Source: Gongronella butleri (taxonomy: Eukaryota; Mucoromycota; Mucoromycetes; Mucorales; Cunninghamellaceae). From it: a DNA stretch of 64,000 nucleotides. The translations under genes were made by a program, and so were the position numbers. The notes beneath the pieces are model-generated. The model saw only the letters and a list, made by a program, of their open reading frames with translations. It did no database searches and had not been told where the DNA came from. Position 1 is the stretch's first letter. The number at the start of each line of letters is the position of its first letter. Of the stretch, positions 1 through 64,000 are shown piece by piece. The stretch is from assembly GCA_025201375.1 (NCBI GenBank), contig JAIWZP010000043.1:1-64000 (forward strand). Reading direction: 5' to 3'.

Positions 1-1104
1 ACCTAAAATGAAAAAGGTTTGGAGTCGATCCAACCAATGTTTGTTTAATACAGTATTGGATTTGTAAAAATCTTTGAAAAAGGCCACGATTTCAAATTGT
101 CGACAACTCAGCCAGCCAGGTTGACCTCTGCTGATTTTTAATAATGATTTTGGAACAACACGCGCGGAAATTATCATTCAAATGGTACAGTACCAGCCCA
201 GCAGCCCTTGTTTTTGGCGTTTAAATTGAATTTGCATTTTGCAATATTTCGTCAAATTGGCGATTGCCTCGGCAACGGCGCCCAGATCAACCTCCGGTTT
301 GCAACTTTTTCCTGAAAAAAGAGGTGCGGATCGTCCATGTGGTAAGATTTCGCGGTGATTGAAGCACAAGAATTTCACTGCGAAATGATTTTTAAGAAAC
401 GCGCTACTGTATTGTACAGCCAAATTTTCAGCAATGCCAAGTTTCTCGTCGAGCCATCCGATTGATGTAGAAGTTTTACAGTAGTTATTTTCTGAAAAGA
501 TCCCATACTGTAGGTAGTACGACAGTGGCGATTGCGCGAAAGCGCGATTCAACCAATATCTGTGGAATGGTACTGTATGCTCATCATTGAACATTGATGA
601 ACCTTAGAAAACTCGTGATATTGGCACTTGTCTCGACAACAGTCTTATCGGCTTTTGATTACTCTAGGTACATGGTCAATTTTTTAATGAAGAGAGGCGT
701 CGAAATACTGTATCATGATCCAATGGCAAACTTAATATGATAATTTTGTGCGCGCTGTATGCGGCTTGATCAAGAATTCAAGATGATTAGGGCGAATCAC
801 ACTTTTGCTGCTGGCTCGATTGGTTGCTTCAAAGCACGTGTTCCCGATTTTTTTTTTTTTTACGCGTCTGTATGCAAGAACGAGGGAAATCCTCAGCAGT
901 TGTCCAAAACGGAATATCAAAAGATGATGGGCGGAAGCGATCGGTTTCATTTCAATCTTTTTACGGAACAAGCAGCCAATCAAAGTGTCTAATTGAGGGC
1001 AGCTGAGCAGTGCAAAGACACGCCTCTTTTCGATTTCTTTTTCTTTTTTTTCCATTCACGCCACACGGCAGTCTTGCTTGTCCTTTTATTTTGTGAATGC
1101 CGTC
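1..1104. other. gene-poor segment rich in TACTGTA/TACAGTA heptamers
   Basis: No supported gene. The segment holds seven TACTGTA/TACAGTA heptamers, at 49, 186, 405, 477, 506, 571 and 706, far above the chance rate of about one per 8 kb. A minus-strand open frame of 138 codons (178-594) has an ATG but shows no family motif and contains several of the heptamers, so I do not call it a gene. The last 100 bases are T-rich and probably form the leader of the bZIP gene that follows. Confidence 0.6.
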
Positions 1105-2454
1105 ATGTCGCAATCCGAGACCACGAAATCCACGACTTTCCGCCCCATTGTGCCGTCGCTTGCCCCGGCGAGCACTGGGCTGTGGCCCGGCAACAATGCT
1201 CTGCAAAGCAACCAAGAAAACTCGGTGCTCATAGCACCCAGACGTAAGAATTTGACTTTTTTTTTGCTCTTGTTTCGCTTTCTTTTGTCGCGCGTGTGTA
1301 TGAAAACTCATTCACTTGCTCTTGCCACACTGTAGATCGACTGAGTGGACCGCCCATTGGACCGCCAGGTAAGTGTATCTGCCAATTTGGAAGAGTGGAC
1401 TTGTTTTTAACTGACGGCTTCTTTTTCTTCTGCTTCTTTTCTCGCTTCAAGTCGACGGCAAGACAGGCAACTCGGTAAGACTTGGTTGGGAAATTCAGAT
1501 GTTGGCGTGCATGCGCCTCTGGCGGGGCGGGGGGGGGCTTTGCAGCAACTTGGCGCGGATGGCGTAAGAAAATCTGTGGGAAAATACGCTCAATTCTTTT
1601 TTTTTTTTTTTGGTCTTTTTTGCGTCCAGATGCTCGATCCACGTGCGCGACGAAAGGAGCAGAATCGACAAGCCCAGCGGCATTTTCGCGAGCGCAAGGA
1701 GCGGTATGTGAAAGAATTGGAGGATCAGATCAACCAGCTGAAACAGGAGCACGAAGCGGCGATAAAGCGCGTCACCGATGAGAATGCGCGTCTGCGCGCG
1801 CGCGTCGGTGCTCTGGAACGGCGCCTGCGCCAGGGCGGATTGGAAGCTGGCGTGGATGGCGACGACGAGGACACGCTGATGGAGGAACCCATGGATGGCG
1901 ACGCGGCGATGGGCGATGGGCCCACGTGCACGACCGCGGAAGAGTGTGTGCGCGACAAGGACGGAGTCTCGTTTTGTGCGCGGCTCAAGGACGAGGTGTG
2001 CTCGTCGGCGTATCAACAATTACTGTCTGAGCCGCTATTTGACGCGACAGGGTCGCTGGATACCACGGTCACAAGCCGCCCCGTGCCAATTGTCACCGAG
2101 AAGCTGCAAAAGAACACAAGGCGCACAAGCAGCACATCATCAACGTCGCTGTCGCCCGACCAAGTCGTCGACGACAACGATCCCGTGTCGTTCCTCGATC
2201 GCCTTGCACAAACGCTCGTCAAGGAGCAATTCGAGATGCCGCCGCACCCAGACACATTGGAGCCCGATGTGAAATTGATCTCGTGTTCAGAGGCATGGAA
2301 AATGCTCTCGACGCACCCGCGATTTGACACCATTGACAGCGACACTCTCGTGCGCAAGGTTCGCGGCATTGCCAAATGCTCCAATGACGGGCCCGTCTTC
2401 ACCGAGCATGAGTTGAAACAAGTGCTGCGCGACTTGGACAAGCGCGACGTTTAA
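1105..2454 (+). CDS. Yap1/Pap1-like bZIP transcription factor
   Basis: Exons: join(1105..1243, 1336..1368, 1452..1474, 1630..2454), 339 residues. The basic region after residue 70 contains NRQAQRHFRERK, the NxxAQxxFRxR signature of fungal Yap/Pap1 bZIPs, followed by leucine heptads (YVKELEDQINQLK onward). A cysteine cluster around residues 165-190 (TCTTAEEC, SFC, EVC) and a C-terminal region with SCSEAW and IAKCSNDGP match the layout of the n-CRD and c-CRD that sense peroxide and electrophiles in this family. The C-terminal part of c-CRDs also carries the nuclear export signal. The inferred role is a nuclear activator of oxidative-stress genes. Exons 2 and 3 are only 33 and 23 bases. The start is the first ATG that splices in frame into the bZIP. 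AATAAA overlaps the stop region near 2454. Product class is secure; the tiny exons rest on splice sites only. Confidence 0.88.
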
Positions 2455-4040
2455 ATAAATTAAAACGACAATATTGGATACCTTGCAAAAAAAAAAAAAA
2501 AATCTAGACTTGATGGCCATTGGGAGAGCCACGGGAAAGTCGAACGTGGCGCGAAGATTGGGAAAGTGGAGTTCACAAAAGTGGAAGCCCTTGGCGCTTC
2601 TTTTTTTATCGACAATGCAGCCGGTCGGGGGGGGGGAGACACACAACCATGGAAAAAAAAAAAAAGAGGGACCAAGGCAAAAAGTTAAAAAGAGACCCGT
2701 CAATCTGGCCATTGGGTCAAGATCATGCCATTGACGCCACTGATCCCTGACGCGATGATCATTGATTAGCAAATTGGGCTCCTCGCTCCCGTTGTTGCAG
2801 CATCCGTGTTTCCCACCGTCATCAGGAAAAAAAGGAACCCTCCCATTTTTCATCCAAAAAGGACAAAATTTGAAACCTTGAGAGCGTAAAAGAAAATGCG
2901 TGCGTTACTTGTGCGTGATTTTGCCGCGCCGCTAGTCCTTCTCCAGGCAGACACATGGGCATTTAAAAACAAGCTCCAGCGTGTAATTGGGTTGATTATA
3001 CCAATTTTGGGCATTTTATTTGGTTTTCCGCATCGCACTAGGACCAAATGGGGCGAGGCATGATGGATGTGTTGCCCCGCCATTGTTCAACATGGCCATC
3101 GTGCACCGTCTCAATCCTTTTGCTTGGCATTTCAAAACAGGGAATTGCCACCCATTGCTGACTTTTTCTCAAAGGATTTTGCTTACCTACACGCATGAGC
3201 ACCCCCCTCCCTTGTTACCCGTGCGGCGCCTCCCGTCCCCCCGCCGTTGTATTTTTAGCCCCCCGGAAAAATAAATGACGGGCGACACGGCAAGGGGGAC
3301 ACGTTGACAGAGTCGTGCATCGAAAAAAAAGAAGACGCCATCATGTCTCCTTATTTTTAGACTAAAGACAGTGTCCCTTGGCAATCCAGTGAACGGTCTG
3401 TTCGGAGCACGAGCAAGCGCTGAATCTGACTGGTTTGAAAAAAAGTGATGAGCGGACATGCCGCTCGCTGAATAGGATTAAAATGAAAACAGCTTAATGA
3501 CATGTTTGGATGCACGAGGCTTTTTCAAATGTGTAACGCATTGACAATTCAATCTTAATGATGATGCGTGGAGCTTGTGCGATGGGAAAGCGCGTTCGCT
3601 GGCTTATTTTTAGGCCGTGGTGTCTCTTCTTTTCTTCCATCGTGCTAAATATGAAGCACGGCGGCCAAGCTCGAGAGGGGGGTGGAAAAGGGGGGGGGAG
3701 GACATGCGAGAGCCACTAGGAGCTTTTGGGCAAACTCAACCTGCACTCAACCTAACAGGATTGGGTGATTGTGCAACGGCCAACAAAAATCGTCCAGAAT
3801 TTCAGGTACACAAAACGGACCATCAGCGGGGGTGGGGGGACCAAGACGGGAAAGAGAGCCTATAAAAGAGTCTCGACCATGCGAAATGACAAGATCCACC
3901 AACCCCCATTCTTTCTTTTTTTCCTTTTTTCTTTTACTTTTTTTTTTCTCTTCTTTTTTTTTTTATAAATATCACTCCATCCACGCTCTGACGCGTCTCC
4001 TTCCTTTTCCTCTTTACCAATTCCACTCGTTTCTACCACA
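2455..4040. other. intergenic region with homopolymer tracts and promoter of the next gene
   Basis: No gene supported. It holds A and T runs of up to about 15 bases, G/C runs near 2630 and 3690, and a TATA-like box at 3861 followed by a long pyrimidine tract (about 3905-3965) before the next ATG. Open frames here are low-complexity translations of homopolymers. Confidence 0.6.
3861..3867 (+). promoter_or_regulatory. TATA-box candidate upstream of the secreted glycoprotein gene
   Basis: TATAAAA lies 174 bases before the ATG at 4041, with a C/T-rich tract and a second AT-rich stretch between. The spacing leaves room for a short leader. Prediction only. Confidence 0.4.
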
Positions 4041-5238
4041 ATGATGTATAAGCAATTGATGGTGATGGGTGTCGGCCTCATGGCATCCATGGTTGCCGGC
4101 CAAGACACTAACCAAAACTCAACGTCCATCCCGCCCAGCATTGCAGCACCCTTGACAGTGATCAATAATGCCACAGACTTTTGTCTGTTTCTGCCACCCC
4201 AGCCTGGCTTGCAGGTCGCCATCAACGAAGACAATGGCATCCCCTTTTGTATGATCAATGGCACGGTGCCGCAATCGCAGCCCTTCCCCCAGGGTTTCAT
4301 CACCACCGCCCATTACTACCAGAATACATCTTCGCAATACATCCAAGTCACGGGCTACTTTGATCGCACAAAGTACAATTTGTCGCCTTCTGACGAGGGT
4401 GGTCAATATGACAGGTAAAAAAAAAAAAAAAAAATAGAAAAAAATAGAAAAAAATAGAAAAAAATAGAAAAAATGGACGATTGGCCATGAACTTTGCATT
4501 GACAAAATTGCTGTATTTTTTTCTCTTAAAAGCCATGGCAACCACAAGCCCAACAATGCTACGTGTGAGGGCTACCCTTACTTTGTCAGCTTGATCGAGC
4601 CTGCGGACGATCGCTTCTGTATCCGTTGCTGTACCAACACGGCTGACTGCAAAACGGGCATTTCGCAATACGGCTGTCGGCGCGTGGTGAGTGGCAACTA
4701 CGAGTACACGGCCACCTTTGATGATGTGCCCCCGTCGCCTGAAAACGAGAACTTGTCGTCGCCTAACGCCACCAACTTGAATGCCACACAAACCGGCGCG
4801 CCCTCGGGAGCGTCTGGACAGCCAAGTACATTTCAGCCCTCAGAGCAGCCAAACAGCGGCGCAAGCCAGCTCCCAAGCAGTGTCCCCAGCAACTCGCCTG
4901 ACAATTCAGGCAATGCCGGCGCTGCTCCCCCTGCTGATGCTCCTGTTATGAACGACCTCGACACTCTGACTGCCAACTATGCCTCCACCGATGACCCCAA
5001 CTCCATCAGCACCATGAGCGACGAGGCCACGTACCTCAACACGCAATTGGCCAATCCCCAGGTCGACTTGTCCGCTCTCCAGACCCAATTCACCACGTTT
5101 ACGCAAAACATGGCCTCGCAGTATCCTGATCAACAGAACAACCTGGACCGCATGAAGACCATCATCTTGGGTTTTACCACCGCTGATCAATGGAAGCAAC
5201 TTGCGTCGCTCTTGCAGCAAAAGGCTCCCTCTTCTTAA
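4041..5238 (+). CDS. secreted glycoprotein related to the basidiomycete macrophage-activating glycoprotein family
   Basis: Exons: join(4041..4414, 4533..5238), 359 residues. The N-terminus is a signal peptide (MMYKQLMVMGVGLMASMVAG, likely cut before QD), so the protein enters the secretory path. Residues about 48-205 form a cysteine-containing domain with NNATDFCLFLPP, FPQGFITTAHY, YIQVTGYFD, EGGQYD, FVSLIEPADDRFCIRCC and YGCRRVV, an order I recognise from the basidiomycete glycoprotein family. Several N-glycosylation sequons (NNAT, NGT, NTS) are present. From about residue 220 it becomes Ser/Pro/Asn-rich, then ends in a Gln-rich helical segment. There is no C-terminal hydrophobic tail, so no GPI anchor is predicted. 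Biochemical function is unknown. The intron is marked by GTAAAA and AAAAG and carries a tandem AAAATAG repeat. Confidence 0.82.
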
Positions 5239-7685
5239 ATAAAATAGAAGAAAGCCGGCACATCTCGTGTTTGGTCCTCTTTTCTATGAACTATCAATAA
5301 AGATTTTTTTTCTTTTACACTTTTTTCTGTATATTTGAGCCACGTCAGGTCCTGCAGCAATGGGTGATTACGCTTTTTTTTTCGATTGTTTTGTCTGCTT
5401 TCACACCACTCAATTACTCATCCGTAGACCCCCCTTCCGGACGGAAAGAAAGTCTGTTGATTGCCCCCCTCCCCTTGATAACCCACAGCGCCGGCCAGAC
5501 GCTTCTTGATTTTCATACTTGCCCCCCCCCTTGTTTTACCCCTGATTTTCCTTGAATCTGATGATGAGATGCCACTTTAAGGCGTGAACACCTTTTTTTC
5601 TCAATGGGCCAGTCTAGAACGACATGGCGTACATGGATCATGAAGTTGACGCCCCCCTTTTTTTCTAAACACACTCATTTTCCCGTCCTTACGGCAAATT
5701 TACGTCAAATCCTGCTGACCTTTGAACAAAAGCTATAATATCAAGAAGTGCGCTTCTGGGACGACACTTTACCAAAGAAATTGATTCATAACGTGGGTGA
5801 GATGAGCGCGCTTGCTTTTTTTGACTTGGGTCTTTGCTCAATCGATCTTAGTTTGCAAACCTTTGCGAATTGGATTGGGATGCTGGGATGGGATGGAGGA
5901 AAGTGACCGAATCAAAAATCAGCGGCATGAATTGCCAGTCTAAAAATAGTAATTGGGAGATCGACAGCCTACAAGAAAGGGGGATTCAATTCTGCGCGTC
6001 ATCACGAGGCTTGAACCCACAATCTATTAAAGTTTTTTTCGTACAACGTACACGAATGTAAAGCACTGACTTTTTTTTTCTGTACACGAGCTGCAAAACG
6101 AGACAGTCGTAGGCCACTTTTTATCATGTCGCTACCCTAAAATGCGCATTATTCAGTTTACATGTTGCTGGCCATGGTCTCGGTAAAGATGAAGACGCCG
6201 TTTTTGTTTTGTTTGCGTGGACGACGCGTCGCCTCGTTCTAATGAGCCCACTCTCGAGGTTCTGCGATCACTAGATGGCGCGCAAAGTCGATTTTCGAAA
6301 ATGACGGATTTTCCAAGGGGCACAGTCGAGGATTTGAAAAGTGCCGAATTTAGGTCGTCAGATCGCCGCGCCAATCAGCCATATGATAAAGGACGCATTT
6401 TAACCGATGGTCACGTCATAAAAACCAGCGGTCCATTGACTGGTTTTCGCGTAAAACAAGAAACACTGTGATTTTTCACTTTTAGGCAAAGTCGCCGAAA
6501 AATATCTGTAGCATTGAGAAACGCGCACCACCTGAAAGAGAATGGCTCGCTGCGTACGTGGACATGGGTGATCTCTGAAAGATGTGATTTATTGACGTGT
6601 TTGACACGGTTTCAAAATCATATAAAATCTTCGACGCGTCAAAAAGCGCGTCACTCGTCGCGTGCCACGCGCCTGCTCCTAATCACATCCATACATCTGG
6701 GGCGTCTCTTGCCAACGGACGCGTCAGCGCGGCTCCACGGTCACGTTTTCTCGTGCAATTCACCTTTAAAATTTAATGCAAAATCGCACATTGCTCACTG
6801 CTCAGCAATTAGACCACCCTCTTTTTTCGCCATTTCCGTGGTTTCTCGCTGCTGAGCATCCTATGTGTACGTTTGACGCCATTCTGGGAACCCATGTTTA
6901 CCATTTTGGTTTTGAGGACTCGCCACGACGAAAATTTGATATTGCGTGTGGCGCGCGCAAATGGTGTCTGGCAGCTTGCAAACTGAGCGCGTCAGTTTTT
7001 CTGGCGTGCAATTCCACGTTGAGACGCGTTTCGGGGATTCAAAGGGCCAGGTTGGGTCACTTCCACCTTGATCTGTCGTTTATAATCACGTTTTGATCCG
7101 CCTCTCCTGCTCAACTTGAGCAAAAGCTTCGCTATTTGGACCAGTTGACACTGATGCAGGCGGAATAGCACTGCGCACCGTGAATGCAAATTGAATGAAC
7201 AATGTCTAGTGTGTTGGCCATTGAATGAATCTTATACTTCTTAAAACCGATTCACTCGGCATTGACCGGCTTGGACAAGCCCAAACTTGATGAAGGGGCA
7301 CGATTAATGTGCATGCACCGCTGGCCAGAAGTTGACAGTGATCGGATGCTTGGATCGCCAGCAATGGGTTGAATTGGTTCTTTTTGCCCATTTTTACGTA
7401 CCTCCCCCTTAGTTCAATGTTTGTCCCGGGTGGACAGATGGGATCAAAGGTCATTAACCTGCACTTTTCATTTCGTACTGTGCAACAAAGATCAACATTG
7501 ACTGGGCAGGATGGCCAATTTTGCAAAAAAATAAACTAAAATAAAAAAATTAAGTACATGATTTTGGTTGTCTGAAATTAGCGGGTTTTATTTTATTTTT
7601 TTCAAATGGGAGGGACAATAAATAAATGACAAAAGAAAGCAAGATTTGTTGTGTGTGTGAGTTTTTAAAAATGGTTGTGTTTGAT
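5239..7685. other. intergenic region containing repeat R1 copy A
   Basis: No gene supported. AATAAA just after 5238 and again near 5295 are poly(A) signal candidates for the glycoprotein gene. Repeat R1 copy A occupies about 6225-7060. A tRNA-like B-box on the minus strand near 6010 lacks a foldable cloverleaf. The right end (about 7530-7680) is A/T-rich with AATAAA on the minus strand and is the 3' flank of the HMG-CoA reductase gene. Confidence 0.6.
6225..7060 (+). repeat. dispersed repeat R1, copy A
   Basis: It aligns by eye along most of its length with 31385-32130 (opposite strand), 42430-43240 and, for its first 350 bases, 62655-63000. Shared landmarks in order: TCTAATGAGCCCACTC, GATGGCGCGCAA, TTTTCCAAGGGG, GAATGGCTCGCTG, CGCGTCAGCGCGGCTC and a GGTTTTGAGGACTCGCCAC-like right part. 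No terminal repeats or intact coding frame were found, so the class is unknown. Confidence 0.8.
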
Positions 7686-10600
7686 CTATGACTTGATACA
7701 AGAGCCGACAATGGGCTTTGTGCTGGCAGGGGTAATAGGGGTGAGTGTGCCAGCGGGGGTCGGTGCAGCGCTGCGGTTATGCGCCATGTGAGCCTTAACG
7801 AGATGGCCGGCGGCGAGGGCGGCGCACAGGGACAATTCGCCAGCCATGACGGCGGCACAGATGATGCGAGCCAATTGCTGGGCGTTTTTGCCTGGTTCCG
7901 TGGGATGCGGGCCGCGGACGCCGAGCAGGTCAAGCATAGCTTGCTGCGGGGGGAGGATGGTGCCGCCACCAATGGTGCCGACCTCGATGCTGGGCATGGT
8001 GCAGGAGATGTGCAGATTTCCGTCGATTTCCTTCATCAATGTGATACAATTGGAACTTTCGACGTTTTGAGCGGGGTCCTGGCCAGTGGCGAGGTAGACG
8101 GCGGTCAGGATGTTGGCGGCGTGAGCATTGAAGCCGCCGACGGAGCCTGCCATGGCGCTGCCAATGAGATTCTTGGAGATGTTGAGCTCGACGAGGGCGG
8201 CGACGGTGGTCTTTAGGACCTTTTCGACAATGTGGCCCGGGATGAAGGCTTCGGCGACGACGGACTTGCCGCGGCCCTCGATCCAATTGATGGCGGCGGG
8301 TTTCTTGTCGGTACAATAGTTACCGGAAAGCGAGATGATCTGCATCTCTGGGAAGCGATCGTGAAGCGCGGCCAGGGCCTTTTCACAGCCCTTTGAGATC
8401 ATGTTCATGCCCATGGCATCGCCAGTGGTGGTGGAGAAGCGGATAAAGCACAATTTGCCAGCGAGGGCGACTTTGAGGGAGCGAACACGAGCGAATCGGG
8501 AAGTACTGTTAAAGGCGTCGGTCATGACGTTTGTTCCTTCGCCGTGATCGATCCATTGCTTGCATTCAGCCGCTTGCATGGCCGAGGGGAATTCAACACA
8601 GGGGCCACGCGTCATGCCATCGGCAGTAACGACGGTTTGTGCACCGCCGCCCGCATTGATTGCCTTGCAGCCACGCGCCGCGGATGCGACGAGACAGCCT
8701 TCGGTGGTTGCCATGGGAATGTGGATATTTTGACCATCAATGTTCAAGGGGCCGGCAATGCCCACAGGCAAAGGCATGTAACCAATGACATTTTCGCAAC
8801 AGGCGCCCATCACCTTGTCGTAATGGTAATTGGCCACAGGCAACAGACTCGCTTCGAGCGTCTTTGTCACGGAGGCACGCGAAATCAGGGCACGGCGGAT
8901 CGTGACCGCGCGCTCAAGATCGCCCAGAATCTTTTCCAACGCGTACGACGCGACTTTGCCGCCTTGCACGAGGCGGATGATCTCTTCGTCGTGCAATTGA
9001 TCGGGCGAGGCAATCAGCGCCATGCAATCCTCCAAAGATCGCTGGCGGTCCGTGATGGTGGCGGCACGGCGGCGGCTGGACGCGTGGTGGCCGCCATGAT
9101 GATGCGAATGCGAGCGCGAGGGACGCGTCGACGACACAACCGGAGCAGCAACAGGCGTCGGAGCAGCAACAGCAGCAGCAACAACAGGAGCAGGCGCGAC
9201 CTCCTTGGGCTGGCGCGCCATCTTGAACAAGTACGTGTTGAGGAAAAGCGAGACAAACAAACCAATGGTCAACAATTTGCTGATGACCGGGTGTTGCACA
9301 TAGCGACCGGCAACAGACATGATCAGTTCGACTGGTTCAAGCATAAATGATGGCACAAGATGCATGGGCGACGATGCCACTTGGAAAGGCAAAGGAGGGA
9401 ACACTTCCACCATGATGGGAAGCGTGGCAAAGGGTCCAGCGCGGTGCTGTTCGAGCAATTGACCAAGCACACCCGCCACATTCGCATCCTCAATGTTCAC
9501 TTGCGGCGTCTGGAAGGTCGAGCAAACATTGAAGATGTGCATGATCACAAAACCGACCATCTATGAAAAAAAAATAAAAATCAGCATCAAGCGAAAATCC
9601 GACGCGACAAAAAAAAAAAAAAACAAAAAAAAAAGACGCCATTGGGTGGAGGGGGGAGGGGGATTGTACCATCATGAGCTTGACACGGCCAATCATCGGG
9701 CCATCCGACTTTTCTTGCGTGGGGGACACGGGGCTCGCGTGATCATCGCTAAACGCCTTGATAAACGAACGACCGATGGCGCTGGTGGGTGCCTTGACCG
9801 TGTCGACCTTGGCATCGCCCGTGTTTTCACGCATGCGAAGCAGCTAAAATGGGGCAAAAATAAGACCATTGGGACTCAATTGGTTCAATTTTTTGATTTT
9901 ACCTCGAGTTTCATGGTCAGGACGGCCGAGTACCAGGTGAAGAGGAGGACAAAGTCATAGGCCAAGAGCAAAGCGCTCAGCAAGCAGAATTCACGCAAGC
10001 CGTGGACACCGGACTTGGCTCCGAGCACGAGCACCGTGATTTCCATGAAGCAGTCGCGCGCCAAGGGCAGCGCCGTCGCGTCCACGGCGCGCATCACCGT
10101 GTGTCGGATCTCTTGCTTGTCCTTGCTGTCCTTGCTGAATTGCAAGGCGCGCTTCGTCAACTTGAAAGGACGCTCAAAGCCAATGGTCACGGCCAAAAAG
10201 GGGATCGCCTCACTAGGAACGTTACAAAAAAATAGGACAGGTGTCAGCTCCCGATCCTCCGGCATGTCCAAAAAAAACAAAAAAAAAAAAAAGCAAGTCA
10301 ACTTACGCCAAGACGTCCGGCGACACATTGATGCCGAGCGCATCCACGGTCAAGAGCGACAGCATAAAGGCAATGAAGCCATTGAGCACGACCGCCGTGG
10401 CTAAAGTTTAAAAAAAAAAAAAAAAAGGTGTGAGAAATGAAAGAACAATGCATAACCGGTTTTTTTTGTTTTTTTGTTTTACCCAGCGTGTAGCGCGAGC
10501 CAAGAGTGCGCATATTGACATAAAGCGAGATAAAGGTGCCAATCATCATCAGGTACCCCGCCAGGATAACAATGATATCAATCTTGTCAGCAACCTAAAA

Positions 10601-11513
10601 GAAAAAAAAACACACAGGAATGAGGAGCACCGAAACCTAATTTTTTTGGGCGATGCATGTCCAAGATGCAATGAGGATGCAAAAGGTGCCAATGACAAAG
10701 AATATGTACCTGAAGAAGCTCTGTGATGCGTGTGATGATGTTGCGCGAGAGGATAAAGAGCCAAACAAAGAGGTTTTCCTGCAATTGGGACGAATTGGAC
10801 AACGAGACAAGGTCGCCGGGCGCGAGGGTGGCGACGCGGTGGACCCAGAGGTCGGCCAAGTAGCGGTGGGCCTTTGACGTGGCATTGAACGCGTACGAGA
10901 GGATCATGGACGACGCGTCGTGGCCCAATTGGTAGCCAAGAGCGGCATTGGACTGGACGGTGTGCAGGAGATCGGTGTCGCTGGCGATGCGCTTGAGATC
11001 ACGATGCCAGAGGTCGGTCGGCGAGGGAGCAAAGCAGACATTCTCATTGGTGGGCTTGTAGCACAGATCCTTGGTGTAAACGAATTGCTTGCCCTGGATG
11101 GCCTCGTCGGGCACATAGATGTTGTTCTCGATGAATTGTTGGAAACGAAGCACGGACAGGATGGTGCCCTTGTTGAGGACATGGCCACGCTGCGGGTCTG
11201 ACACCTCAATCTGCTTGAGCTGCACATGCAACGTGTTGTCGTCCGCAACGGCAGGCAAATTGGCCGTAAAATGCGCTTGGCCGGGCGCGGCATACACAGT
11301 CGTGGGGTATAGGCGAGTCACCGTGCCGTAGAACAAATCAGACGACCGAGCCATGTTGTACAGCGAAAAGTAGCAAAACGACCCAAGCATCAAAATCACC
11401 ACCATCATTTCAAGGGGGCTGCGCGACGCAAGCTTGGCTGCAGAGTGCACCCCTTGCCCAAACAGCGTCGACGCACTCTGGAAAGCCGTCGTGCGAGTAC
11501 GGCCTGTCAACAT
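7686..11513 (-). CDS. HMG1: HMG-CoA reductase with sterol-sensing domain
   Basis: Exons: complement(join(7686..9560, 9670..9843, 9903..10212, 10307..10400, 10483..10594, 10710..11513)), 1122 residues. It reduces HMG-CoA to mevalonate, the committed step of sterol and isoprenoid synthesis, in the ER membrane. TM1 is residues about 36-52. A lumenal loop follows, then further membrane segments from about residue 250. Exons 2-5 carry the sterol-sensing domain ([31 protein letters not shown]). An Ala/Pro/His-rich linker leads to the catalytic domain: TTEGCLVAS (Glu about 785), [28 protein letters not shown] and the catalytic His in [12 protein letters not shown] (about 1089). The Ser after HNR matches the conserved kinase-regulated serine of animal HMGR. 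The start at 11513 is the first in-frame ATG, but TTGACAG just after it follows a pyrimidine tract, so an upstream exon splicing there is possible. Confidence 0.95.
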
Positions 11514-13288
11514 ATGAAAGAGAGAGAAAAAGACAATAAACGAAAAAAGGGGGGGGCAAAAAGAGATAAAAGGTGTTTCCGAGAACTAGTGTTGAAGGCC
11601 GGGAAACAAAAAGGAGAGGGCGGTAAGATAGGTGTTGTTGAGAACGACCTTTGACACGATACACGGATCGGAAAAAAAAAGGGGGGGAAAGGGGAAAGAA
11701 AAGAGAGGGGAAAGATGGAGAAAGAAAAAAAGAAGAAGAAGAGCCAAAAGAAACAAAAAAAAAAAAGGGCGGGCACCCGATTATCTTGTTTTTTTTCATT
11801 AGGTGGTGGTGCGGCGAATGAATCGATTTGATGAACGTTGCACAAGGCAATCGCTCGGTGCAAGGCGCCTTGAGAAGGCAACCTTTTTTCGGAGGCGAGC
11901 ATGGCAGCATGGGTCTTGCGCCGTGTGGGGGGGAAACTTGGCATTTTGGCTTGCCCAAATTCCCTTTTCTCTTTAGTTCTGTTTCATCGGCGCACGGTGC
12001 GAAAAAAAAAAAACAAAAAAAAAGGTGCCACCCACTCGCCGCACAAAAGGCACGAAAAAGCGGAAGAAATACATCACTTCTTCTTTTCATCTGATGCCAT
12101 TGGGCCATTGGAGGGAGCCACACTCCGTCGGCCTGGATCTCCACTTGGAATTTATAAGCCAAAAGGCGGCGCCAGAGCCCACGCTGCTTGTTTGGTTTAC
12201 TTTTTGGCTTGTCCACATGATTTCATGAGCCATGCCAATCTTTTTTTTTTTCTTTCCCCTTGTGCTTTCTTGAACACCCCCCTCTCTCGCATCATTTTAT
12301 TTTCCTTGGCCAGGGTCCAAGCAATGCTTCTGTGTGTGCGTGTGTGTCCCTCTGCTCCGGATTGACCATGCGGCGTGACTGAGTGGAATCAAAAACAAGG
12401 AGGCACGTTTTCAAAATGAGGGAGGGGCGACGGAATTCAGGGGCTAGAGAGAGAGAAAAAAAAAGACAGACAGACAGACAGGTCGTGGGCATTGTTTGAT
12501 GAAGGAGCAAAATAAAAAAATAAAAAAAAAGGAGAAAAGGGGGCAAGATGGGATGAAAAAAAAGTGAGCGTGTGGGTGTGTGGGTGTGCGGTGTTGCGTG
12601 TTTGGCGTGTTTTGCCCCAGCTTGGCGGCTTGAGAGCCATGAATTGCCCCTCTCACCCCCCCCCTCTCCCCCAAATGCCTCTCCGCAAGTGACACGACAT
12701 CAAGGTTCGCATGAAACAAAAAAGGTGGGAGTGCCAATTGCAAAAAAAAAAAGGGGAGGGGTGTGCCTTTTGCTGTACCAATGCCGATCCCGTGTTTTTT
12801 TTGGTGTCGTTTCTGCCCCTATTTTGATTAAATAGCAGGATGAAGGCCCATGGTCGCTTGGGCATCGTGAGCAATCAATAAAAGAAAGGGGGTGTTGGCA
12901 AGGCCACGGTGATTTGAATTCCTTTTTGACACGCACACATATTTTCCAGCGCCTTTTTCTTCTTCTTTTCCACATTGACCTTTACCATAGGCCTTTTTTC
13001 CCTGTCTCTCTCTGTCTCTCTTTCTTTGCTTCCCCCCCTCCCTCCTTATTTCCCTTTTTTTTTATTTATTTATTTGAAATTTGGATACTTTTTTTCCATT
13101 CGTTTCTTTTTCCTCCTTTTTTTTTATCCATGTATTATAGCTTGACGTAGAAAACACACACGCACACACACTATTTGACACGTCCCCCTTCCCTTGAACA
13201 CGTCTCTCTTTTTTTTCTTTTGTCTATTTCTTTCCTTTTTTTACTTTTTTCCTCTCTTTTTTCCCCTTTTTGTTGTGTTTTATAATAT
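11514..13288. other. divergent intergenic region between HMG-CoA reductase and PUF genes
   Basis: No supported gene. It serves as promoter for both neighbours, which are transcribed away from it. It contains many A/T runs, a CAGA-type short tandem repeat near 12466-12480, GTGTG repeats near 12320 and 12570, and from about 12940 to 13285 an almost pure C/T leader before the PUF start codon. Confidence 0.55.
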
Positions 13289-16200
13289 ATGGAACGTGAC
13301 AAGCTCTTTGAGGTGGACCCGTACGGTGTTGTTGCGGAGCAGCGTGACCATAGTCTGCTGTCGTCGTCCGACAGCCTGCCCACAACGTCACAGGCATCGT
13401 ATTCGCTGCCCGGGTCGCGGCGAAATTCGACGGATGCCGAGGACAGCTCGCTCATGGAGGCGTTTGATGTCAAGCTCAAGCTACAACCTCCCCAGCAGCA
13501 GCAAAATCAGCAGCATCAGCATCAGCAACAGCAACAGCAGCAAGAATTCGTTGCGCCGCATCGCTCCATGAGCGTTGATGAGACCGCCCTGAAACACAAA
13601 TTGCACATCGGCTCCAGCGCGGCAAACCCATCTGACAAGCAGCGCTTTTTATTTGACCATGATGCAGGTAAGGAAAGGGGGGCGAAAAGCAACCAACGGG
13701 CAGAAATGAAAAAGACCAAAACCTTTTTTTTTTTACACCTTCCCTCCTCCCCGCCCTGACCCGACATTTTTTTTTCATTTTCATCCACAGACCGAGCCCC
13801 GACGCGACAGCCGTACCTCAAGCGATATGGAGGATCGACCGAAACTCTGTCTTCCTTTGGTCATGGCGACTATAGTGGCTTTGTAAGTGGAAAGAATCAA
13901 AAAAAAAATTAAAAAAAGCAACGTGAAATGGAAAACAAGGGGAAAAAATGGACCACGCAAATTGGGGAAGGAGAGGGGAGGGAGAGGGAAAAGAAGGGGC
14001 GAGGAGAGTGGGTTGATCGATGAAAAAAAAAAAAAAAAAAAAAAAAGTGTTCATGCTGACGTCTCCTTTTTTTTTTTAATTTCCAGTTTACGCCGGCGCC
14101 CAATGATCATTTGGACATGGTGTCGTCTTTGCGCCGTAGTGCAAGTCGTCAAAACAAGAGCGTCGAGTCGCTGCGTAGCAAATCGTGGGCGCAATACCTT
14201 GAGAATTCTGCATCGCCGCCATTGATTGGTTTGCAGCAGGCGGCGTCCACGACCAATTCGCTCTTTGGCAATCAGCGGCGCTTTTCGTATGGGTGGCCGC
14301 CGCATTTGCAGCCGCCATTGCCTCCTCCTCCCCCTTCGTCCTCGGCCAAAGCCAATGCCATGTTGAATTCGTCGGCATCTGGGGCAACAACGCCCACGGC
14401 GGCCCACGCCGCACATGCTGCAGCCACGCGGTCGCCATCCATGATGGATCCGACCTTGTATCACGATTATTTGGCTGATCGACAGCATCGTTTAACGACG
14501 TCTCATTCGTATTCGGATTTGCACGCGACCGCCATGGCCCATTCGGCGGCGGCCACGCGGTCTGCATCCACCTGCACGGCCTCAATGCATCATCACCATC
14601 ATCAACATCACGCGCAACAAGGTCATCATCCGCACAATCAAGATGTCGCGTACACGACGCGTCCCTATCAACAGCAACAGGGTCGTTATGACGAATTGGC
14701 AAAGGATCCGTTGACCATTTGCCCCATTTTCCAGCAATATGGCATATGCGCCATGGAAGACAAATGTCCGTATATCCATGCAAGCCCGTCGCTCGCTCTT
14801 TCGAGCTTCAATTTGCCTCCGTCGCCTCATCCATTGTCCGTCGTGCCAACTAACTATCATCCGCACGCGCTTTCCCAGCAGCAGCAACAACAACAGCAGC
14901 AGCAGCAAGGTCAGCAGCAGCACCCGTCGCTCCTGTACAACTCGTCGTTCCCCGGTGGAAAGCTCGCGGCGTCTCGTTACACGCCTCCACCGTCTGCATC
15001 GTCGGTCGCCTCGGCGTGCCCCCCAGGCACACCTGCACCGCCGCCTCTGCCACCTTCTGCTGCCTCGACCACCATGCCCGGCCTCTTTGACAAGGAATTG
15101 GAGCGCTCCATGACACCGCGCCGCTCACTCGTCGATCCAGAGGCAAGCCGTTTCTCCGGCGCCAAACTCGAAGATTTCCAGGGCAAACTGTACGATTTGT
15201 GCAAGGATCACAATGGATGCCGCTTTTTGCAAAAGAAGCTTGAGGATCCCAATGGACAATACCTGCAGACCATCTTTGACGAAATACATCCCCATTTTGT
15301 GGAATTGATGACCGGTAAAGCGCCCAAGGACGAGAGAAAAAATACAGGGGTGAAAAATCATGCACGTTGCATCTCAAAAAAAGGGGGGGTGGGGCTCAAG
15401 TGACAAGACATACACACAAACACACACACACACACACACAAAAAAAAAAAAAAAGACGAGTGCGCGCATCAACAACAACCGAGGAGCAGCGGGAGAGGGT
15501 GGAAAAGATCAAAAAGGAGAATGGGCTGGACAAAAACATAAAAAAAAAAAGGAGGATGGGCGCGCAGGTGCGAGCAACAATGCAGGTTACCAGGGAATAA
15601 ACATGCATTGGCAAAAAAAAAAAAAAAAAAGAGGGAGAAACGGGGCGGCGCCCACGCCTACAGTATTGGACGACGCCTCATTTACGCTTATTTTATAGAC
15701 CCCTTTGGCAATTATCTCTGTCAAAAGCTTGTGGAACGATGCAATGATGTGCAACGAACAGCCATTGTGGACATCATTGCGCCCCATTTGTTGCAAATCT
15801 GCCTTAGCATGCACGGAACACGCGCGATCCAAAAGCTCATCGAGTTTCTGTCGTCGTCGCATCAGATAAAATCGGTGACCAATGCGCTGCGTCCCAACGT
15901 GGTGGCCCTGATCAAGGACCTGAATGGCAACCATGTGATCCAAAAGTGCCTCAACAGGCTGTCTGCTGAGCACAACCAATTCATCTACGACATTGTCAGC
16001 GACAATTGCATCGAAGTCTCCACGCACCGCCATGGCTGCTGCGTCCTGCAGCGCTGCATTGATCACGCTGTCGAGACACAAAAGGTAAAGCTTGTTTGGG
16101 AAAAAACGCGCAGCGTCTGGCCTCACGCTGATTTTTGCTTTGTTTTTCCCCCCTTTCAGAATCAATTGGTGCAAGTGGTCACCCATCACGCGCTTCCACT

Positions 16201-16921
16201 GGTGCAGGATCCCTTTGGCAACTACGTCGTGCAGTATGTGCTTGATCTCGGCGAGGTGCCCTATTCGGATGCTCTGGTCCGTCGCCTCATGGAGCATGTT
16301 TGTGATTTGTCTGTGCAAAAGTTCAGCTCCAACGTCATTGAAAAGGTAACAATGGAACACGGTCAGGCATCAATTGCTCATCCACATTTTTTTTTATTTT
16401 AGTGCATCCGCGTGTCGGAGCCCGAGACAAGACGCGCCCTGATTGACGAATTGATTGACCAGTCCAACATGGAAAAGCTGCTGCGTGACTCGTTTGCCAA
16501 CTACGTGATTCAGACGTGTCTTGACTATGCCGATCAAGATCAAAAGGCTCAGGTAAGAGAGGGAGGGGGGAAATGGAGTTGGAACGGCGTTTTGACGTTT
16601 TTCTGTTTTTTATAGTTGGTCGATCGCATCCGCCCGCACCTGGCGTCGATCCGCAGCACACCTTATGGCAAACGGATCCACAGCAAGATTCAGCGCGAGC
16701 AGCAGCAGACACGATACGCGCAGCGACAGCAACATCACCATTCGCTGCATTATCATCATCCACCTACGCTGCGCACGTCGTCGTCAGCCATCACCGCGTC
16801 GTCCGCGTCGCCATACCACCCGACTTACCAAGATGATACCAACATGCCCTCGGCCACGTCCACACTGCCCTACAGTGTCAATCTGCTCGGCAATGCCCAT
16901 CCTCTTTACCCATTCCCTTGA
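13289..16921 (+). CDS. PUF (Pumilio) RNA-binding protein, Puf4/Puf5 type, with a CCCH zinc finger
   Basis: Exons: join(13289..13667, 13791..13882, 14087..15314, 15699..16084, 16160..16345, 16403..16552, 16616..16921), 908 residues. It binds mRNA 3' UTRs and controls decay or translation. The Pumilio domain (about 515-830) shows eight repeats, with helix cores NGCRFLQ, FGNYLCQ, HGTRAIQ, NGNHVIQ, HGCCVLQ, FGNYVVQ, SSNVIEK and FANYVIQ. This set, especially HGTRAIQ and HRHGCCVLQRC, is that of the yeast Puf4/Puf5 group. Upstream is a C-x8-C-x5-C-x3-H zinc finger (Cys about 369 to His about 388). The N-terminus is low-complexity with Gln/His runs (about residues 69-90) and more at 14570-14930. Intron 3 (384 bases) separates repeats 1 and 2 and contains a TACAGTA heptamer at 15659. 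Confidence 0.93.
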
Positions 16922-17811
16922 AAAAGATCAAAAACATTCCATTGGCATCGCTCCTTTTTCCCCCGTTCCATCATTCTCTTGTCCAACCACCCTCCTTTTT
17001 TCTTGTTTGATAGCATTTTTTTCCCTTGATTCATGGTATAATTGTGTACATTAGCCTTGATCGCCCACTTCCACCCCCCCCTATTCCCCTTCTCTTTCTC
17101 CCTTTTTTATCCTCGTGTCGTCCCCCCTTCCCTTCCACACACGCACACTTACACCCCTGGCGAATCTCGCACTTTTTTTTCCTGTTGTTGTTGTTTGTTG
17201 CACTCCTGATTGACACCCTGGTCCCCCTTTTCCCTTTTTTTGGGCATTGTTTGACTTGGATACCCCGTTTTCCTTCCTGACATCCCTATTTTTTTTTATT
17301 ACGTGCGTTGTTCCTTTGCCTGAGCCTGCTTATGTTGTAATTGGGACCAATTGACGCACGCACGCACACGCACACACCACGCCCCGTCGCTCGTCTCTTC
17401 ACTCAAAACACACGTCTTTTTGTGTCTTTTTTTCTTGTGCCATTTTATTGCAATGCTTCTTGTTGTTCTTTTTTGCCTCTCCCCTTCTTGTTTTTTAGTC
17501 TTTCCTTTCTTATTATTTCTATTTTATTGTCTATCTGTTGTTGCAATCCCTTTACGGTATCATCTGATTTAATAAAAATCCAATGCCATGCGTCGGATTT
17601 GGCCAGAGTCGTCGCCTGAGTTCTTTTTTGGCCCGCGTTTATGCAAAATCGTGCCATAGAATCCAAGGTCCGGCCAAATGTCCGGCAATTTCAACGGCAA
17701 CTCGGACCGGCGCCAGCCACTGGACGTGCCTTTTTGGCGGACAGCCCCCCGCTTGCCGCTCCATGGCCCTGGCTTTCTTTCACCACTTTTTTTTTTTTTG
17801 AATATTTAAAA
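16922..17811. other. 3' flank of PUF gene and promoter of uL13m gene
   Basis: No gene supported. The first 650 bases are pyrimidine-rich, ending with AATAAA at about 17570, a plausible poly(A) signal for the PUF transcript. The next 240 bases are less biased and presumably promoter. A T-run sits just before the uL13m ATG. Confidence 0.5.
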
Positions 17812-18486
17812 ATGTCGCAAGCTGTTGGCAACGTAAGGATAGGCTGCCTCGTGTGAAAATAGGCTTTCATAGACTCATTTTTTTTTGAAATTAGACTGCT
17901 CTGGCGTATGCGCGAGTATGGCATTTGGTCGATGCTCGCCAACGAGTGCTTGGTCGCATGGCCACGGGCATTGCCACTACTTTGATGGGCAAGCACAAGC
18001 CGATCTATGACCCTGCGTGTAAAAAAACGAGACAATTGGTCAACTTTGTGCAAATGTGATGCTCATTGCTTGTTTTTTTTTTCTTTCTATCAATTAGCCG
18101 ACTGCGGCGACTATGTGGTTGTCATCAATGCCAAGGACGTGCTTGTCACTGGCAAAAAGGCGGAGCAAAAACTGTACAGACACCACACCGGCTTCCCTGG
18201 CGGTCTCAAGGAAATCAACTTTGAAAACTTGATGGAAAAGGATTCGACTCAGGTAAAAATACCATCCATTATCTTTGTTCACCATGCGTGTTTGCTGATC
18301 CGCCCATTTTCCATCTTCCTGTAGGCCATCCGCAAGGCTGTGTCGGGCATGTTACCCAAAAACAGGCTACGAGACGTGCGATTGGAGCGACTCTTGATCT
18401 TTGACGATGCCGAGCATCCCTACGACGCCAACATCTTCAAGCAGTACGGCCAGGAACAGCAGCAGGAGGCCAAAAAGCAGCAGTAA
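17812..18486 (+). CDS. MRPL23: mitochondrial ribosomal protein uL13m
   Basis: Exons: join(17812..17832, 17895..18018, 18098..18252, 18325..18486), 153 residues. It is a large-subunit mitoribosome protein of the bacterial L13 family. Diagnostic stretches: [64 protein letters not shown] and [19 protein letters not shown]. The match is to the bacterial/mitochondrial form, not cytosolic uL13, and it carries a short C-terminal extension rich in Gln and Lys. Exon 1 codes only seven residues; its ATG follows an AT-rich leader, and splicing into [13 protein letters not shown] keeps frame. The symbol is that of the yeast orthologue. Confidence 0.93.
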
Positions 18487-19209
18487 ATCGAGCAAAATAC
18501 CGCTTCTTTGTTTTTTTTCGCCTTCTTTCTCGCCAATTCGTCTCTCCACCTACAAATCATCTTTGCCAGCACCTCTCCGTCCATCTTTGTTCATAGTTCC
18601 CAATAGATATATCAATGTTTCATACGCAAGCTCTCTAAAAATGAATCGACTCGTTTTTTTTATCGTTTGTTGACTTTTTTTTTGCGCGCCATACGAGACC
18701 TAAACGGTGTACCTGCTGATGAATTTTCTGCGCCAGCATCCGAGAGCATTGTTGGCGCGCTGGTTGATCGGAGAGATGTGCGAGGGAACTATGGGTTTCG
18801 ACTAATGCACACGAATATCACTATTTATCGCCGTTTAGCACATGGCTGTTCTCAGCTAATCTTGTGAATTGGACAGGCTGGATGCGAAAGACACGCACGT
18901 ACATCTTATCTGGCTCGATGGTCTGAAGCTGCAGTATCGCAAACGTGCGTAAAAGGGCAATTGACGTTCTTTTGCGTCTTGCTCGCTATCCATGGGGCCG
19001 ATCCGCTCAAGACCGGGTGCCCCTGATGCCCACGGATGGTGTCCAATTGCAGTTTGAATTTCAAAGCACAAAATATGACGAAAATGAGGTCAAATCGCGG
19101 ACCGCGCATTGTAAAAAAAAAAAAAGGATAATAACTTCTGACAATTACCGTTTCACACTATAATACAAACCAACAAACGTAAACAGTATTGTGTTTTATC
19201 CGTGTATTT

Positions 19210-20230
19210 TTTAGCTCAGTGTAGTGTACAGAATCTGACGCGCATCATTGTCGCTTCGAACTATGGAGCAGCGCGCTACAAGTAGACAAAAAAGTACAGA
19301 TGATGTACCTTTTAAACACCAAAAAAGAGCGTGTTTTCAGACTTTGCCGGCCTGCTGCGCTTCCAGAAATTTTTTTACTGTACAACCTCCCTGCCCGCAA
19401 GTGAAACACGCGTCACGGCACGAACGACGGCCCAATGCCTGCGGCCAGTTCGCCCGATTTTTTTTGGACCCGAAAATGCCAAAACTCTCCTATTATGCTA
19501 TTTTGCATTCATCTCGCCATCTGCATGGTCGACCCCGCTCAAAAAGAGCTGCATCGCTTTCAGCACAAAATTTGCAACAAAAAAGCTTAAACCCCCGAAG
19601 CGCTACGACCACTTTTGAAAATTCAGGGGTCACTCAGGGGTCACACTTTTCAATCTCAGAAAATGCCTAATTTGAGAAATTTCGGACTCCGAATGATCAA
19701 TGCATCCCGAACAGGTAACTCTGACCATTTTCTATTGGCAGATAAAATGGCAGATCGCCCCAACTTCAGAAAAAAGCCCAAAGAGTGACGCATGAACGGC
19801 GATCGACTGAGAAAAGTGCCTACTTTGGTGCGAACTTTTTGCAAAATTTTAAGGTTTGACACTTTCAAATTAAGGTGGTGGATTGCATGGAATTTTTAAT
19901 TTTTTTAATTTTTTTATTTTTTATTTTGCACTTGTTACAGTATTGTGCGCTGAGTGGGCTGCTGTCTGGTGAAATGACCGATGCAAAAAGTCAAACCCCA
20001 AGCCAGCGAACTGCAAGTTATCCCATTAGATGCTTTGTCCCCCTGTTTGTTAGTAAAACTGCAATAAAGATCGGGGGTCGACTAGACCGTTGTCGAGAAA
20101 TTGCAATCAAAGAATTTGATGAAAAGTGGATTTTCTCTGCGAGTTTTAGCCATCCTTCTGTGAAACTGGTCTCATTCGATAGAGATTCAATAGATGCCTT
20201 CGACACGTTACGTAAAAGCACCGCGTGTCG
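19210..20230 (+). repeat. dispersed repeat R2, copy 1 (solo)
   Basis: It aligns by eye with 51120-51840 and 54090-55300. Shared landmarks: GACTTTGCCGGCCTGCTG, TTTGCAACAAAAAAGCTTAAA, AGGGGTCACAC, TGATCAATGCATCCC, AGAGTGACGCATGAACGGCG, AAATTAAGGTGGTG, then GATGCAAAAAGT and GAAAAGTGGATTTTCTCTGC. Unlike the other two copies, this one is not next to the duplicated unknown gene. Confidence 0.82.
20018..20221 (-). pseudogene. possible decayed DDE transposase fragment in R2 copy 1
   Basis: The minus frame reads SIESLSNETSFTEG, then about 30 residues on SRPPIFIAVLLTNRG. The same frame recurs in R2 copy 3 (SVESLPTETSSF ... SQPPIFISVLLNNKQG). The order acidic-ET-S-F, basic stretch, then a beta-strand-like IFIAVL resembles the second-aspartate region of Tc1/mariner-IS630 transposases, where DET(S/G)F is followed by a strand about 30 residues later. 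The first aspartate appears as N or T here, so any enzyme would be dead. Identity is tentative. Confidence 0.25.
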
Positions 20231-22384
20231 TCAAATCAATTGTACTGTACGCACGTTGATTTTACAGTGGGTACTGTACCTACGTGCGTACTGTATGTAT
20301 GATGACGCGTCTACTATCTTTCCTTTTCTTTTTTTGCTTTACAATCTTCAAAATCTTTTCCTTTGGCTTGCTTCCAAGACCCTGGCCACTGCTTGTTTGT
20401 CGCCTTGATTGTATTATCACCATGCTGAAAATGGCGTCAGCTAGCGCTCTCGCGAAATCGACGCTGAGACTCTGCGCTTTGATGGGCGACACTCTTTGAA
20501 GTGCGTGCCACGGTACGGGTCTTGAAGGACGCGGCGCTCGCTAGGGCGATAATCAGGGCGGCTTGTACTGTATTGGGAGGGGGTGGTCGTCTCCGCGAAA
20601 AATAAAATGAAATAAAAAACAAAAGACGACGGGAGTAGGATTAAAAACGGTCTGGACCTTTATTTCAGCTACAGTACGAGGATGAAAGGGCTATTTATAC
20701 AGATTGCTAGAAAACGAGGCGCGGCTATGGTTCATGACGATCGCGCTCTTTTCTCGCGCCCTTGTCATCTTTAATATGTCCATTTTCATTTCGGCCTTAC
20801 TCTGAACGGCCAAGTGTCCTGTCGTGACACGCTTAAGCTTTGAGCGGGCCAACGTGTCACAGAAAGACAGAATTCCATTGTGCCACGGCATTGAGCATGA
20901 CAGCCCGCGACGCATTTCATTTTTTTTTTTGCTTTGCTTGGCCTATCACCAAAAAGGGCCAAGCACTCTTTTGAATTGTCATTTACGATTTGTCATTCTT
21001 TCATTTTTTGAATCTAAAGATATTTCTCGGCGAACATGTCCGCGCACACAAAGGGCATCGTTGCGCGGTCATTCGTTTCTTATGGTCTATGTTCAGGGCT
21101 GCATGACACAGCGATGGTGCTGTCGCATTGAGCGGAATTGTCGGTGATCCGAAATGACGGCATGACATCATTTCCATATCGGTCCCTTGGCGTCCGACCA
21201 CAATTCCATTTTTTTTATTTGCTGCCATCATCCGCTTGTGTCCCTGCCTAAGCCGGATCTGTGATGCATTGGCACTTGCAGCTGGCTGTGCTGCTAAGTC
21301 CATTTGACCAAGCAATGGCTGTGTGCTTGGGAGCCTGCCTCGAATTGCCAAAACCCGCATTGAGTGTTTTTATGCATTTGTTCACTTTTTGCACCAATTG
21401 GTCTATTTCAGTGCTTGCGCCGCAGCTGGCGCGACCAATGCGTGTCAATCTGGCGTTTGGCACCACGCGGCTCATGGCTTCTTGCAACTGCTGGAATTGC
21501 GGCTACAACAGCAATTGCCTGCCGAATTCAAGCGATCCTTGATCGACGTACTAGCCAGCAGGTGTGAATGAAAAGGACAAATGATAGGACTAAAGGTAGA
21601 CTGTAAGCTTTGTAAATAAGTGAGACAAAAGGATGGGTTTTAATCTGAAAACAGAGTGAAAATAAAGAAAAAGGAAAAGGGGAAATCTAAACAAGCAAGG
21701 TGGGATTTTAAAGGCGAAAAAATGGGTGTGTGGCAGATTCACCGGCCGACACCGGACTCTCAGCTCGGTCTGAGCTCAAGCGCTAGGCACGTTGGTGCGG
21801 CGCCCTGTCTACAATGCACACAATGTCTCAATGTGCATTGACGCACCTAGCGCCCCACTCAATTATTTATTGGCGTGCCCGGCTGATTGAGCTCATTGTT
21901 CACGTTGTTCACATAGGCTTTTACAGTATGTCAAAAGTGAGAGAGAGAGAGAGAAAAGAAAGGGAAAATAGAGGGGAAAGAGACGTTTAAATAGGCTATG
22001 GAAATAGGCTATATACTGTATGAGGGAATGAGGCGAATTAGATGTCAGGCATCACACGTCAGAGCGTGGTGTGTGCAACTGAGCTTAAATGTAGGTCTGA
22101 TCTGCTGCGCATCATCCAGATCAATGCCAAATTTGACACCAGGCGTACGTCAGATCAAGCGCTCCCTCGCGATCGTCACCCTCTTCTTCCTCCGGGAAAA
22201 ATAGAATTTGCCGTATGTCTTGAGCTGACTGCTGACTTGGCCAGTTTTTTGGATCTCGAGCTTGCCAGAAACTTTTTCCTGCATTCCTGGCATGTTGCGG
22301 CGATATGAAACAATGAAAGGTGTTTTACTGTACCTTCACTGTATAGATACCGTAATCAAGGGCGCAGAATAATCGAATGGCAAT

Positions 22385-22706
22385 GTCAAATTTTATTTTG
22401 ATTTGATGGATTTCGAGAAATTGATGAGTTTGCGTTGGTCATCTAAAATTCACCCAGTCAACAACATCAACATGATTTACAGTATTTAGAGACAAAAACG
22501 CGATTTACGCGGTATCCTACTAATATCATAATGAAACCGGTCCTGATATTTTCCGTCGCATGCTGAAATAGAATCAAATTCTGCATCCGATTTGCGATTT
22601 GAGCATTTTTTTGAGGGACCCATCTTCCCTACTGTATGACCAAACGGAAAAAATGCGGCAAAGTCATCAATTTCTCGAAATCCATCAAATCAAAATAAAA
22701 TTTTGA
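22385..22706. repeat. fold-back or MITE-like element with 38-base perfect inverted repeats
   Basis: Bases 22390-22427 are the exact reverse complement of 22664-22701 (38 of 38), and the match extends a few bases outward with one gap. The 236-base interior has no coding frame and carries TACAGTA at 22478 and TACTGTA at 22630. No clear target-site duplication was seen. Size and arms fit a MITE or a hairpin-forming transcript. Confidence 0.75.
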
Positions 22707-23651
22707 GCATTGAGCAATGCGCCATTACAGGATTTGTTGAAAAACAAGTGGATTATTTTATTTTCTCTGTCAGTTTTGGTCGTTCACGGTGAAACTTGTT
22801 TCATCCATAGAGACGGTGAGGCGCAAGAGCTGGTTTTGACACGTTATCATACTGTATGATAAGAGCGTCGTGGCTCGGGGATCGTCCTACTGTAAAACAT
22901 GTACGTATGTGTTGCACTTGGAGCTGCAAACGTTCATCAGTTTGATTGGCGTTTGGGCGAACTTTCATATCAGTTTGAAGTTACTGACTACTGTATCGGC
23001 ATAGTGTAAGGCGTTTTTTAGCAGGGACGTGTCAGCTATCATACGTAAATTTGGCTGATGAGTCATTTGAAAGAAATTTCTGCTTCTTTTATTGTCGATG
23101 CACGCCGTGGCTGCTCTTGTGCTCTGTCCGTTTTCCGAGCAAAACGTGTTTTGAAAATCAAAACGCATTTTATATATTAAATGGCTTTCTCGTTGGGGAC
23201 TCTCGTCAAAATGGCAGAAGAGGAGAAGATACCGCGCGGCCCACTGTCCGCCCAGATTCAGTCTCATTACTCTCATAGTCGCGTGCATTCAAAAAAAAAA
23301 AAAATAGAGCATGTGGGACCAAATGAACAAAACACGTCTGTATATCATTTTTTATTGCTACATCGACATTGAAAGAGGCTGATTTTTTTTTCATACAAAG
23401 AGGGGGATGGGGGACACGCAGGTAGGCGCCGGCGTGAGTGACAACAAAGAAAATAGAGGGATGGGGGAAAAAAATAACGAAAAAAAGAAAAAAGACGGCT
23501 AGACAAAGTGAAAAAAGACTATGTAGGGGAGTTGAGTGACCAAAAGTTGGAGTAGAGAGAGTGAGAGAGTAGGGTTGACGGACGGGGGATGGGGGGGGGG
23601 GGAAGGGGGCTAAAGAAAAGGGAATCGACTATTTGCAACGCGATTTTGGGT

Positions 23652-26600
23652 TTATGAGGCCGCTGTATCGTTTGCGTCGTCTTGTTTAGAAGGTGTGTCT
23701 TGGACTTCGCCTTCCTCGGTATCATCTTGTTTCATTTGTACATCTTCATCGGCGGCGGGTGCCGCGGTGGCGGGGGGCTCGTCGTCGCGGACCTCGCCCT
23801 CCTCCTCTTCGTCGTCATCCTCGTCCATCTTGTCATCGTCGTCGGCCGTGGCCAGGGGCGCGGCGGCGACTGGCGCGGGCGCGTCTTTTGCGTCGCCATT
23901 GTCGTCCTTGTTGGCGTCGTCGTTGGCGGCTGCGGGGGCGACGGCGGGCGCAGAAACGGGTGCAATGGGCGCTGATTCTTCCGCGGGCGGTGCTTGTTCT
24001 TCAGCAACGGGCGCAATTGGCTCTTCTTCTTCGACAGGCGCAGGCTCCTCCGCAGGCGCAGCCACTGGCTCCTCGGGAGCGGCAGCAGCGGCGGCAATAG
24101 GCTCCTCTGGGGCGGCGACAGGCTCTGTATCCTCGTCCATGGGCTCGGGTTCGTCTTGTTGGGCAGCTGCAGCGGGCGACGACGTGTCCATTGGCTCGGT
24201 CACGGGCGCTGGTGCGGCGTCGGCGGGTGCGGCGGGTGCGGCGGGTGGTGGCGACGGCTGTTGCTGCTGTTGCTGGGGCGATGGCGCCTGAGGCGATGCC
24301 GAACGGGGCGCAGGGGGCGATGGTTGATGCTGGTGCGGTTGCTGAGGCGACGCGGTGGACGGCTGGACGGGAGGCGACGCGTCCGGCGATGATTGCGTTT
24401 CCTTGGGGCTGCTGCGCAATCGCTTCGCTTCGTCCGTTTGGTGTTCATCGGGCGGGAACGTGCGCTTGTCGCCGCGCGATTGGCCAATGCTCAGCAACAT
24501 GTCTGCTGCCGACGTGTCGTGATCGTCTTCCTGCTTTGCATGGTGCTGTTGGTGGTGGGGTGGGGGTGGCAGGGTAGGTGGCGGCGAGTGGCGACGCGTC
24601 TGTTGGTGCTGGTGCTGCTGGACAGCCTGTTGCTGCTGATGTTGATGATGCTGGTGAGGCGACGGTTGCTGCTGCTGCTGCGGCTGCGGCTGCTGGTGGT
24701 GATGCGAAGAGGGAGGGGGCGATTGGCCACGTGGGTGATGGGCAGCGTGATGAGGAGGGGGTGCATGTTGTTGTTGTTGCTGCTGCTGAGGGGGTTGTTG
24801 ATGGTGAGCCGCCGGGTGATGCTGGTCTTCAGGGCGCGCGCCACGTTCATAGGCACCGCGTGGATACGAATCGTGACGTTGGTAGGTGGTTGGGGAGGGC
24901 GAATGGGGCAGATCACCACGCGAAGCGGCGCCCGGTGGGGGCGGCAGATGCTGGGATGCCTGTTGTTGCTGTTGCTGCTGGGGATGATGATGATGGAGAT
25001 GCGACGGAGGCCCCTGCTGCGATTGGCCATGGGGACCGGGCGCGTAATCGCGTCGGTCATAGTCGCGGTGATGCTCGTAGCCAGGAGGGGGAGGAGGCGC
25101 GGCGGACGAGGCACCTGCGTGGCCCATGGCGGGCGACAATGCTCTGGGATGCTGCTGCTGCTGTTGCTGTTGTTGGTGTTGTTGTTGGTGTTGGTGCTGC
25201 TGTTGCACGGGGTCATACTGCTTGGGGGACGCGTGCGCTGACTTTGTATGAGGGCTTGCCATCAGATGCGAATTGGAAGGCGAGCGCAAGCCATCCTGGG
25301 GCGATTTGTTGTACAGGGCGTGTGGTGGTGGAGGGGGAGGCCCGCCGTGGCCGGATGGCTGGCTGGACGACGAGCCAGAGCGGCCATCGGCCATGATTGG
25401 GTTCATTTGCGATCGATCCGAGGGCGTGGGTGCGCGTCCACCACCAGACCCGATGTCTGGAATGCGCACATCGTCGCGCGCGCCTCCATTGCCGGCAGCG
25501 CCGCCCGATGGATAGCCATAGGGGCCTGGCGAGCGACGCGATGATGCCGTGGGCGATGACGATTGGGGAGGTGGGGGTGGGCCGCTGGGCAATGGCAAAT
25601 CCCTGCCGCCAGATGGGCCGGAGGCGTCGTGGTGGCCGAGATTCATGGGCAGATGCGGAGGTGGGCCGCGGTCATCCATGCGCGGGGGTGGTGGCGGTTG
25701 CTGTTGCGTGGACGACGCCTGCGCCGCTGCTGCCGACGACGACGACGTGTGGTACGCACTCATGCCATTGGGTGGGCCACTGGGCGCCGATCCTTGGCCA
25801 TACGAGCCATTGAGCGGCTGCGCATTCGCATTGGGCTGGTATTGGCTCGGGTTGCTCACATCTTGCGGCGTCGGCACATTGCCAGGCCCGCCTTGCGGCG
25901 CGTGCGATTGCGACTTGCGAAGCAACTCAAGACGCTGCTTGATGTGCGGGTTCGACGGGTCCAGCTCCGCAGCACGCTGGTAAGCATCCAATGCGTCTTG
26001 GATCTGGTTGTTGCAGCTCTCGTACAACGTCCCCAAATCGTACCACACCTCGCTAATGTACGGATTCAGACGGATCGCACGGCTGTACGCATCAAGCGCG
26101 TCACGGTACTTTTAAAAAGAAATCGACGAAAAAATCGATAAAAAATGAGCAATTTGTCGTTTTTTCCCACTTTTCTCTCGTTTTTTTTCTTCCTCCCCCC
26201 CTCCTCCCCACAGTGCCAAACTTACCTGGTTGATCTGATAGTACAGGACGCCAATGGAGCACCAAAAGGTGGGATTGCGCGCGTCGCGGTACACGGCCTG
26301 CTGGTACGCCTCGTACGCCTTGTTGTAGTTTTGCTCCGCCATGTAGCAGCGGCCAAGCAGGTACCAGGACTGCGCGTCGTTGCTATCCGACTTTAGCGAG
26401 CGCGTCAAATAGTTGATAGCTGCCGACTGGTTGCAAAACGACGTGCTTTGTTGGTGATACAGCCAGCCAAGCTGTTGCAGCACCTTGGCATGGTCTGGAT
26501 TCTCCGCAAGCACACGCTCGTATGCCTCCTTGGCCTGCTCATACTAGTGAAAGAAAAAAAACGCGTGTCAGTGGTCAAAACGCGTCGTTTTTTCGTTTTT

Positions 26601-27467
26601 TTTCCGTTTCTTTTCTTTTTTTGTTCCTGTGGCACGCGAGTTTTACCTCTTTTTGCTGCTCATACACGTGACCTGTCTGGAACCAAATGTCCGACTCGGT
26701 CAGAGGACGTGGCGGCGAGTGCAGAATGTAGCGGAAGCACTAAAAAAAGAGAAAAGAGAAAAAAAAAGAACCACAATGAGCCCCATGAACGCCCCCCCCC
26801 CAATTCACGGTCTCTCGCTCAATTTCTTACAGAGAGCGACAGGTCAAACTTTTGCTGCTGCTTGTAAATGATGCCGAGGCGGAAATAGATCTCATTGGCC
26901 TTTTCAAACTTGGGGTCCATCTTCATGACGGCCGAAAAGGCCTCCTCGGCGTGCTCCAGCGAGCCGTAGCGGTCGTACAGAATGCCGATGCCATACCAGA
27001 GCTTGGGGTCTTTGGGATTGGACAAATGGTAGAGTGCCTGCTGGTACGCGTGGTACGCGTCTTGCAAATTGTCCATCATCAGGTAACAATGGCCTAGTGC
27101 TGCCCATGTTTCGCCATTGTTCTCCTGGATCGACAGAATCCGCTTGAAATACTCGACCGCACGCGCAAACTGCTCGCGTCCGCGGCAAAGCGACGCGATT
27201 TGCGTCAAAGCAGGAATCGAATAAGGGTTGTGCCGCAGTGCAGCCTCGTAGCAGTTCATCGATTTCTCATAGTCGGTCATCATCTCGGCAAGGTTGCCTA
27301 TAAAATAAAAAAACAAGAACAAGATGAACAAACCCCACCTTCAAACGACAAAAACCGCTCTTTTTCGCCTTTTTTTTTTTTTTACCCATGGTCAACCATG
27401 TTTGTTCATTGATAGCCGCCAACTTTTGGATAGTCGTCGTTGGCTGTTGCGCTCCGGTTGCCGCCAT
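23652..27467 (-). CDS. CYC8: Cyc8/Ssn6 TPR transcriptional corepressor
   Basis: Exons: complement(join(23652..26108, 26226..26543, 26647..26739, 26831..27297, 27386..27467)), 1138 residues. It is the TPR partner of Tup1, recruited by DNA-binding repressors in the nucleus. The N-terminal third holds consecutive TPR units (for example ETWAALGHCYLMMDNLQDAY, KLWYGIGILYDRYGSLEHAE, QSWYLLGRCYMAEQNYNKAY, TFWCSIGVLYYQINQYRDAL), ending near residue 365 at KQRLELLRKSQ. The remaining 770 residues are one exon of low-complexity Pro/Gln/His sequence with Gln and His runs, then an Ala/Pro/Glu part and an acidic tail (DDDDKMDEDDDEEEEGEVRD). TPR order and length fit fungal Cyc8 well. The ATG is followed by AATGAQQPTTTIQKLAAINE, typical of the family start. 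Confidence 0.94.
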
Positions 27468-29698
27468 GGAGAAAGAGTGGGTCTAGCAGCGAGAAAAAAG
27501 AGGCAAGGGGGAAAAAGAAAAAATCGACTGGGTGAGCGGACCATGTTGTTTTTTTCACCCTCATAACGTCACGGCCCAAAAAAAAAAAAAAAAATCTGCA
27601 CCCCCCAAAAAAAACCAACGCAATCACACACACATCCACTTGGACACCCGCACACCCCCCCTCTTCTCCCTCTTTTTTTTTTTTTTTTTCTTCCCCCCCA
27701 AAAAAAATCATCCCAATGCACCTTATGCACCTCCGATGCGATGCAATGGCACCTCCTCCTCGCTCGCTCCTCCCTGCCTGCCCTTGCTCCCTTCCCTCTC
27801 CCCCCCCCTAAAAAATCACTTTTTCCACACACCCCCAAAAAAAAACGGAGGGTGGCCCTTCATGCTCCGATACCACGACACATATACACACACAGCACAA
27901 TTCGCAGGTCAACCGCTGGCCACCTCCCCCCTCTTCCACACCGCCGATACTCACGCCCTCCCCCCGCCCCGCCAGCGCAACCCTTGACTCTTTGTTTACC
28001 TGAGGTTCAAACAATTGATCAAACAAGTGGGTGTGCGCGTTGTTGTCGGCAGAAAATAAGAAAGGGTCGTCAAGAAATGTCGAAAAATAGACAAAAAGGA
28101 ACAAGAAGAAATGTCAATCGATCACTGACACTGGAGAGAGAGAGGAGAAAAGAAAGAAAGAAAAGAAAGATGTGCCTTCAAGGGACGGGGGGACACGTTG
28201 GGATGCAAGGGAAAGGTGGAAAAAAGGGGAAAGAGAGAAGAAGAAAGAAGTATGGGTCCAAATGAATAGCTTTTGGATTTTTTTTTCTGTTGGATGGCAA
28301 GCTGGTGGAAAATGGGTTTCTGTGGGGGGTGGGCCGGCCTGTGTAACAAGACAAGCTTTGAACTTTAAAAAAAACACTGACCCGGGTCAAAAAATTAGGG
28401 TTTGGCTCATCATCCACTTTTTTTTTGGCTAGCCTGAGTTTGGCCAGAGAGATCAACACTCGTCCCCCCTCCCCTCTTTTTTTTTTTTTTTTTGCAGCCT
28501 TGTAAAAAAAAAAAAAAAAAAGCCAATCACATTGACACCCCAACCTTCCTTTCGGGAAGCATGTGGTGCGTCGTGCGTCGGTGTACCTTTTACGCGTGCG
28601 TTTCTGTATTTTTTGCTGCTTTTCGACGTTTTTGTTTCTCGACGCGTGCTCTTTTTATGGTTTCCATGGATCAGCGCGCCGATGCCGCGGCGGGGGGGAG
28701 AGCAGTAAGCTGGGTGGGGGGGGAGAAACCAGTGACAACACGCCCAAGAGGCGTGCGATCTTGCCGTGTTGATTGGTAAAAAGCAAAAAAAAAAAAAAAG
28801 GTTGAATCCATTCTGTGCGACCTCAACTCTAAAACCTCATTCGCTCCAAATTTGGCGCTCTCCTTTTTCCCTTTTATTTATGTGTGGGTGCGCGTGTGGT
28901 TGAATCATGTCACACTAAAAAAAAAAAAAAAAAAAAAAAAGCCACATGGGTGCGCCAAGGTGGAAAAAGGGATGACCTCACTTTTATCTCTCTCCCTTTC
29001 TCCCCTTTGCACCTGATTGACTGTCTTGCCTTTTCAGTCAACTTCATTGTCTTGCCTTTTCTGGCACCCCCAATGGCTCATATTTTTCCGTCAGCGGTCG
29101 TGGCTCAACCCCCCTTTCCCCTCAGCCAATCGCCGCACCGCCACGCCAAAGAGCGTGCACGCGCACTCATGTGTGTACTTGCCCGGCCCGGCAGAGCGGC
29201 AAACGAGCCCTTCGGGCATTTTCTTCGCTGTTTATGCTGTATTGCCGGTTTTTTTTTAGTTGTCATCCTGGCAATCCAATGGCTTGTTGTCAGCTTGGGA
29301 CCGCAGGACACCGTGTCATGGCGTCCAACAAGATCCGACAGCGGCACACCAAGCGCGATCGACAAGCCAAAAATGCCAAAAGCGTAAAAAAATCATAAAA
29401 AAAAGGAGGTGACATCATACACAAATGGAGGCACATAAAGAAAAAGAGACGTGACCAGCCTCAAAAAAGGGCCCAATTGGAAATAGGGGTGCACCAGCTT
29501 GGCAATTTGCATCCTTGCCCGTGCGCCCCACTTCATGGAAAGTTTTGCTTGTTCACGCCCAATGGCTTGCTATCCATAAATGGATGTGCCAATTCACCTG
29601 CGAAAAGGGCGGAGATGATATTCCATGTCGTTTTTTTCTTTTTTCTGCCCTCCTCTTCTTGGTTTTTTTTTTTTTTTTTTGTTTTCTGTTAGAAAAAT
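27468..29698. other. divergent intergenic region between Cyc8 and tRNA methyltransferase genes
   Basis: No gene supported. It is dominated by homopolymers (A, T, C and G runs) and CA/CT-rich tracts. A short basic frame at 29320-29398 (MASNKIRQRHTKRDRQAKNA then KSVKKS) follows an acceptor-like CAG, but I found no convincing partner exon. The first part probably contains the Cyc8 leader. Confidence 0.5.
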
Positions 29699-30850
29699 AT
29701 GAGCGATACCAAAAAAACAACATCATCGGTGCAGGATGTCCAAGGCGACGAGAGTAGCACCTTTGGCTCGCGGCTGCTGACCGATGAGGATGCTGTCTTT
29801 AACCACAATGCCTGGTAACGAGTCGACTTTGTTTTTTTTTTGTTGCTCATCGATCTGATCTCTCGCTTTTTTTGTCTTTCTGAGCAGGGACCACGTCGAG
29901 TGGGACGAGGAGCAGGAAGAGTACGCGAAATCACAAATTGAAAAGCACATGGCCAGTCCAGTGCCCGAAGATCAGCAAGGTAAAACGCACCATTGGCCCT
30001 TTTTAAGCGCGCTAACCTATTGTATTGCGCTAAAATAGAGCAATACTACGCGGACCCCGCGTCGTTTTGGCATAAATTTTACACAAAAAACGAGAATCGC
30101 TTCTTCAAGGACAGGCATTGGCTCAAGCTCGAGTTTCCAGAGCTGTTTGAAGCGGCCAAAGCCGATGTAAGACTTCTTTATTTTTTTTTAAAAAAAAAAG
30201 AGGGCGCCCGCAGCAAGTGCGACGACTGACTCGTTTTTTATATCATTTAGGCGGGTCCCAAGCGCGTTTTTGAGGTCGGCTGTGGTGCGGGAAACACGCT
30301 TTTCCCCTTGCTTGAGCAAAGCGAGAACCCCGATCTGTTTGTGTATGGCGCGGACTATGCGGCGTCGGCCGTGCAGGTTGTGCAGAGCAGCCCGTACTAT
30401 GACACGACAAAGTGCGAGGCCTTTGTGTGGGACTTGGCAAGCAAAGACCTGCCTGCGTCCATTGAACCTGGGTCGTTGGACATGATTGTCATGATTTTTG
30501 TGTTTTCCGCGCTCGCGCCGGACCAATGGGCCCAGGCACTTGACAATGTGCACCGGCTGCTCAAACCCGGCGGCCTCGTGCTCTTCCGCGACTATGGCAG
30601 GCACGATCTCGCGCAACTGCGCTTCAAAAAGAACAGACTCCTCAAAGAGAACTTTTATATCCGTGGTGACGGCACGCGCGTCTACTTTTTCACATCCGAC
30701 GAAATCAGCAACTTGTTTGTCCACGACACAGACCATCCGCGCTTCACCGTCGAGCAAAATGCCGTCGACAGACGACTTCTCGTCAACCGCTCACGAAAAC
30801 TCAAAATGTATCGCGTCTGGCTTCAGGGCAAATTTAGAAAGACGGCATAA
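29699..30850 (+). CDS. TRM140: tRNA N3-methylcytidine methyltransferase (Trm140/METTL2 family)
   Basis: Exons: join(29699..29814, 29888..29979, 30039..30166, 30251..30850), 311 residues. It methylates C32 of the anticodon loop of certain tRNAs using S-adenosylmethionine. The N-terminus carries the family signature FGSRLLTDEDAVFNHNAWDH followed by VEWDEEQEEYA. Then come YYADPASFWHKFYTKNENRF, motif I VFEVGCGAGNT (about residue 117 on), YGADYAASAV, and the post-motif LKPGGLVLFRDYGRHDLAQL with the substrate loop RVYFFTSDEI. The W of HNAW is split by intron 1. The protein is the METTL2-like enzyme without the actin-binding fusion found in budding yeast Abp140. ATTAAA near 30907 is a poly(A) candidate. 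Confidence 0.94.
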
Positions 30851-31384
30851 AAGATCTAGAAATCAGCATCCGTGTACTTTTTACACCCTTTTTCCCTTTT
30901 TGCATGATTAAACAATACACTGCATTCGTCATCAAATCGCACTTTTTTTTAAAAAAATTTTTTTGTCGTGGTGGGCCGACTTTTTGACGCAAAATGAAGC
31001 GCGTTGCCGGTAGTGTTTATGCGTCAATGTAACGTGCGTGTCTTTTTAATGCTCTGTGCCCAAGCTACATGCTGGTTAATTCATCAACAAGAGATAAAAG
31101 TACAAAACATGCACTTTTATGCAATTTTCTCGACAATCGCCCAATGGATGGGCTGGCTAAAATAGAATGATTTCTAGTCTCAAGGTCCCCGGTTCATCTT
31201 GCTTAATTTGAGATCCATTTGGCCCTGTTTTCCTAGAGAATTATCGTAAATGGTGACTTTTTCCCGTTTGTCGCATGTAGCTCGCCAATCGAAACAGTGC
31301 ACCTCGTCCAAGCGCGTTCCAACGCAGACGTGCCAAGCGCACCAGCCGAGCCGGGCCGCAGTTTTGGCTCTCACGGGTCATTTG

Positions 31385-32130
31385 GGGTGCACCACACGCA
31401 AATAAAATTTTGAGTGGTGACGAGCTCCCAAACCAAAATCGAAAAAAAGGGTCTGTAGAATTGCTTTAAACTTGGACACAAGATGAATCCGACGGGAAAA
31501 CGAACGAAAACAGAAAAATAGAGGGCAGTTCATCTGATGGATCACGAGCAATGAGCGATCTTCGATTTTATTTCAACCGCGAATTGCACGAGAAAAACGC
31601 GCTTATACAGCCGCACTGGCGCGTCCATTAGCAAGAGACGAACAAGGTGCATGAAATTGACAGGGAGCGGACGCGTGTAACACGAAGTTTGACGCGGTTT
31701 AATACGCGTTGAAAATTGCCTATGATTTTGAAACCGCGTCCAACATGCCAAAAAAAAATTTTTTTCAAGGATTACCCATGTCCACATACGCAGCGAGCCA
31801 TGCTCTTTCTTGTGATATAATTTTTATGGCGCTGCGGCCAATTTTTGTCGAGTTTGCCTTGGCGTGAAAAATCGCATATTTTCGCGCTTTACGCCGAAAC
31901 CCGTCAATGGACCTCTGATTTTTACCTGCCATTCGTCGGTGAGCGAGGTAGCCTTACCATACGGTAGAAGTGGCACGGCGATCTGGGGACCTAAATTTCA
32001 CCCGTTTCAACTCCACGACTCTACCCCTTGGGAAATCGGTCACTTTCAAAAATCGTGTTTGCGCGCCATCAAGTGGCCGCAAAATACAAGTGTGGGCTCA
32101 TTTGAACGAAAAAGCGTGGTATTGTCAGCT
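31385..32130 (-). repeat. dispersed repeat R1, copy B (inverted)
   Basis: Reverse complement matches R1 copies A and C through nearly their whole length: GAGCCCACACTTG, GATGGCGCGCAAAC, TTTCCCAAGGGGTAGAGTCG, the GCATGGCTCGCTG region, GGACGCGCCAGTGCGG and GGTTTGGGAGCTCGTCACCA. It is the copy closest to copy C. Confidence 0.8.
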
Positions 32131-35100
32131 AACGGAGCAGATTTATCCTTGTCCAAGGTAAATTCATTGACAAAAGACCAATTGATTTTTTAACGCGACG
32201 TTTTTTTTTTTTTTTTTTTTTTTTTTGCGTAATGCAGGCAAATCGTGTCTGGCATGCCCGCATTGTGCTTCTGTCGCTCACCGAGTGAGATCGGCGCGTT
32301 CGTTTGTCGTCCATTTCGCACAAATGAAGCACAAAGATCGCCAACCCCCCCCCCATTTTTTTACATCATGCCCAATCCGTGGAATTGCAATGTCACGTTC
32401 GCTCCTTGGCGCCTGCCAACTACTGCTAAAAATAAACAGACGGCCGTGTAAAAAAAAGGGGCAGGGGGGAAAGTGGATGGAAATGGCATTGATTTGCAGA
32501 TAAAAATGAGGAGGTCCAGGCGTCATGTCATAAAAAAAAAGGGAGAGGGGGGGAAAGCGAGTAGACCGTTCATGAAAGATCACCACTGCAGCGGCAATAG
32601 GCCGATGCAGCCGCCTCCCTTTTGGCGGAAGAAAGGAGGGGGCTTTTTTTTTCAGCCGAGGAGAGCCGGTCTTTGTGCCATTACGATTATGCAAGTTGCA
32701 CATGCACCCAATGCATAAAAATGTTTGAGTTTCACCGCCTCCTCCCTTCCCTCTTTGCCAATCCACACATAATTGGTGATGCGCACGCGTCGTGACATCA
32801 GTGACACGCGCCTGCAGCGCGCCTCATAACAACCGCCGTCAAAAAAAGAAAAAAAATAGGTTATTTTGGCTGAGCAAGAGGTTGAAAGAGCCAGCCATGG
32901 AAAAAAAAAAAAAAAGATGGTCAGGGGCGGAGGCACGAGATCAGGCGGCACACCACGTAAAAAAGGGCAAGGAGAGTGTCTCATAGCCCATTCACGGTCC
33001 TGGCCGTGTCGAACGCCACGCGCGCGTCGCTCCCCCCAATTTGGTCGCGCGTCGGATATCCACATTTAAAAAAAAAACAAGGCACTGTGAGCAAAAATGA
33101 GAAAAGAAGCCTGTCGATGAAACATGAAACAAGTTTTGATTGTCCTTGCTGCACGACACACGCGTGGGCAGGGGGGAAGGGGCTGGATGGGTAAATCAAG
33201 GATCGCCGCCGCCGGCCACCGCCAAATGTGTAAACAAAAGCCAATTGGAGTCTAAATTTACATTGCTCTCATCTCAAATGACGTCGTCAGCCCTTTTTTG
33301 CACAATCCGTTCATATATAAAAAAAATAATAATAAAAAATCGCCCTCCATCTTTCTATAAAGCGCAGCTGCACGCCAATGATGCTTGTTTTAAACCGGCC
33401 AGATGCCAGGAAAAAAAAAAAAAAAAAAACGGCGTGTCATGGGCAAGTGGGTGTTGGGCGGTGACATGTCCCCCTTTTTTGTTTATATTTGTTGCCCTGG
33501 TCGTGTTCACGTGGGGCGTGCAGATATCTCGCGAGCTATAATAAAAAAAAAAAAGCCAGGCTCGGCGCGTCCCTTCATTTCTGTCCATGCGGTTGCCTAG
33601 CCTCCCTCGCGTGCATCTCGTCCACAAAGCGTACAAAATGTACAAATCGAACAAAAAATCGCTTGGCACCCCCGGTGCAAATTCGGCTACACTGGCGCGT
33701 ATAATAATTAACTTCTTGGCACATGAAAAAAAAGTACAAAAAAGGGAGAAAAAAGAAGCCAAATGTTGGCATGCACGGAAAAGAAATGACGTGCGGGTCG
33801 CGGGCGGCGGGGAATGTACATTTTCCTGTCTTTGTGTCTTTGTTTTGCATGAGCTGGGGAGCGTCGCGGTTTTATTCTGCCTGTGCGTAGCCATTGAGGA
33901 GACGGACTTTGCGCGACAACAGGGAAATAAAAGGCGCGTGAGACACATAAACATCGATTTTAGCGCGCCTTGGTCTGTCCCCGGGCCGCCCACGTCCTTT
34001 TTTTGTCGCTTTGCTTGTTTATCCAAGGCCGGCAAGTTGAATGAAACCGACGTGCGGAGCCATTGCGCGAGCGCCGCGGGTCGGTGCATCTCTTTTTTTT
34101 TGTCATGAAGGCATGCACGATGGCTTTTTTGGAGGAAAATGAAGAGCCAAAGACGTTGCTCTTCTCTGTGGCTATTTTTAAATCGTCGTCTGGAAAAAAA
34201 AAACGTGATCCGTCCCAAAAAGAAACGAAAAAAAAAGCGACGCGCTTGCTCTTTTAGGTTCAAGTGGTTGATCAGTGACGGATTGGTGACACAATGCGCC
34301 AAAGGGATGAATAGAACGAAAGAACGAGCGGCGGCGGCAGCTGCAGCGCGACATGTGCCGGTGTGCGCGGCCATTGGCGGCGTTGCCCTGGATGAAATCA
34401 TTGAAAAAGCATAGAAAAAAAAACAACTCGCTCGTTTCGGCCGTCGGCGCCGCTTTTTTTTTTATCTTTTTCTGCCGACGACATGAGGTGATAAATGGTC
34501 AATCCCCCCCCGTGACGCGTTGCCACTTTCCAATGGCACGACGCATGGCAATTTCAAAAGCAAGTTTGCCTTTTTGCACTGCCTGTTTACCAGAATGCTC
34601 CCCAACTAAAAATAAAAAAAAGAATCACAGGCTTGCTGCCGCATGAGGAAAAAGAAGAATTGCGCGTGCCAGCAAGGTTGTGCCGGCTCGCAATCATTAT
34701 GCAATTCATGATTGAACGACGGTGACACAAGAGTCCTTGGCAGAAAGTTTGTTGTCCCCTGGCCGAATGGAAGGTCGAGCAACACAGGATGGACCAACGG
34801 AGAAAAAGAAGTACATTGGAGTGGCGGCAAAAAGAGCAGTACAACCGAGGCGGCGATGTAATTTTTTTTCTTTTTTGTGACTGAACAGCTTGCATTGCCA
34901 AGACATTAAATTTTTATCTTTTTTCCATTCCGCGTTGTGCCAGAGGGTAGTTGGATGGTGGGAAAAAAAATAAAAAAAAAAAAGCGAAAAGGATCGACGA
35001 TGGGGCACCGTCGTTCATCAGATGAGCCCTCAAAAGACGCGCTTTTTGTGAAAAAAGTGGATGGTCGTTATTTTTGTTCTCCCTGGAAGCGCAGGAACCA

Positions 35101-35377
35101 GTGCAAATAAGACCAAGGTTTCCACATTTGGTAAGCATGTTGAGCAGAATGAGGGAGGACGACGCATTGGGTCGCCTTTTTGACAAATTTGGCCAAGATT
35201 CATTTCATTGGTGTCACTAGGCAAGCTTTTTGGTCTGTGTGTGCATGAATTGAATTTTCCATGGGCCCAATTTTTTCTTGTTTCAAAAAAGGGTAATGTG
35301 TGTGTGTAGTGTAGTGTGGGTTGTTTTTTTTTTTTTGCAAGGGGAATGGCGAGAAAAAATAGATTTCTTCCCGGAGC

Positions 35378-35384
35378 TATAAAA
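35378..35384 (+). promoter_or_regulatory. TATA-box candidate of the Kre9-like gene
   Basis: TATAAAA lies 102 bases before the first ATG at 35480, followed by a C/T-rich leader. The spacing is typical of a strong fungal promoter. Prediction only. Confidence 0.5.
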
Positions 35385-35479
35385 TTAGGCCCTGCGTTTT
35401 GTTTATTTCGTTCCTTTCTTCCTTTTCTTTTCATTCTTTTTTCCCTCTCTCTCTCTTTCTCTCTTTTTTTCAAAAAATC

Positions 35480-36258
35480 ATGATGATCAAGTCCCTCGTT
35501 GCCATTGCCGCCTTTACGGCGTCTGCCCTGGCCCAGACCACCATTCTCAGCGTCACATCGCCCCTGCAGGGCGCTTCCTACACCGCCGGTGGTGATTTGG
35601 TCATCTCTTGGTAAGACAAATTGACAGAAAAAGGGGGGTCAGGGCAAAAAAAAAAACAGGGCAGTAAAAGGCTCAATGGCTTTCTTGTTTAGGATTAACC
35701 CCACTGTGGACACCATTTCGCAAATCACTCTTGCCCAGGGCTCGTCGACCGCCTTGCAGCCCGTGAGCGTGATTGCCACCAATGTGTCTGCGTCGTCGGG
35801 CACCTACACCTGGAACATCCCTGCCGGCCAAGCCGCGGGCACGGACTGTAAGTCAAAAAAAAAAAAAAAAGAGTTTTTGTTTGAGATTGCTGGTCGACGG
35901 GAAGGGGCTCGTGCTTTTCAACACGGGATGGACCATTTAAAAAACGAATTGGGCTCGATGGCTGATGCTTTTGCTATTTTTTTTTCTTGAAAACATAGAT
36001 GCCTTGACCTTTGGCACGTCGCCCAACTTGTCGTACAGCGGTCAATTCTCGATCAAGGCCGGCAGCGGCGGCTCGTCGTCGTCTGGTTCCGCTGGCTCGT
36101 CCGGCTCGGCGTCTGCCTCTGGCTCGTCCACTGGTTCGCCTTCGTCTGCTTCCTCGGGCGCGGCGTCGTCGTCTTCCTCCACCTCGGCCGGTGCCAAGCT
36201 CGCCCCCGCGGCGCTTGCTGTTGCCGCCATTGGTGGCGCTGCCCTTTCCCTCTTGTAG
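35480..36258 (+). CDS. Kre9/Knh1-domain Ser-rich GPI-anchored protein
   Basis: Exons: join(35480..35610, 35693..35847, 35999..36258), 181 residues. A signal peptide (MMIKSLVAIAAFTASALA) precedes a Kre9/Knh1-type beta-sandwich domain: ITSPLQG-like VTSPLQGASYTAGGDLVISW, then INPTVDTISQITLAQGSS, SSGTYTWNIPA, GTDYALTFG and LSYSGQFSI. Residues about 118-158 are an almost pure Ser/Gly/Ala linker, a likely O-mannosylated stalk. The C-terminus (AKLAPAALAVAAIGGAALSL) is a hydrophobic GPI-attachment signal with small residues just before it. It is expected on the outer plasma membrane or cell wall. Two ATGs occur in tandem, and either gives the same signal peptide. AATAAA lies near 36396. Confidence 0.9.
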
Positions 36259-36846
36259 AAACCCTGGGTCGTTCTTTTTTCCCCTTTTTTTGCCATTGGA
36301 CCCTCTTTGGGACGCGTGTTGTAGCTAGCTTACAACACGCGCTTCCTCGCTGGTTTCTGCCATGACAATGTACTAATAACGAATAATTCAGTTGAATAAA
36401 TTTACTTTTTTGCGAAAAAAAAAAGGACAATGGTACTCAACTTGGTGGTATGGTCACACAAGGCGACATTGACACTTTCCCTTTTTGGGATGAATTGGGT
36501 CTTGGCATGATCAAAGAAAATTCATGCCGCTACCTTTCATGGTTACATCAATTGAAAAAAAAAAAACAAAGATGGTCGCATCATCATGAGAGATGATCAT
36601 TGTGCAATGGCACAATCGTTTTGTTTTTACAGGGGGATCGGCCCGCCTCCCCCTTTAGCATCACCGGGGCAAGGTAACTGGCTAGTCCAAAATGGGTCTA
36701 GACTCCACTTTGGGTCCCGGCCGATACGGAATAAAAAAAAAAACGAGGAAAAAGAGGAATTGATTGGGTTTTTATTATGAAAGAGAAGGGAAATGCGTGC
36801 TTCGACGGAGGCCGAGAGAGAGAGAGAGAGAGAGACATGACACTTT
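36259..36846. other. convergent 3' flanks
   Basis: Spacer between the 3' ends of the Kre9-like (+) and Gid7-like (-) genes. It contains poly(A) signal candidates for both strands (AATAAA near 36396; its complement near 36771) and GA repeats at about 36812-36834. No gene seen. Confidence 0.55.
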
Positions 36847-38945
36847 TTATACTTGGAGCTTTCCCAATGCCGCGTGCTCCTCTGCGTTTGGTTCGTGGAC
36901 GATGCCCCAGAGGCGGATGGTGTGATCGTCTGAGGCTGAGGCGAACATGACGGGCTCGGACGGGTACCAAGCGACGCAATTGACGCGTCCGTCGTGGCCG
37001 GAGAACACGTCGAGGAGAGCCTGGTGCTCGCGACTCCAAATATAAATGTCATTGTCCTCTGAGCCGCTCAGAATATATCGTTCCTGGTAGCCTGCAAAGG
37101 TGGACCGGATGACAAAGTCACCCTGCTCGTGGCCCGTGTAGCTGCGCAGCAGTACTTGCCGGTCCAGGTCCCACAAATGGATCTCGTCCGGCTGTTGGCT
37201 GTTTGTCAGCGCATATCGCCCGTCGCGGCTCACCGACATGGACTGCACCTTGCTGGTCTCTTTTAATTTGCTACAAAGAGAGGATAAAAAAAAAAGAGTC
37301 AATTGAGCGAGAGATTGGGAAGGGGATGTTGGCTTTTTACCCTATTTCCTTGAGCTGGCCCTGTGGAGACATGTCAAAGAGGGTCATGCAGCCATCCATG
37401 TCGATGGTCACGAGACGCGGTGTCTTTTTCATGGCAAGCTTCATGTCAACGATCCTACCCATCTCGTGGCGGGCGACAATCTTGCCGTCTATGTTCTGAA
37501 TTGATAAAGAAGGAGGGTCATGAGCGCCTTTTTTTTTATCATTGAATGGTTTTTTACCCAAAGAATCAGTGATTTGTCCATGGCGCCCGAGAAAAAGTGA
37601 TGACCGTCGGCTAGCCACACGCAACACGTGACCTGGTCCTTGTGCTGATCAAAGGTGCGCAGCAGGCGACCCGTCTAATTCGCAGAAAAGAAAAAAATCA
37701 GCGGTTTGCGCGCGTGTTTGTGCATCCCCCCTCCCATTTCTCGGGCTCACCTCGGTATCCCACAGCCGCAGACAGTGGTCGACGCCACACAGCAGCAACA
37801 TGGACCCATTGGGGGACCAGGCGCCATTGGTCGCGGCTTGCTCGGCATACAAGGTATGGAGTTTGGTAAATTTCTAAGAAAAAAAAAGAGTGAGGAGATC
37901 AGCCATGGCATGACTCTTGTGTCCAATGCCCATTGCCAAGAAAGAAAAAAAAAAAAGGTCACTTTACCTTTGCGTCCCAGATGATGCAGGTCTTGTCCTT
38001 GGATATAGAGGCCATACGCGAGCCGTCGGCTGAGAAGGACAGGTGCCAGACTTCATCGGTGTGGTCAGTCAGGATTTGGATGGTATGATTGGGAAAATGG
38101 CGTCTACGGACAAAAAAAAAAAAAAAAAAAAAAGGCTAAGAAAATAAGCTTTTTGAGGTTGTTTCAGGGGGGGGGCAAGATTACTTTGAGCAGACATGAT
38201 CGTAAAACAAGGAGAAATCGGTATTGTTGGCGATGTGATAGAGGCATTCATGCCGCTGCCATTCGAATGCCTGGTTGAGGAGTGTGTGAAGGCGCGCTTT
38301 GGGTAGCATGACGGCTGGGTCGACGAATTTCTCGAGTTTCTCTAATAGGATTGCGCGGGAAGAGCCGTCTGCGCCGTCCCAGTCTGCTTGGTCCATGATT
38401 TCCTGGGGTGTGGCACAGAGGATGAGGCTAGACAGGTGGTGCAGGCGCCTGACGTCGTGATTGAGCGGTGTCATTTCCTGGCGGAGGACGTGGAGGGCAC
38501 GCGGTGTGTTTTTTTGCTCGAGCAGCTCGAGAAAATGCTGCTCTCTGATTAAAAAATAAGCACTGTCGAGTGGTTTGTCAGGTTGGCGCAGCGGCAGTGT
38601 GCGCAGGATCTGCTCGGCGTCGCCAAACCGGCCCTCCAAGATCGCCTGGCGAAACTGCTGCACCGACAATGGCTCCAGATCAATCCCCGTGTCCTTTTGC
38701 AGGCTGTCCACCACGTTTCTGGAAAAAAAATCCCATGAAAAAGAATGAGAATTGGGAGCACGCCCATGCCAATAAAATTGAAAAAAAAAACAATCGACCA
38801 AATTTCAACAACTTCACACACACAAATGTCTTTTTCACCCTGTTTATTCTTACTTATAGCCAAGGTCATTGAGAGACTGCATGATTAGGCGCAATACCTC
38901 CTCCTTGCGCGGCTTGTCGTGGGGGTGGGGGTGGATGGAGAGCAT
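36847..38945 (-). CDS. GID7: WDR26/Gid7-type LisH-CTLH-WD40 subunit of the GID E3 ligase
   Basis: Exons: complement(join(36847..37270, 37341..37495, 37558..37674, 37751..37873, 37968..38103, 38185..38718, 38854..38945)), 526 residues. It is a scaffold or substrate-recruiting subunit of the GID/CTLH ubiquitin ligase. The LisH motif spans EEVLRLIMQSLNDLGYK and VVDSLQKDTG; CTLH follows (VQQFRQAILEGRFGDAEQIL). From about residue 210 come WD40 blades (TDEVWHLSFSADGSRMASIS, NGAWSPNGSMLLLCG, RYILSGSEDNDIYIW, FASASDDHTIRLW). The frame stays open upstream of the chosen ATG and reads a basic KRRRIDSNDDT stretch, so the true start could lie in an upstream exon joined at the CACAG near 39059. No in-frame ATG is visible there. 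Confidence 0.9.
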
Positions 38946-39258
38946 GGTGTCGTCGTTACTGTCGATGCGGCGTCGTTTCGAGGAGCGTGAGGGGTCAGCA
39001 GGCGGTGCTGAGTTGACGGCGTCGTTGTGGGAGGACAGAGTGGGTGACCTTGTCGCTGTGGGATGCGTGTGACGAGAGAAAGAAAAAAAAGTGCCCAGAA
39101 ACAAGGGCAAAAGCGAAAAGCGATGGAAGTAAAAGGTGAAGAAGAAGAAATTGCAAAAAAGGGCCAGCTGATCGCGCTTGCTTGGGGGGGTTTTTTTATA
39201 AAAGTATTCAAGCTCCGCATTTTTTGTTTCTTCCTCTGTTCTGTCTTTTTTTTTCAAT
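38946..39258. promoter_or_regulatory. compact bidirectional promoter region
   Basis: Only 313 bases separate the ATGs of the Gid7-like gene (-) and the mitochondrial RNase gene (+), transcribed away from each other. The segment must hold both promoters and leaders. No TATA box was found; a T/A-rich core lies near 39185-39255. Confidence 0.6.
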
Positions 39259-41957
39259 ATGCTGCGACGGGTTCCTCGTTTGGTGTCCTTGCGGCGCCGG
39301 ATCCACACGACGACCATGGATCCGGAGCTCCGTCTGTCGCCTGACGAGCAGCAGCTTGCGCAATTCACGCTGCCCACCTTCAAAGTTGGCGATTATGTGC
39401 ATGCTTTCCGGTAAAAGACGTCGTTTTTTTTTTACTTTTTTTGTCCTCGTGGCGCTTCTGACCGCCTTGTTATATTGCTAGGCACGGCGAATTCAGCGGT
39501 GTTGTGACGACGGCGGCGATGTCTGCCGGGCGACAGCAGCGATTGACGCTTTTGCAGCGAAATGGACGAGAAAAAGTGTGTCGATCGAGCGATGTGGCGT
39601 TCCACGTGCCATTGTTTCTGGAGTCTGCGCATGTGCATCCCAGGGACAAGCCCAATGCTCTTGAAACGACGACCCTGGCGCGCATCATCGACACGTATCA
39701 GCGATCTGTCAAGTTGACGCGCGGCGCTGCCATTTTGCGGCTGGATCAGCTGTACGACAAGAGCCATGATCAAAACAACGTATCGTCGCTTGCTGCGCTC
39801 ACGGATTTGGCGTTTGCCGCGTCCCCCAAAGATCCTGCGCAGCGATTGTTGCAGGAACACGCGACTTTTACATATCTTGTGGCCAACAACGTGCATTTCT
39901 TGCCTTTTGGGCATCCGCTCGCGTGTCAATGGGTGCCAAGACCGCGCAACGACGTGCAGGCCGTGGAATTCGTCGTGGACGCCGTGCGAACCAAGAACAA
40001 GGCATTCACGGGGTTCGTGGCACGTGCGGCGCAGCGGATCAAGTATGTGCAGCACCACATGGACCCTGTGCTGGGCACATTGACGGCATCGCAAAGCGAC
40101 ATGATACGGCAAAAGATGCCCTGGGAGGAACCCTCGGACACGCAATTCCTCGCGTTTTTGCTCAATTGGGTGCGGCAACCGCGCGTGATCACGTCGTCGC
40201 CGCATCAAGTCGTGGGTCCTGCGATTCTCAAGGCATGCGCTGCCTACAGGGATGCACTGTTTATCGATCGGACGCTTGCTGCGCAATGTCTGAAGGATCT
40301 TGGCGTGTTCCGCTCCTACGATAATCTTGCCCTGTTTGATGACGCGCCCGTGCTCGAGCCATTTGTCTGGTCTGAGCAAGCCGATAGTCATCGCGAATGG
40401 ATGGCCGCCCATCATCAACATCACGCGTCATTGTCCTCGGAAGAAATTGGAAACGATGACAAAAAATGGCGAAAAACCACGGAATGCTACGAAAAAGACC
40501 CATGCGACGCGCTTCGCCATGATGTGGGCACGCTCAACGTGTATACGATCGACGACCCGACGGCCAAGGAGATTGACGACGGCATTAGCATCGAAACAGA
40601 CTCGTCCGGCGCACAATGGGTACATGTGCACGTGGCAGACCCCACCGCGTACTTGCCACCCAGTCACGCGCTCACCACGTCCATGGCCAACCGCGTCCAG
40701 ACAATGTACCTGCCCGAAACCCATTTTCCTCTCTTGCCGGGCCCAATGGCCAAAAAAATTAGCCTGGGTCAAAAGGGTCCGCAATATGCGCTCACTTTTA
40801 GTGCCATTGTCACGGCCGATGGGGCTTTGGAGCAATGTACCGTGCGTCCATCCATTGTCCGCAACGTTGTCAAGCTCGCGTACGACGACGTGGACGCCCA
40901 TGCTCTCTTCAATGAGAAAAAACAGCTTGCCAAAGCACAATGGCCGCCGATATTGCCATTTGACGAACCAATTGCGCATCCTAGCGCGTCGACTTTGCCA
41001 AAGAGCAATGACAAGGGCCAAGCAGCGACTGCACACGCCAAGGACATGGTTGCTCTGCATGACTTGGTCCAGAGACACGCAGAACGACGCGTGTTGGATG
41101 GCGCCATCCACGTGACGCGTCCCGACGCGTCGGTCCACTTATCGCCGACGCCTCTGCCGCTCCCAATTCCTGCCATTGACGCGTCTAGTGCGTGTCATCA
41201 TTACGTGACCGAGTTGCCGGCCATTAGCGTGTCGCTGAGCGCGTCGGCCGTATCACCGGCGCGAACCATGGTGGCCGAGGCCATGATCATGGCCGGACGC
41301 ATTGCCAGCACGTATGCACGCGATCACGGGATCGTGCTGCCGTTCCGCACACAGCAATGGCCCGAAGAGAGCTTGGCCACGCGCGACACGTTGCTCGCGA
41401 GCCGTAATTCGTCTGGTTTCGTGCCTTTTGGCGAATTGCTCGCCCACATGCACGACTTACCGCCTGCGGCGACCACCACGGCCTTTGCACAGCCTCACGC
41501 TCTCATGGGCATCACCGATGGCTATGCCAAAGTCACATCGCCGCTGCGCAGGTATATGGACATGCTCATCCATTGGCAACTCAAGGCGCATTTGCTGCGT
41601 GACAAGCTGCCATTTGCCGAATCGGCCCTCAAGACGCTGGCGCCTCGGTTTGAATTGAAAGAGAAGCTGATGGCCATGGCCCAACAGCGTGCACAGGACC
41701 ATTGGGTCGTCCAGCTCCTGCACCGCCTCAACGACAGGGACGCACGCCAATGGCACGCCATTGTTCACCACCCTGCACGACCCGTACGCACACCCCTCGG
41801 CGCAGTCATCCACGCCGCAGACGCCACACTCATTGAGCTCGGCATCCGCGTCCGCATCGACAACATTGCCGATGCCGTCCATACTGGCGATGTCCTGCCC
41901 GTCCGCATCGCATCCGTCCACACACAGACTGCGCGTGTCAATGTCGTGCCACGTTGA
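39259..41957 (+). CDS. DSS1: mitochondrial RNase II-family exoribonuclease (DSS1/CYT-4 type)
   Basis: Exons: join(39259..39410, 39482..41957), 875 residues. It is a 3'-5' exoribonuclease expected to act in the mitochondrial RNA-degrading complex. The N-terminus MLRRVPRLVSLRRRIHTTT is Arg-rich, lacks acidic residues and fits a matrix presequence. The RNB domain starts near residue 400 with YTIDDPTAKEIDDGISIE, which contains the clustered metal-binding aspartates. It continues with VHVHVADPTAYL, MYLPETHFPLLPG, SLGQKGPQYALTFS, AEAMIMAGRIAS, and the YAKVTSPLRRYMDMLIHWQL block conserved in RNase II. A degenerate C-terminal OB-like part ends in RIASVHTQTARVNVV. Single intron near the 5' end. It shares a short divergent promoter with the Gid7-like gene. 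Confidence 0.92.
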
Positions 41958-43909
41958 TTCTTTTTTGATTTTTTTTGATCTTGTTACCCCCGCACCCCTC
42001 TCCTCCCATTTGCATTTCTCTTCATTTGTATAGACACTCCAACATTTTTTTTAGATAATTGTAAGAATGTACAATTAAAAGGCTCGTTTCATCCTCATTC
42101 AAGCTGCTCTGTAGGATCAATGGGCTAATTCGTGTACTAGGCCAAGGCCAGATCCGTGGTGTGAGTGTCCCCATACTTTTTCATAATAAGTAGATCAAAA
42201 ATCTCCATTTTTGATTTGTTGCTCAATAATAGGTGGACGAATGTGCCGTCGAACTTTCTGTAAACGATTTGAGCAACTGTTTGTTCCGCATGCTGTGCTT
42301 TGACCATGGCGATTCAGCCGATGGCTGTCGAATAAATCATGAGTATAGCCTTTTTATTGCTTTTGGGTCACAAGTCGATGAAATGACATCATACGCTTGG
42401 CAAATACCCGATGTGTAGCAAGTGCCAAAGCTTCTCATTCAAATGAGCCCACTCCGGGGTCGCTGCGGCAACTGGATGGCGCGCAATGGCCAGTTTCGAA
42501 AATCGCCAATTTTCCAAGGGGTACAGCTGTCCATGAAATTTTAGTCCTCGGATCACCATGCCATTCAACCACATGGCGAAGTCGCTTCCGAAACCGACAA
42601 AAATGCAATAAAAAAAGGGAATCCATTGAGCGGTGTTGGCGTTACGCGCGAAAACCTGTGAATTTTCACGTCAAGGTAAACTCGACGAAAATTGGCCGCA
42701 GCGCCATGAAAATTATATCATCAGAAAGAGCATGGCTCGCTGTGTATGCAGACATGGGTGATCAATGAAAAAGAAATTTTTTGGCATATTTGAACGGTTT
42801 CAAAATCTTAGGCAATTTTCAGCGCGCGTTGAACCGCGTCAAACTTTGTGTTACACGCGTCTGCTCCCTATTGATTCCATGCTCCTTAACTGTCTCTTGC
42901 TAGTGGATCCGTCAGCGCGGCTCTATGAGCGCGTTTTTCCCGTGCAATTCGCGGTTGAAATAAAATCGAATATTGTTCATTGCTCGTGACCCATCCGATG
43001 GATCGCCCTCTATTGTACTGTTTTTGTTCGTTTTGCCATTGGATTCATCTTGTGTCCTAGTTTCGAGCAATTCTGGTGACCCATTTTGTCGATTTTGGTT
43101 TGGGAGCTCACCACGGCCCAAATTTTCATTTGCGCGTAGTGTGCTCCAATCATTTGTGACACCCTACGAGTCAAGCCTAACGTAGGGTTTTTTCGCTGGC
43201 CACTTTCCGTTGGGATTCGTTTCGCAGATGTGCAGTGCCTGGCTGGCGCGTCACAATCAATTGACGGCTAAAATGACAACTTCATAATGACTTTCCATTT
43301 AAGCACGGGTCAAATCGCCCCAGATCTGAACCAAAAGGTAGGCAGACACAAGCGCGTATGGCTATCAAGTTTTTTTGGCAAGCCTTAATCGGTTAGTTGT
43401 GACGCCAAAAATGTCACAGTTGAGCGCTTCGGTCGTTTTGATGCTTTGACACTTCGCTTTCTTGCACCAAATCGTCTCAAGATGACTACATGTACCTGTA
43501 TTCCACGTTGATTGCGCATCCTACGTTAAAACCGGAGATTCAAAGCTAAAGCGGTGGACAGAACCACGATTTGATGCGGTTTTTTTGTACATTCATGGTT
43601 GCATCATCATGTCCCATCATTTAAATGGCAAGTGGCATACGCACGGTTTGACATGGCTTTCAACTCCAATTGCTGTGCAATATTTGAAGTGATTTGCTTG
43701 CCCATGTGAGATTTAAAAGATAATGGAAAGGACTTTTTTTTTTGCATGATATTTTTTCGCTGTCTGATTTGGTCGGAGTTCGCGCTGGTGATCATCCCAC
43801 TTTTTTACGATCCTTCTTCTTATATTAATGGACCCTGACATGCTTTTTTCATCCATCATTTCTGTAATTGCATATTTGCACAAGAAGAAACAAGAAAAAA
43901 CAGTCCATC
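41958..43909. other. intergenic region with R1 copy C
   Basis: No gene supported. The first 120 bases are 3' flank of the RNase gene (AATTAAAAGG near 42075). R1 copy C fills about 42430-43240. The rest up to 43909 shows no repeat I could pair and no coding signal, except the A/T-rich leader of the next gene. Confidence 0.55.
42430..43240 (+). repeat. dispersed repeat R1, copy C
   Basis: It matches copies A and B: AATGAGCCCACTCCGGGGTC, GATGGCGCGCAATGG, TTTTCCAAGGGGTACAG, GCATGGCTCGCTGTG, GACATGGGTGATCAATG, GTCAGCGCGGCTCTATGAGC and TTTGGGAGCTCACCACGG. Like copy B, it retains GTGCAATTCGCGGTTGAAAT, in which copy A is diverged. Confidence 0.8.
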
Positions 43910-44993
43910 ATGGCCCATCAAGCAGTATTTGAACGCGATAATGCTTTGGTAAGGGGACCGAAGCAAGGATCCAATGAAAGCAATGGCTCATTTTTATTCC
44001 TTTTTTTTTTTTTTATAGCGTGCCCAAGGGACAAGTGGCGCAGATGCACCTATGCGACTACAAATGGAGGCTTATGTCAAATCGCTGCAGCAGCGCATTG
44101 TGTCAGCGGTGGAGGCTGTGGAACAATCGGCTGGTGGCGGCGCGTTTACTCAGAACGAGTGGGCTAAGCCTGATTTCGGCGGCCACGGGATCACCGCGGT
44201 CCTGCAGGATGGACATGTTATGGAAAAAGCGGGCGTCGCCGTGTCAGTCGTTTACAGCACATTGAGCGAGGCGGCTGCCAAGCAGATGCGCCCGCCCAAT
44301 GCCACGGCCGCCGACCTCGCAGGCCGCGCCTTTTTTGTCACGGGCATTTCGCTCGTGATGCACGGCAAAAACCCGCATGTGCCCACGGTTCATATGAATT
44401 ACAGGTATTTTGAGGTTTTGGGCGACGATTTGGAGCCCATTCACTGGTGGTTTGGCGGCGGTGCGGATCTGACCCCCGTGTACCTGTACGAGGACGACGC
44501 GGTGCATTTTCATCGCGTGCACAAGGACGCGTGTGATGAAATTGACGCCTCGTTGTATGCGCCCTTCAAGCGCGCGTGCGACGACTACTTTTACAATGCT
44601 CACCGCGGCGAAGCGCGTGGCATTGGCGGCATTTTCTTTGACGACTTGCACACCATGCCGCGCGACACGCTCATGAAACTCATTACGCGCCTCGGCGACG
44701 CGTTTCTCCCCGCGTATCTGCCCTTGCTCGAGAAACGTCGCCTGTTGCCGTTTTCCAAAGAGCATGTCCATTGGCAGCAGCTGCGACGCGGTCGCTACGT
44801 CGAGTTTAATCTGATCCACGATCGCGGCACAAAGTTTGGACTCAGCACCCCATGCGCCAACACGGAAGCCATCTTTATGACCATGCCCCTCACGGCTCGG
44901 TGGGAATACAAACACGCACCTGAACCTGACTCACCAGAGGCTAAGCTGGAAGACGTCTTGAAACACCCACGAAATTGGGCTGAGGATGACTAG
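43910..44993 (+). CDS. HEM13: coproporphyrinogen III oxidase
   Basis: Exons: join(43910..43948, 44019..44993), 337 residues. This oxygen-dependent enzyme converts coproporphyrinogen III to protoporphyrinogen IX in heme synthesis. Family blocks in order: KAGVAVSVVYSTL, VPTVHMNYRYFE, HWWFGGGADLTPVYLYEDD (with conserved histidine before the glycines), HRGEARGIGGIFFDDL, and RGRYVEFNLIHDRGTKFGL near the C-terminus. The N-terminus MAHQAVFERDNALRAQ has no presequence features, so a cytosolic enzyme as in budding yeast is inferred. Exon 1 codes just 13 residues. The length is close to the family norm. No frame defects. Confidence 0.96.
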
Positions 44994-45051
44994 ACCTCAC
45001 ATAAAAAAAATAATAAAACAGACGACGGGACGCGTCGTATTTGATCCCCAA

Positions 45052-45085
<34 letters not shown>

Positions 45086-45866
45086 AAAAAAACAACCTCC
45101 GAATCAGGGAACAAATCCCGCGTTCCGAGGAACAGCAAAGTGTTTTGATGCTGCACTCCCTACAATTGCCATGCGAGTCCATCAATGCGCGCGCTTTCGA
45201 TCGTTGCTTATCTTTCAATAGATGCTCCCATTGGCTGTCGCGGCGCAGCGGATCGAAACTGAGCAATCGTGATGAGATGAAAGAAACGATGAACCTTTTG
45301 CTCCGATGATTGGCCTTGGTCGTGGGAAGCCGGTGTCTTGAAATAGACGTATTTAAATTCAAAACAACAAAAACTCGTGTTTCGTGTATGATTTCATCCA
45401 AGTTCTGTGACACACAGTCTGTCAAAACTCATCGCAGGCAGAGACAGAACCTTCTATGCTTTTTTTGGCGAGATCCACGTTGAGTTGCTTCTTTTTCGGA
45501 CGTGCGTCATTGTTTCAGGAACGTGTGTTTAATAGCAATGGCACGACGTCCACTCTGGGGGGTGGGCGAAAAGGAAACAAAACGTTGCTTTCAACTGATC
45601 ATCTCTATCTTGTTGGCTTGCATTCAACAAATACACTCGCTTTCCGCTCCGCCAGGCCCCAAAAAAACGCGCCCCGCCTTTCGTGACACGTTCGTTTTGT
45701 GGGGCTGGCGTAATTTATTTACAAATGACCGCTGCCGATCTCATAGTGACTTCCAAAAAAGAAACGGAAAGAGAACAAAAATCACGGAGCTTTTTATTTA
45801 TTCTAAGGGGGCAGGCACCTATTTCGATCTCAACAATACACACACCTTCTTTTCGTGACCATACTA

Positions 45867-45906
<40 letters not shown>

Positions 45907-46446
45907 CCGTGTCAATGCCGGATTGCAACCTTCAATCTCAATTGGCGTCTACTTACTTGACCGCAATGCGAGCTTTTTGTATCGTATAATAATAAAAAAG
46001 GGGGAGGGGAGGGAAGCGAGGCATTGCCTGTTAGCAAGACGAACCACTATTCATCCATCCTTTTTTTTACCATTGGGGACCCGACGTGTTCGCGGGCTTG
46101 ACCTCGGTGACAGGAGCAAGGAGAATAAGGTCGGCCATCGTTGAATTGCAATTGGGCAAGAATTATGGATATAGAGTTACTTTTTTGGTGGCAAAAACAA
46201 CGAAGAAATGCAATGAGAAAAAGAAGCGAAAAAAAAACTTTGAAATGATGTGCATTTTATTCCCCCACATTTTCCCCTGTGATAGATGCCAGTGTGTCCA
46301 TCAGAATTGTGTAACAGCAACCTCTTTTCTCTTTTTGTTTGCCCTGCATTCGATATGTAAACACGCGAAAACGCCCAATGATCCCCAAACGCGAGAAGAA
46401 AATTTTTTGTTTTTCCGCTTGATCTAAACAACAAAAATGGCATTCT
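44994..46446. other. intergenic region with long poly(A)-like runs
   Basis: No gene supported. Runs of about 30 A occur at 45054-45083 and 45873-45903. The open frames near 45456-45860 show no domain and run into homopolymers. The right end is the 3' flank of the glutamine-synthetase gene. Confidence 0.5.
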
Positions 46447-48248
46447 CTAAACAAGTTCAAGATAGCGTTCGAGCTCATAGTTGGTCACGGCCATCTGCCA
46501 CAGGTGCCATTCGTGTCGACGCGTCTTGCAAAAGTGATTGACAAAGTCGTCGCCCAGCACCTCGCGCGCCACGGAATTTTTCGCCTCCATGGCATCCGTC
46601 GCTTCTTGCAGCGTGCGCGCCAGTCGCTCGCCATGCGTGGCTTGCGACCCATCCATCGCGTCCACTGGCAATGTTTGCCCCGTCTTGATGCCCCAACATC
46701 CAGCCTTGAGCACCGCGGCCATGGCAAGATGTGGGTTGATGTCAGCACCAGAAACACGCTAACAAAGACATAAAACGAATAAACAAAATGCAAAAAGCAA
46801 AACGCAAAGAAAAACGCAAGAAAAAGCAAGACAAACAATGTGCGGTGGCGTGACCCCTGGATATTTTTTCTTTACCATCTCGAGACGTGACGAATTCTTG
46901 GACGCGACAATCACACGGACGGCGCTCAGACGGCTTTCGATTCCCCACGACACCGTGACGGGCGCCCAATAGTTTTCAACGAGACGTTTGTAGCTAAAAG
47001 TCAAAAAAAAAAAAAAAGGTTAAAAGACGCGTCGCGCCGCGTCACGTGAGGCGCAAAAAAATTTACCTGTTAATTGTGGGCGCGAGGATGGCAAGGATGC
47101 TGGGAAGCGCACGGAGGACGCCGGCGAGGAAGGCAACCATGGTCTTGCTCATGTTTGGGATGTGGCTCTTGTCTGCGTCGTCCCAAATGGCAAATGCGTT
47201 TTTCCCATCCTTGTTCTTGAGTGAAAAGTGCATGTGGCCAGAGCAGCCTGGCATGGACTGGTATGGCTTGGCCATGAACGATGCCAGGAACCCGTGCTTG
47301 AGCGCAATTTGCTTCATTGACGTTTTAAAGAGCGTGGCGCGATCGGCGGCCTCAGCAGCCTCCGTATACCCGATGGCCGCCTCAAACACGCCCGGCCCAG
47401 TCTCTGTGTGCCAGCTCTCCAGCTCGACGCGGAATTGCTTGAGCCAATCAAACGCGTGATCATAGAATTCCTGATTTTGCGCGGGTCGCAGCAGCGAGTA
47501 GCCACACATGCCCACCGTCAGTGGCGCCAGGTTCGTGTGCCCCTTTTCAACCACCGATGTTGCGTTTTCTAAAACAGGCAAAACAGCGATGACCGGGCAT
47601 TGTCAAGGGCGTGTGATAAAGGATGGTCATGCTTTTTTTTTACCTTTGAAGCAAAAGAACTCAAACTCGACTCCCGAAAGCGCCTTGTATCCAAGCTCGG
47701 CAAGATCATCCGTCGCTTGCTTGAGGCACACGCGCGGGCACGCATAGAACGGCTGATGCGTCTCCGGGTGGGAAATCGTGAGCAAAAAAAAGGCAATGTT
47801 GCTTTCCCAAGGAATTCGCCGGAAGGTTGAGAGGTCAACATGCGCAGTCATGTCCGGGAATTGGCAATCGGCACCACTAAATTCTACGGGGGTCGAATAC
47901 GTTTTGTCTTGGATATCCCAACTATAAATCGCAGAACAAAAGCCTTTTACAAAAAAAATAGAATAAAAAGCGATCAATGACATATGCGACGCGTCTTTTT
48001 GCTCCTCCTGTTTCCCAATGCCTTTTGTGGCATCCAATTCATGCTTGACATGAAAGTGGGTAAGGCTGTATCTTCTTTTTTTTTCTCTTTTTACCGAAGC
48101 CTTCGTCTAAAATTTGCAAAAACTTGGTTTTGTTCATCACTTTGCCGCGCAGCAAGCCGTCAACATCGACAGCGGCAAGCTTGACCTTGTCGTCGTCCTT
48201 GAGCAGCTGCTCGATGGTATCGCGCGTCGGGGCAATATCTTGAGTCAT
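46447..48248 (-). CDS. glutamine synthetase-family protein (GS I-like, FluG-type catalytic domain)
   Basis: Exons: complement(join(46447..46758, 46876..46993, 47067..47568, 47644..47943, 48095..48248)), 461 residues. The family couples ATP hydrolysis to gamma-glutamyl amide formation. The beta-grasp part includes KLAAVDVDGLLRGKVMNK and GFGFCSAIYSWDIQD. The catalytic part has GVEFEFFCF (metal-binding glutamates), PGCSGHMHFSL (the conserved His), NSYKRLVENYWAPVTVSWG, and VSGADINPHLAMAAVLKAGC. This pattern matches the bacterial-type GS I/FluG-like enzymes found in fungi rather than the short eukaryotic GS II. Substrate may be glutamate or another acid or amine; the sequence does not decide. Exon 2 begins at the AAAAG acceptor, which restores DEGFGFCSA. 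Confidence 0.9.
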
Positions 48249-48972
48249 GGCGGTCGTTGTTGAAAAGTGAGATTTTTTACAGAGTGTAAGGAAGAAAAGG
48301 CGCAAAAGGGACGAAAAAAGAGGCGTCTCTTATCTTGTGCTGCTGAGTTCGCAGCGGCGCGTGCGGCCGATAAAAAAAACAGGGCCAATTCTGCATGGTG
48401 GAAAGTTCACACGCCCGCATTTAGAACCTGACAGGTCTTTCATAGGCCCAATCCACCCTGCAGCACTTTGTAAAAGTCGCACGGCGGGCTACTAATGCCA
48501 CCCCCCCCCGCACATCCAGCTCCGCTACCCACGCTCTGGTCTGCACAGCTAGCATTTGCGTGCGTACCAGCGCAATGGTCGTGATCTGATCAACTTTCCC
48601 AAGATCACATGGGCTGTTTTTCTTGGGGGGCTGATCGACTTCAAGGAATTGGTCACCCCAATGCTTCTTTGTGGATAGTTTTCGCGAGTCAAAGCGGTCC
48701 CCACATGACCAAAAGTGCCCTTTTCGTCTTGATTTGCCCGTTGACGCACCAATTGACCTTTGTGCGCACCTGCAATGGCCATTGGTCGCCTGCATTTCGT
48801 TGTCACCCGCCTGATCCCGCTGCCTGGATTTGCCTGGAGCACCTGACCTCCTCGTTTTTCTTTTTTTTTTAAAAAAAAGGCGTGCAAAAACCAAATTCAT
48901 CTTTAAATCAGATCTTTCAAAGGCCAGAGTGGTCGCGTTTCAAAGAGACGCGCGCCCACTTTATTTCACGCT
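48249..48972. other. intergenic region, left edge of tandem duplication
   Basis: No gene supported. The first 100 bases are the promoter side of the glutamine-synthetase gene. From about 48825 the sequence becomes homologous to 51885 onward and forms the 3' flank of the first unknown paralogue. Confidence 0.5.
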
Positions 48973-50475
48973 TTACTTTTTGAATCCCTGCACCACTTGA
49001 ATAATGCCGGTGAATGAGACAACGAGGGCTGCAACGGTCACCAGCACGGCAAAGGCGTCGCGTGTGAGGCTTCTGATGAAATCGTGCTTGATCCTCTGAT
49101 GCCAGCTGTAAAACTTGCGACTCAGCATGGCGTACTCGTATCCAGAATCACTGGTTATTTCGTCAAAGCTGCCCATATCCCGAAAAACATACAATAAAAT
49201 AGTCTGAAATTCGATATAGTCATCATAATCGGTGAATCCCAGCTCGACTGCCAATCTGAATGATTCTGGTGTGCCAAGCAAGCCAACGGCAATGCGCAGC
49301 ATGTCATTGATCGGGCAAGGCGATCCCTGACCTGTTTTTTGACAAAGGCGCATCATCACGCACATGTTTGAGCGTGACAACTTGGGCATGTAGATCATTT
49401 CACCCATCACTGCAAAAGATTGGTCAAGTTGCACGGAATATCCCTTTTCTTTCAGCTCGTGCAATGTGACCAAACGCTCGGGAAACTTGACATTGTATTG
49501 TTTTGCTTGGCCATAGATCGAAAATGCAATGGTTTCGGCAATTGTCCTGGTTAGATCTATCTCCTGATCAAGCGTATAAGCCATGACTTTGCCGAAAAAG
49601 GCATTGGCAATCAGGTTGCACAGAGCAATGGGCTGCACGACATTGCCCTTTCGCCATGTTTGTACCAAACGAATATCGTGATCAGTCCAATTCGTCCATG
49701 CTGAGAACCCGTTCTGGTCATGCAAGCCATCTATGTATTCATCAATGGCTGTCTTGTTTGCAAAGTAGCTCAGATGAGTGAAACTGGCACAAGCGAAGAA
49801 TTGCTTGTTTTGCTGGAATCCAATGGTGGACAGAATGTCATTCATGGCGGTGACGACCTTTGCTTGCGAATTAGCACGCCGCACGTCGCCAATGTAGCGC
49901 TCCAATACTGATTGCTCATTGTCTTCAAAAACAAATTCAAGATCTGCCAGTCGTGTCGCCAATAGCCCGCAATTAAAAAGGTGGAACTTGAAGGCCAATG
50001 TCTGTTCACTGACGATGATGCCTTTGAGATAATTTACGGCACCGATGATCTCTTGCAATGTCACTTTGCCATGATGGCGCGACCGAAAGGCGCGCTCACA
50101 TTTTTCGTCAGAGGATGATGATCCCATGGTGGATGAGCTGCTCGCGTCGTCGCTGTCGACATCGACGCGTGAGAATGTCTGCAGCGTGTCCCAATCATAC
50201 TCAGCGGACGGCGAATCCGATGAGGGCGTGAGAGCCACATCCGCGATGAGCACGGATTTTGGAGTGATCACCGTCAGGTCTATGTCCTTGAGCATCTTAA
50301 TCATCTCTCCAACAGTTTTTCGGTCAAAAATCGTGGATTCGTGCCAGCCTGGGAAGAGGAGATGGAAGCCACGCTGCTGGTTGGGCGAAAGCAATGCAGG
50401 ATCAAAGAGGCACGAGGGATCGATCAAGCCATGACCCTTGAGTGTCGCATCCGAATTGAGAACTTTGTCGGTCAT
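48973..50475 (-). CDS. unknown intronless protein with C-terminal membrane tail, paralogue 1
   Basis: 500 residues from the ATG at 50475 (MTDKVLNSDATLKGHG); the frame is open further upstream but has no earlier ATG. I do not recognise the family. Visible parts: an N-terminal region with DPALLSPNQQRGFHLLFPGW; a Ser/Asp-rich linker around residues 95-125; a long mostly helical middle part (for example LEFVFEDNEQSVLERYIGDV, TIAETIAFSIYGQAKQYNVK); and a final hydrophobic segment AFAVLVTVAALVVSFTGIIQ followed by VVQGFKK, a likely single membrane anchor with a basic end. The layout loosely resembles DUF247-like proteins with a C-terminal anchor, but I see no shared motif. Unlike nearly every other gene here it has no intron. 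Its copy lies about 3.1 kb away. Confidence 0.75.
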   Translation of the reverse strand: MTDKVLNSDATLKGHGLIDPSCLFDPALLSPNQQRGFHLLFPGWHESTIFDRKTVGEMIKMLKDIDLTVITPKSVLIADVALTPSSDSPSAEYDWDTLQTFSRVDVDSDDASSSSTMGSSSSDEKCERAFRSRHHGKVTLQEIIGAVNYLKGIIVSEQTLAFKFHLFNCGLLATRLADLEFVFEDNEQSVLERYIGDVRRANSQAKVVTAMNDILSTIGFQQNKQFFACASFTHLSYFANKTAIDEYIDGLHDQNGFSAWTNWTDHDIRLVQTWRKGNVVQPIALCNLIANAFFGKVMAYTLDQEIDLTRTIAETIAFSIYGQAKQYNVKFPERLVTLHELKEKGYSVQLDQSFAVMGEMIYMPKLSRSNMCVMMRLCQKTGQGSPCPINDMLRIAVGLLGTPESFRLAVELGFTDYDDYIEFQTILLYVFRDMGSFDEITSDSGYEYAMLSRKFYSWHQRIKHDFIRSLTRDAFAVLVTVAALVVSFTGIIQVVQGFKK

Positions 50476-52050
50476 TTTGATTGCAATTAAAGAAAGAAGA
50501 GTTGCGTACAAGTACGACGAATATTTGATGGTAAAAATGAACAGTGTGCCCCGCCCTACCCGCACCGTGTCTTTCAGCAGCGAGAACACGAAGAATCACC
50601 TGTGTCGCGCAGCATCCATTCCACCGTGTAACGTTCTTTTGTTCCAAGCCCCGAAAACCGGAACACGCGTCCGAAAAAAAAAAAAGAACACCATCAAAGA
50701 ATGCGTTTTTGATCATTTACAGGGTTTTCTCATTAGATTTTTCCCCTTGATTGCGCGCCACACAGCACGGAGCGCATTCTCTGGTCCATTGTCCCTAATT
50801 TCGAGATTCCGCGGCGCTTTCTAACAAAAATCATATGATATCATATCATATGATGGCTTTTGCGACGTAACATTTTCGATTTTTTGGCCGTTTCTCGTTT
50901 GTATGACTGATTGACTGTACTCTTGTCATTTCGCGAATAGACACGCACTATCGCGTCTTTTTGCTTTTTTAGCCATCAACTACGTGGCCAACGGCATGCT
51001 GGGTGCAAGTGGATGCGTTTGACATGCTTTGGAGCGCGACTCAAATAGACTGAATCCTCATTTTTTTCCATTCTTCGTGTTTTGTGCTTTTGTCCGAGCA
51101 TTTTTAAGCTCCCGAACCGAGGTGTACTTTGGACAGAATCTGGCACGCGACCGAGCGCTATTGTCACCTCTTCGTTGATGCACGTACCTATCAGGGAGCA
51201 CAAAGCCAGGCACTGCTATAGATGTGGTACCAGTGCAGTGCGCGCCATCATGGGGTCATGCAACTTTGCAACAGAATCACGTTACAGCATGATATCATAA
51301 TCAACATAAAAATCACGTTATTTTATATTGAAAAATGAAAAACAAATATAAAAACCGTGTTTTTTAGGTTTTGCCGGTTTGTTGTGTCTCCAGAATTTTT
51401 TTTACAGCCTACAGCACTTGCCCGCAAATTAAATACGCGTCACGGCATAAACCACGGCCCAGTACTCTAAATGGACCCGCCCGATCTTTTTTTTTTTGGA
51501 CTCGAAAATGCCAAAAACCTCAAGTTTGTGCTATTTTGAATTCACCTCGCCATATGCTTGGTTGACCCCGCTCAAAAATAGCCGCGTCGCATTCGGCGCA
51601 AAATTTGCAACAAAAAAGCTTAAAGCCTCAAAGCGCTGCGACCACTTTTTAAAAATCCAGGGGTATTTCAGGGGTCACACGTCCAAATTTGGGAAATTTC
51701 GCAGGAGTGATCAACGCATCTCAAATAGATAACTCCGACAATTTGCTATTGGCAGAGGTTGGCACACAAAATGGCAGCAAAAACCCACAACTTACGAAAA
51801 ATGGCGTCCACAGAAGGAAGAGAGCCACATATGCCCATTTGACCACCCTCAGCGGCGCCAGAATCGTGTTTCGTTGGTACCCGTCTGATACCGGCATCCT
51901 CCTGCCGAGATCACCTGGAGCACATAACTTCCTTGCTTATAAAAAAAAAAGGCGTGCAAAAGCCAAATTCTTCTTCAAATCATTAATCATATCTTTTACG
52001 GGCGAGACTGGTCGCGTTTCAAAGCGACGCGCCCACTTTTATTTCACGCT
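50476..52050. other. spacer between the paralogues, with R2 copy 2
   Basis: It contains the conserved upstream region of paralogue 1, the near-palindrome of TCATATGATATCATATCATA at about 50830, R2 copy 2 (about 51120-51840) and the 3' flank of paralogue 2. No gene seen. Confidence 0.6.
51120..51840 (+). repeat. dispersed repeat R2, copy 2
   Basis: It matches copies 1 and 3 from GGACAGAATCTGG through TTTGCAACAAAAAAGCTTAAA and GTGATCAACGCATC to about 51840, where unit B begins. The right half of R2 (transposase-like part) is missing here, so the junction truncates the repeat. Confidence 0.8.
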
Positions 52051-54890
52051 TTATTTTTTGAATCCCTGCACCACTTGAATAATGCCGGTGAATGAGACAA
52101 CGAGAGCTGCAACGGTCACCAGCACGGCAAAGGCGTCGCGTGTAAGACTTCTGACGAAATCGTGCTTGATCCTCTGATGCCAGCTGTAAAACTTGCGACT
52201 CAGCATGGCGAACTCGTATCCGACCTCGCTGGCTACCTCGTCAAAGCAGCTCATTTGCCGATAAAAATATAAAATCCTCTCAAATTCGAGATAGTTGTCA
52301 TAATCTGTGACACCCAACTCGACTGCCAATTTGAATGATTCTGGTGTGGCAAGCAAGCCATCGACAATGCGCAGCATGTCATTAATCGGGCATGGCGGCC
52401 CCTGATCCGTTTTTTGACAAAGCCGCAACATCACGCACATGCGTGAGCGTGACAACTCGGGCATGATGATAAGATGGCCCCTGACTAGAAAAGAACCGCC
52501 AATCTGCACGGAATACCCCTTTTCTTTTAGCTCTTGCAATGTGACCATACGTTCGGGAAACTTGACATTGTATTGTTTTGCTTGGCCATAGATCGAAAAT
52601 CCAATGGTTTCGGCAATTGTCCTTGTCATATCGATCTCCTGATCGAGCGTGTAAGGCATGATTTTGCCTAGCAAGGCATAGGCTATCAGGTTGCACAGAG
52701 CAATGGGCTGCACGACATTACCCTTTCGCCAAATTTGCACCAAACGAACATCCTGATCTGTCCAATTCTTCCACGCTGAAAATCCGTCTTGGTCATGCAA
52801 GCCCTGCATGTATTCTGCAATGGCTGTCTTGTTTGCAAAAAAGTCCAAATGATTGAAGCCGGCACAAACGAAGAATAGCGCGTTTTGCTGGAATCCAATG
52901 GTGGACAGAATGCCACTCACAGCGGTGACGACCTTTGCTTGCGAATTAGCACGTCGCACGTCGCCAAGATAGCGTTCCAATGCAGATTGCTCATTGTCTT
53001 CAAAGATAAACTCAAGATCTGCTAGTCGTGTCGCCAAGAGCCCGCAATTGAAGAGGTAAAACATGCCGCCCAATGACTGTTCACTGACAATGATACCCTT
53101 GAGATATTGCACGGCGCCAACGATCTCTTGCAATGTCACTTTGCCATGATGGCGCGACCGAAAGGCGCGCTCACCTTTTTCGTCAGAGGATGATGATCCC
53201 ATGGTGGACGCGCTGCTCGCATCGTCGTTGTCAGCATCGACACGTGAGAATGTCTGCAGCGTCTTCCAATCACGCTCAGCGGATGGCGCATCCGATGAGG
53301 GCGTGAGAGCCACATCCGCGATGAGCACGGATTTTGGAGTGATTACCGTCAGGTCCACGTCCTTGAGCATCTCAATCATCTTTCCAACCGTTTTTCGGTC
53401 AAAAATCGTGGAATCGTGCCAGCCTGGGAAGAGGAGACGGAAGCCACGCTGCTGGTTGGGCGAAAGCAATGCAGGATCAAAGAGGCACGAGGGATCGATC
53501 AAGCCATGACCCTTGTGGGTCGCATCCGAATTGAGAACTTTGTTGGGCATTGTGATTGCAATCAAAAAAAAAAGAAGAGTTGCATACAAGGACGGTGCGT
53601 ATTTGAGAAAAAAAAAAAAAAGAGCCGAGGGTCCCCACTACCACCCACCGTGTCGTACAACACCCAGAACACCGAGAACACGAGGAATCCTGTGTTGCGC
53701 AGCACCCATCCCACCGTGTAACGTTCTTTTGCTGCTATCATATTCAAGCCCCAGAACACGCGTCCGAAAAGAAAAAAAGAACACCATCAAAGAACGTGTT
53801 TTTGATCATTTGTAGGTCTTTCTCGTTAAATGCTTCCCCTTGGCTGCGCACGACACAGCATGGAGCGCATTCCCTGGTCCACGTTTGTCCCTTGTTTCGA
53901 GGTTTCACGCATTCACGGCGATTTCTAACAAAGGCTAGCTCTTGCGAAACCACATTTTCGATTTTTTGGTCGTTTGCATGACTTTTGATGACTGTACTAC
54001 TGTATTCAAATCTGGTGCTGTGTCCCAGCATTTTTAAGATCCTCGTAGCTCGAACCGTAGAGTGTGGACGATTGGACTCTGCACTCTGCACTCTGGACAG
54101 AACCTGGCGCACGCTGTCATATCTTCACCTCTTCGATGCATATCAAGATATCATACAGTATTGCATGATGCATGTGGGCATTAGGGAGCAGGCACCAGGC
54201 ACCAGCGTAGTACGCGCCTTCATGCAACTTTGCAGAATCGCAACAGAAGCACGCTACAGATTTAGCGCGACACTGCACAAAAACTTGCGCACTTATCTTT
54301 TAAACACCAAAAAAGCATGCTTTTCAGACTTTGCCGGCCTGCTGTGCCTCCAGAAATTTTTTTTACAGCCAACTTGCCCGCAAATGAAAAACGTGTCGCG
54401 ACGTCAACTATAGCCCACTGCTCAAGATGGGCGCGCCCGATTTTTTTCGGGCTCGTAAATACTGTACCAAAAACTTCATATTTGTATTATTTTGCATTCA
54501 TCTCGCCATCTGCACGGTTGACCCTGTTCAAAAAGACCTGCATCGCATTCAACGCGAAATTTGCAACAAAAAAGCTTAAATCACCAAAGTGCTACAACCA
54601 CTTTTGAAAAATTCACGGGTCACTCATCAGGGGTCACACATTTCAATCTCAAAACATGCCAAAATTGGGAAATTTCGAACTCCGAGTGATCAATGCATCC
54701 CAAACAGGTAACTCCGACGATTTGCTGTTGGCACACAAAATGACAGAAACCCCCAGCTTAAGAAAAATTAATGTCCAAAGAGTGACGCATGAATGGCGAT
54801 CGGCTGGGGAAAGTGCCTGTTTTGGTTCGAATTTTTTTTGCAAAAGCTTAAGGTTTGAGACTTCCAAATTAAGGTGGTGCATAAATTGCA
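51885..54890. repeat. tandem duplication unit B (3.0 kb)
   Basis: Direct repeat of unit A with the same internal order: 3' flank, unknown gene, upstream region, R2. Its R2 continues beyond the unit A homology to about 55300, so unit B is the longer and probably more ancestral end. Confidence 0.88.
52051..53550 (-). CDS. unknown intronless protein with C-terminal membrane tail, paralogue 2
   Basis: 499 residues from the ATG at 53550 (MPNKVLNSDATHKGHG). It is very similar to paralogue 1 along the whole length, with changes spread through the sequence, including two residue gaps (for example AVELGVTDYDNYLEFERILY against AVELGFTDYDDYIEFQTILL). The C-terminal anchor AFAVLVTVAALVVSFTGIIQ and VVQGFKK are identical. 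Both copies keep full open frames, so neither is an obvious pseudogene. The DNA differences are scattered but the frame is preserved, which suggests selection on the protein; this needs a codon-based test. Function unknown. Confidence 0.75.
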   Translation of the reverse strand: MPNKVLNSDATHKGHGLIDPSCLFDPALLSPNQQRGFRLLFPGWHDSTIFDRKTVGKMIEMLKDVDLTVITPKSVLIADVALTPSSDAPSAERDWKTLQTFSRVDADNDDASSASTMGSSSSDEKGERAFRSRHHGKVTLQEIVGAVQYLKGIIVSEQSLGGMFYLFNCGLLATRLADLEFIFEDNEQSALERYLGDVRRANSQAKVVTAVSGILSTIGFQQNALFFVCAGFNHLDFFANKTAIAEYMQGLHDQDGFSAWKNWTDQDVRLVQIWRKGNVVQPIALCNLIAYALLGKIMPYTLDQEIDMTRTIAETIGFSIYGQAKQYNVKFPERMVTLQELKEKGYSVQIGGSFLVRGHLIIMPELSRSRMCVMLRLCQKTDQGPPCPINDMLRIVDGLLATPESFKLAVELGVTDYDNYLEFERILYFYRQMSCFDEVASEVGYEFAMLSRKFYSWHQRIKHDFVRSLTRDAFAVLVTVAALVVSFTGIIQVVQGFKK

Positions 54891-55300
54891 TAATTTTTAC
54901 AGTATTACAGTATCATACGGTACAGTACATCATTTCATACTGTAATTTTTTGATTTTTTATTTTGCACATTTTTGTGTGGTGGCCTGGTGGGTGGTGGGC
55001 TGCCACTCGCAGACGTGCAGAAATAACCGATGCAAAAAGTTCAAACCCAAGCTAGCGTGCTGAAAGTCATCCCATTAGATGCTTTGCTCCCCTGTTTGTT
55101 ATTTAGTAAAACTGAAATAAAAATCGGGGGTTGACTACTGGACGGTTGTCGGGCAAATCGCCCGATTAAATACTGTAACGGTATTTTGATGAAAAGTGGA
55201 TTTTCTCTGCGAGTTTTAGCAATCCGTCGATGAAAACTGCTGGTCTCAGTCGGTAGAGATTCAACAGATACTTTCGAGTTCGACATGTCAAAAGCGCCAT
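54090..55300 (+). repeat. dispersed repeat R2, copy 3
   Basis: The longest R2 copy. It shares all R2 landmarks with copy 1, including the right part (GATGCAAAAAGTTCAAACCC, GAAAAGTGGATTTTCTCTGC). Relative to the other copies it carries extra TACTGTA at 54460 and several heptamers between 54898 and 54944. Confidence 0.82.
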
Positions 55301-55415
55301 GTGACATCCAATCAGTTGCCGAGAAGAACATCGAGGTTGAAATTTTTTGTAACGTTTGACCAGCTTTGTCAAGCCTACAAAGGTCACGTACCGGTATCAT
55401 CGGGCAAACAAACAT
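55041..55415 (-). pseudogene. possible decayed DDE transposase fragment in R2 copy 3
   Basis: The minus frame is open for 124 codons. It contains SVESLPTETSSFHRR, then SQPPIFISVLLNNKQG, paralleling the frame in R2 copy 1. Upstream in the same frame LDKAGQTLQKIST and MFFSATDWMS could be the linker before the first catalytic strand of a Tc1/mariner-like enzyme. Key acidic residues are missing or displaced. This is a weak call based on two diverged copies. Confidence 0.25.
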
Positions 55416-57387
55416 TCTGGAAACGACAGTATTGTTCTACAGTATTGTACGACACCACCCGACGTGTCTTTTTTGAATGGTGCAAATTTCATCCCGATCC
55501 ACGAAATATTTCGCGAGCCACTGCTGAATGTTGTATTTGCTGCTTGCAGAGCGTGATCTCATTAAGTAAAAATCACAATGGACACCTCCATGTGAAAGAG
55601 AATGTCTGCGATTACCCTAAGTCAGACGCGCTGGTCGTGTCTGGACTTGTATTTCACAAGTTGTGTAAAAAAGAAAAGAAAAAAAGAAAAAAAGCAAACG
55701 CGATGTAAATCGCGTTGTGCATTCTCAGTGCCGCATCCCTGGATTCAAATCCAGATGGCCGGGCACTTACTTAGTCCGGCTAATCAAGCCCCGCTCACAC
55801 AATGGCTGCTGTCGCCAGGTCTTTACGTTTTAATCGCGATTTTACCATACATGAAAGGATAGCGCAACCTTTCCCTCATTTGCTCTCTTGTACGCACCCT
55901 TGCTAAGATGCCTTATTCGCTATGTATGATCAGAGATTGCATCGACCAGGATCTGGGCAGATGCAAGCCTGAGAAAAAAAAATAATAATAATAAAAAATC
56001 TCATTTGCTTGCGATCACACAATGCCCCACTTGGCCATACGCGTCTTTACGCGCCCATGTGCATTCACGCCACGGAACCATCATCTCTGGATCATTTGCA
56101 TATCCGAGGAACAGCTCAATCGCTGATTGAGCGCGGCTCACATTCAATTCATGCCTCGGAACGCTTGTATGCATGACAGCCACTCATTGAAGCATTTCTT
56201 TGCATCTTACATCCTAAACCCCAGTTTTTACAAATTGTCTATATAATAGAGTCTTTACTTTTTCTTAATTAATAAACCGTATCAGATTCTCAATATCTCA
56301 CTGAAATTGTGAAAATGTCGATATTTTGGATTCATTTGGACAACGACGCAGTCGACCTTGATTTTTAACGTCTTTTTGAGACGAGACGCATCGAAATACA
56401 GTACTACAACGCTGAAACCTGGAAGTTTTCAGCGACCTGCTGATCGAGTGGCAAGCTGGCAACTGGTAAATTTCATCATACTGTATCGTCGGAATCTCGG
56501 ATAAGAGCAATACTGTAGATACTGTAGGCGCAAATAATACGTGGATGACAATGGTCATTGAAAAAATAAGTTTTAGTTGAATGAGCTATTGTATGATACT
56601 GTATGAGCACGTCTGCACTCTGCAGCTCTGCACGAGAAAGAAATGGTGGGGCCGACGCCTCATTTTCGATCCATGGAAACCATGATGGATTGGCGATTCG
56701 CGTCACGTCCGTGGTACGCGCGTAAAAGAAGAGAAAACTAGCCTAAACCGCGTATCGTGACATGCCCCTCCTCGGCAATCCGCGGCTCAGAGTGCACAGC
56801 GTGCTGGGTTCCTGCGTGTTTGAACGCTTTTTTTTCACAGCTGAAGCATGTCCAACAAAGAAAAGATAGAAAAATTGTATCTGATGCGTGATCTCATCGC
56901 TCAGCAGTGTGCGAGGTGATACAGGACGCGTTTCTGTTGCAAGCCAAGCCAAGCCAGGTACAGGAACACGGATGGCACGGGCCAAAATGCATTGGAAAGT
57001 CTGGCTGGTGCATGGCAATTCCCGCACGCGGGGTTTTTGCTGCAAGCCGGCGATGGCATCCGTTTTTTTTTTTTAGGGGGGCGCAAGGCACTTTTGGCCG
57101 CTTTTTTTTATTGTGTTGCGTCATTCACTTCCTTGTGCGTACTGGCGCGCATAAAAGTGGCACCTGAGCAGCCAAAGATTGAGAAGCAAGCATCAAATGG
57201 TCAATTGATCAAGTGTTGCTCAGAGTGGCGGTGATTGGGCCGGATGGCTCGGCGCCGGCGGAAGTGGAGGGGCCCAGGAGGGCACAAAAAGGGCCGCCTG
57301 TACCTTGTTTTTCTTTTTCTCTCTCTTTTTCTCCTCTATCTTTGCATTTCCCTCCTCTCTTTCTTTCACTCCCCTACTCTTTTCACC

Positions 57388-58143
57388 ATGTCCAAGGTTT
57401 TCTCCACCGCTGACGTCAAGGCTCACAACTCCAAGAGCGACCTGTGGGTCGTCATCCACAACAAGGTGTACGATATCACCCAATTTGTCTTGGAGGTAAG
57501 GAAATTCGCTTTTTTTTCGCACGTTGTGGCTTCTTGTGCTTGCTTAGCACGGCCCGGAGCTCCCCGCTCACGTTTCCATGCTTCTTTTCGACTAATTAGC
57601 ACCCCGGTGGTGAGGAAGTCTTGTTGGACGAGGCTGGTAAGGATTGCAAAACGCACATATAGAGCAAAAAAAAAAAAAAAAAAAAAGGGCGGCAAGCTCA
57701 GCTGCTGTTTTTGCAATTTACGCAGGCAAGGACGCCACCGAGTCGTTTGAAGACATTGGCCACTCGGATGAAGCCCGTGAAATCTTGTCCAAGTACTTGA
57801 TTGGCGAATTGGACGCTGCTGTAAGTGTTTTTTGGCGCGTTGTGAGGGGATGGTGTGGAGAAGGCGCGTCTTTTTCGTCGATTGTTATCGACCCATCAGC
57901 TGACAAATTTTTTATACCCCACTTTTAGTCGCGCGTTGACAACCACAAGTTCGATCCCATCCGCGCCGGTGAGCTCCCTGATCAAAAGTCTGGCTCGTAA
58001 GTGACAATTGATAAAAAAAAGGAAAGCAGGCACCGTTGACCGACCCTGACTCTCTTTCTTGCTGTAGTGCCCTCCGTGTCATTGTCCCTGCTTTGGCCAT
58101 TGTCGGCTTTTTGGCCTACAAGTTTGTCCTCGGCAAGAACTAA
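57388..58143 (+). CDS. CYB5: cytochrome b5
   Basis: Exons: join(57388..57495, 57600..57636, 57726..57820, 57929..57996, 58068..58143), 127 residues. It is an ER-anchored heme protein that passes electrons to fatty-acid and sterol desaturases and some P450s. The heme domain shows [18 protein letters not shown], then [13 protein letters not shown] with ligand His37 in HPGG, and the second ligand His61 in EDIGHSDEA. The tail [20 protein letters not shown] and LGKN form a C-terminal anchor. Five short exons; exon 2 is 37 bases. The ATG follows a long C/T-rich leader. AATAAA is at 58188. Confidence 0.96.
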
Positions 58144-58291
58144 GGGCAATTTCAATAGATCCTCACCCCCCGCTCTCCTTGTACTTGAATAAATTCATCT
58201 CGCTCTCTAATGTTTGATGGGGTCCCCTGGGTCGTCTCTCGACGCTGTAGTTAAAAGCAAATCCCTCTCTCAAGCCGCAATGGCTGCCAAT

Positions 58292-58324
<33 letters not shown>

Positions 58325-58490
58325 CAAATGATTGCCATGGTTACACCGGCACCCTGCCGCGCTCGGCTAGAAAAATGAGTGGGGTTGCCGACACGGCCAC
58401 TTGTCGCTCATTTTGGTCCGTCTTCATGCCTTTTGTTTTGCATGATCTGAATTTTTTTCTTTTTTTTCAATTTTGCATTAAAAAAGGAAG
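58144..58490. other. spacer with 30-base T run
   Basis: 3' flank of cytochrome b5, a run of about 30 T at 58295-58324, then an AT-rich leader of the small gene. No other content seen. Confidence 0.5.
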
Positions 58491-58723
58491 ATGTCAAGTG
58501 GATTGGAGACCTTGAGCGAACGGAAGCGCTTGGTTTTGCAACCAAACATCGCGGCAGGTACTATGATAACTTTTTACTCTGCATTTGCCATGACCAACAT
58601 GATACAGGCAAAGCCAGGGCAGAAGAAAAACTCTCTGCCGCAGGCTACACGCAGGAAAACAATGCCCAAAAGGGCGAGCTGGCGTGTCCCAATGGAGTGG
58701 TCACCTTGCAAATGGAATTGTAA
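58491..58723 (+). CDS. small two-exon protein of unknown function
   Basis: Exons: join(58491..58557, 58608..58723), 60 residues. Exon 1 reads MSSGLETLSERKRLVLQPNI then AAG. A 50-base intron (GTACTA to ACAG) leads to KARAEEKLSAAGYTQENNAQ, then KGELACPNGVVTLQMEL and stop. The spliced product is a compact, polar, largely helical peptide without signal or membrane segment. Unspliced, the same start runs 92 codons into unlikely sequence; splicing gives a balanced composition, which is why I prefer it. I do not recognise the family, and transcript support is lacking. Confidence 0.5.
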
Positions 58724-59399
58724 AGAAGCTGCCAATGGCAGACGACCTCTGTTTTGGTGTTTTGGCTGAGCGCCATGCACCCCTAACTTGTGGGTCGGAG
58801 TCCCCATTTCGATTTTGCATCAAGTTCATGAATTGCCCGCGGGACAGGGTGCACAAAGCATGACAAGGCTCGCGTGGAATCATGCCATCCAAGGAAATTA
58901 TCCAGAATGTGCGGCACGCGCATGTGTGCCATGGGCGCCAATTGGGGGCTCCAGAAAGACGTGGAAACACGCTGACTTGTGTCAGTCAGCAGCAATGCCT
59001 GGTTCCGTGTGTTTCCTTGCAAGCCAATGAGAATCGTTTGAATACTTTACCAAAATGTGGGGAAAGCAGCGGAGCTGAGCGGAAAAGTGGGAAAACAGGG
59101 TGGGACGATGAGAAAAAAAAAAAAAAAAAAAAGAGAATCTTCCTTGACTTTCTCCTTTTCTCCTTGTTTCTTTTTTTTTATTTTATTCCAAGTGTTCTCG
59201 TCACCTCTCGTAGTGTCTATTGTGCCAGTATGTTTTAGCACGAGGTTGCTATCATGCCGCCTGCTTTATTGTCGCAAATATAAAAAAAAGACCGAGAAAT
59301 CAGGACTAACGGTTTTTTTCTTTATTTCTGTACGTAGTGTTTCTCTCTACCCCTTGTTCCGCCACTGACGACCGAGACAACAAGCCCGTCATTGCTGCA
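58724..59399. other. intergenic spacer
   Basis: No supported gene. Short open frames on both strands at about 58783-59030 lack motifs. An acceptor-like GTACGTAG at about 59331 might end a leader intron of the next gene. Confidence 0.45.
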
Positions 59400-60253
59400 A
59401 TGGCCAGCATGACCCCAGTTTTGGATGAAGCCGCTGAAGAGGAAGACAACACGACGCTGACGAGCCATGGACGCTCATTTAGCGACGTCATGGTTGATGA
59501 CCATGGCAGTCATCGTCGCCACAGCGCCGGTACCATTGGCCAAGATGAAGATCGCCACGTCCATTATCGCCACCCCGCACTCGTCGCATTGGAGGCTGAA
59601 ATCACCCACGACAATGGCATCTCACCAAGCCGAAACATATACTTTATGGATGGTGCCAATCGTTTTATCTCGGTATGCCTCAAAAGAAGAAGAAGAACCA
59701 GAAAAAAAAAGCAATTGGGCATCATCTCATTGATTTTTTTTTTGTGATCCGTTAGCTGCCGACAATGATGGGCCATGCAAGCCGTGCCACGTCGCATGTG
59801 GCGCGTGTGTTTGAGCAATGGCTGCAAGATAAACTGGGGTATCAATCGACGCTGATGGCGGATCGACTGCCGATCCTCGAGGACAGTGTGGATCTGCTTG
59901 CCGAGGACATCATGAACAAGTTGAAGAGCAGATCAAGCGTGCGTGGGCTGACGGGCGTGCGCAAGCTGCTGATTCACGTTCGCGCAGGGCACGTTTACTC
60001 GCTGGATCAGCTCGACAATGCCGCCATGCCCCCACTCTCGGCCGACATGCTGGATTTCTTCCAGCAATTCCCGCTTTTCATCGAAACCACCATTTTTGTC
60101 ACCACATCCGCAGACACCAATGGCTTGCATACCACGTCGCCATCATCCCCCGTCATCGACGATGCCGTCCCTGTCCTCATCACACTCGAAAACATGACAT
60201 CCAATCCAAACGATCCATACTATCTTTATGAAGACGTTCCTCTCGTCGTGTAA
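59400..60253 (+). CDS. uncharacterised protein
   Basis: Exons: join(59400..59672, 59756..60253), 256 residues. The N-terminal 70 residues are acidic and polar (VLDEAAEEEDNTTLTSHGRS, HRRHSAGTIGQDED). They are followed by a more ordered part: HPALVALEAEITHDN, SRNIYFMDGANRFISLPTMM, HVARVFEQWLQDKLGYQSTL, VDLLAEDIMNKLKSR, GVRKLLIHVRAGHVYSLDQL. It ends in LITLENMTSNPNDPYYLYED then VPLVV. No signal peptide or membrane segment. I do not recognise the family. The ATG is the first in the open frame that does not need the upstream leader; the frame is open to about 59337, so a longer N-terminus is possible. Confidence 0.7.
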
Positions 60254-60420
60254 AAAGCAAAAAAACAGTCATCTCACCTTTTCCCTTGTCCCAATTGCCT
60301 CTTGTATTCCCCCCTACTCATCATTTCCAATCGCATCTTTTCACACACTTTTTCTTTTTGCATCATTGATTTGAATAAAAAAGCTTATTTTGTATTTTTT
60401 TTCCAATCAATTGAGCCCAT

Positions 60421-61686
60421 TCATGAGTCGCTTTCGTCGTCGTCGGAATAAGACACGAGGGAGGCACCCTTGACTTTTGTCGTGCTGGTAGTGGGGGTCG
60501 TGGGGGTATCTTGAGAAGCCTTGGAGTCCGGTCTGGGCCTTTTGACAATGAGATTCGCCAAAGGTGCGGTGTTTGCAGCTGCTGCGGCGCGTTTTTTTAT
60601 GCCGGGGCCCTGCCAAAAGGGATCCATCTTGAGCTTGGTATTTAGTCGCGCGCGATCTTTGAGCGACGACGAGGATGGCGCGGTGTCGGACGAAAAAAGC
60701 GACGCGGACGCGACTGCGCGCTTTTTTTGGTCGATGAGGGCGCGCTTGTCGCCATCAAAGTCGACAAGCTGTGCGAGATGTGTGTCTTGGTCGGTCGCGT
60801 GCAAGATGTCGATGCCGAGCGAGTGTTTGTCCTTTAGCCTGTCGGCATCGGCCTGAAGTTTCTGGCGCTGTTTCTTGTCATCGCGGAACCGGCGGCGCAG
60901 GCGCTGTGATTGGGTATAGGGATCTTTCCATTGCGAGTCATTGAGCTGCTGCAATTGTGTAAGAACCGGTGCCTTGGCTGAACCCACGGTCGCGTCCAGC
61001 ACACCATGCTCCAGTCGAAATAAAGGGTCCTCTTCGAGTCTTTCTTTGAGCGATGCATCGTCGAATTGCACCACACCGTCATCCTTGTCCGGTGTCCATT
61101 GCTCCATCTTGCGCCGTGCGCCACTCACCACCACATACTCGGTGTTCTTGGGGTCCGTGTGAATTTCGATCCATTGGCTGCATAAATGGCACTTCATCCG
61201 GAATTGCCAGATCGTCGTGCTATAATATTTGCCAATTTGTTTCTTTTCCGCGTTGTATCGCACGCCTAGATTGAGGGAAAGCACGCTTTAGTGGTCGAAT
61301 TGCTGTGCTTTTTAGCAAAAAGAGAAAAAAAGGAGTTTTTGATCATACCTTTGCCGACGTGGCTGTCGCAGCCTTCGCACCAAATGTTGAAAGGAAGCTC
61401 GAATCTATTATTCCAGCGTCAGAAACAAACAAATGAGGGACTGCATAGCATGAAATGGCCTGAAAAAGGCTGTTTTGTGCGTTTTCGCCCTACCTGACAA
61501 TAAGAATACCTTGATCCAGCTTCCGTGCTCGGTCGCCAAGGGGATGCTTGCCCACAAACTTGTTCACGGAGCCCTGGGAGATACAAAAAAATTGAGTCAA
61601 ACGCTTCCTGGAGGGTCCTAAAGTGTATTTTTTTTTACCTTTTCCGGCGTCCAGTCGGGCGGATAATACTTATTAAAAGGCTGCAT
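60421..61686 (-). CDS. Saf4/CCDC130 (Yju2-family) pre-mRNA splicing factor
   Basis: Exons: complement(join(60421..61265, 61349..61404, 61494..61573, 61639..61686)), 342 residues. A nuclear protein of the CWC16 family tied to the spliceosome. The start MQPFNKYYPPDWTPEK, then GSVNKFVGKHPLGDRARKLD, FELPFNIWCEGCDSHVGKG, VRYNAEKKQIGKYYSTTIWQ and FRMKCHLCSQWIEIHTDP match CCDC130/Saf4 closely. The two CxxC pairs are the zinc site. A helical segment rich in Arg/Lys/Gln (SQRLRRRFRDDKKQRQKLQ) follows, then a disordered Ser/Thr/Pro and acidic tail. All introns are short. The CWC16 family also includes Yju2, but the PPDWTPEK start and NTEYVVVSGARRK point to the Saf4/CCDC130 branch. Confidence 0.94.
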
Positions 61687-61841
61687 AGCGTGCAAGGTCG
61701 ATCCACAATAGAAGACGAAGCCAAAAAAAAAAAAAAAAAAAAGAGCGAGTTGAGATAGGGCGAACGAGAGATTTATGCGGGTGCTTTTTCAAAATCCGTC
61801 AGTTGCTGTCCAATTTGCCCTCAAAAATGGTCATTCAACCT

Positions 61842-61882
61842 AGGGCTGGGGCTGGGTAAGGGCGAGGGCGAGGGCGAGGGCG
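61842..61882. repeat. short G-rich tandem repeat
   Basis: GGGCTG repeats change to GGGCGA units (four or so in a row). The run of G-tracts could form a G-quadruplex. Located just outside the Saf4-like gene start. Confidence 0.7.
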
Positions 61883-62654
61883 TAGAATCGATTGACAGCA
61901 TTGAAAAACTACTTTTATTTGCTGGATTTTGAGAAATGTCTGATCTTGCCGCTTTTTTTTTTCTGCATAGTCAAAAACGGCCGAGTCACGCAAGACATAC
62001 GGGCAAATTCTAGGATGGGCTCACTCCTCCGTCCTCCCGGGCTCTCGTATATTTCAAAAACACATCGAATGCTCATAGAATGTCCATCAAGGCTAAAATT
62101 GCAATGTTTCAACTTTTGCTTGCCGCGCCACGGTGTTAAAATAAAAACGGCTGAATTTGGCCCTCAAAAACTCATAGAATGTCCATTGAAGGTGGGTTTA
62201 GAATGCTCGTCTAAACTCTCAAAGCAATCAAGCGCCTTCTCGCTCTATGAATGACATTGGCTAAATTTGCTTTTTATTGTCGCCTCTTGGGTAACCATTT
62301 GCCTCGTCACATGTTAGCGCATGCGCCGGATGCTCTTTTTTCACGTTGCCTACTTGATAAACGCTCAAAGATCACAAATCCGACCGCTCTGGCGCCGGTA
62401 ACGTTGAATCATTGCGCTTTAATGCTAAAATTGCTTTTACTTTTATTTCCCAGTCCTGCTACTGTATGATATCATACCGCATCCAACGTGCTCCAAGGCG
62501 TACTAAGAATCTGATGACCGCATGTTGTGCCAATTAGAGATGGCGATCAGGTATGAGCGTGTCGTGAGCGTCATGACTTGACCCTTTTTACTGTGTTTTT
62601 GGCCATTGGTCAATCAAATGACAACCAGCGATGAAATTCAATCGTTGGGCCATC

Positions 62655-63000
62655 AATTCCGAGCCCTCTCGTTCTAATAAGCCTATATTTTCAGCATTGC
62701 AACCACTGGATGACTTACAATGACATTTTTCAAAAATCACTGATTTTCCAAGGCGTAGAGTCGATGGCATAAACATCGTCATCAGATCACCTTACCATCC
62801 ACACACAACATCAACCACGCTTGTTCACCGATAAAAAAAAAAAAGAAATAATAAAAACGCGACGTCTATTAACAGGTATTGGCGAACAAAGCGTTTAAGG
62901 CCAAGTTTTCAACACGAGGCTATTGTATCTCGACCAAAATTGGTCGAGCGCCCTTAAAGGCATCTCATCGGAAAGAGCACGACCCGATGCATTCGTTTTG
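62655..63000 (+). repeat. dispersed repeat R1, copy D (partial, diverged)
   Basis: It matches the left 350 bases of R1: CTCGTTCTAATAAGCC, CACTGGATGAC, TTTTCCAAGGCGTAGAGTCG, CATCAGATCACC, ACCAAAATTGGTCG and ATCGGAAAGAGCACG. The right half is missing. Confidence 0.65.
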
Positions 63001-63770
63001 ATTGATGATCGCTTGTAGTAGTCGAGTTTTGGCAACCCCGGCATGAGGGTTGTGTTCGGCAGCATTTGTGGATACGTGATGAGTCGCGCTACATAGATCG
63101 TGGCCGCCGTCTTCCTGCATCGATCAGGTGCATGTGGACCGTGCCTTCTTGGCGTCGGCGAGCTGTGCGGTTGTAGGTACAGTAGTTAAAAAAAAGATGC
63201 CGCAGGTGGTAACGTATTCAAAAATCGCAAAATATAGCATGCTGCAATTTGTGGACGACTTTACATTGCATATTAGTGCTTACAGATCATCGTTTTTGTG
63301 GAATGAGATGAATTGATCAAATTGTCAGTGTCGACAGGGTTCGATTTACTGGCAAACAGCTCTGCATCGAGTCTTGTTCATCCTTTCCGTTCATTTTTTC
63401 TTTACATTCGCAACCGGACCTCCGATTCTGCTCCAAATAGTACCAAATGTCACACATTCGCTTATTATTGCCATCAATAACAAGCAAAACGTGTTTTCCA
63501 AGCCCAATGACCTGTGATTGCAGGGAAAGGCAAAATTGAAAACCTTTGCAAAAGTGTGCCTGTACCTTCCTTTTTAGGCAAGTCGACGCGACTCTCTTTG
63601 AGAGGAAATTGCTTGCTGGGGTCTCGGACCTCCAAATTTTGGCCCTAAATTTTAGCAAAACGCGTGTTGGACTCGTGTGCATCAAGTTGAATGCTTAAAA
63701 TACGTAAAACTCTCGAAAAAATATTTTTAGAAGGCCTGTAGAGAATGGGCCGATTTCCCTTTCATTAAAT

Positions 63771-63844
63771 GGTTCCGTGGTGTAGTTGGTTATCACGTCT
63801 GTCTAACACACAGACGGCCTCCGGTTCGAATCCGGACGGAACCA
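63771..63844 (+). tRNA. tRNA-Val (anticodon AAC)
   Basis: A full cloverleaf is visible. Acceptor GGTTCCG pairs with CGGAACC, with discriminator A. A-box TGGTGTAGTTGG lies in the D arm. The anticodon stem TCTGT/ACAGA encloses CTAACAC with AAC at 63805-63807. The T arm TCCGG-TTCGAAT-CCGGA holds the B-box. No intron. CCA is not encoded, as expected in a eukaryote. Confidence 0.97.
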
Positions 63845-63847
63845 TTC

Positions 63848-63855
63848 TTTTTTTT
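63848..63855 (+). terminator. RNA polymerase III T-run terminator
   Basis: Eight T residues start four bases after the tRNA 3' end, the usual Pol III stop signal. Confidence 0.8.
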
Positions 63856-64000
63856 GGTTTTTTTGCTCATTTTGTTTTAAAATTGGGCATAATTTGCCTT
63901 GCGTAAAAGCTGTCATTAAGCCATGGCTTTCAATTTTGCTGCCTGGACAAGGTGATCGATAGCTTCAGGGTAGAGAATGAGCCTTTTCAATCTTAAATCG

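Follow-up and report, generated by a model that had tools for sequence, protein, structure and literature searches.

The heptamers TACAGTA and TACTGTA (together TACWGTA) in the genome of Gongronella butleri are, as judged from sequence comparison, almost certainly scars left by the excision of Tc1-group transposons, which target TA and move by cut and paste. The classes of TA-NNN-TA words, their chains, empty sites differing by exactly 5 bp, and elements still resident in the genome whose ends are CAG, CTG or CCG were observed directly. The intergenic DNA of this Mucorales fungus looks like a dense archive of earlier transposition events, in which their order is partly preserved.

Over-representation of the two heptamers was claimed in a first-pass annotation of the window, i.e. 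the whole 64,000-nt stretch of contig JAIWZP010000043.1 that was analysed. All 39 exact copies were recovered (24 TACTGTA and 15 TACAGTA), and so was their grouping, with seven in 49-712, one at 15659, 15 in 19376-22995, 14 in 53998-56603, and one each at 62460 and 63178. In 100 dinucleotide-preserving shuffles of the window, the mean was 1.20 and the maximum 5. Among the one-base variants, counted on both strands, TACSGTA occurs in 4 copies and each of the 18 others in 0-9. The whole genome (33.0 Mb) contains 16,213 copies of TACWGTA (8,154 + 8,059), far over expectation. The reversed string ATGTCAT, used as a control, is itself frequent genome-wide (3,179 + 3,176), and hence the excess is merely 2.6-fold by that control; one-base variants, other TANNNTA words and chains discriminate far better, and neither the single-base variants nor the other TANNNTA words are enriched to an equal degree.

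Word classes were compared in a 264-kb sample consisting of the window and 20 ten-kb pieces of contig 1, 12 of these pieces having been chosen to cover clusters or the start of the contig. In this sample, TACWGTA was found 209 times versus 7.8 expected under an order-2 model. Of all TA-NNN-TA words, only those with CAG/CTG and TCA/TGA are strongly enriched, the latter (TATSATA) with 133 versus 12.6 expected. TATSATA is a second class, with 9,529 copies genome-wide, 9-fold over its own reversed control. CCG/CGG words (TACSGTA) form a weak third class (31 versus 8.9), and TAA/TTA words, for which no element is known, are mildly enriched (23 versus 5.2). The second and third classes, and the chains described below, had been overlooked in the first-pass annotation. 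The scar clusters on contig 1 show an apparent regular spacing.

The window holds 60 scar words of all classes, located as follows (strand is given where assigned).

49..742: scar field at the contig start, with TACWGTA at 49, 186, 405, 477, 506, 571 and 706 and TATGATA at 736
6382..6388: isolated TATGATA; some isolated words may be due to chance
15659..15665, minus strand: lone TACWGTA, likely in a PUF intron, possibly a chance occurrence (~1 expected per window)
17553 and 31960 (TACGGTA), 51293 and 58562 (TATSATA): other isolated words, some of which may be due to chance
19264..20242: dispersed-repeat copy used in the empty-site test
19376..20676: scar field, with TACWGTA at 19376, 19936, 20243, 20272, 20289, 20566 and 20670
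21922..23043: scar field, with TACWGTA at 21922, 22014, 22326, 22478, 22630, 22850, 22888 and 22989, TATSATA at 22524, 22845, 22855 and 23037, and TACCGTA at 22348
22845..22861: three-scar chain TA-TCA-TA-CTG-TA-TGA-TA
50834..50850: three-scar chain TA-TGA-TA-TCA-TA-TCA-TA
51350..51802: shorter copy of the repeat at 19264..20242
53736..56603: scar field, with 14 TACWGTA (53998 to 56597), TATSATA at 53736, 54149, 54911 and 56592, and TACGGTA at 54916
54149..54160: two-scar chain TA-TCA-TA-CAG-TA
54270..55539: another copy of the repeat at 19264..20242
54906..54927: four-scar chain TA-CAG-TA-TCA-TA-CGG-TA-CAG-TA, three classes together
56592..56603: two-scar chain TA-TGA-TA-CTG-TA
62460..62476: three-scar chain TA-CTG-TA-TGA-TA-TCA-TA
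63178..63184, minus strand: lone TACWGTA

The word at 15659 had been assigned to an intron of the PUF gene and looks to be so placed: two PUF-coding segments meet there at ATAG|ACC, and the word directly precedes this junction. The absence of scars from recognised exons was followed up with long ORFs as a proxy for exons, and scars are indeed rare there: ORFs of at least 300 aa have 1 scar per 1,019 TA, and the sequence outside them has 341 per 7,292. As the first-pass annotation had stated, immediate surroundings vary from site to site and the sites are not the end of one repeat; three of the blocks (19.26-20.24, 51.35-51.80 and 54.27-55.54 kb) are, however, diverged copies of one dispersed repeat. 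The flank pattern around scars comes partly from chained neighbours and is weak around single scars.

The diverged copies made an empty-site test possible, in which a scar word in one repeat copy is compared with a plain TA, i.e. an exact 5-bp gap, in another. A plain TA was present in another copy at 24 of the 25 TACWGTA sites with a usable diverged copy, 3 of these 25 being tandem copies of one locus; for other TANNNTA words, taken as a control, this was the case in 2 of 41. In the window, site 405 corresponds to a plain TA in a paralogous copy and sites 19376, 19936 and 54460 to a plain TA in paralogous copies. Two element copies that are 98.6% identical differ by TA versus TACAGTA. Counted as pairs, TACWGTA gave 77 empty and 6 same. 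Empty sites were also found for TATSATA (13/19) and TACSGTA (1/2), TATSATA being filled in the other copy more often than TACWGTA (42 pairs empty versus 15 same). No clean empty site was obtained from the window's pair of tandem genes, where the chain at 50834..50850 was compared with its tandem paralogue. Unique insertions of 5 bp between dispersed copies carry a scar in 40 of 63 cases, compared with 7/61 for 4 bp and 7/33 for 6 bp; insertions of 8, 9 and 13 bp are also often scar-bearing (10/23, 9/15 and 10/13, respectively), which counts against the scar reading, as do the frequent reversed control of TACTGTA and the mild enrichment of TAA/TTA words. The reading of the heptamers as Tc1-family scars, already put forward in the first-pass annotation, is well supported by the exact 5-bp insertions at TA.

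Scars are further joined in chains with one TA in common, within which CAG, CTG, TCA, TGA and CGG are freely mixed. Genome-wide, two-scar chains occur at 1,613, 639 and 2,274 places versus 12, 1 and 4 for the reversed patterns, the last figure in each series being for TATSATA joined to CAG scars. With strands collapsed, each of the ten possible pairings among the four main triplets was seen as a shared-TA chain in the 264-kb sample. Single units make up 246 of 298 runs, and the longest runs have 5 units. Across 25 dense fields, 895 collapsed TAs carry 230 scar runs (26%), an upper bound on the hit rate because the fields were chosen by scar density, and 20% of the runs have at least two units. 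With about a quarter of TAs hit and a fifth of runs multi-unit, a preference of the elements for existing scars is unnecessary to account for the chains.

These data bear on four other explanations. TACWGTA might be a palindrome that a transcription factor or chromatin protein binds, with the sites clustering between genes, and its concentration in gene-poor blocks, its rarity in long ORFs and a bZIP (PAP1-like) gene adjoining the first scar field would fit; yet a binding site predicts neither exact 5-bp insertions at TA nor a second, unrelated TA-NNN-TA word with mixed shared-TA chains, and the one-base variants are near background, which makes this very improbable. Still less credence can be given to the words being a mere part of an old dispersed repeat composing the gene-poor blocks. 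Diverged copies of one repeat do occupy these blocks, but the sample contains a copy of the surrounding stretch for just 21 of the window's 60 scar words, and among the pairs of copies the empty ones, with the word in one copy and an exact 5-bp gap in others, far outnumber the same ones. Slippage on tandem TACAG or TATCA units could be considered given runs of up to 5 units, but most runs are single, copying one unit does not produce free mixing of triplets, and single insertions at a plain TA are the rule; this origin of words and chains is likewise improbable in the extreme.

A scar origin of TACWGTA combined with a different origin of TATSATA is improbable, though less so than the preceding three. 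No TCA-ended element was found in the 264-kb sample and at the DDE_3 loci retrieved, and the empty fraction of TATSATA is lower. On the other hand, TATSATA likewise has empty sites of exactly 5 bp, exceeds its reversed control 9-fold, and is chained to CAG scars in 2,274 cases versus 4 for the reversed pattern.

Excision scars of Tc1-group elements predict source elements, and TA-CAG...CTG-TA elements with a DD34E transposase, for which a search had been suggested, are present in the genome. A Tc1-like element of 1,338 bp has TA-CAGTG ends and encodes a 341-aa DD34E protein. Its 32 terminal bases, including the TA, are identical, the inverted ends starting with CAGT at a TA target. The end TACAGTGCCCGGACAAA occurs 130 times exactly genome-wide (65 + 65; control 0), corresponding to ~65 copies; among the matches listed, most TA-CAGTG end pairs span ~1.0 kb. 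The 341-aa transposase contains PF13358 (DDE_3) and PF01498 (Tc3-type HTH) above cut-off, with catalytic residues assigned by motif as D146, D243 and E278 (34 residues between the last two), and its nearest solved structure is Sleeping Beauty SB100X. Over the ~330 bases compared at one end, two copies of the element are identical, which is no more than a hint of recent movement. A second, CCG-ended element of 1,634 bp has TA-CCGTGGCTC ends and encodes a 339-aa DD34E protein. Thus, the CAG/CTG and CCG remnants match the tips of TA-flanked resident elements. As had been stated, no source element lies in the window, and none was found on its contig among the matches listed.

A 5.3-kb TA-CTG-ended element (C54:14101-19408) was rejected as the sole main source, being too rare (11 exact ends in the genome). 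Inverted-end scans of the 264-kb sample and the DDE_3 loci retrieved gave nothing convincing for a TCA- or TGA-tipped element. PF03184 (DDE_1) had 3 matches, all with stop codons; Pfam Transposase_1 had 0 matches in the genome and is uninformative, as its controls were equally silent.

In the proposed mechanism, an element with CAG (or CTG) at both tips, read inward from TA, would insert at a TA and duplicate it. Its transposase would later excise it with ends staggered by 3 nt, and joining of the broken ends would leave TA, CAG or CTG, and TA, so that the site ends up 5 bp longer. Another family, with a putative TCA-ended source, would give TATSATA and a third, CCG-ended family TACSGTA. As each scar has two TAs, further visits, whether by one family or by several, would build TA-NNN-TA-NNN-TA chains. 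Scars would pile up between genes, where selection against 5 added bases is probably weak. A more far-reaching reading is unlikely: the genome would be a near-saturated excision log, in which chains record how three or more families returned to single sites, with unusually uniform end joining. Tens of thousands of scars beside few resident copies would then imply that excision and reinsertion are for the most part uncoupled, possibly through timed bursts of transposase activity that would recall ciliate DNA elimination.

DNA transposon activity is commonly judged from surviving copies. Here, scar words exceed countable element copies by more than 100 to 1 and are found by a plain word search, so that insertion-excision traffic, repair outcome and target choice become measurable in one assembly, and shared-TA chains log multiple visits at one site. 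The 5-bp scars change frames and spacing, a source of mutation invisible to ordinary repeat annotation. The TA-NNN-TA count is applicable at once to other Mucorales genomes. In those studied, Tc1/mariner elements are described as the largest transposon group, with >200 copies each, and the word "footprint" has 0 occurrences in the main text of that report (PMC7928374). Among the literature matches listed, none reports such scar density or mixed-family scar chains, and of the 20 of 129 matches listed for serial footprints none concerns transposons.

Other reported excision systems differ in scale or product. Stowaway, a Tc1/mariner MITE, was gained and lost in a grass beta-amylase intron (PMC1925063), at one locus across species and with variable footprints, whereas the scars here are genome-wide with uniform triplets. 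Comparison of two rice genomes likewise gave a genome-scale view of DNA transposon excision, including Mariner elements, but exactly two target copies were left in just 8 of 94 excisions, most having deletions or filler (PMC4423477); here one simple 5-bp product dominates the visible events. The type of scar is already known, since Sleeping Beauty leaves the same one: its excision footprints are TACAGTA and TACTGTA, with the same TA target and 3-nt overhangs sealed by end joining (PMC4378557, PMC7827188). Sleeping Beauty is, however, an engineered element with ~100-200 candidate footprints per tumour in those reports, whereas in G. butleri the scars are natural, number thousands, are chained and include further triplet classes.

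All 39 exact copies of TACTGTA and TACAGTA that the first-pass annotation had taken for Tc1/mariner excision footprints are where it had placed them in the window, and their over-representation was confirmed, as dinucleotide shuffles gave a mean of 1.2. The excess is sharp: among single-base-changed controls in the window, TACSGTA occurs four times and the 18 other one-base variants 0–9 times each. The genome-wide count that it had called for gave 16,213 heptamer copies in 33.0 Mb (110 contigs), and TATCATA was found 4,788 + 4,741 times versus 543 + 488 for the reversed string; these totals contain a background of ~1,000 TACWGTA and ~1,600 TATSATA expected from an order-2 model of a 264-kb sample, scaled up.

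The sample comprised the window and 20 ten-kb pieces of contig 1. Because 12 of these pieces had been chosen at clusters or at the start of the contig, the other 8 lying elsewhere, densities in the sample are not genome averages. In the TA-NNN-TA frame, the order-2 model was exceeded by CAG/CTG (209 versus 7.8), TCA/TGA (133 versus 12.6), CCG/CGG (31 versus 8.9) and TAA/TTA (23 versus 5.2), the remaining words being less than 3-fold over it. Scanning of the 15 other dinucleotide frames in the sample revealed only words overlapping these scar classes, homopolymers, and values of at most 3.4. In the sample, TACCGGTA also scores 20 when both strands are counted, from 10 places, versus 1.4 expected, and it may be a further type of scar left by the CCG family.

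A dispersed repeat of ~1 kb has diverged copies in several gene-poor blocks, which makes an empty-site test possible within a single genome. Each word was compared, in its filled and TA-collapsed versions with 22-bp flanks, against all copies that could be aligned over 60 bp or more at an identity of 68% or higher. A usable copy exists for 25 TACWGTA sites, and at 24 of them one or more of the copies has just TA (77 pairs empty, 6 the same, 2 diverged and 10 ambiguous); for TATSATA the figure is 13 of 19 (42 empty, 15 same, 0 diverged, 13 ambiguous). Three sites of each class, in L012, are tandem copies of one locus, hence the independent figures are ~22/23 and ~11/17. One of two TACSGTA sites is TA-only (1 empty, 0 same, 3 diverged, 1 ambiguous). 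Among the controls, other TANNNTA words were collapsed in another copy at 2/41 sites, ATGWCAT at 0/8, CANNNCA at 4/345 and TGNNNTG at 4/330, and the frames ATNNNAT (9/278) and GTNNNGT (9/147) may overlap genuine scars. Two element copies 98.6% identical, at loci L033 and L039, differ by TACAGTA versus TA inside one end. Unique 5-bp insertions between dispersed copies carry a scar in 40/63 cases, compared with 7/61 for 4 bp and 7/33 for 6 bp; insertions of 8, 9 and 13 bp also carry scars (10/23, 9/15 and 10/13), for which we have no explanation.

Scars are also joined into chains through a shared TA. All 10 strand-collapsed pairings of CAG, CTG, TCA and TGA were found in the sample (in that count a palindromic pairing scores twice per place, once for each strand). 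Genome-wide, TACWGTACWGTA occupies 1,613 places and TATSATATSATA 639, versus 12 and 1 for the reversed controls, and the mixed chain TACWGTATSATA was found 1,121 + 1,153 times versus 2 + 2. Four of the six chains in the window have at least three units, and of the 298 runs in the sample, 246 have one unit, 35 have two, 12 have three, 4 have four and 1 has five. In 25 dense fields, there are 230 runs for 895 collapsed TAs; this share of 26% is an upper bound, as the fields were selected for scar density. At least two units are present in 20% of these runs; thus, independent repeat hits are enough to explain the chains.

With long ORFs as a mere proxy for coding DNA, ORFs of at least 300 aa hold 1 scar per 1,019 TAs (outside, 341 per 7,292) and those of at least 200 aa hold 13 per 1,825 (outside, 329 per 6,486). 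One-base relatives of TACAGTA number 315 versus 249 expected (+66), and those of TATCATA 396 versus 409, with no excess; this is a rough sign that the scars are mostly little decayed.

Other features of the window are as follows.
23654-26111: Cyc8/Ssn6-like frame, best match in Hesseltinella vesiculosa (60% identity across half its length), further matches being largely from other Mucorales.
48795-50921 and 51869-53998: tandem pair, 83.5% identical, each member with a ~530-aa open frame without a Pfam match.
6233-6965, 31379-32128 and 42424-43149: second dispersed family (~0.73 kb, 68–78% identity), outside the scar fields.
22388-22433 / 22658-22703: 46-bp inverted repeat, 98% complementary, with 224 bases between, within a scar field.
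Many places: two enriched words, ACGCGTC/GACGCGT (60 copies) and the palindromic GACGCGTC (36 when both strands are counted), which contain ACGCGT, the MluI cell-cycle box of fungi.
Elsewhere in the genome, loci L010 and L011 carry a long tandem array of 195-bp units.

DDE_3 gave 74 matches in the genome, with several groups of equal score. Ends of the form TA-CAGTGCCCGGACAAA (element a) occur 65 + 65 times (control, 0), and 98 of the first 100 listed form 49 facing pairs; none of the listed ends is on contig 49, which begins with the window. Eight of the 49 pairs span 1,337–1,338 bp, all eight with a DDE_3 match inside, and 41 span 1,008–1,015 bp, as known from their ends. In the copy at C39:80925-82262, the two ends are identical over 32 terminal bases, TA included, and a 341-aa frame shows PF13358, PF01498 and DD34E spacing. 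The nearest solved structures to this transposase are Sleeping Beauty SB100X (E 2.9e-29) and then Tc3 (E 0.002); among the matches listed, the closest are metagenome-source transposases (69% over the full length or 85% over 80%), and the best one assigned to a named fungus is a Parasitella sequence (43%). This copy is flanked by a TACGG scar and a CAGTA scar, and a copy on contig C58 adjoins a five-scar chain. Two CAGTG-family elements (G000:C28:216696-217704 and 217703-219040) lie back to back with one TA in common.

Element b (TA-CCGTGGCTC..., 1,634 bp, L012:6703-8336) encodes a 339-aa DD34E frame. TA-CTG ends were found on DDE_3 elements at L033, L034 and L039-L045, with a single end seen except for a facing pair on C54, 5.3 kb apart; the scars of such elements would read identically to those of CAG tips. 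L039 further includes a 632-bp stretch with TACAGAGTTTCC ends (22/26 terminal bases). The scar-to-copy ratio rests on a single element family, and some of the scars will stem from further families with CAG or CTG tips.

Our literature search, of partial coverage and including few subscription journals, found no report of a scar-dense genome or of mixed-family scar chains. In the available portions of the sources, Tc1/mariner elements are described as numerous in Mucorales (PMC7928374), and footprints of DNA transposons are termed almost undetectable in a fungal paper (PMC10691877). The footprint type and repeated visits to one site are already known from what is accessible of PMC4378557 and PMC1925063, and in rice exactly two target copies were left in 8 of 94 excisions (PMC4423477, available text). 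For Sleeping Beauty, the accessible accounts place the first nick 3 nt within the element, with the 3-nt overhang surviving end joining to form the footprint (PMC7827188), and give TACAGTA and TACTGTA as the consensus footprints (PMC4378557). In G. butleri, the breaks would likewise have been sealed by end joining. The CAG and CCG data agree with the Sleeping Beauty cut geometry; for the TCA class, the grounds for this geometry are the word itself, its chains and its empty sites.
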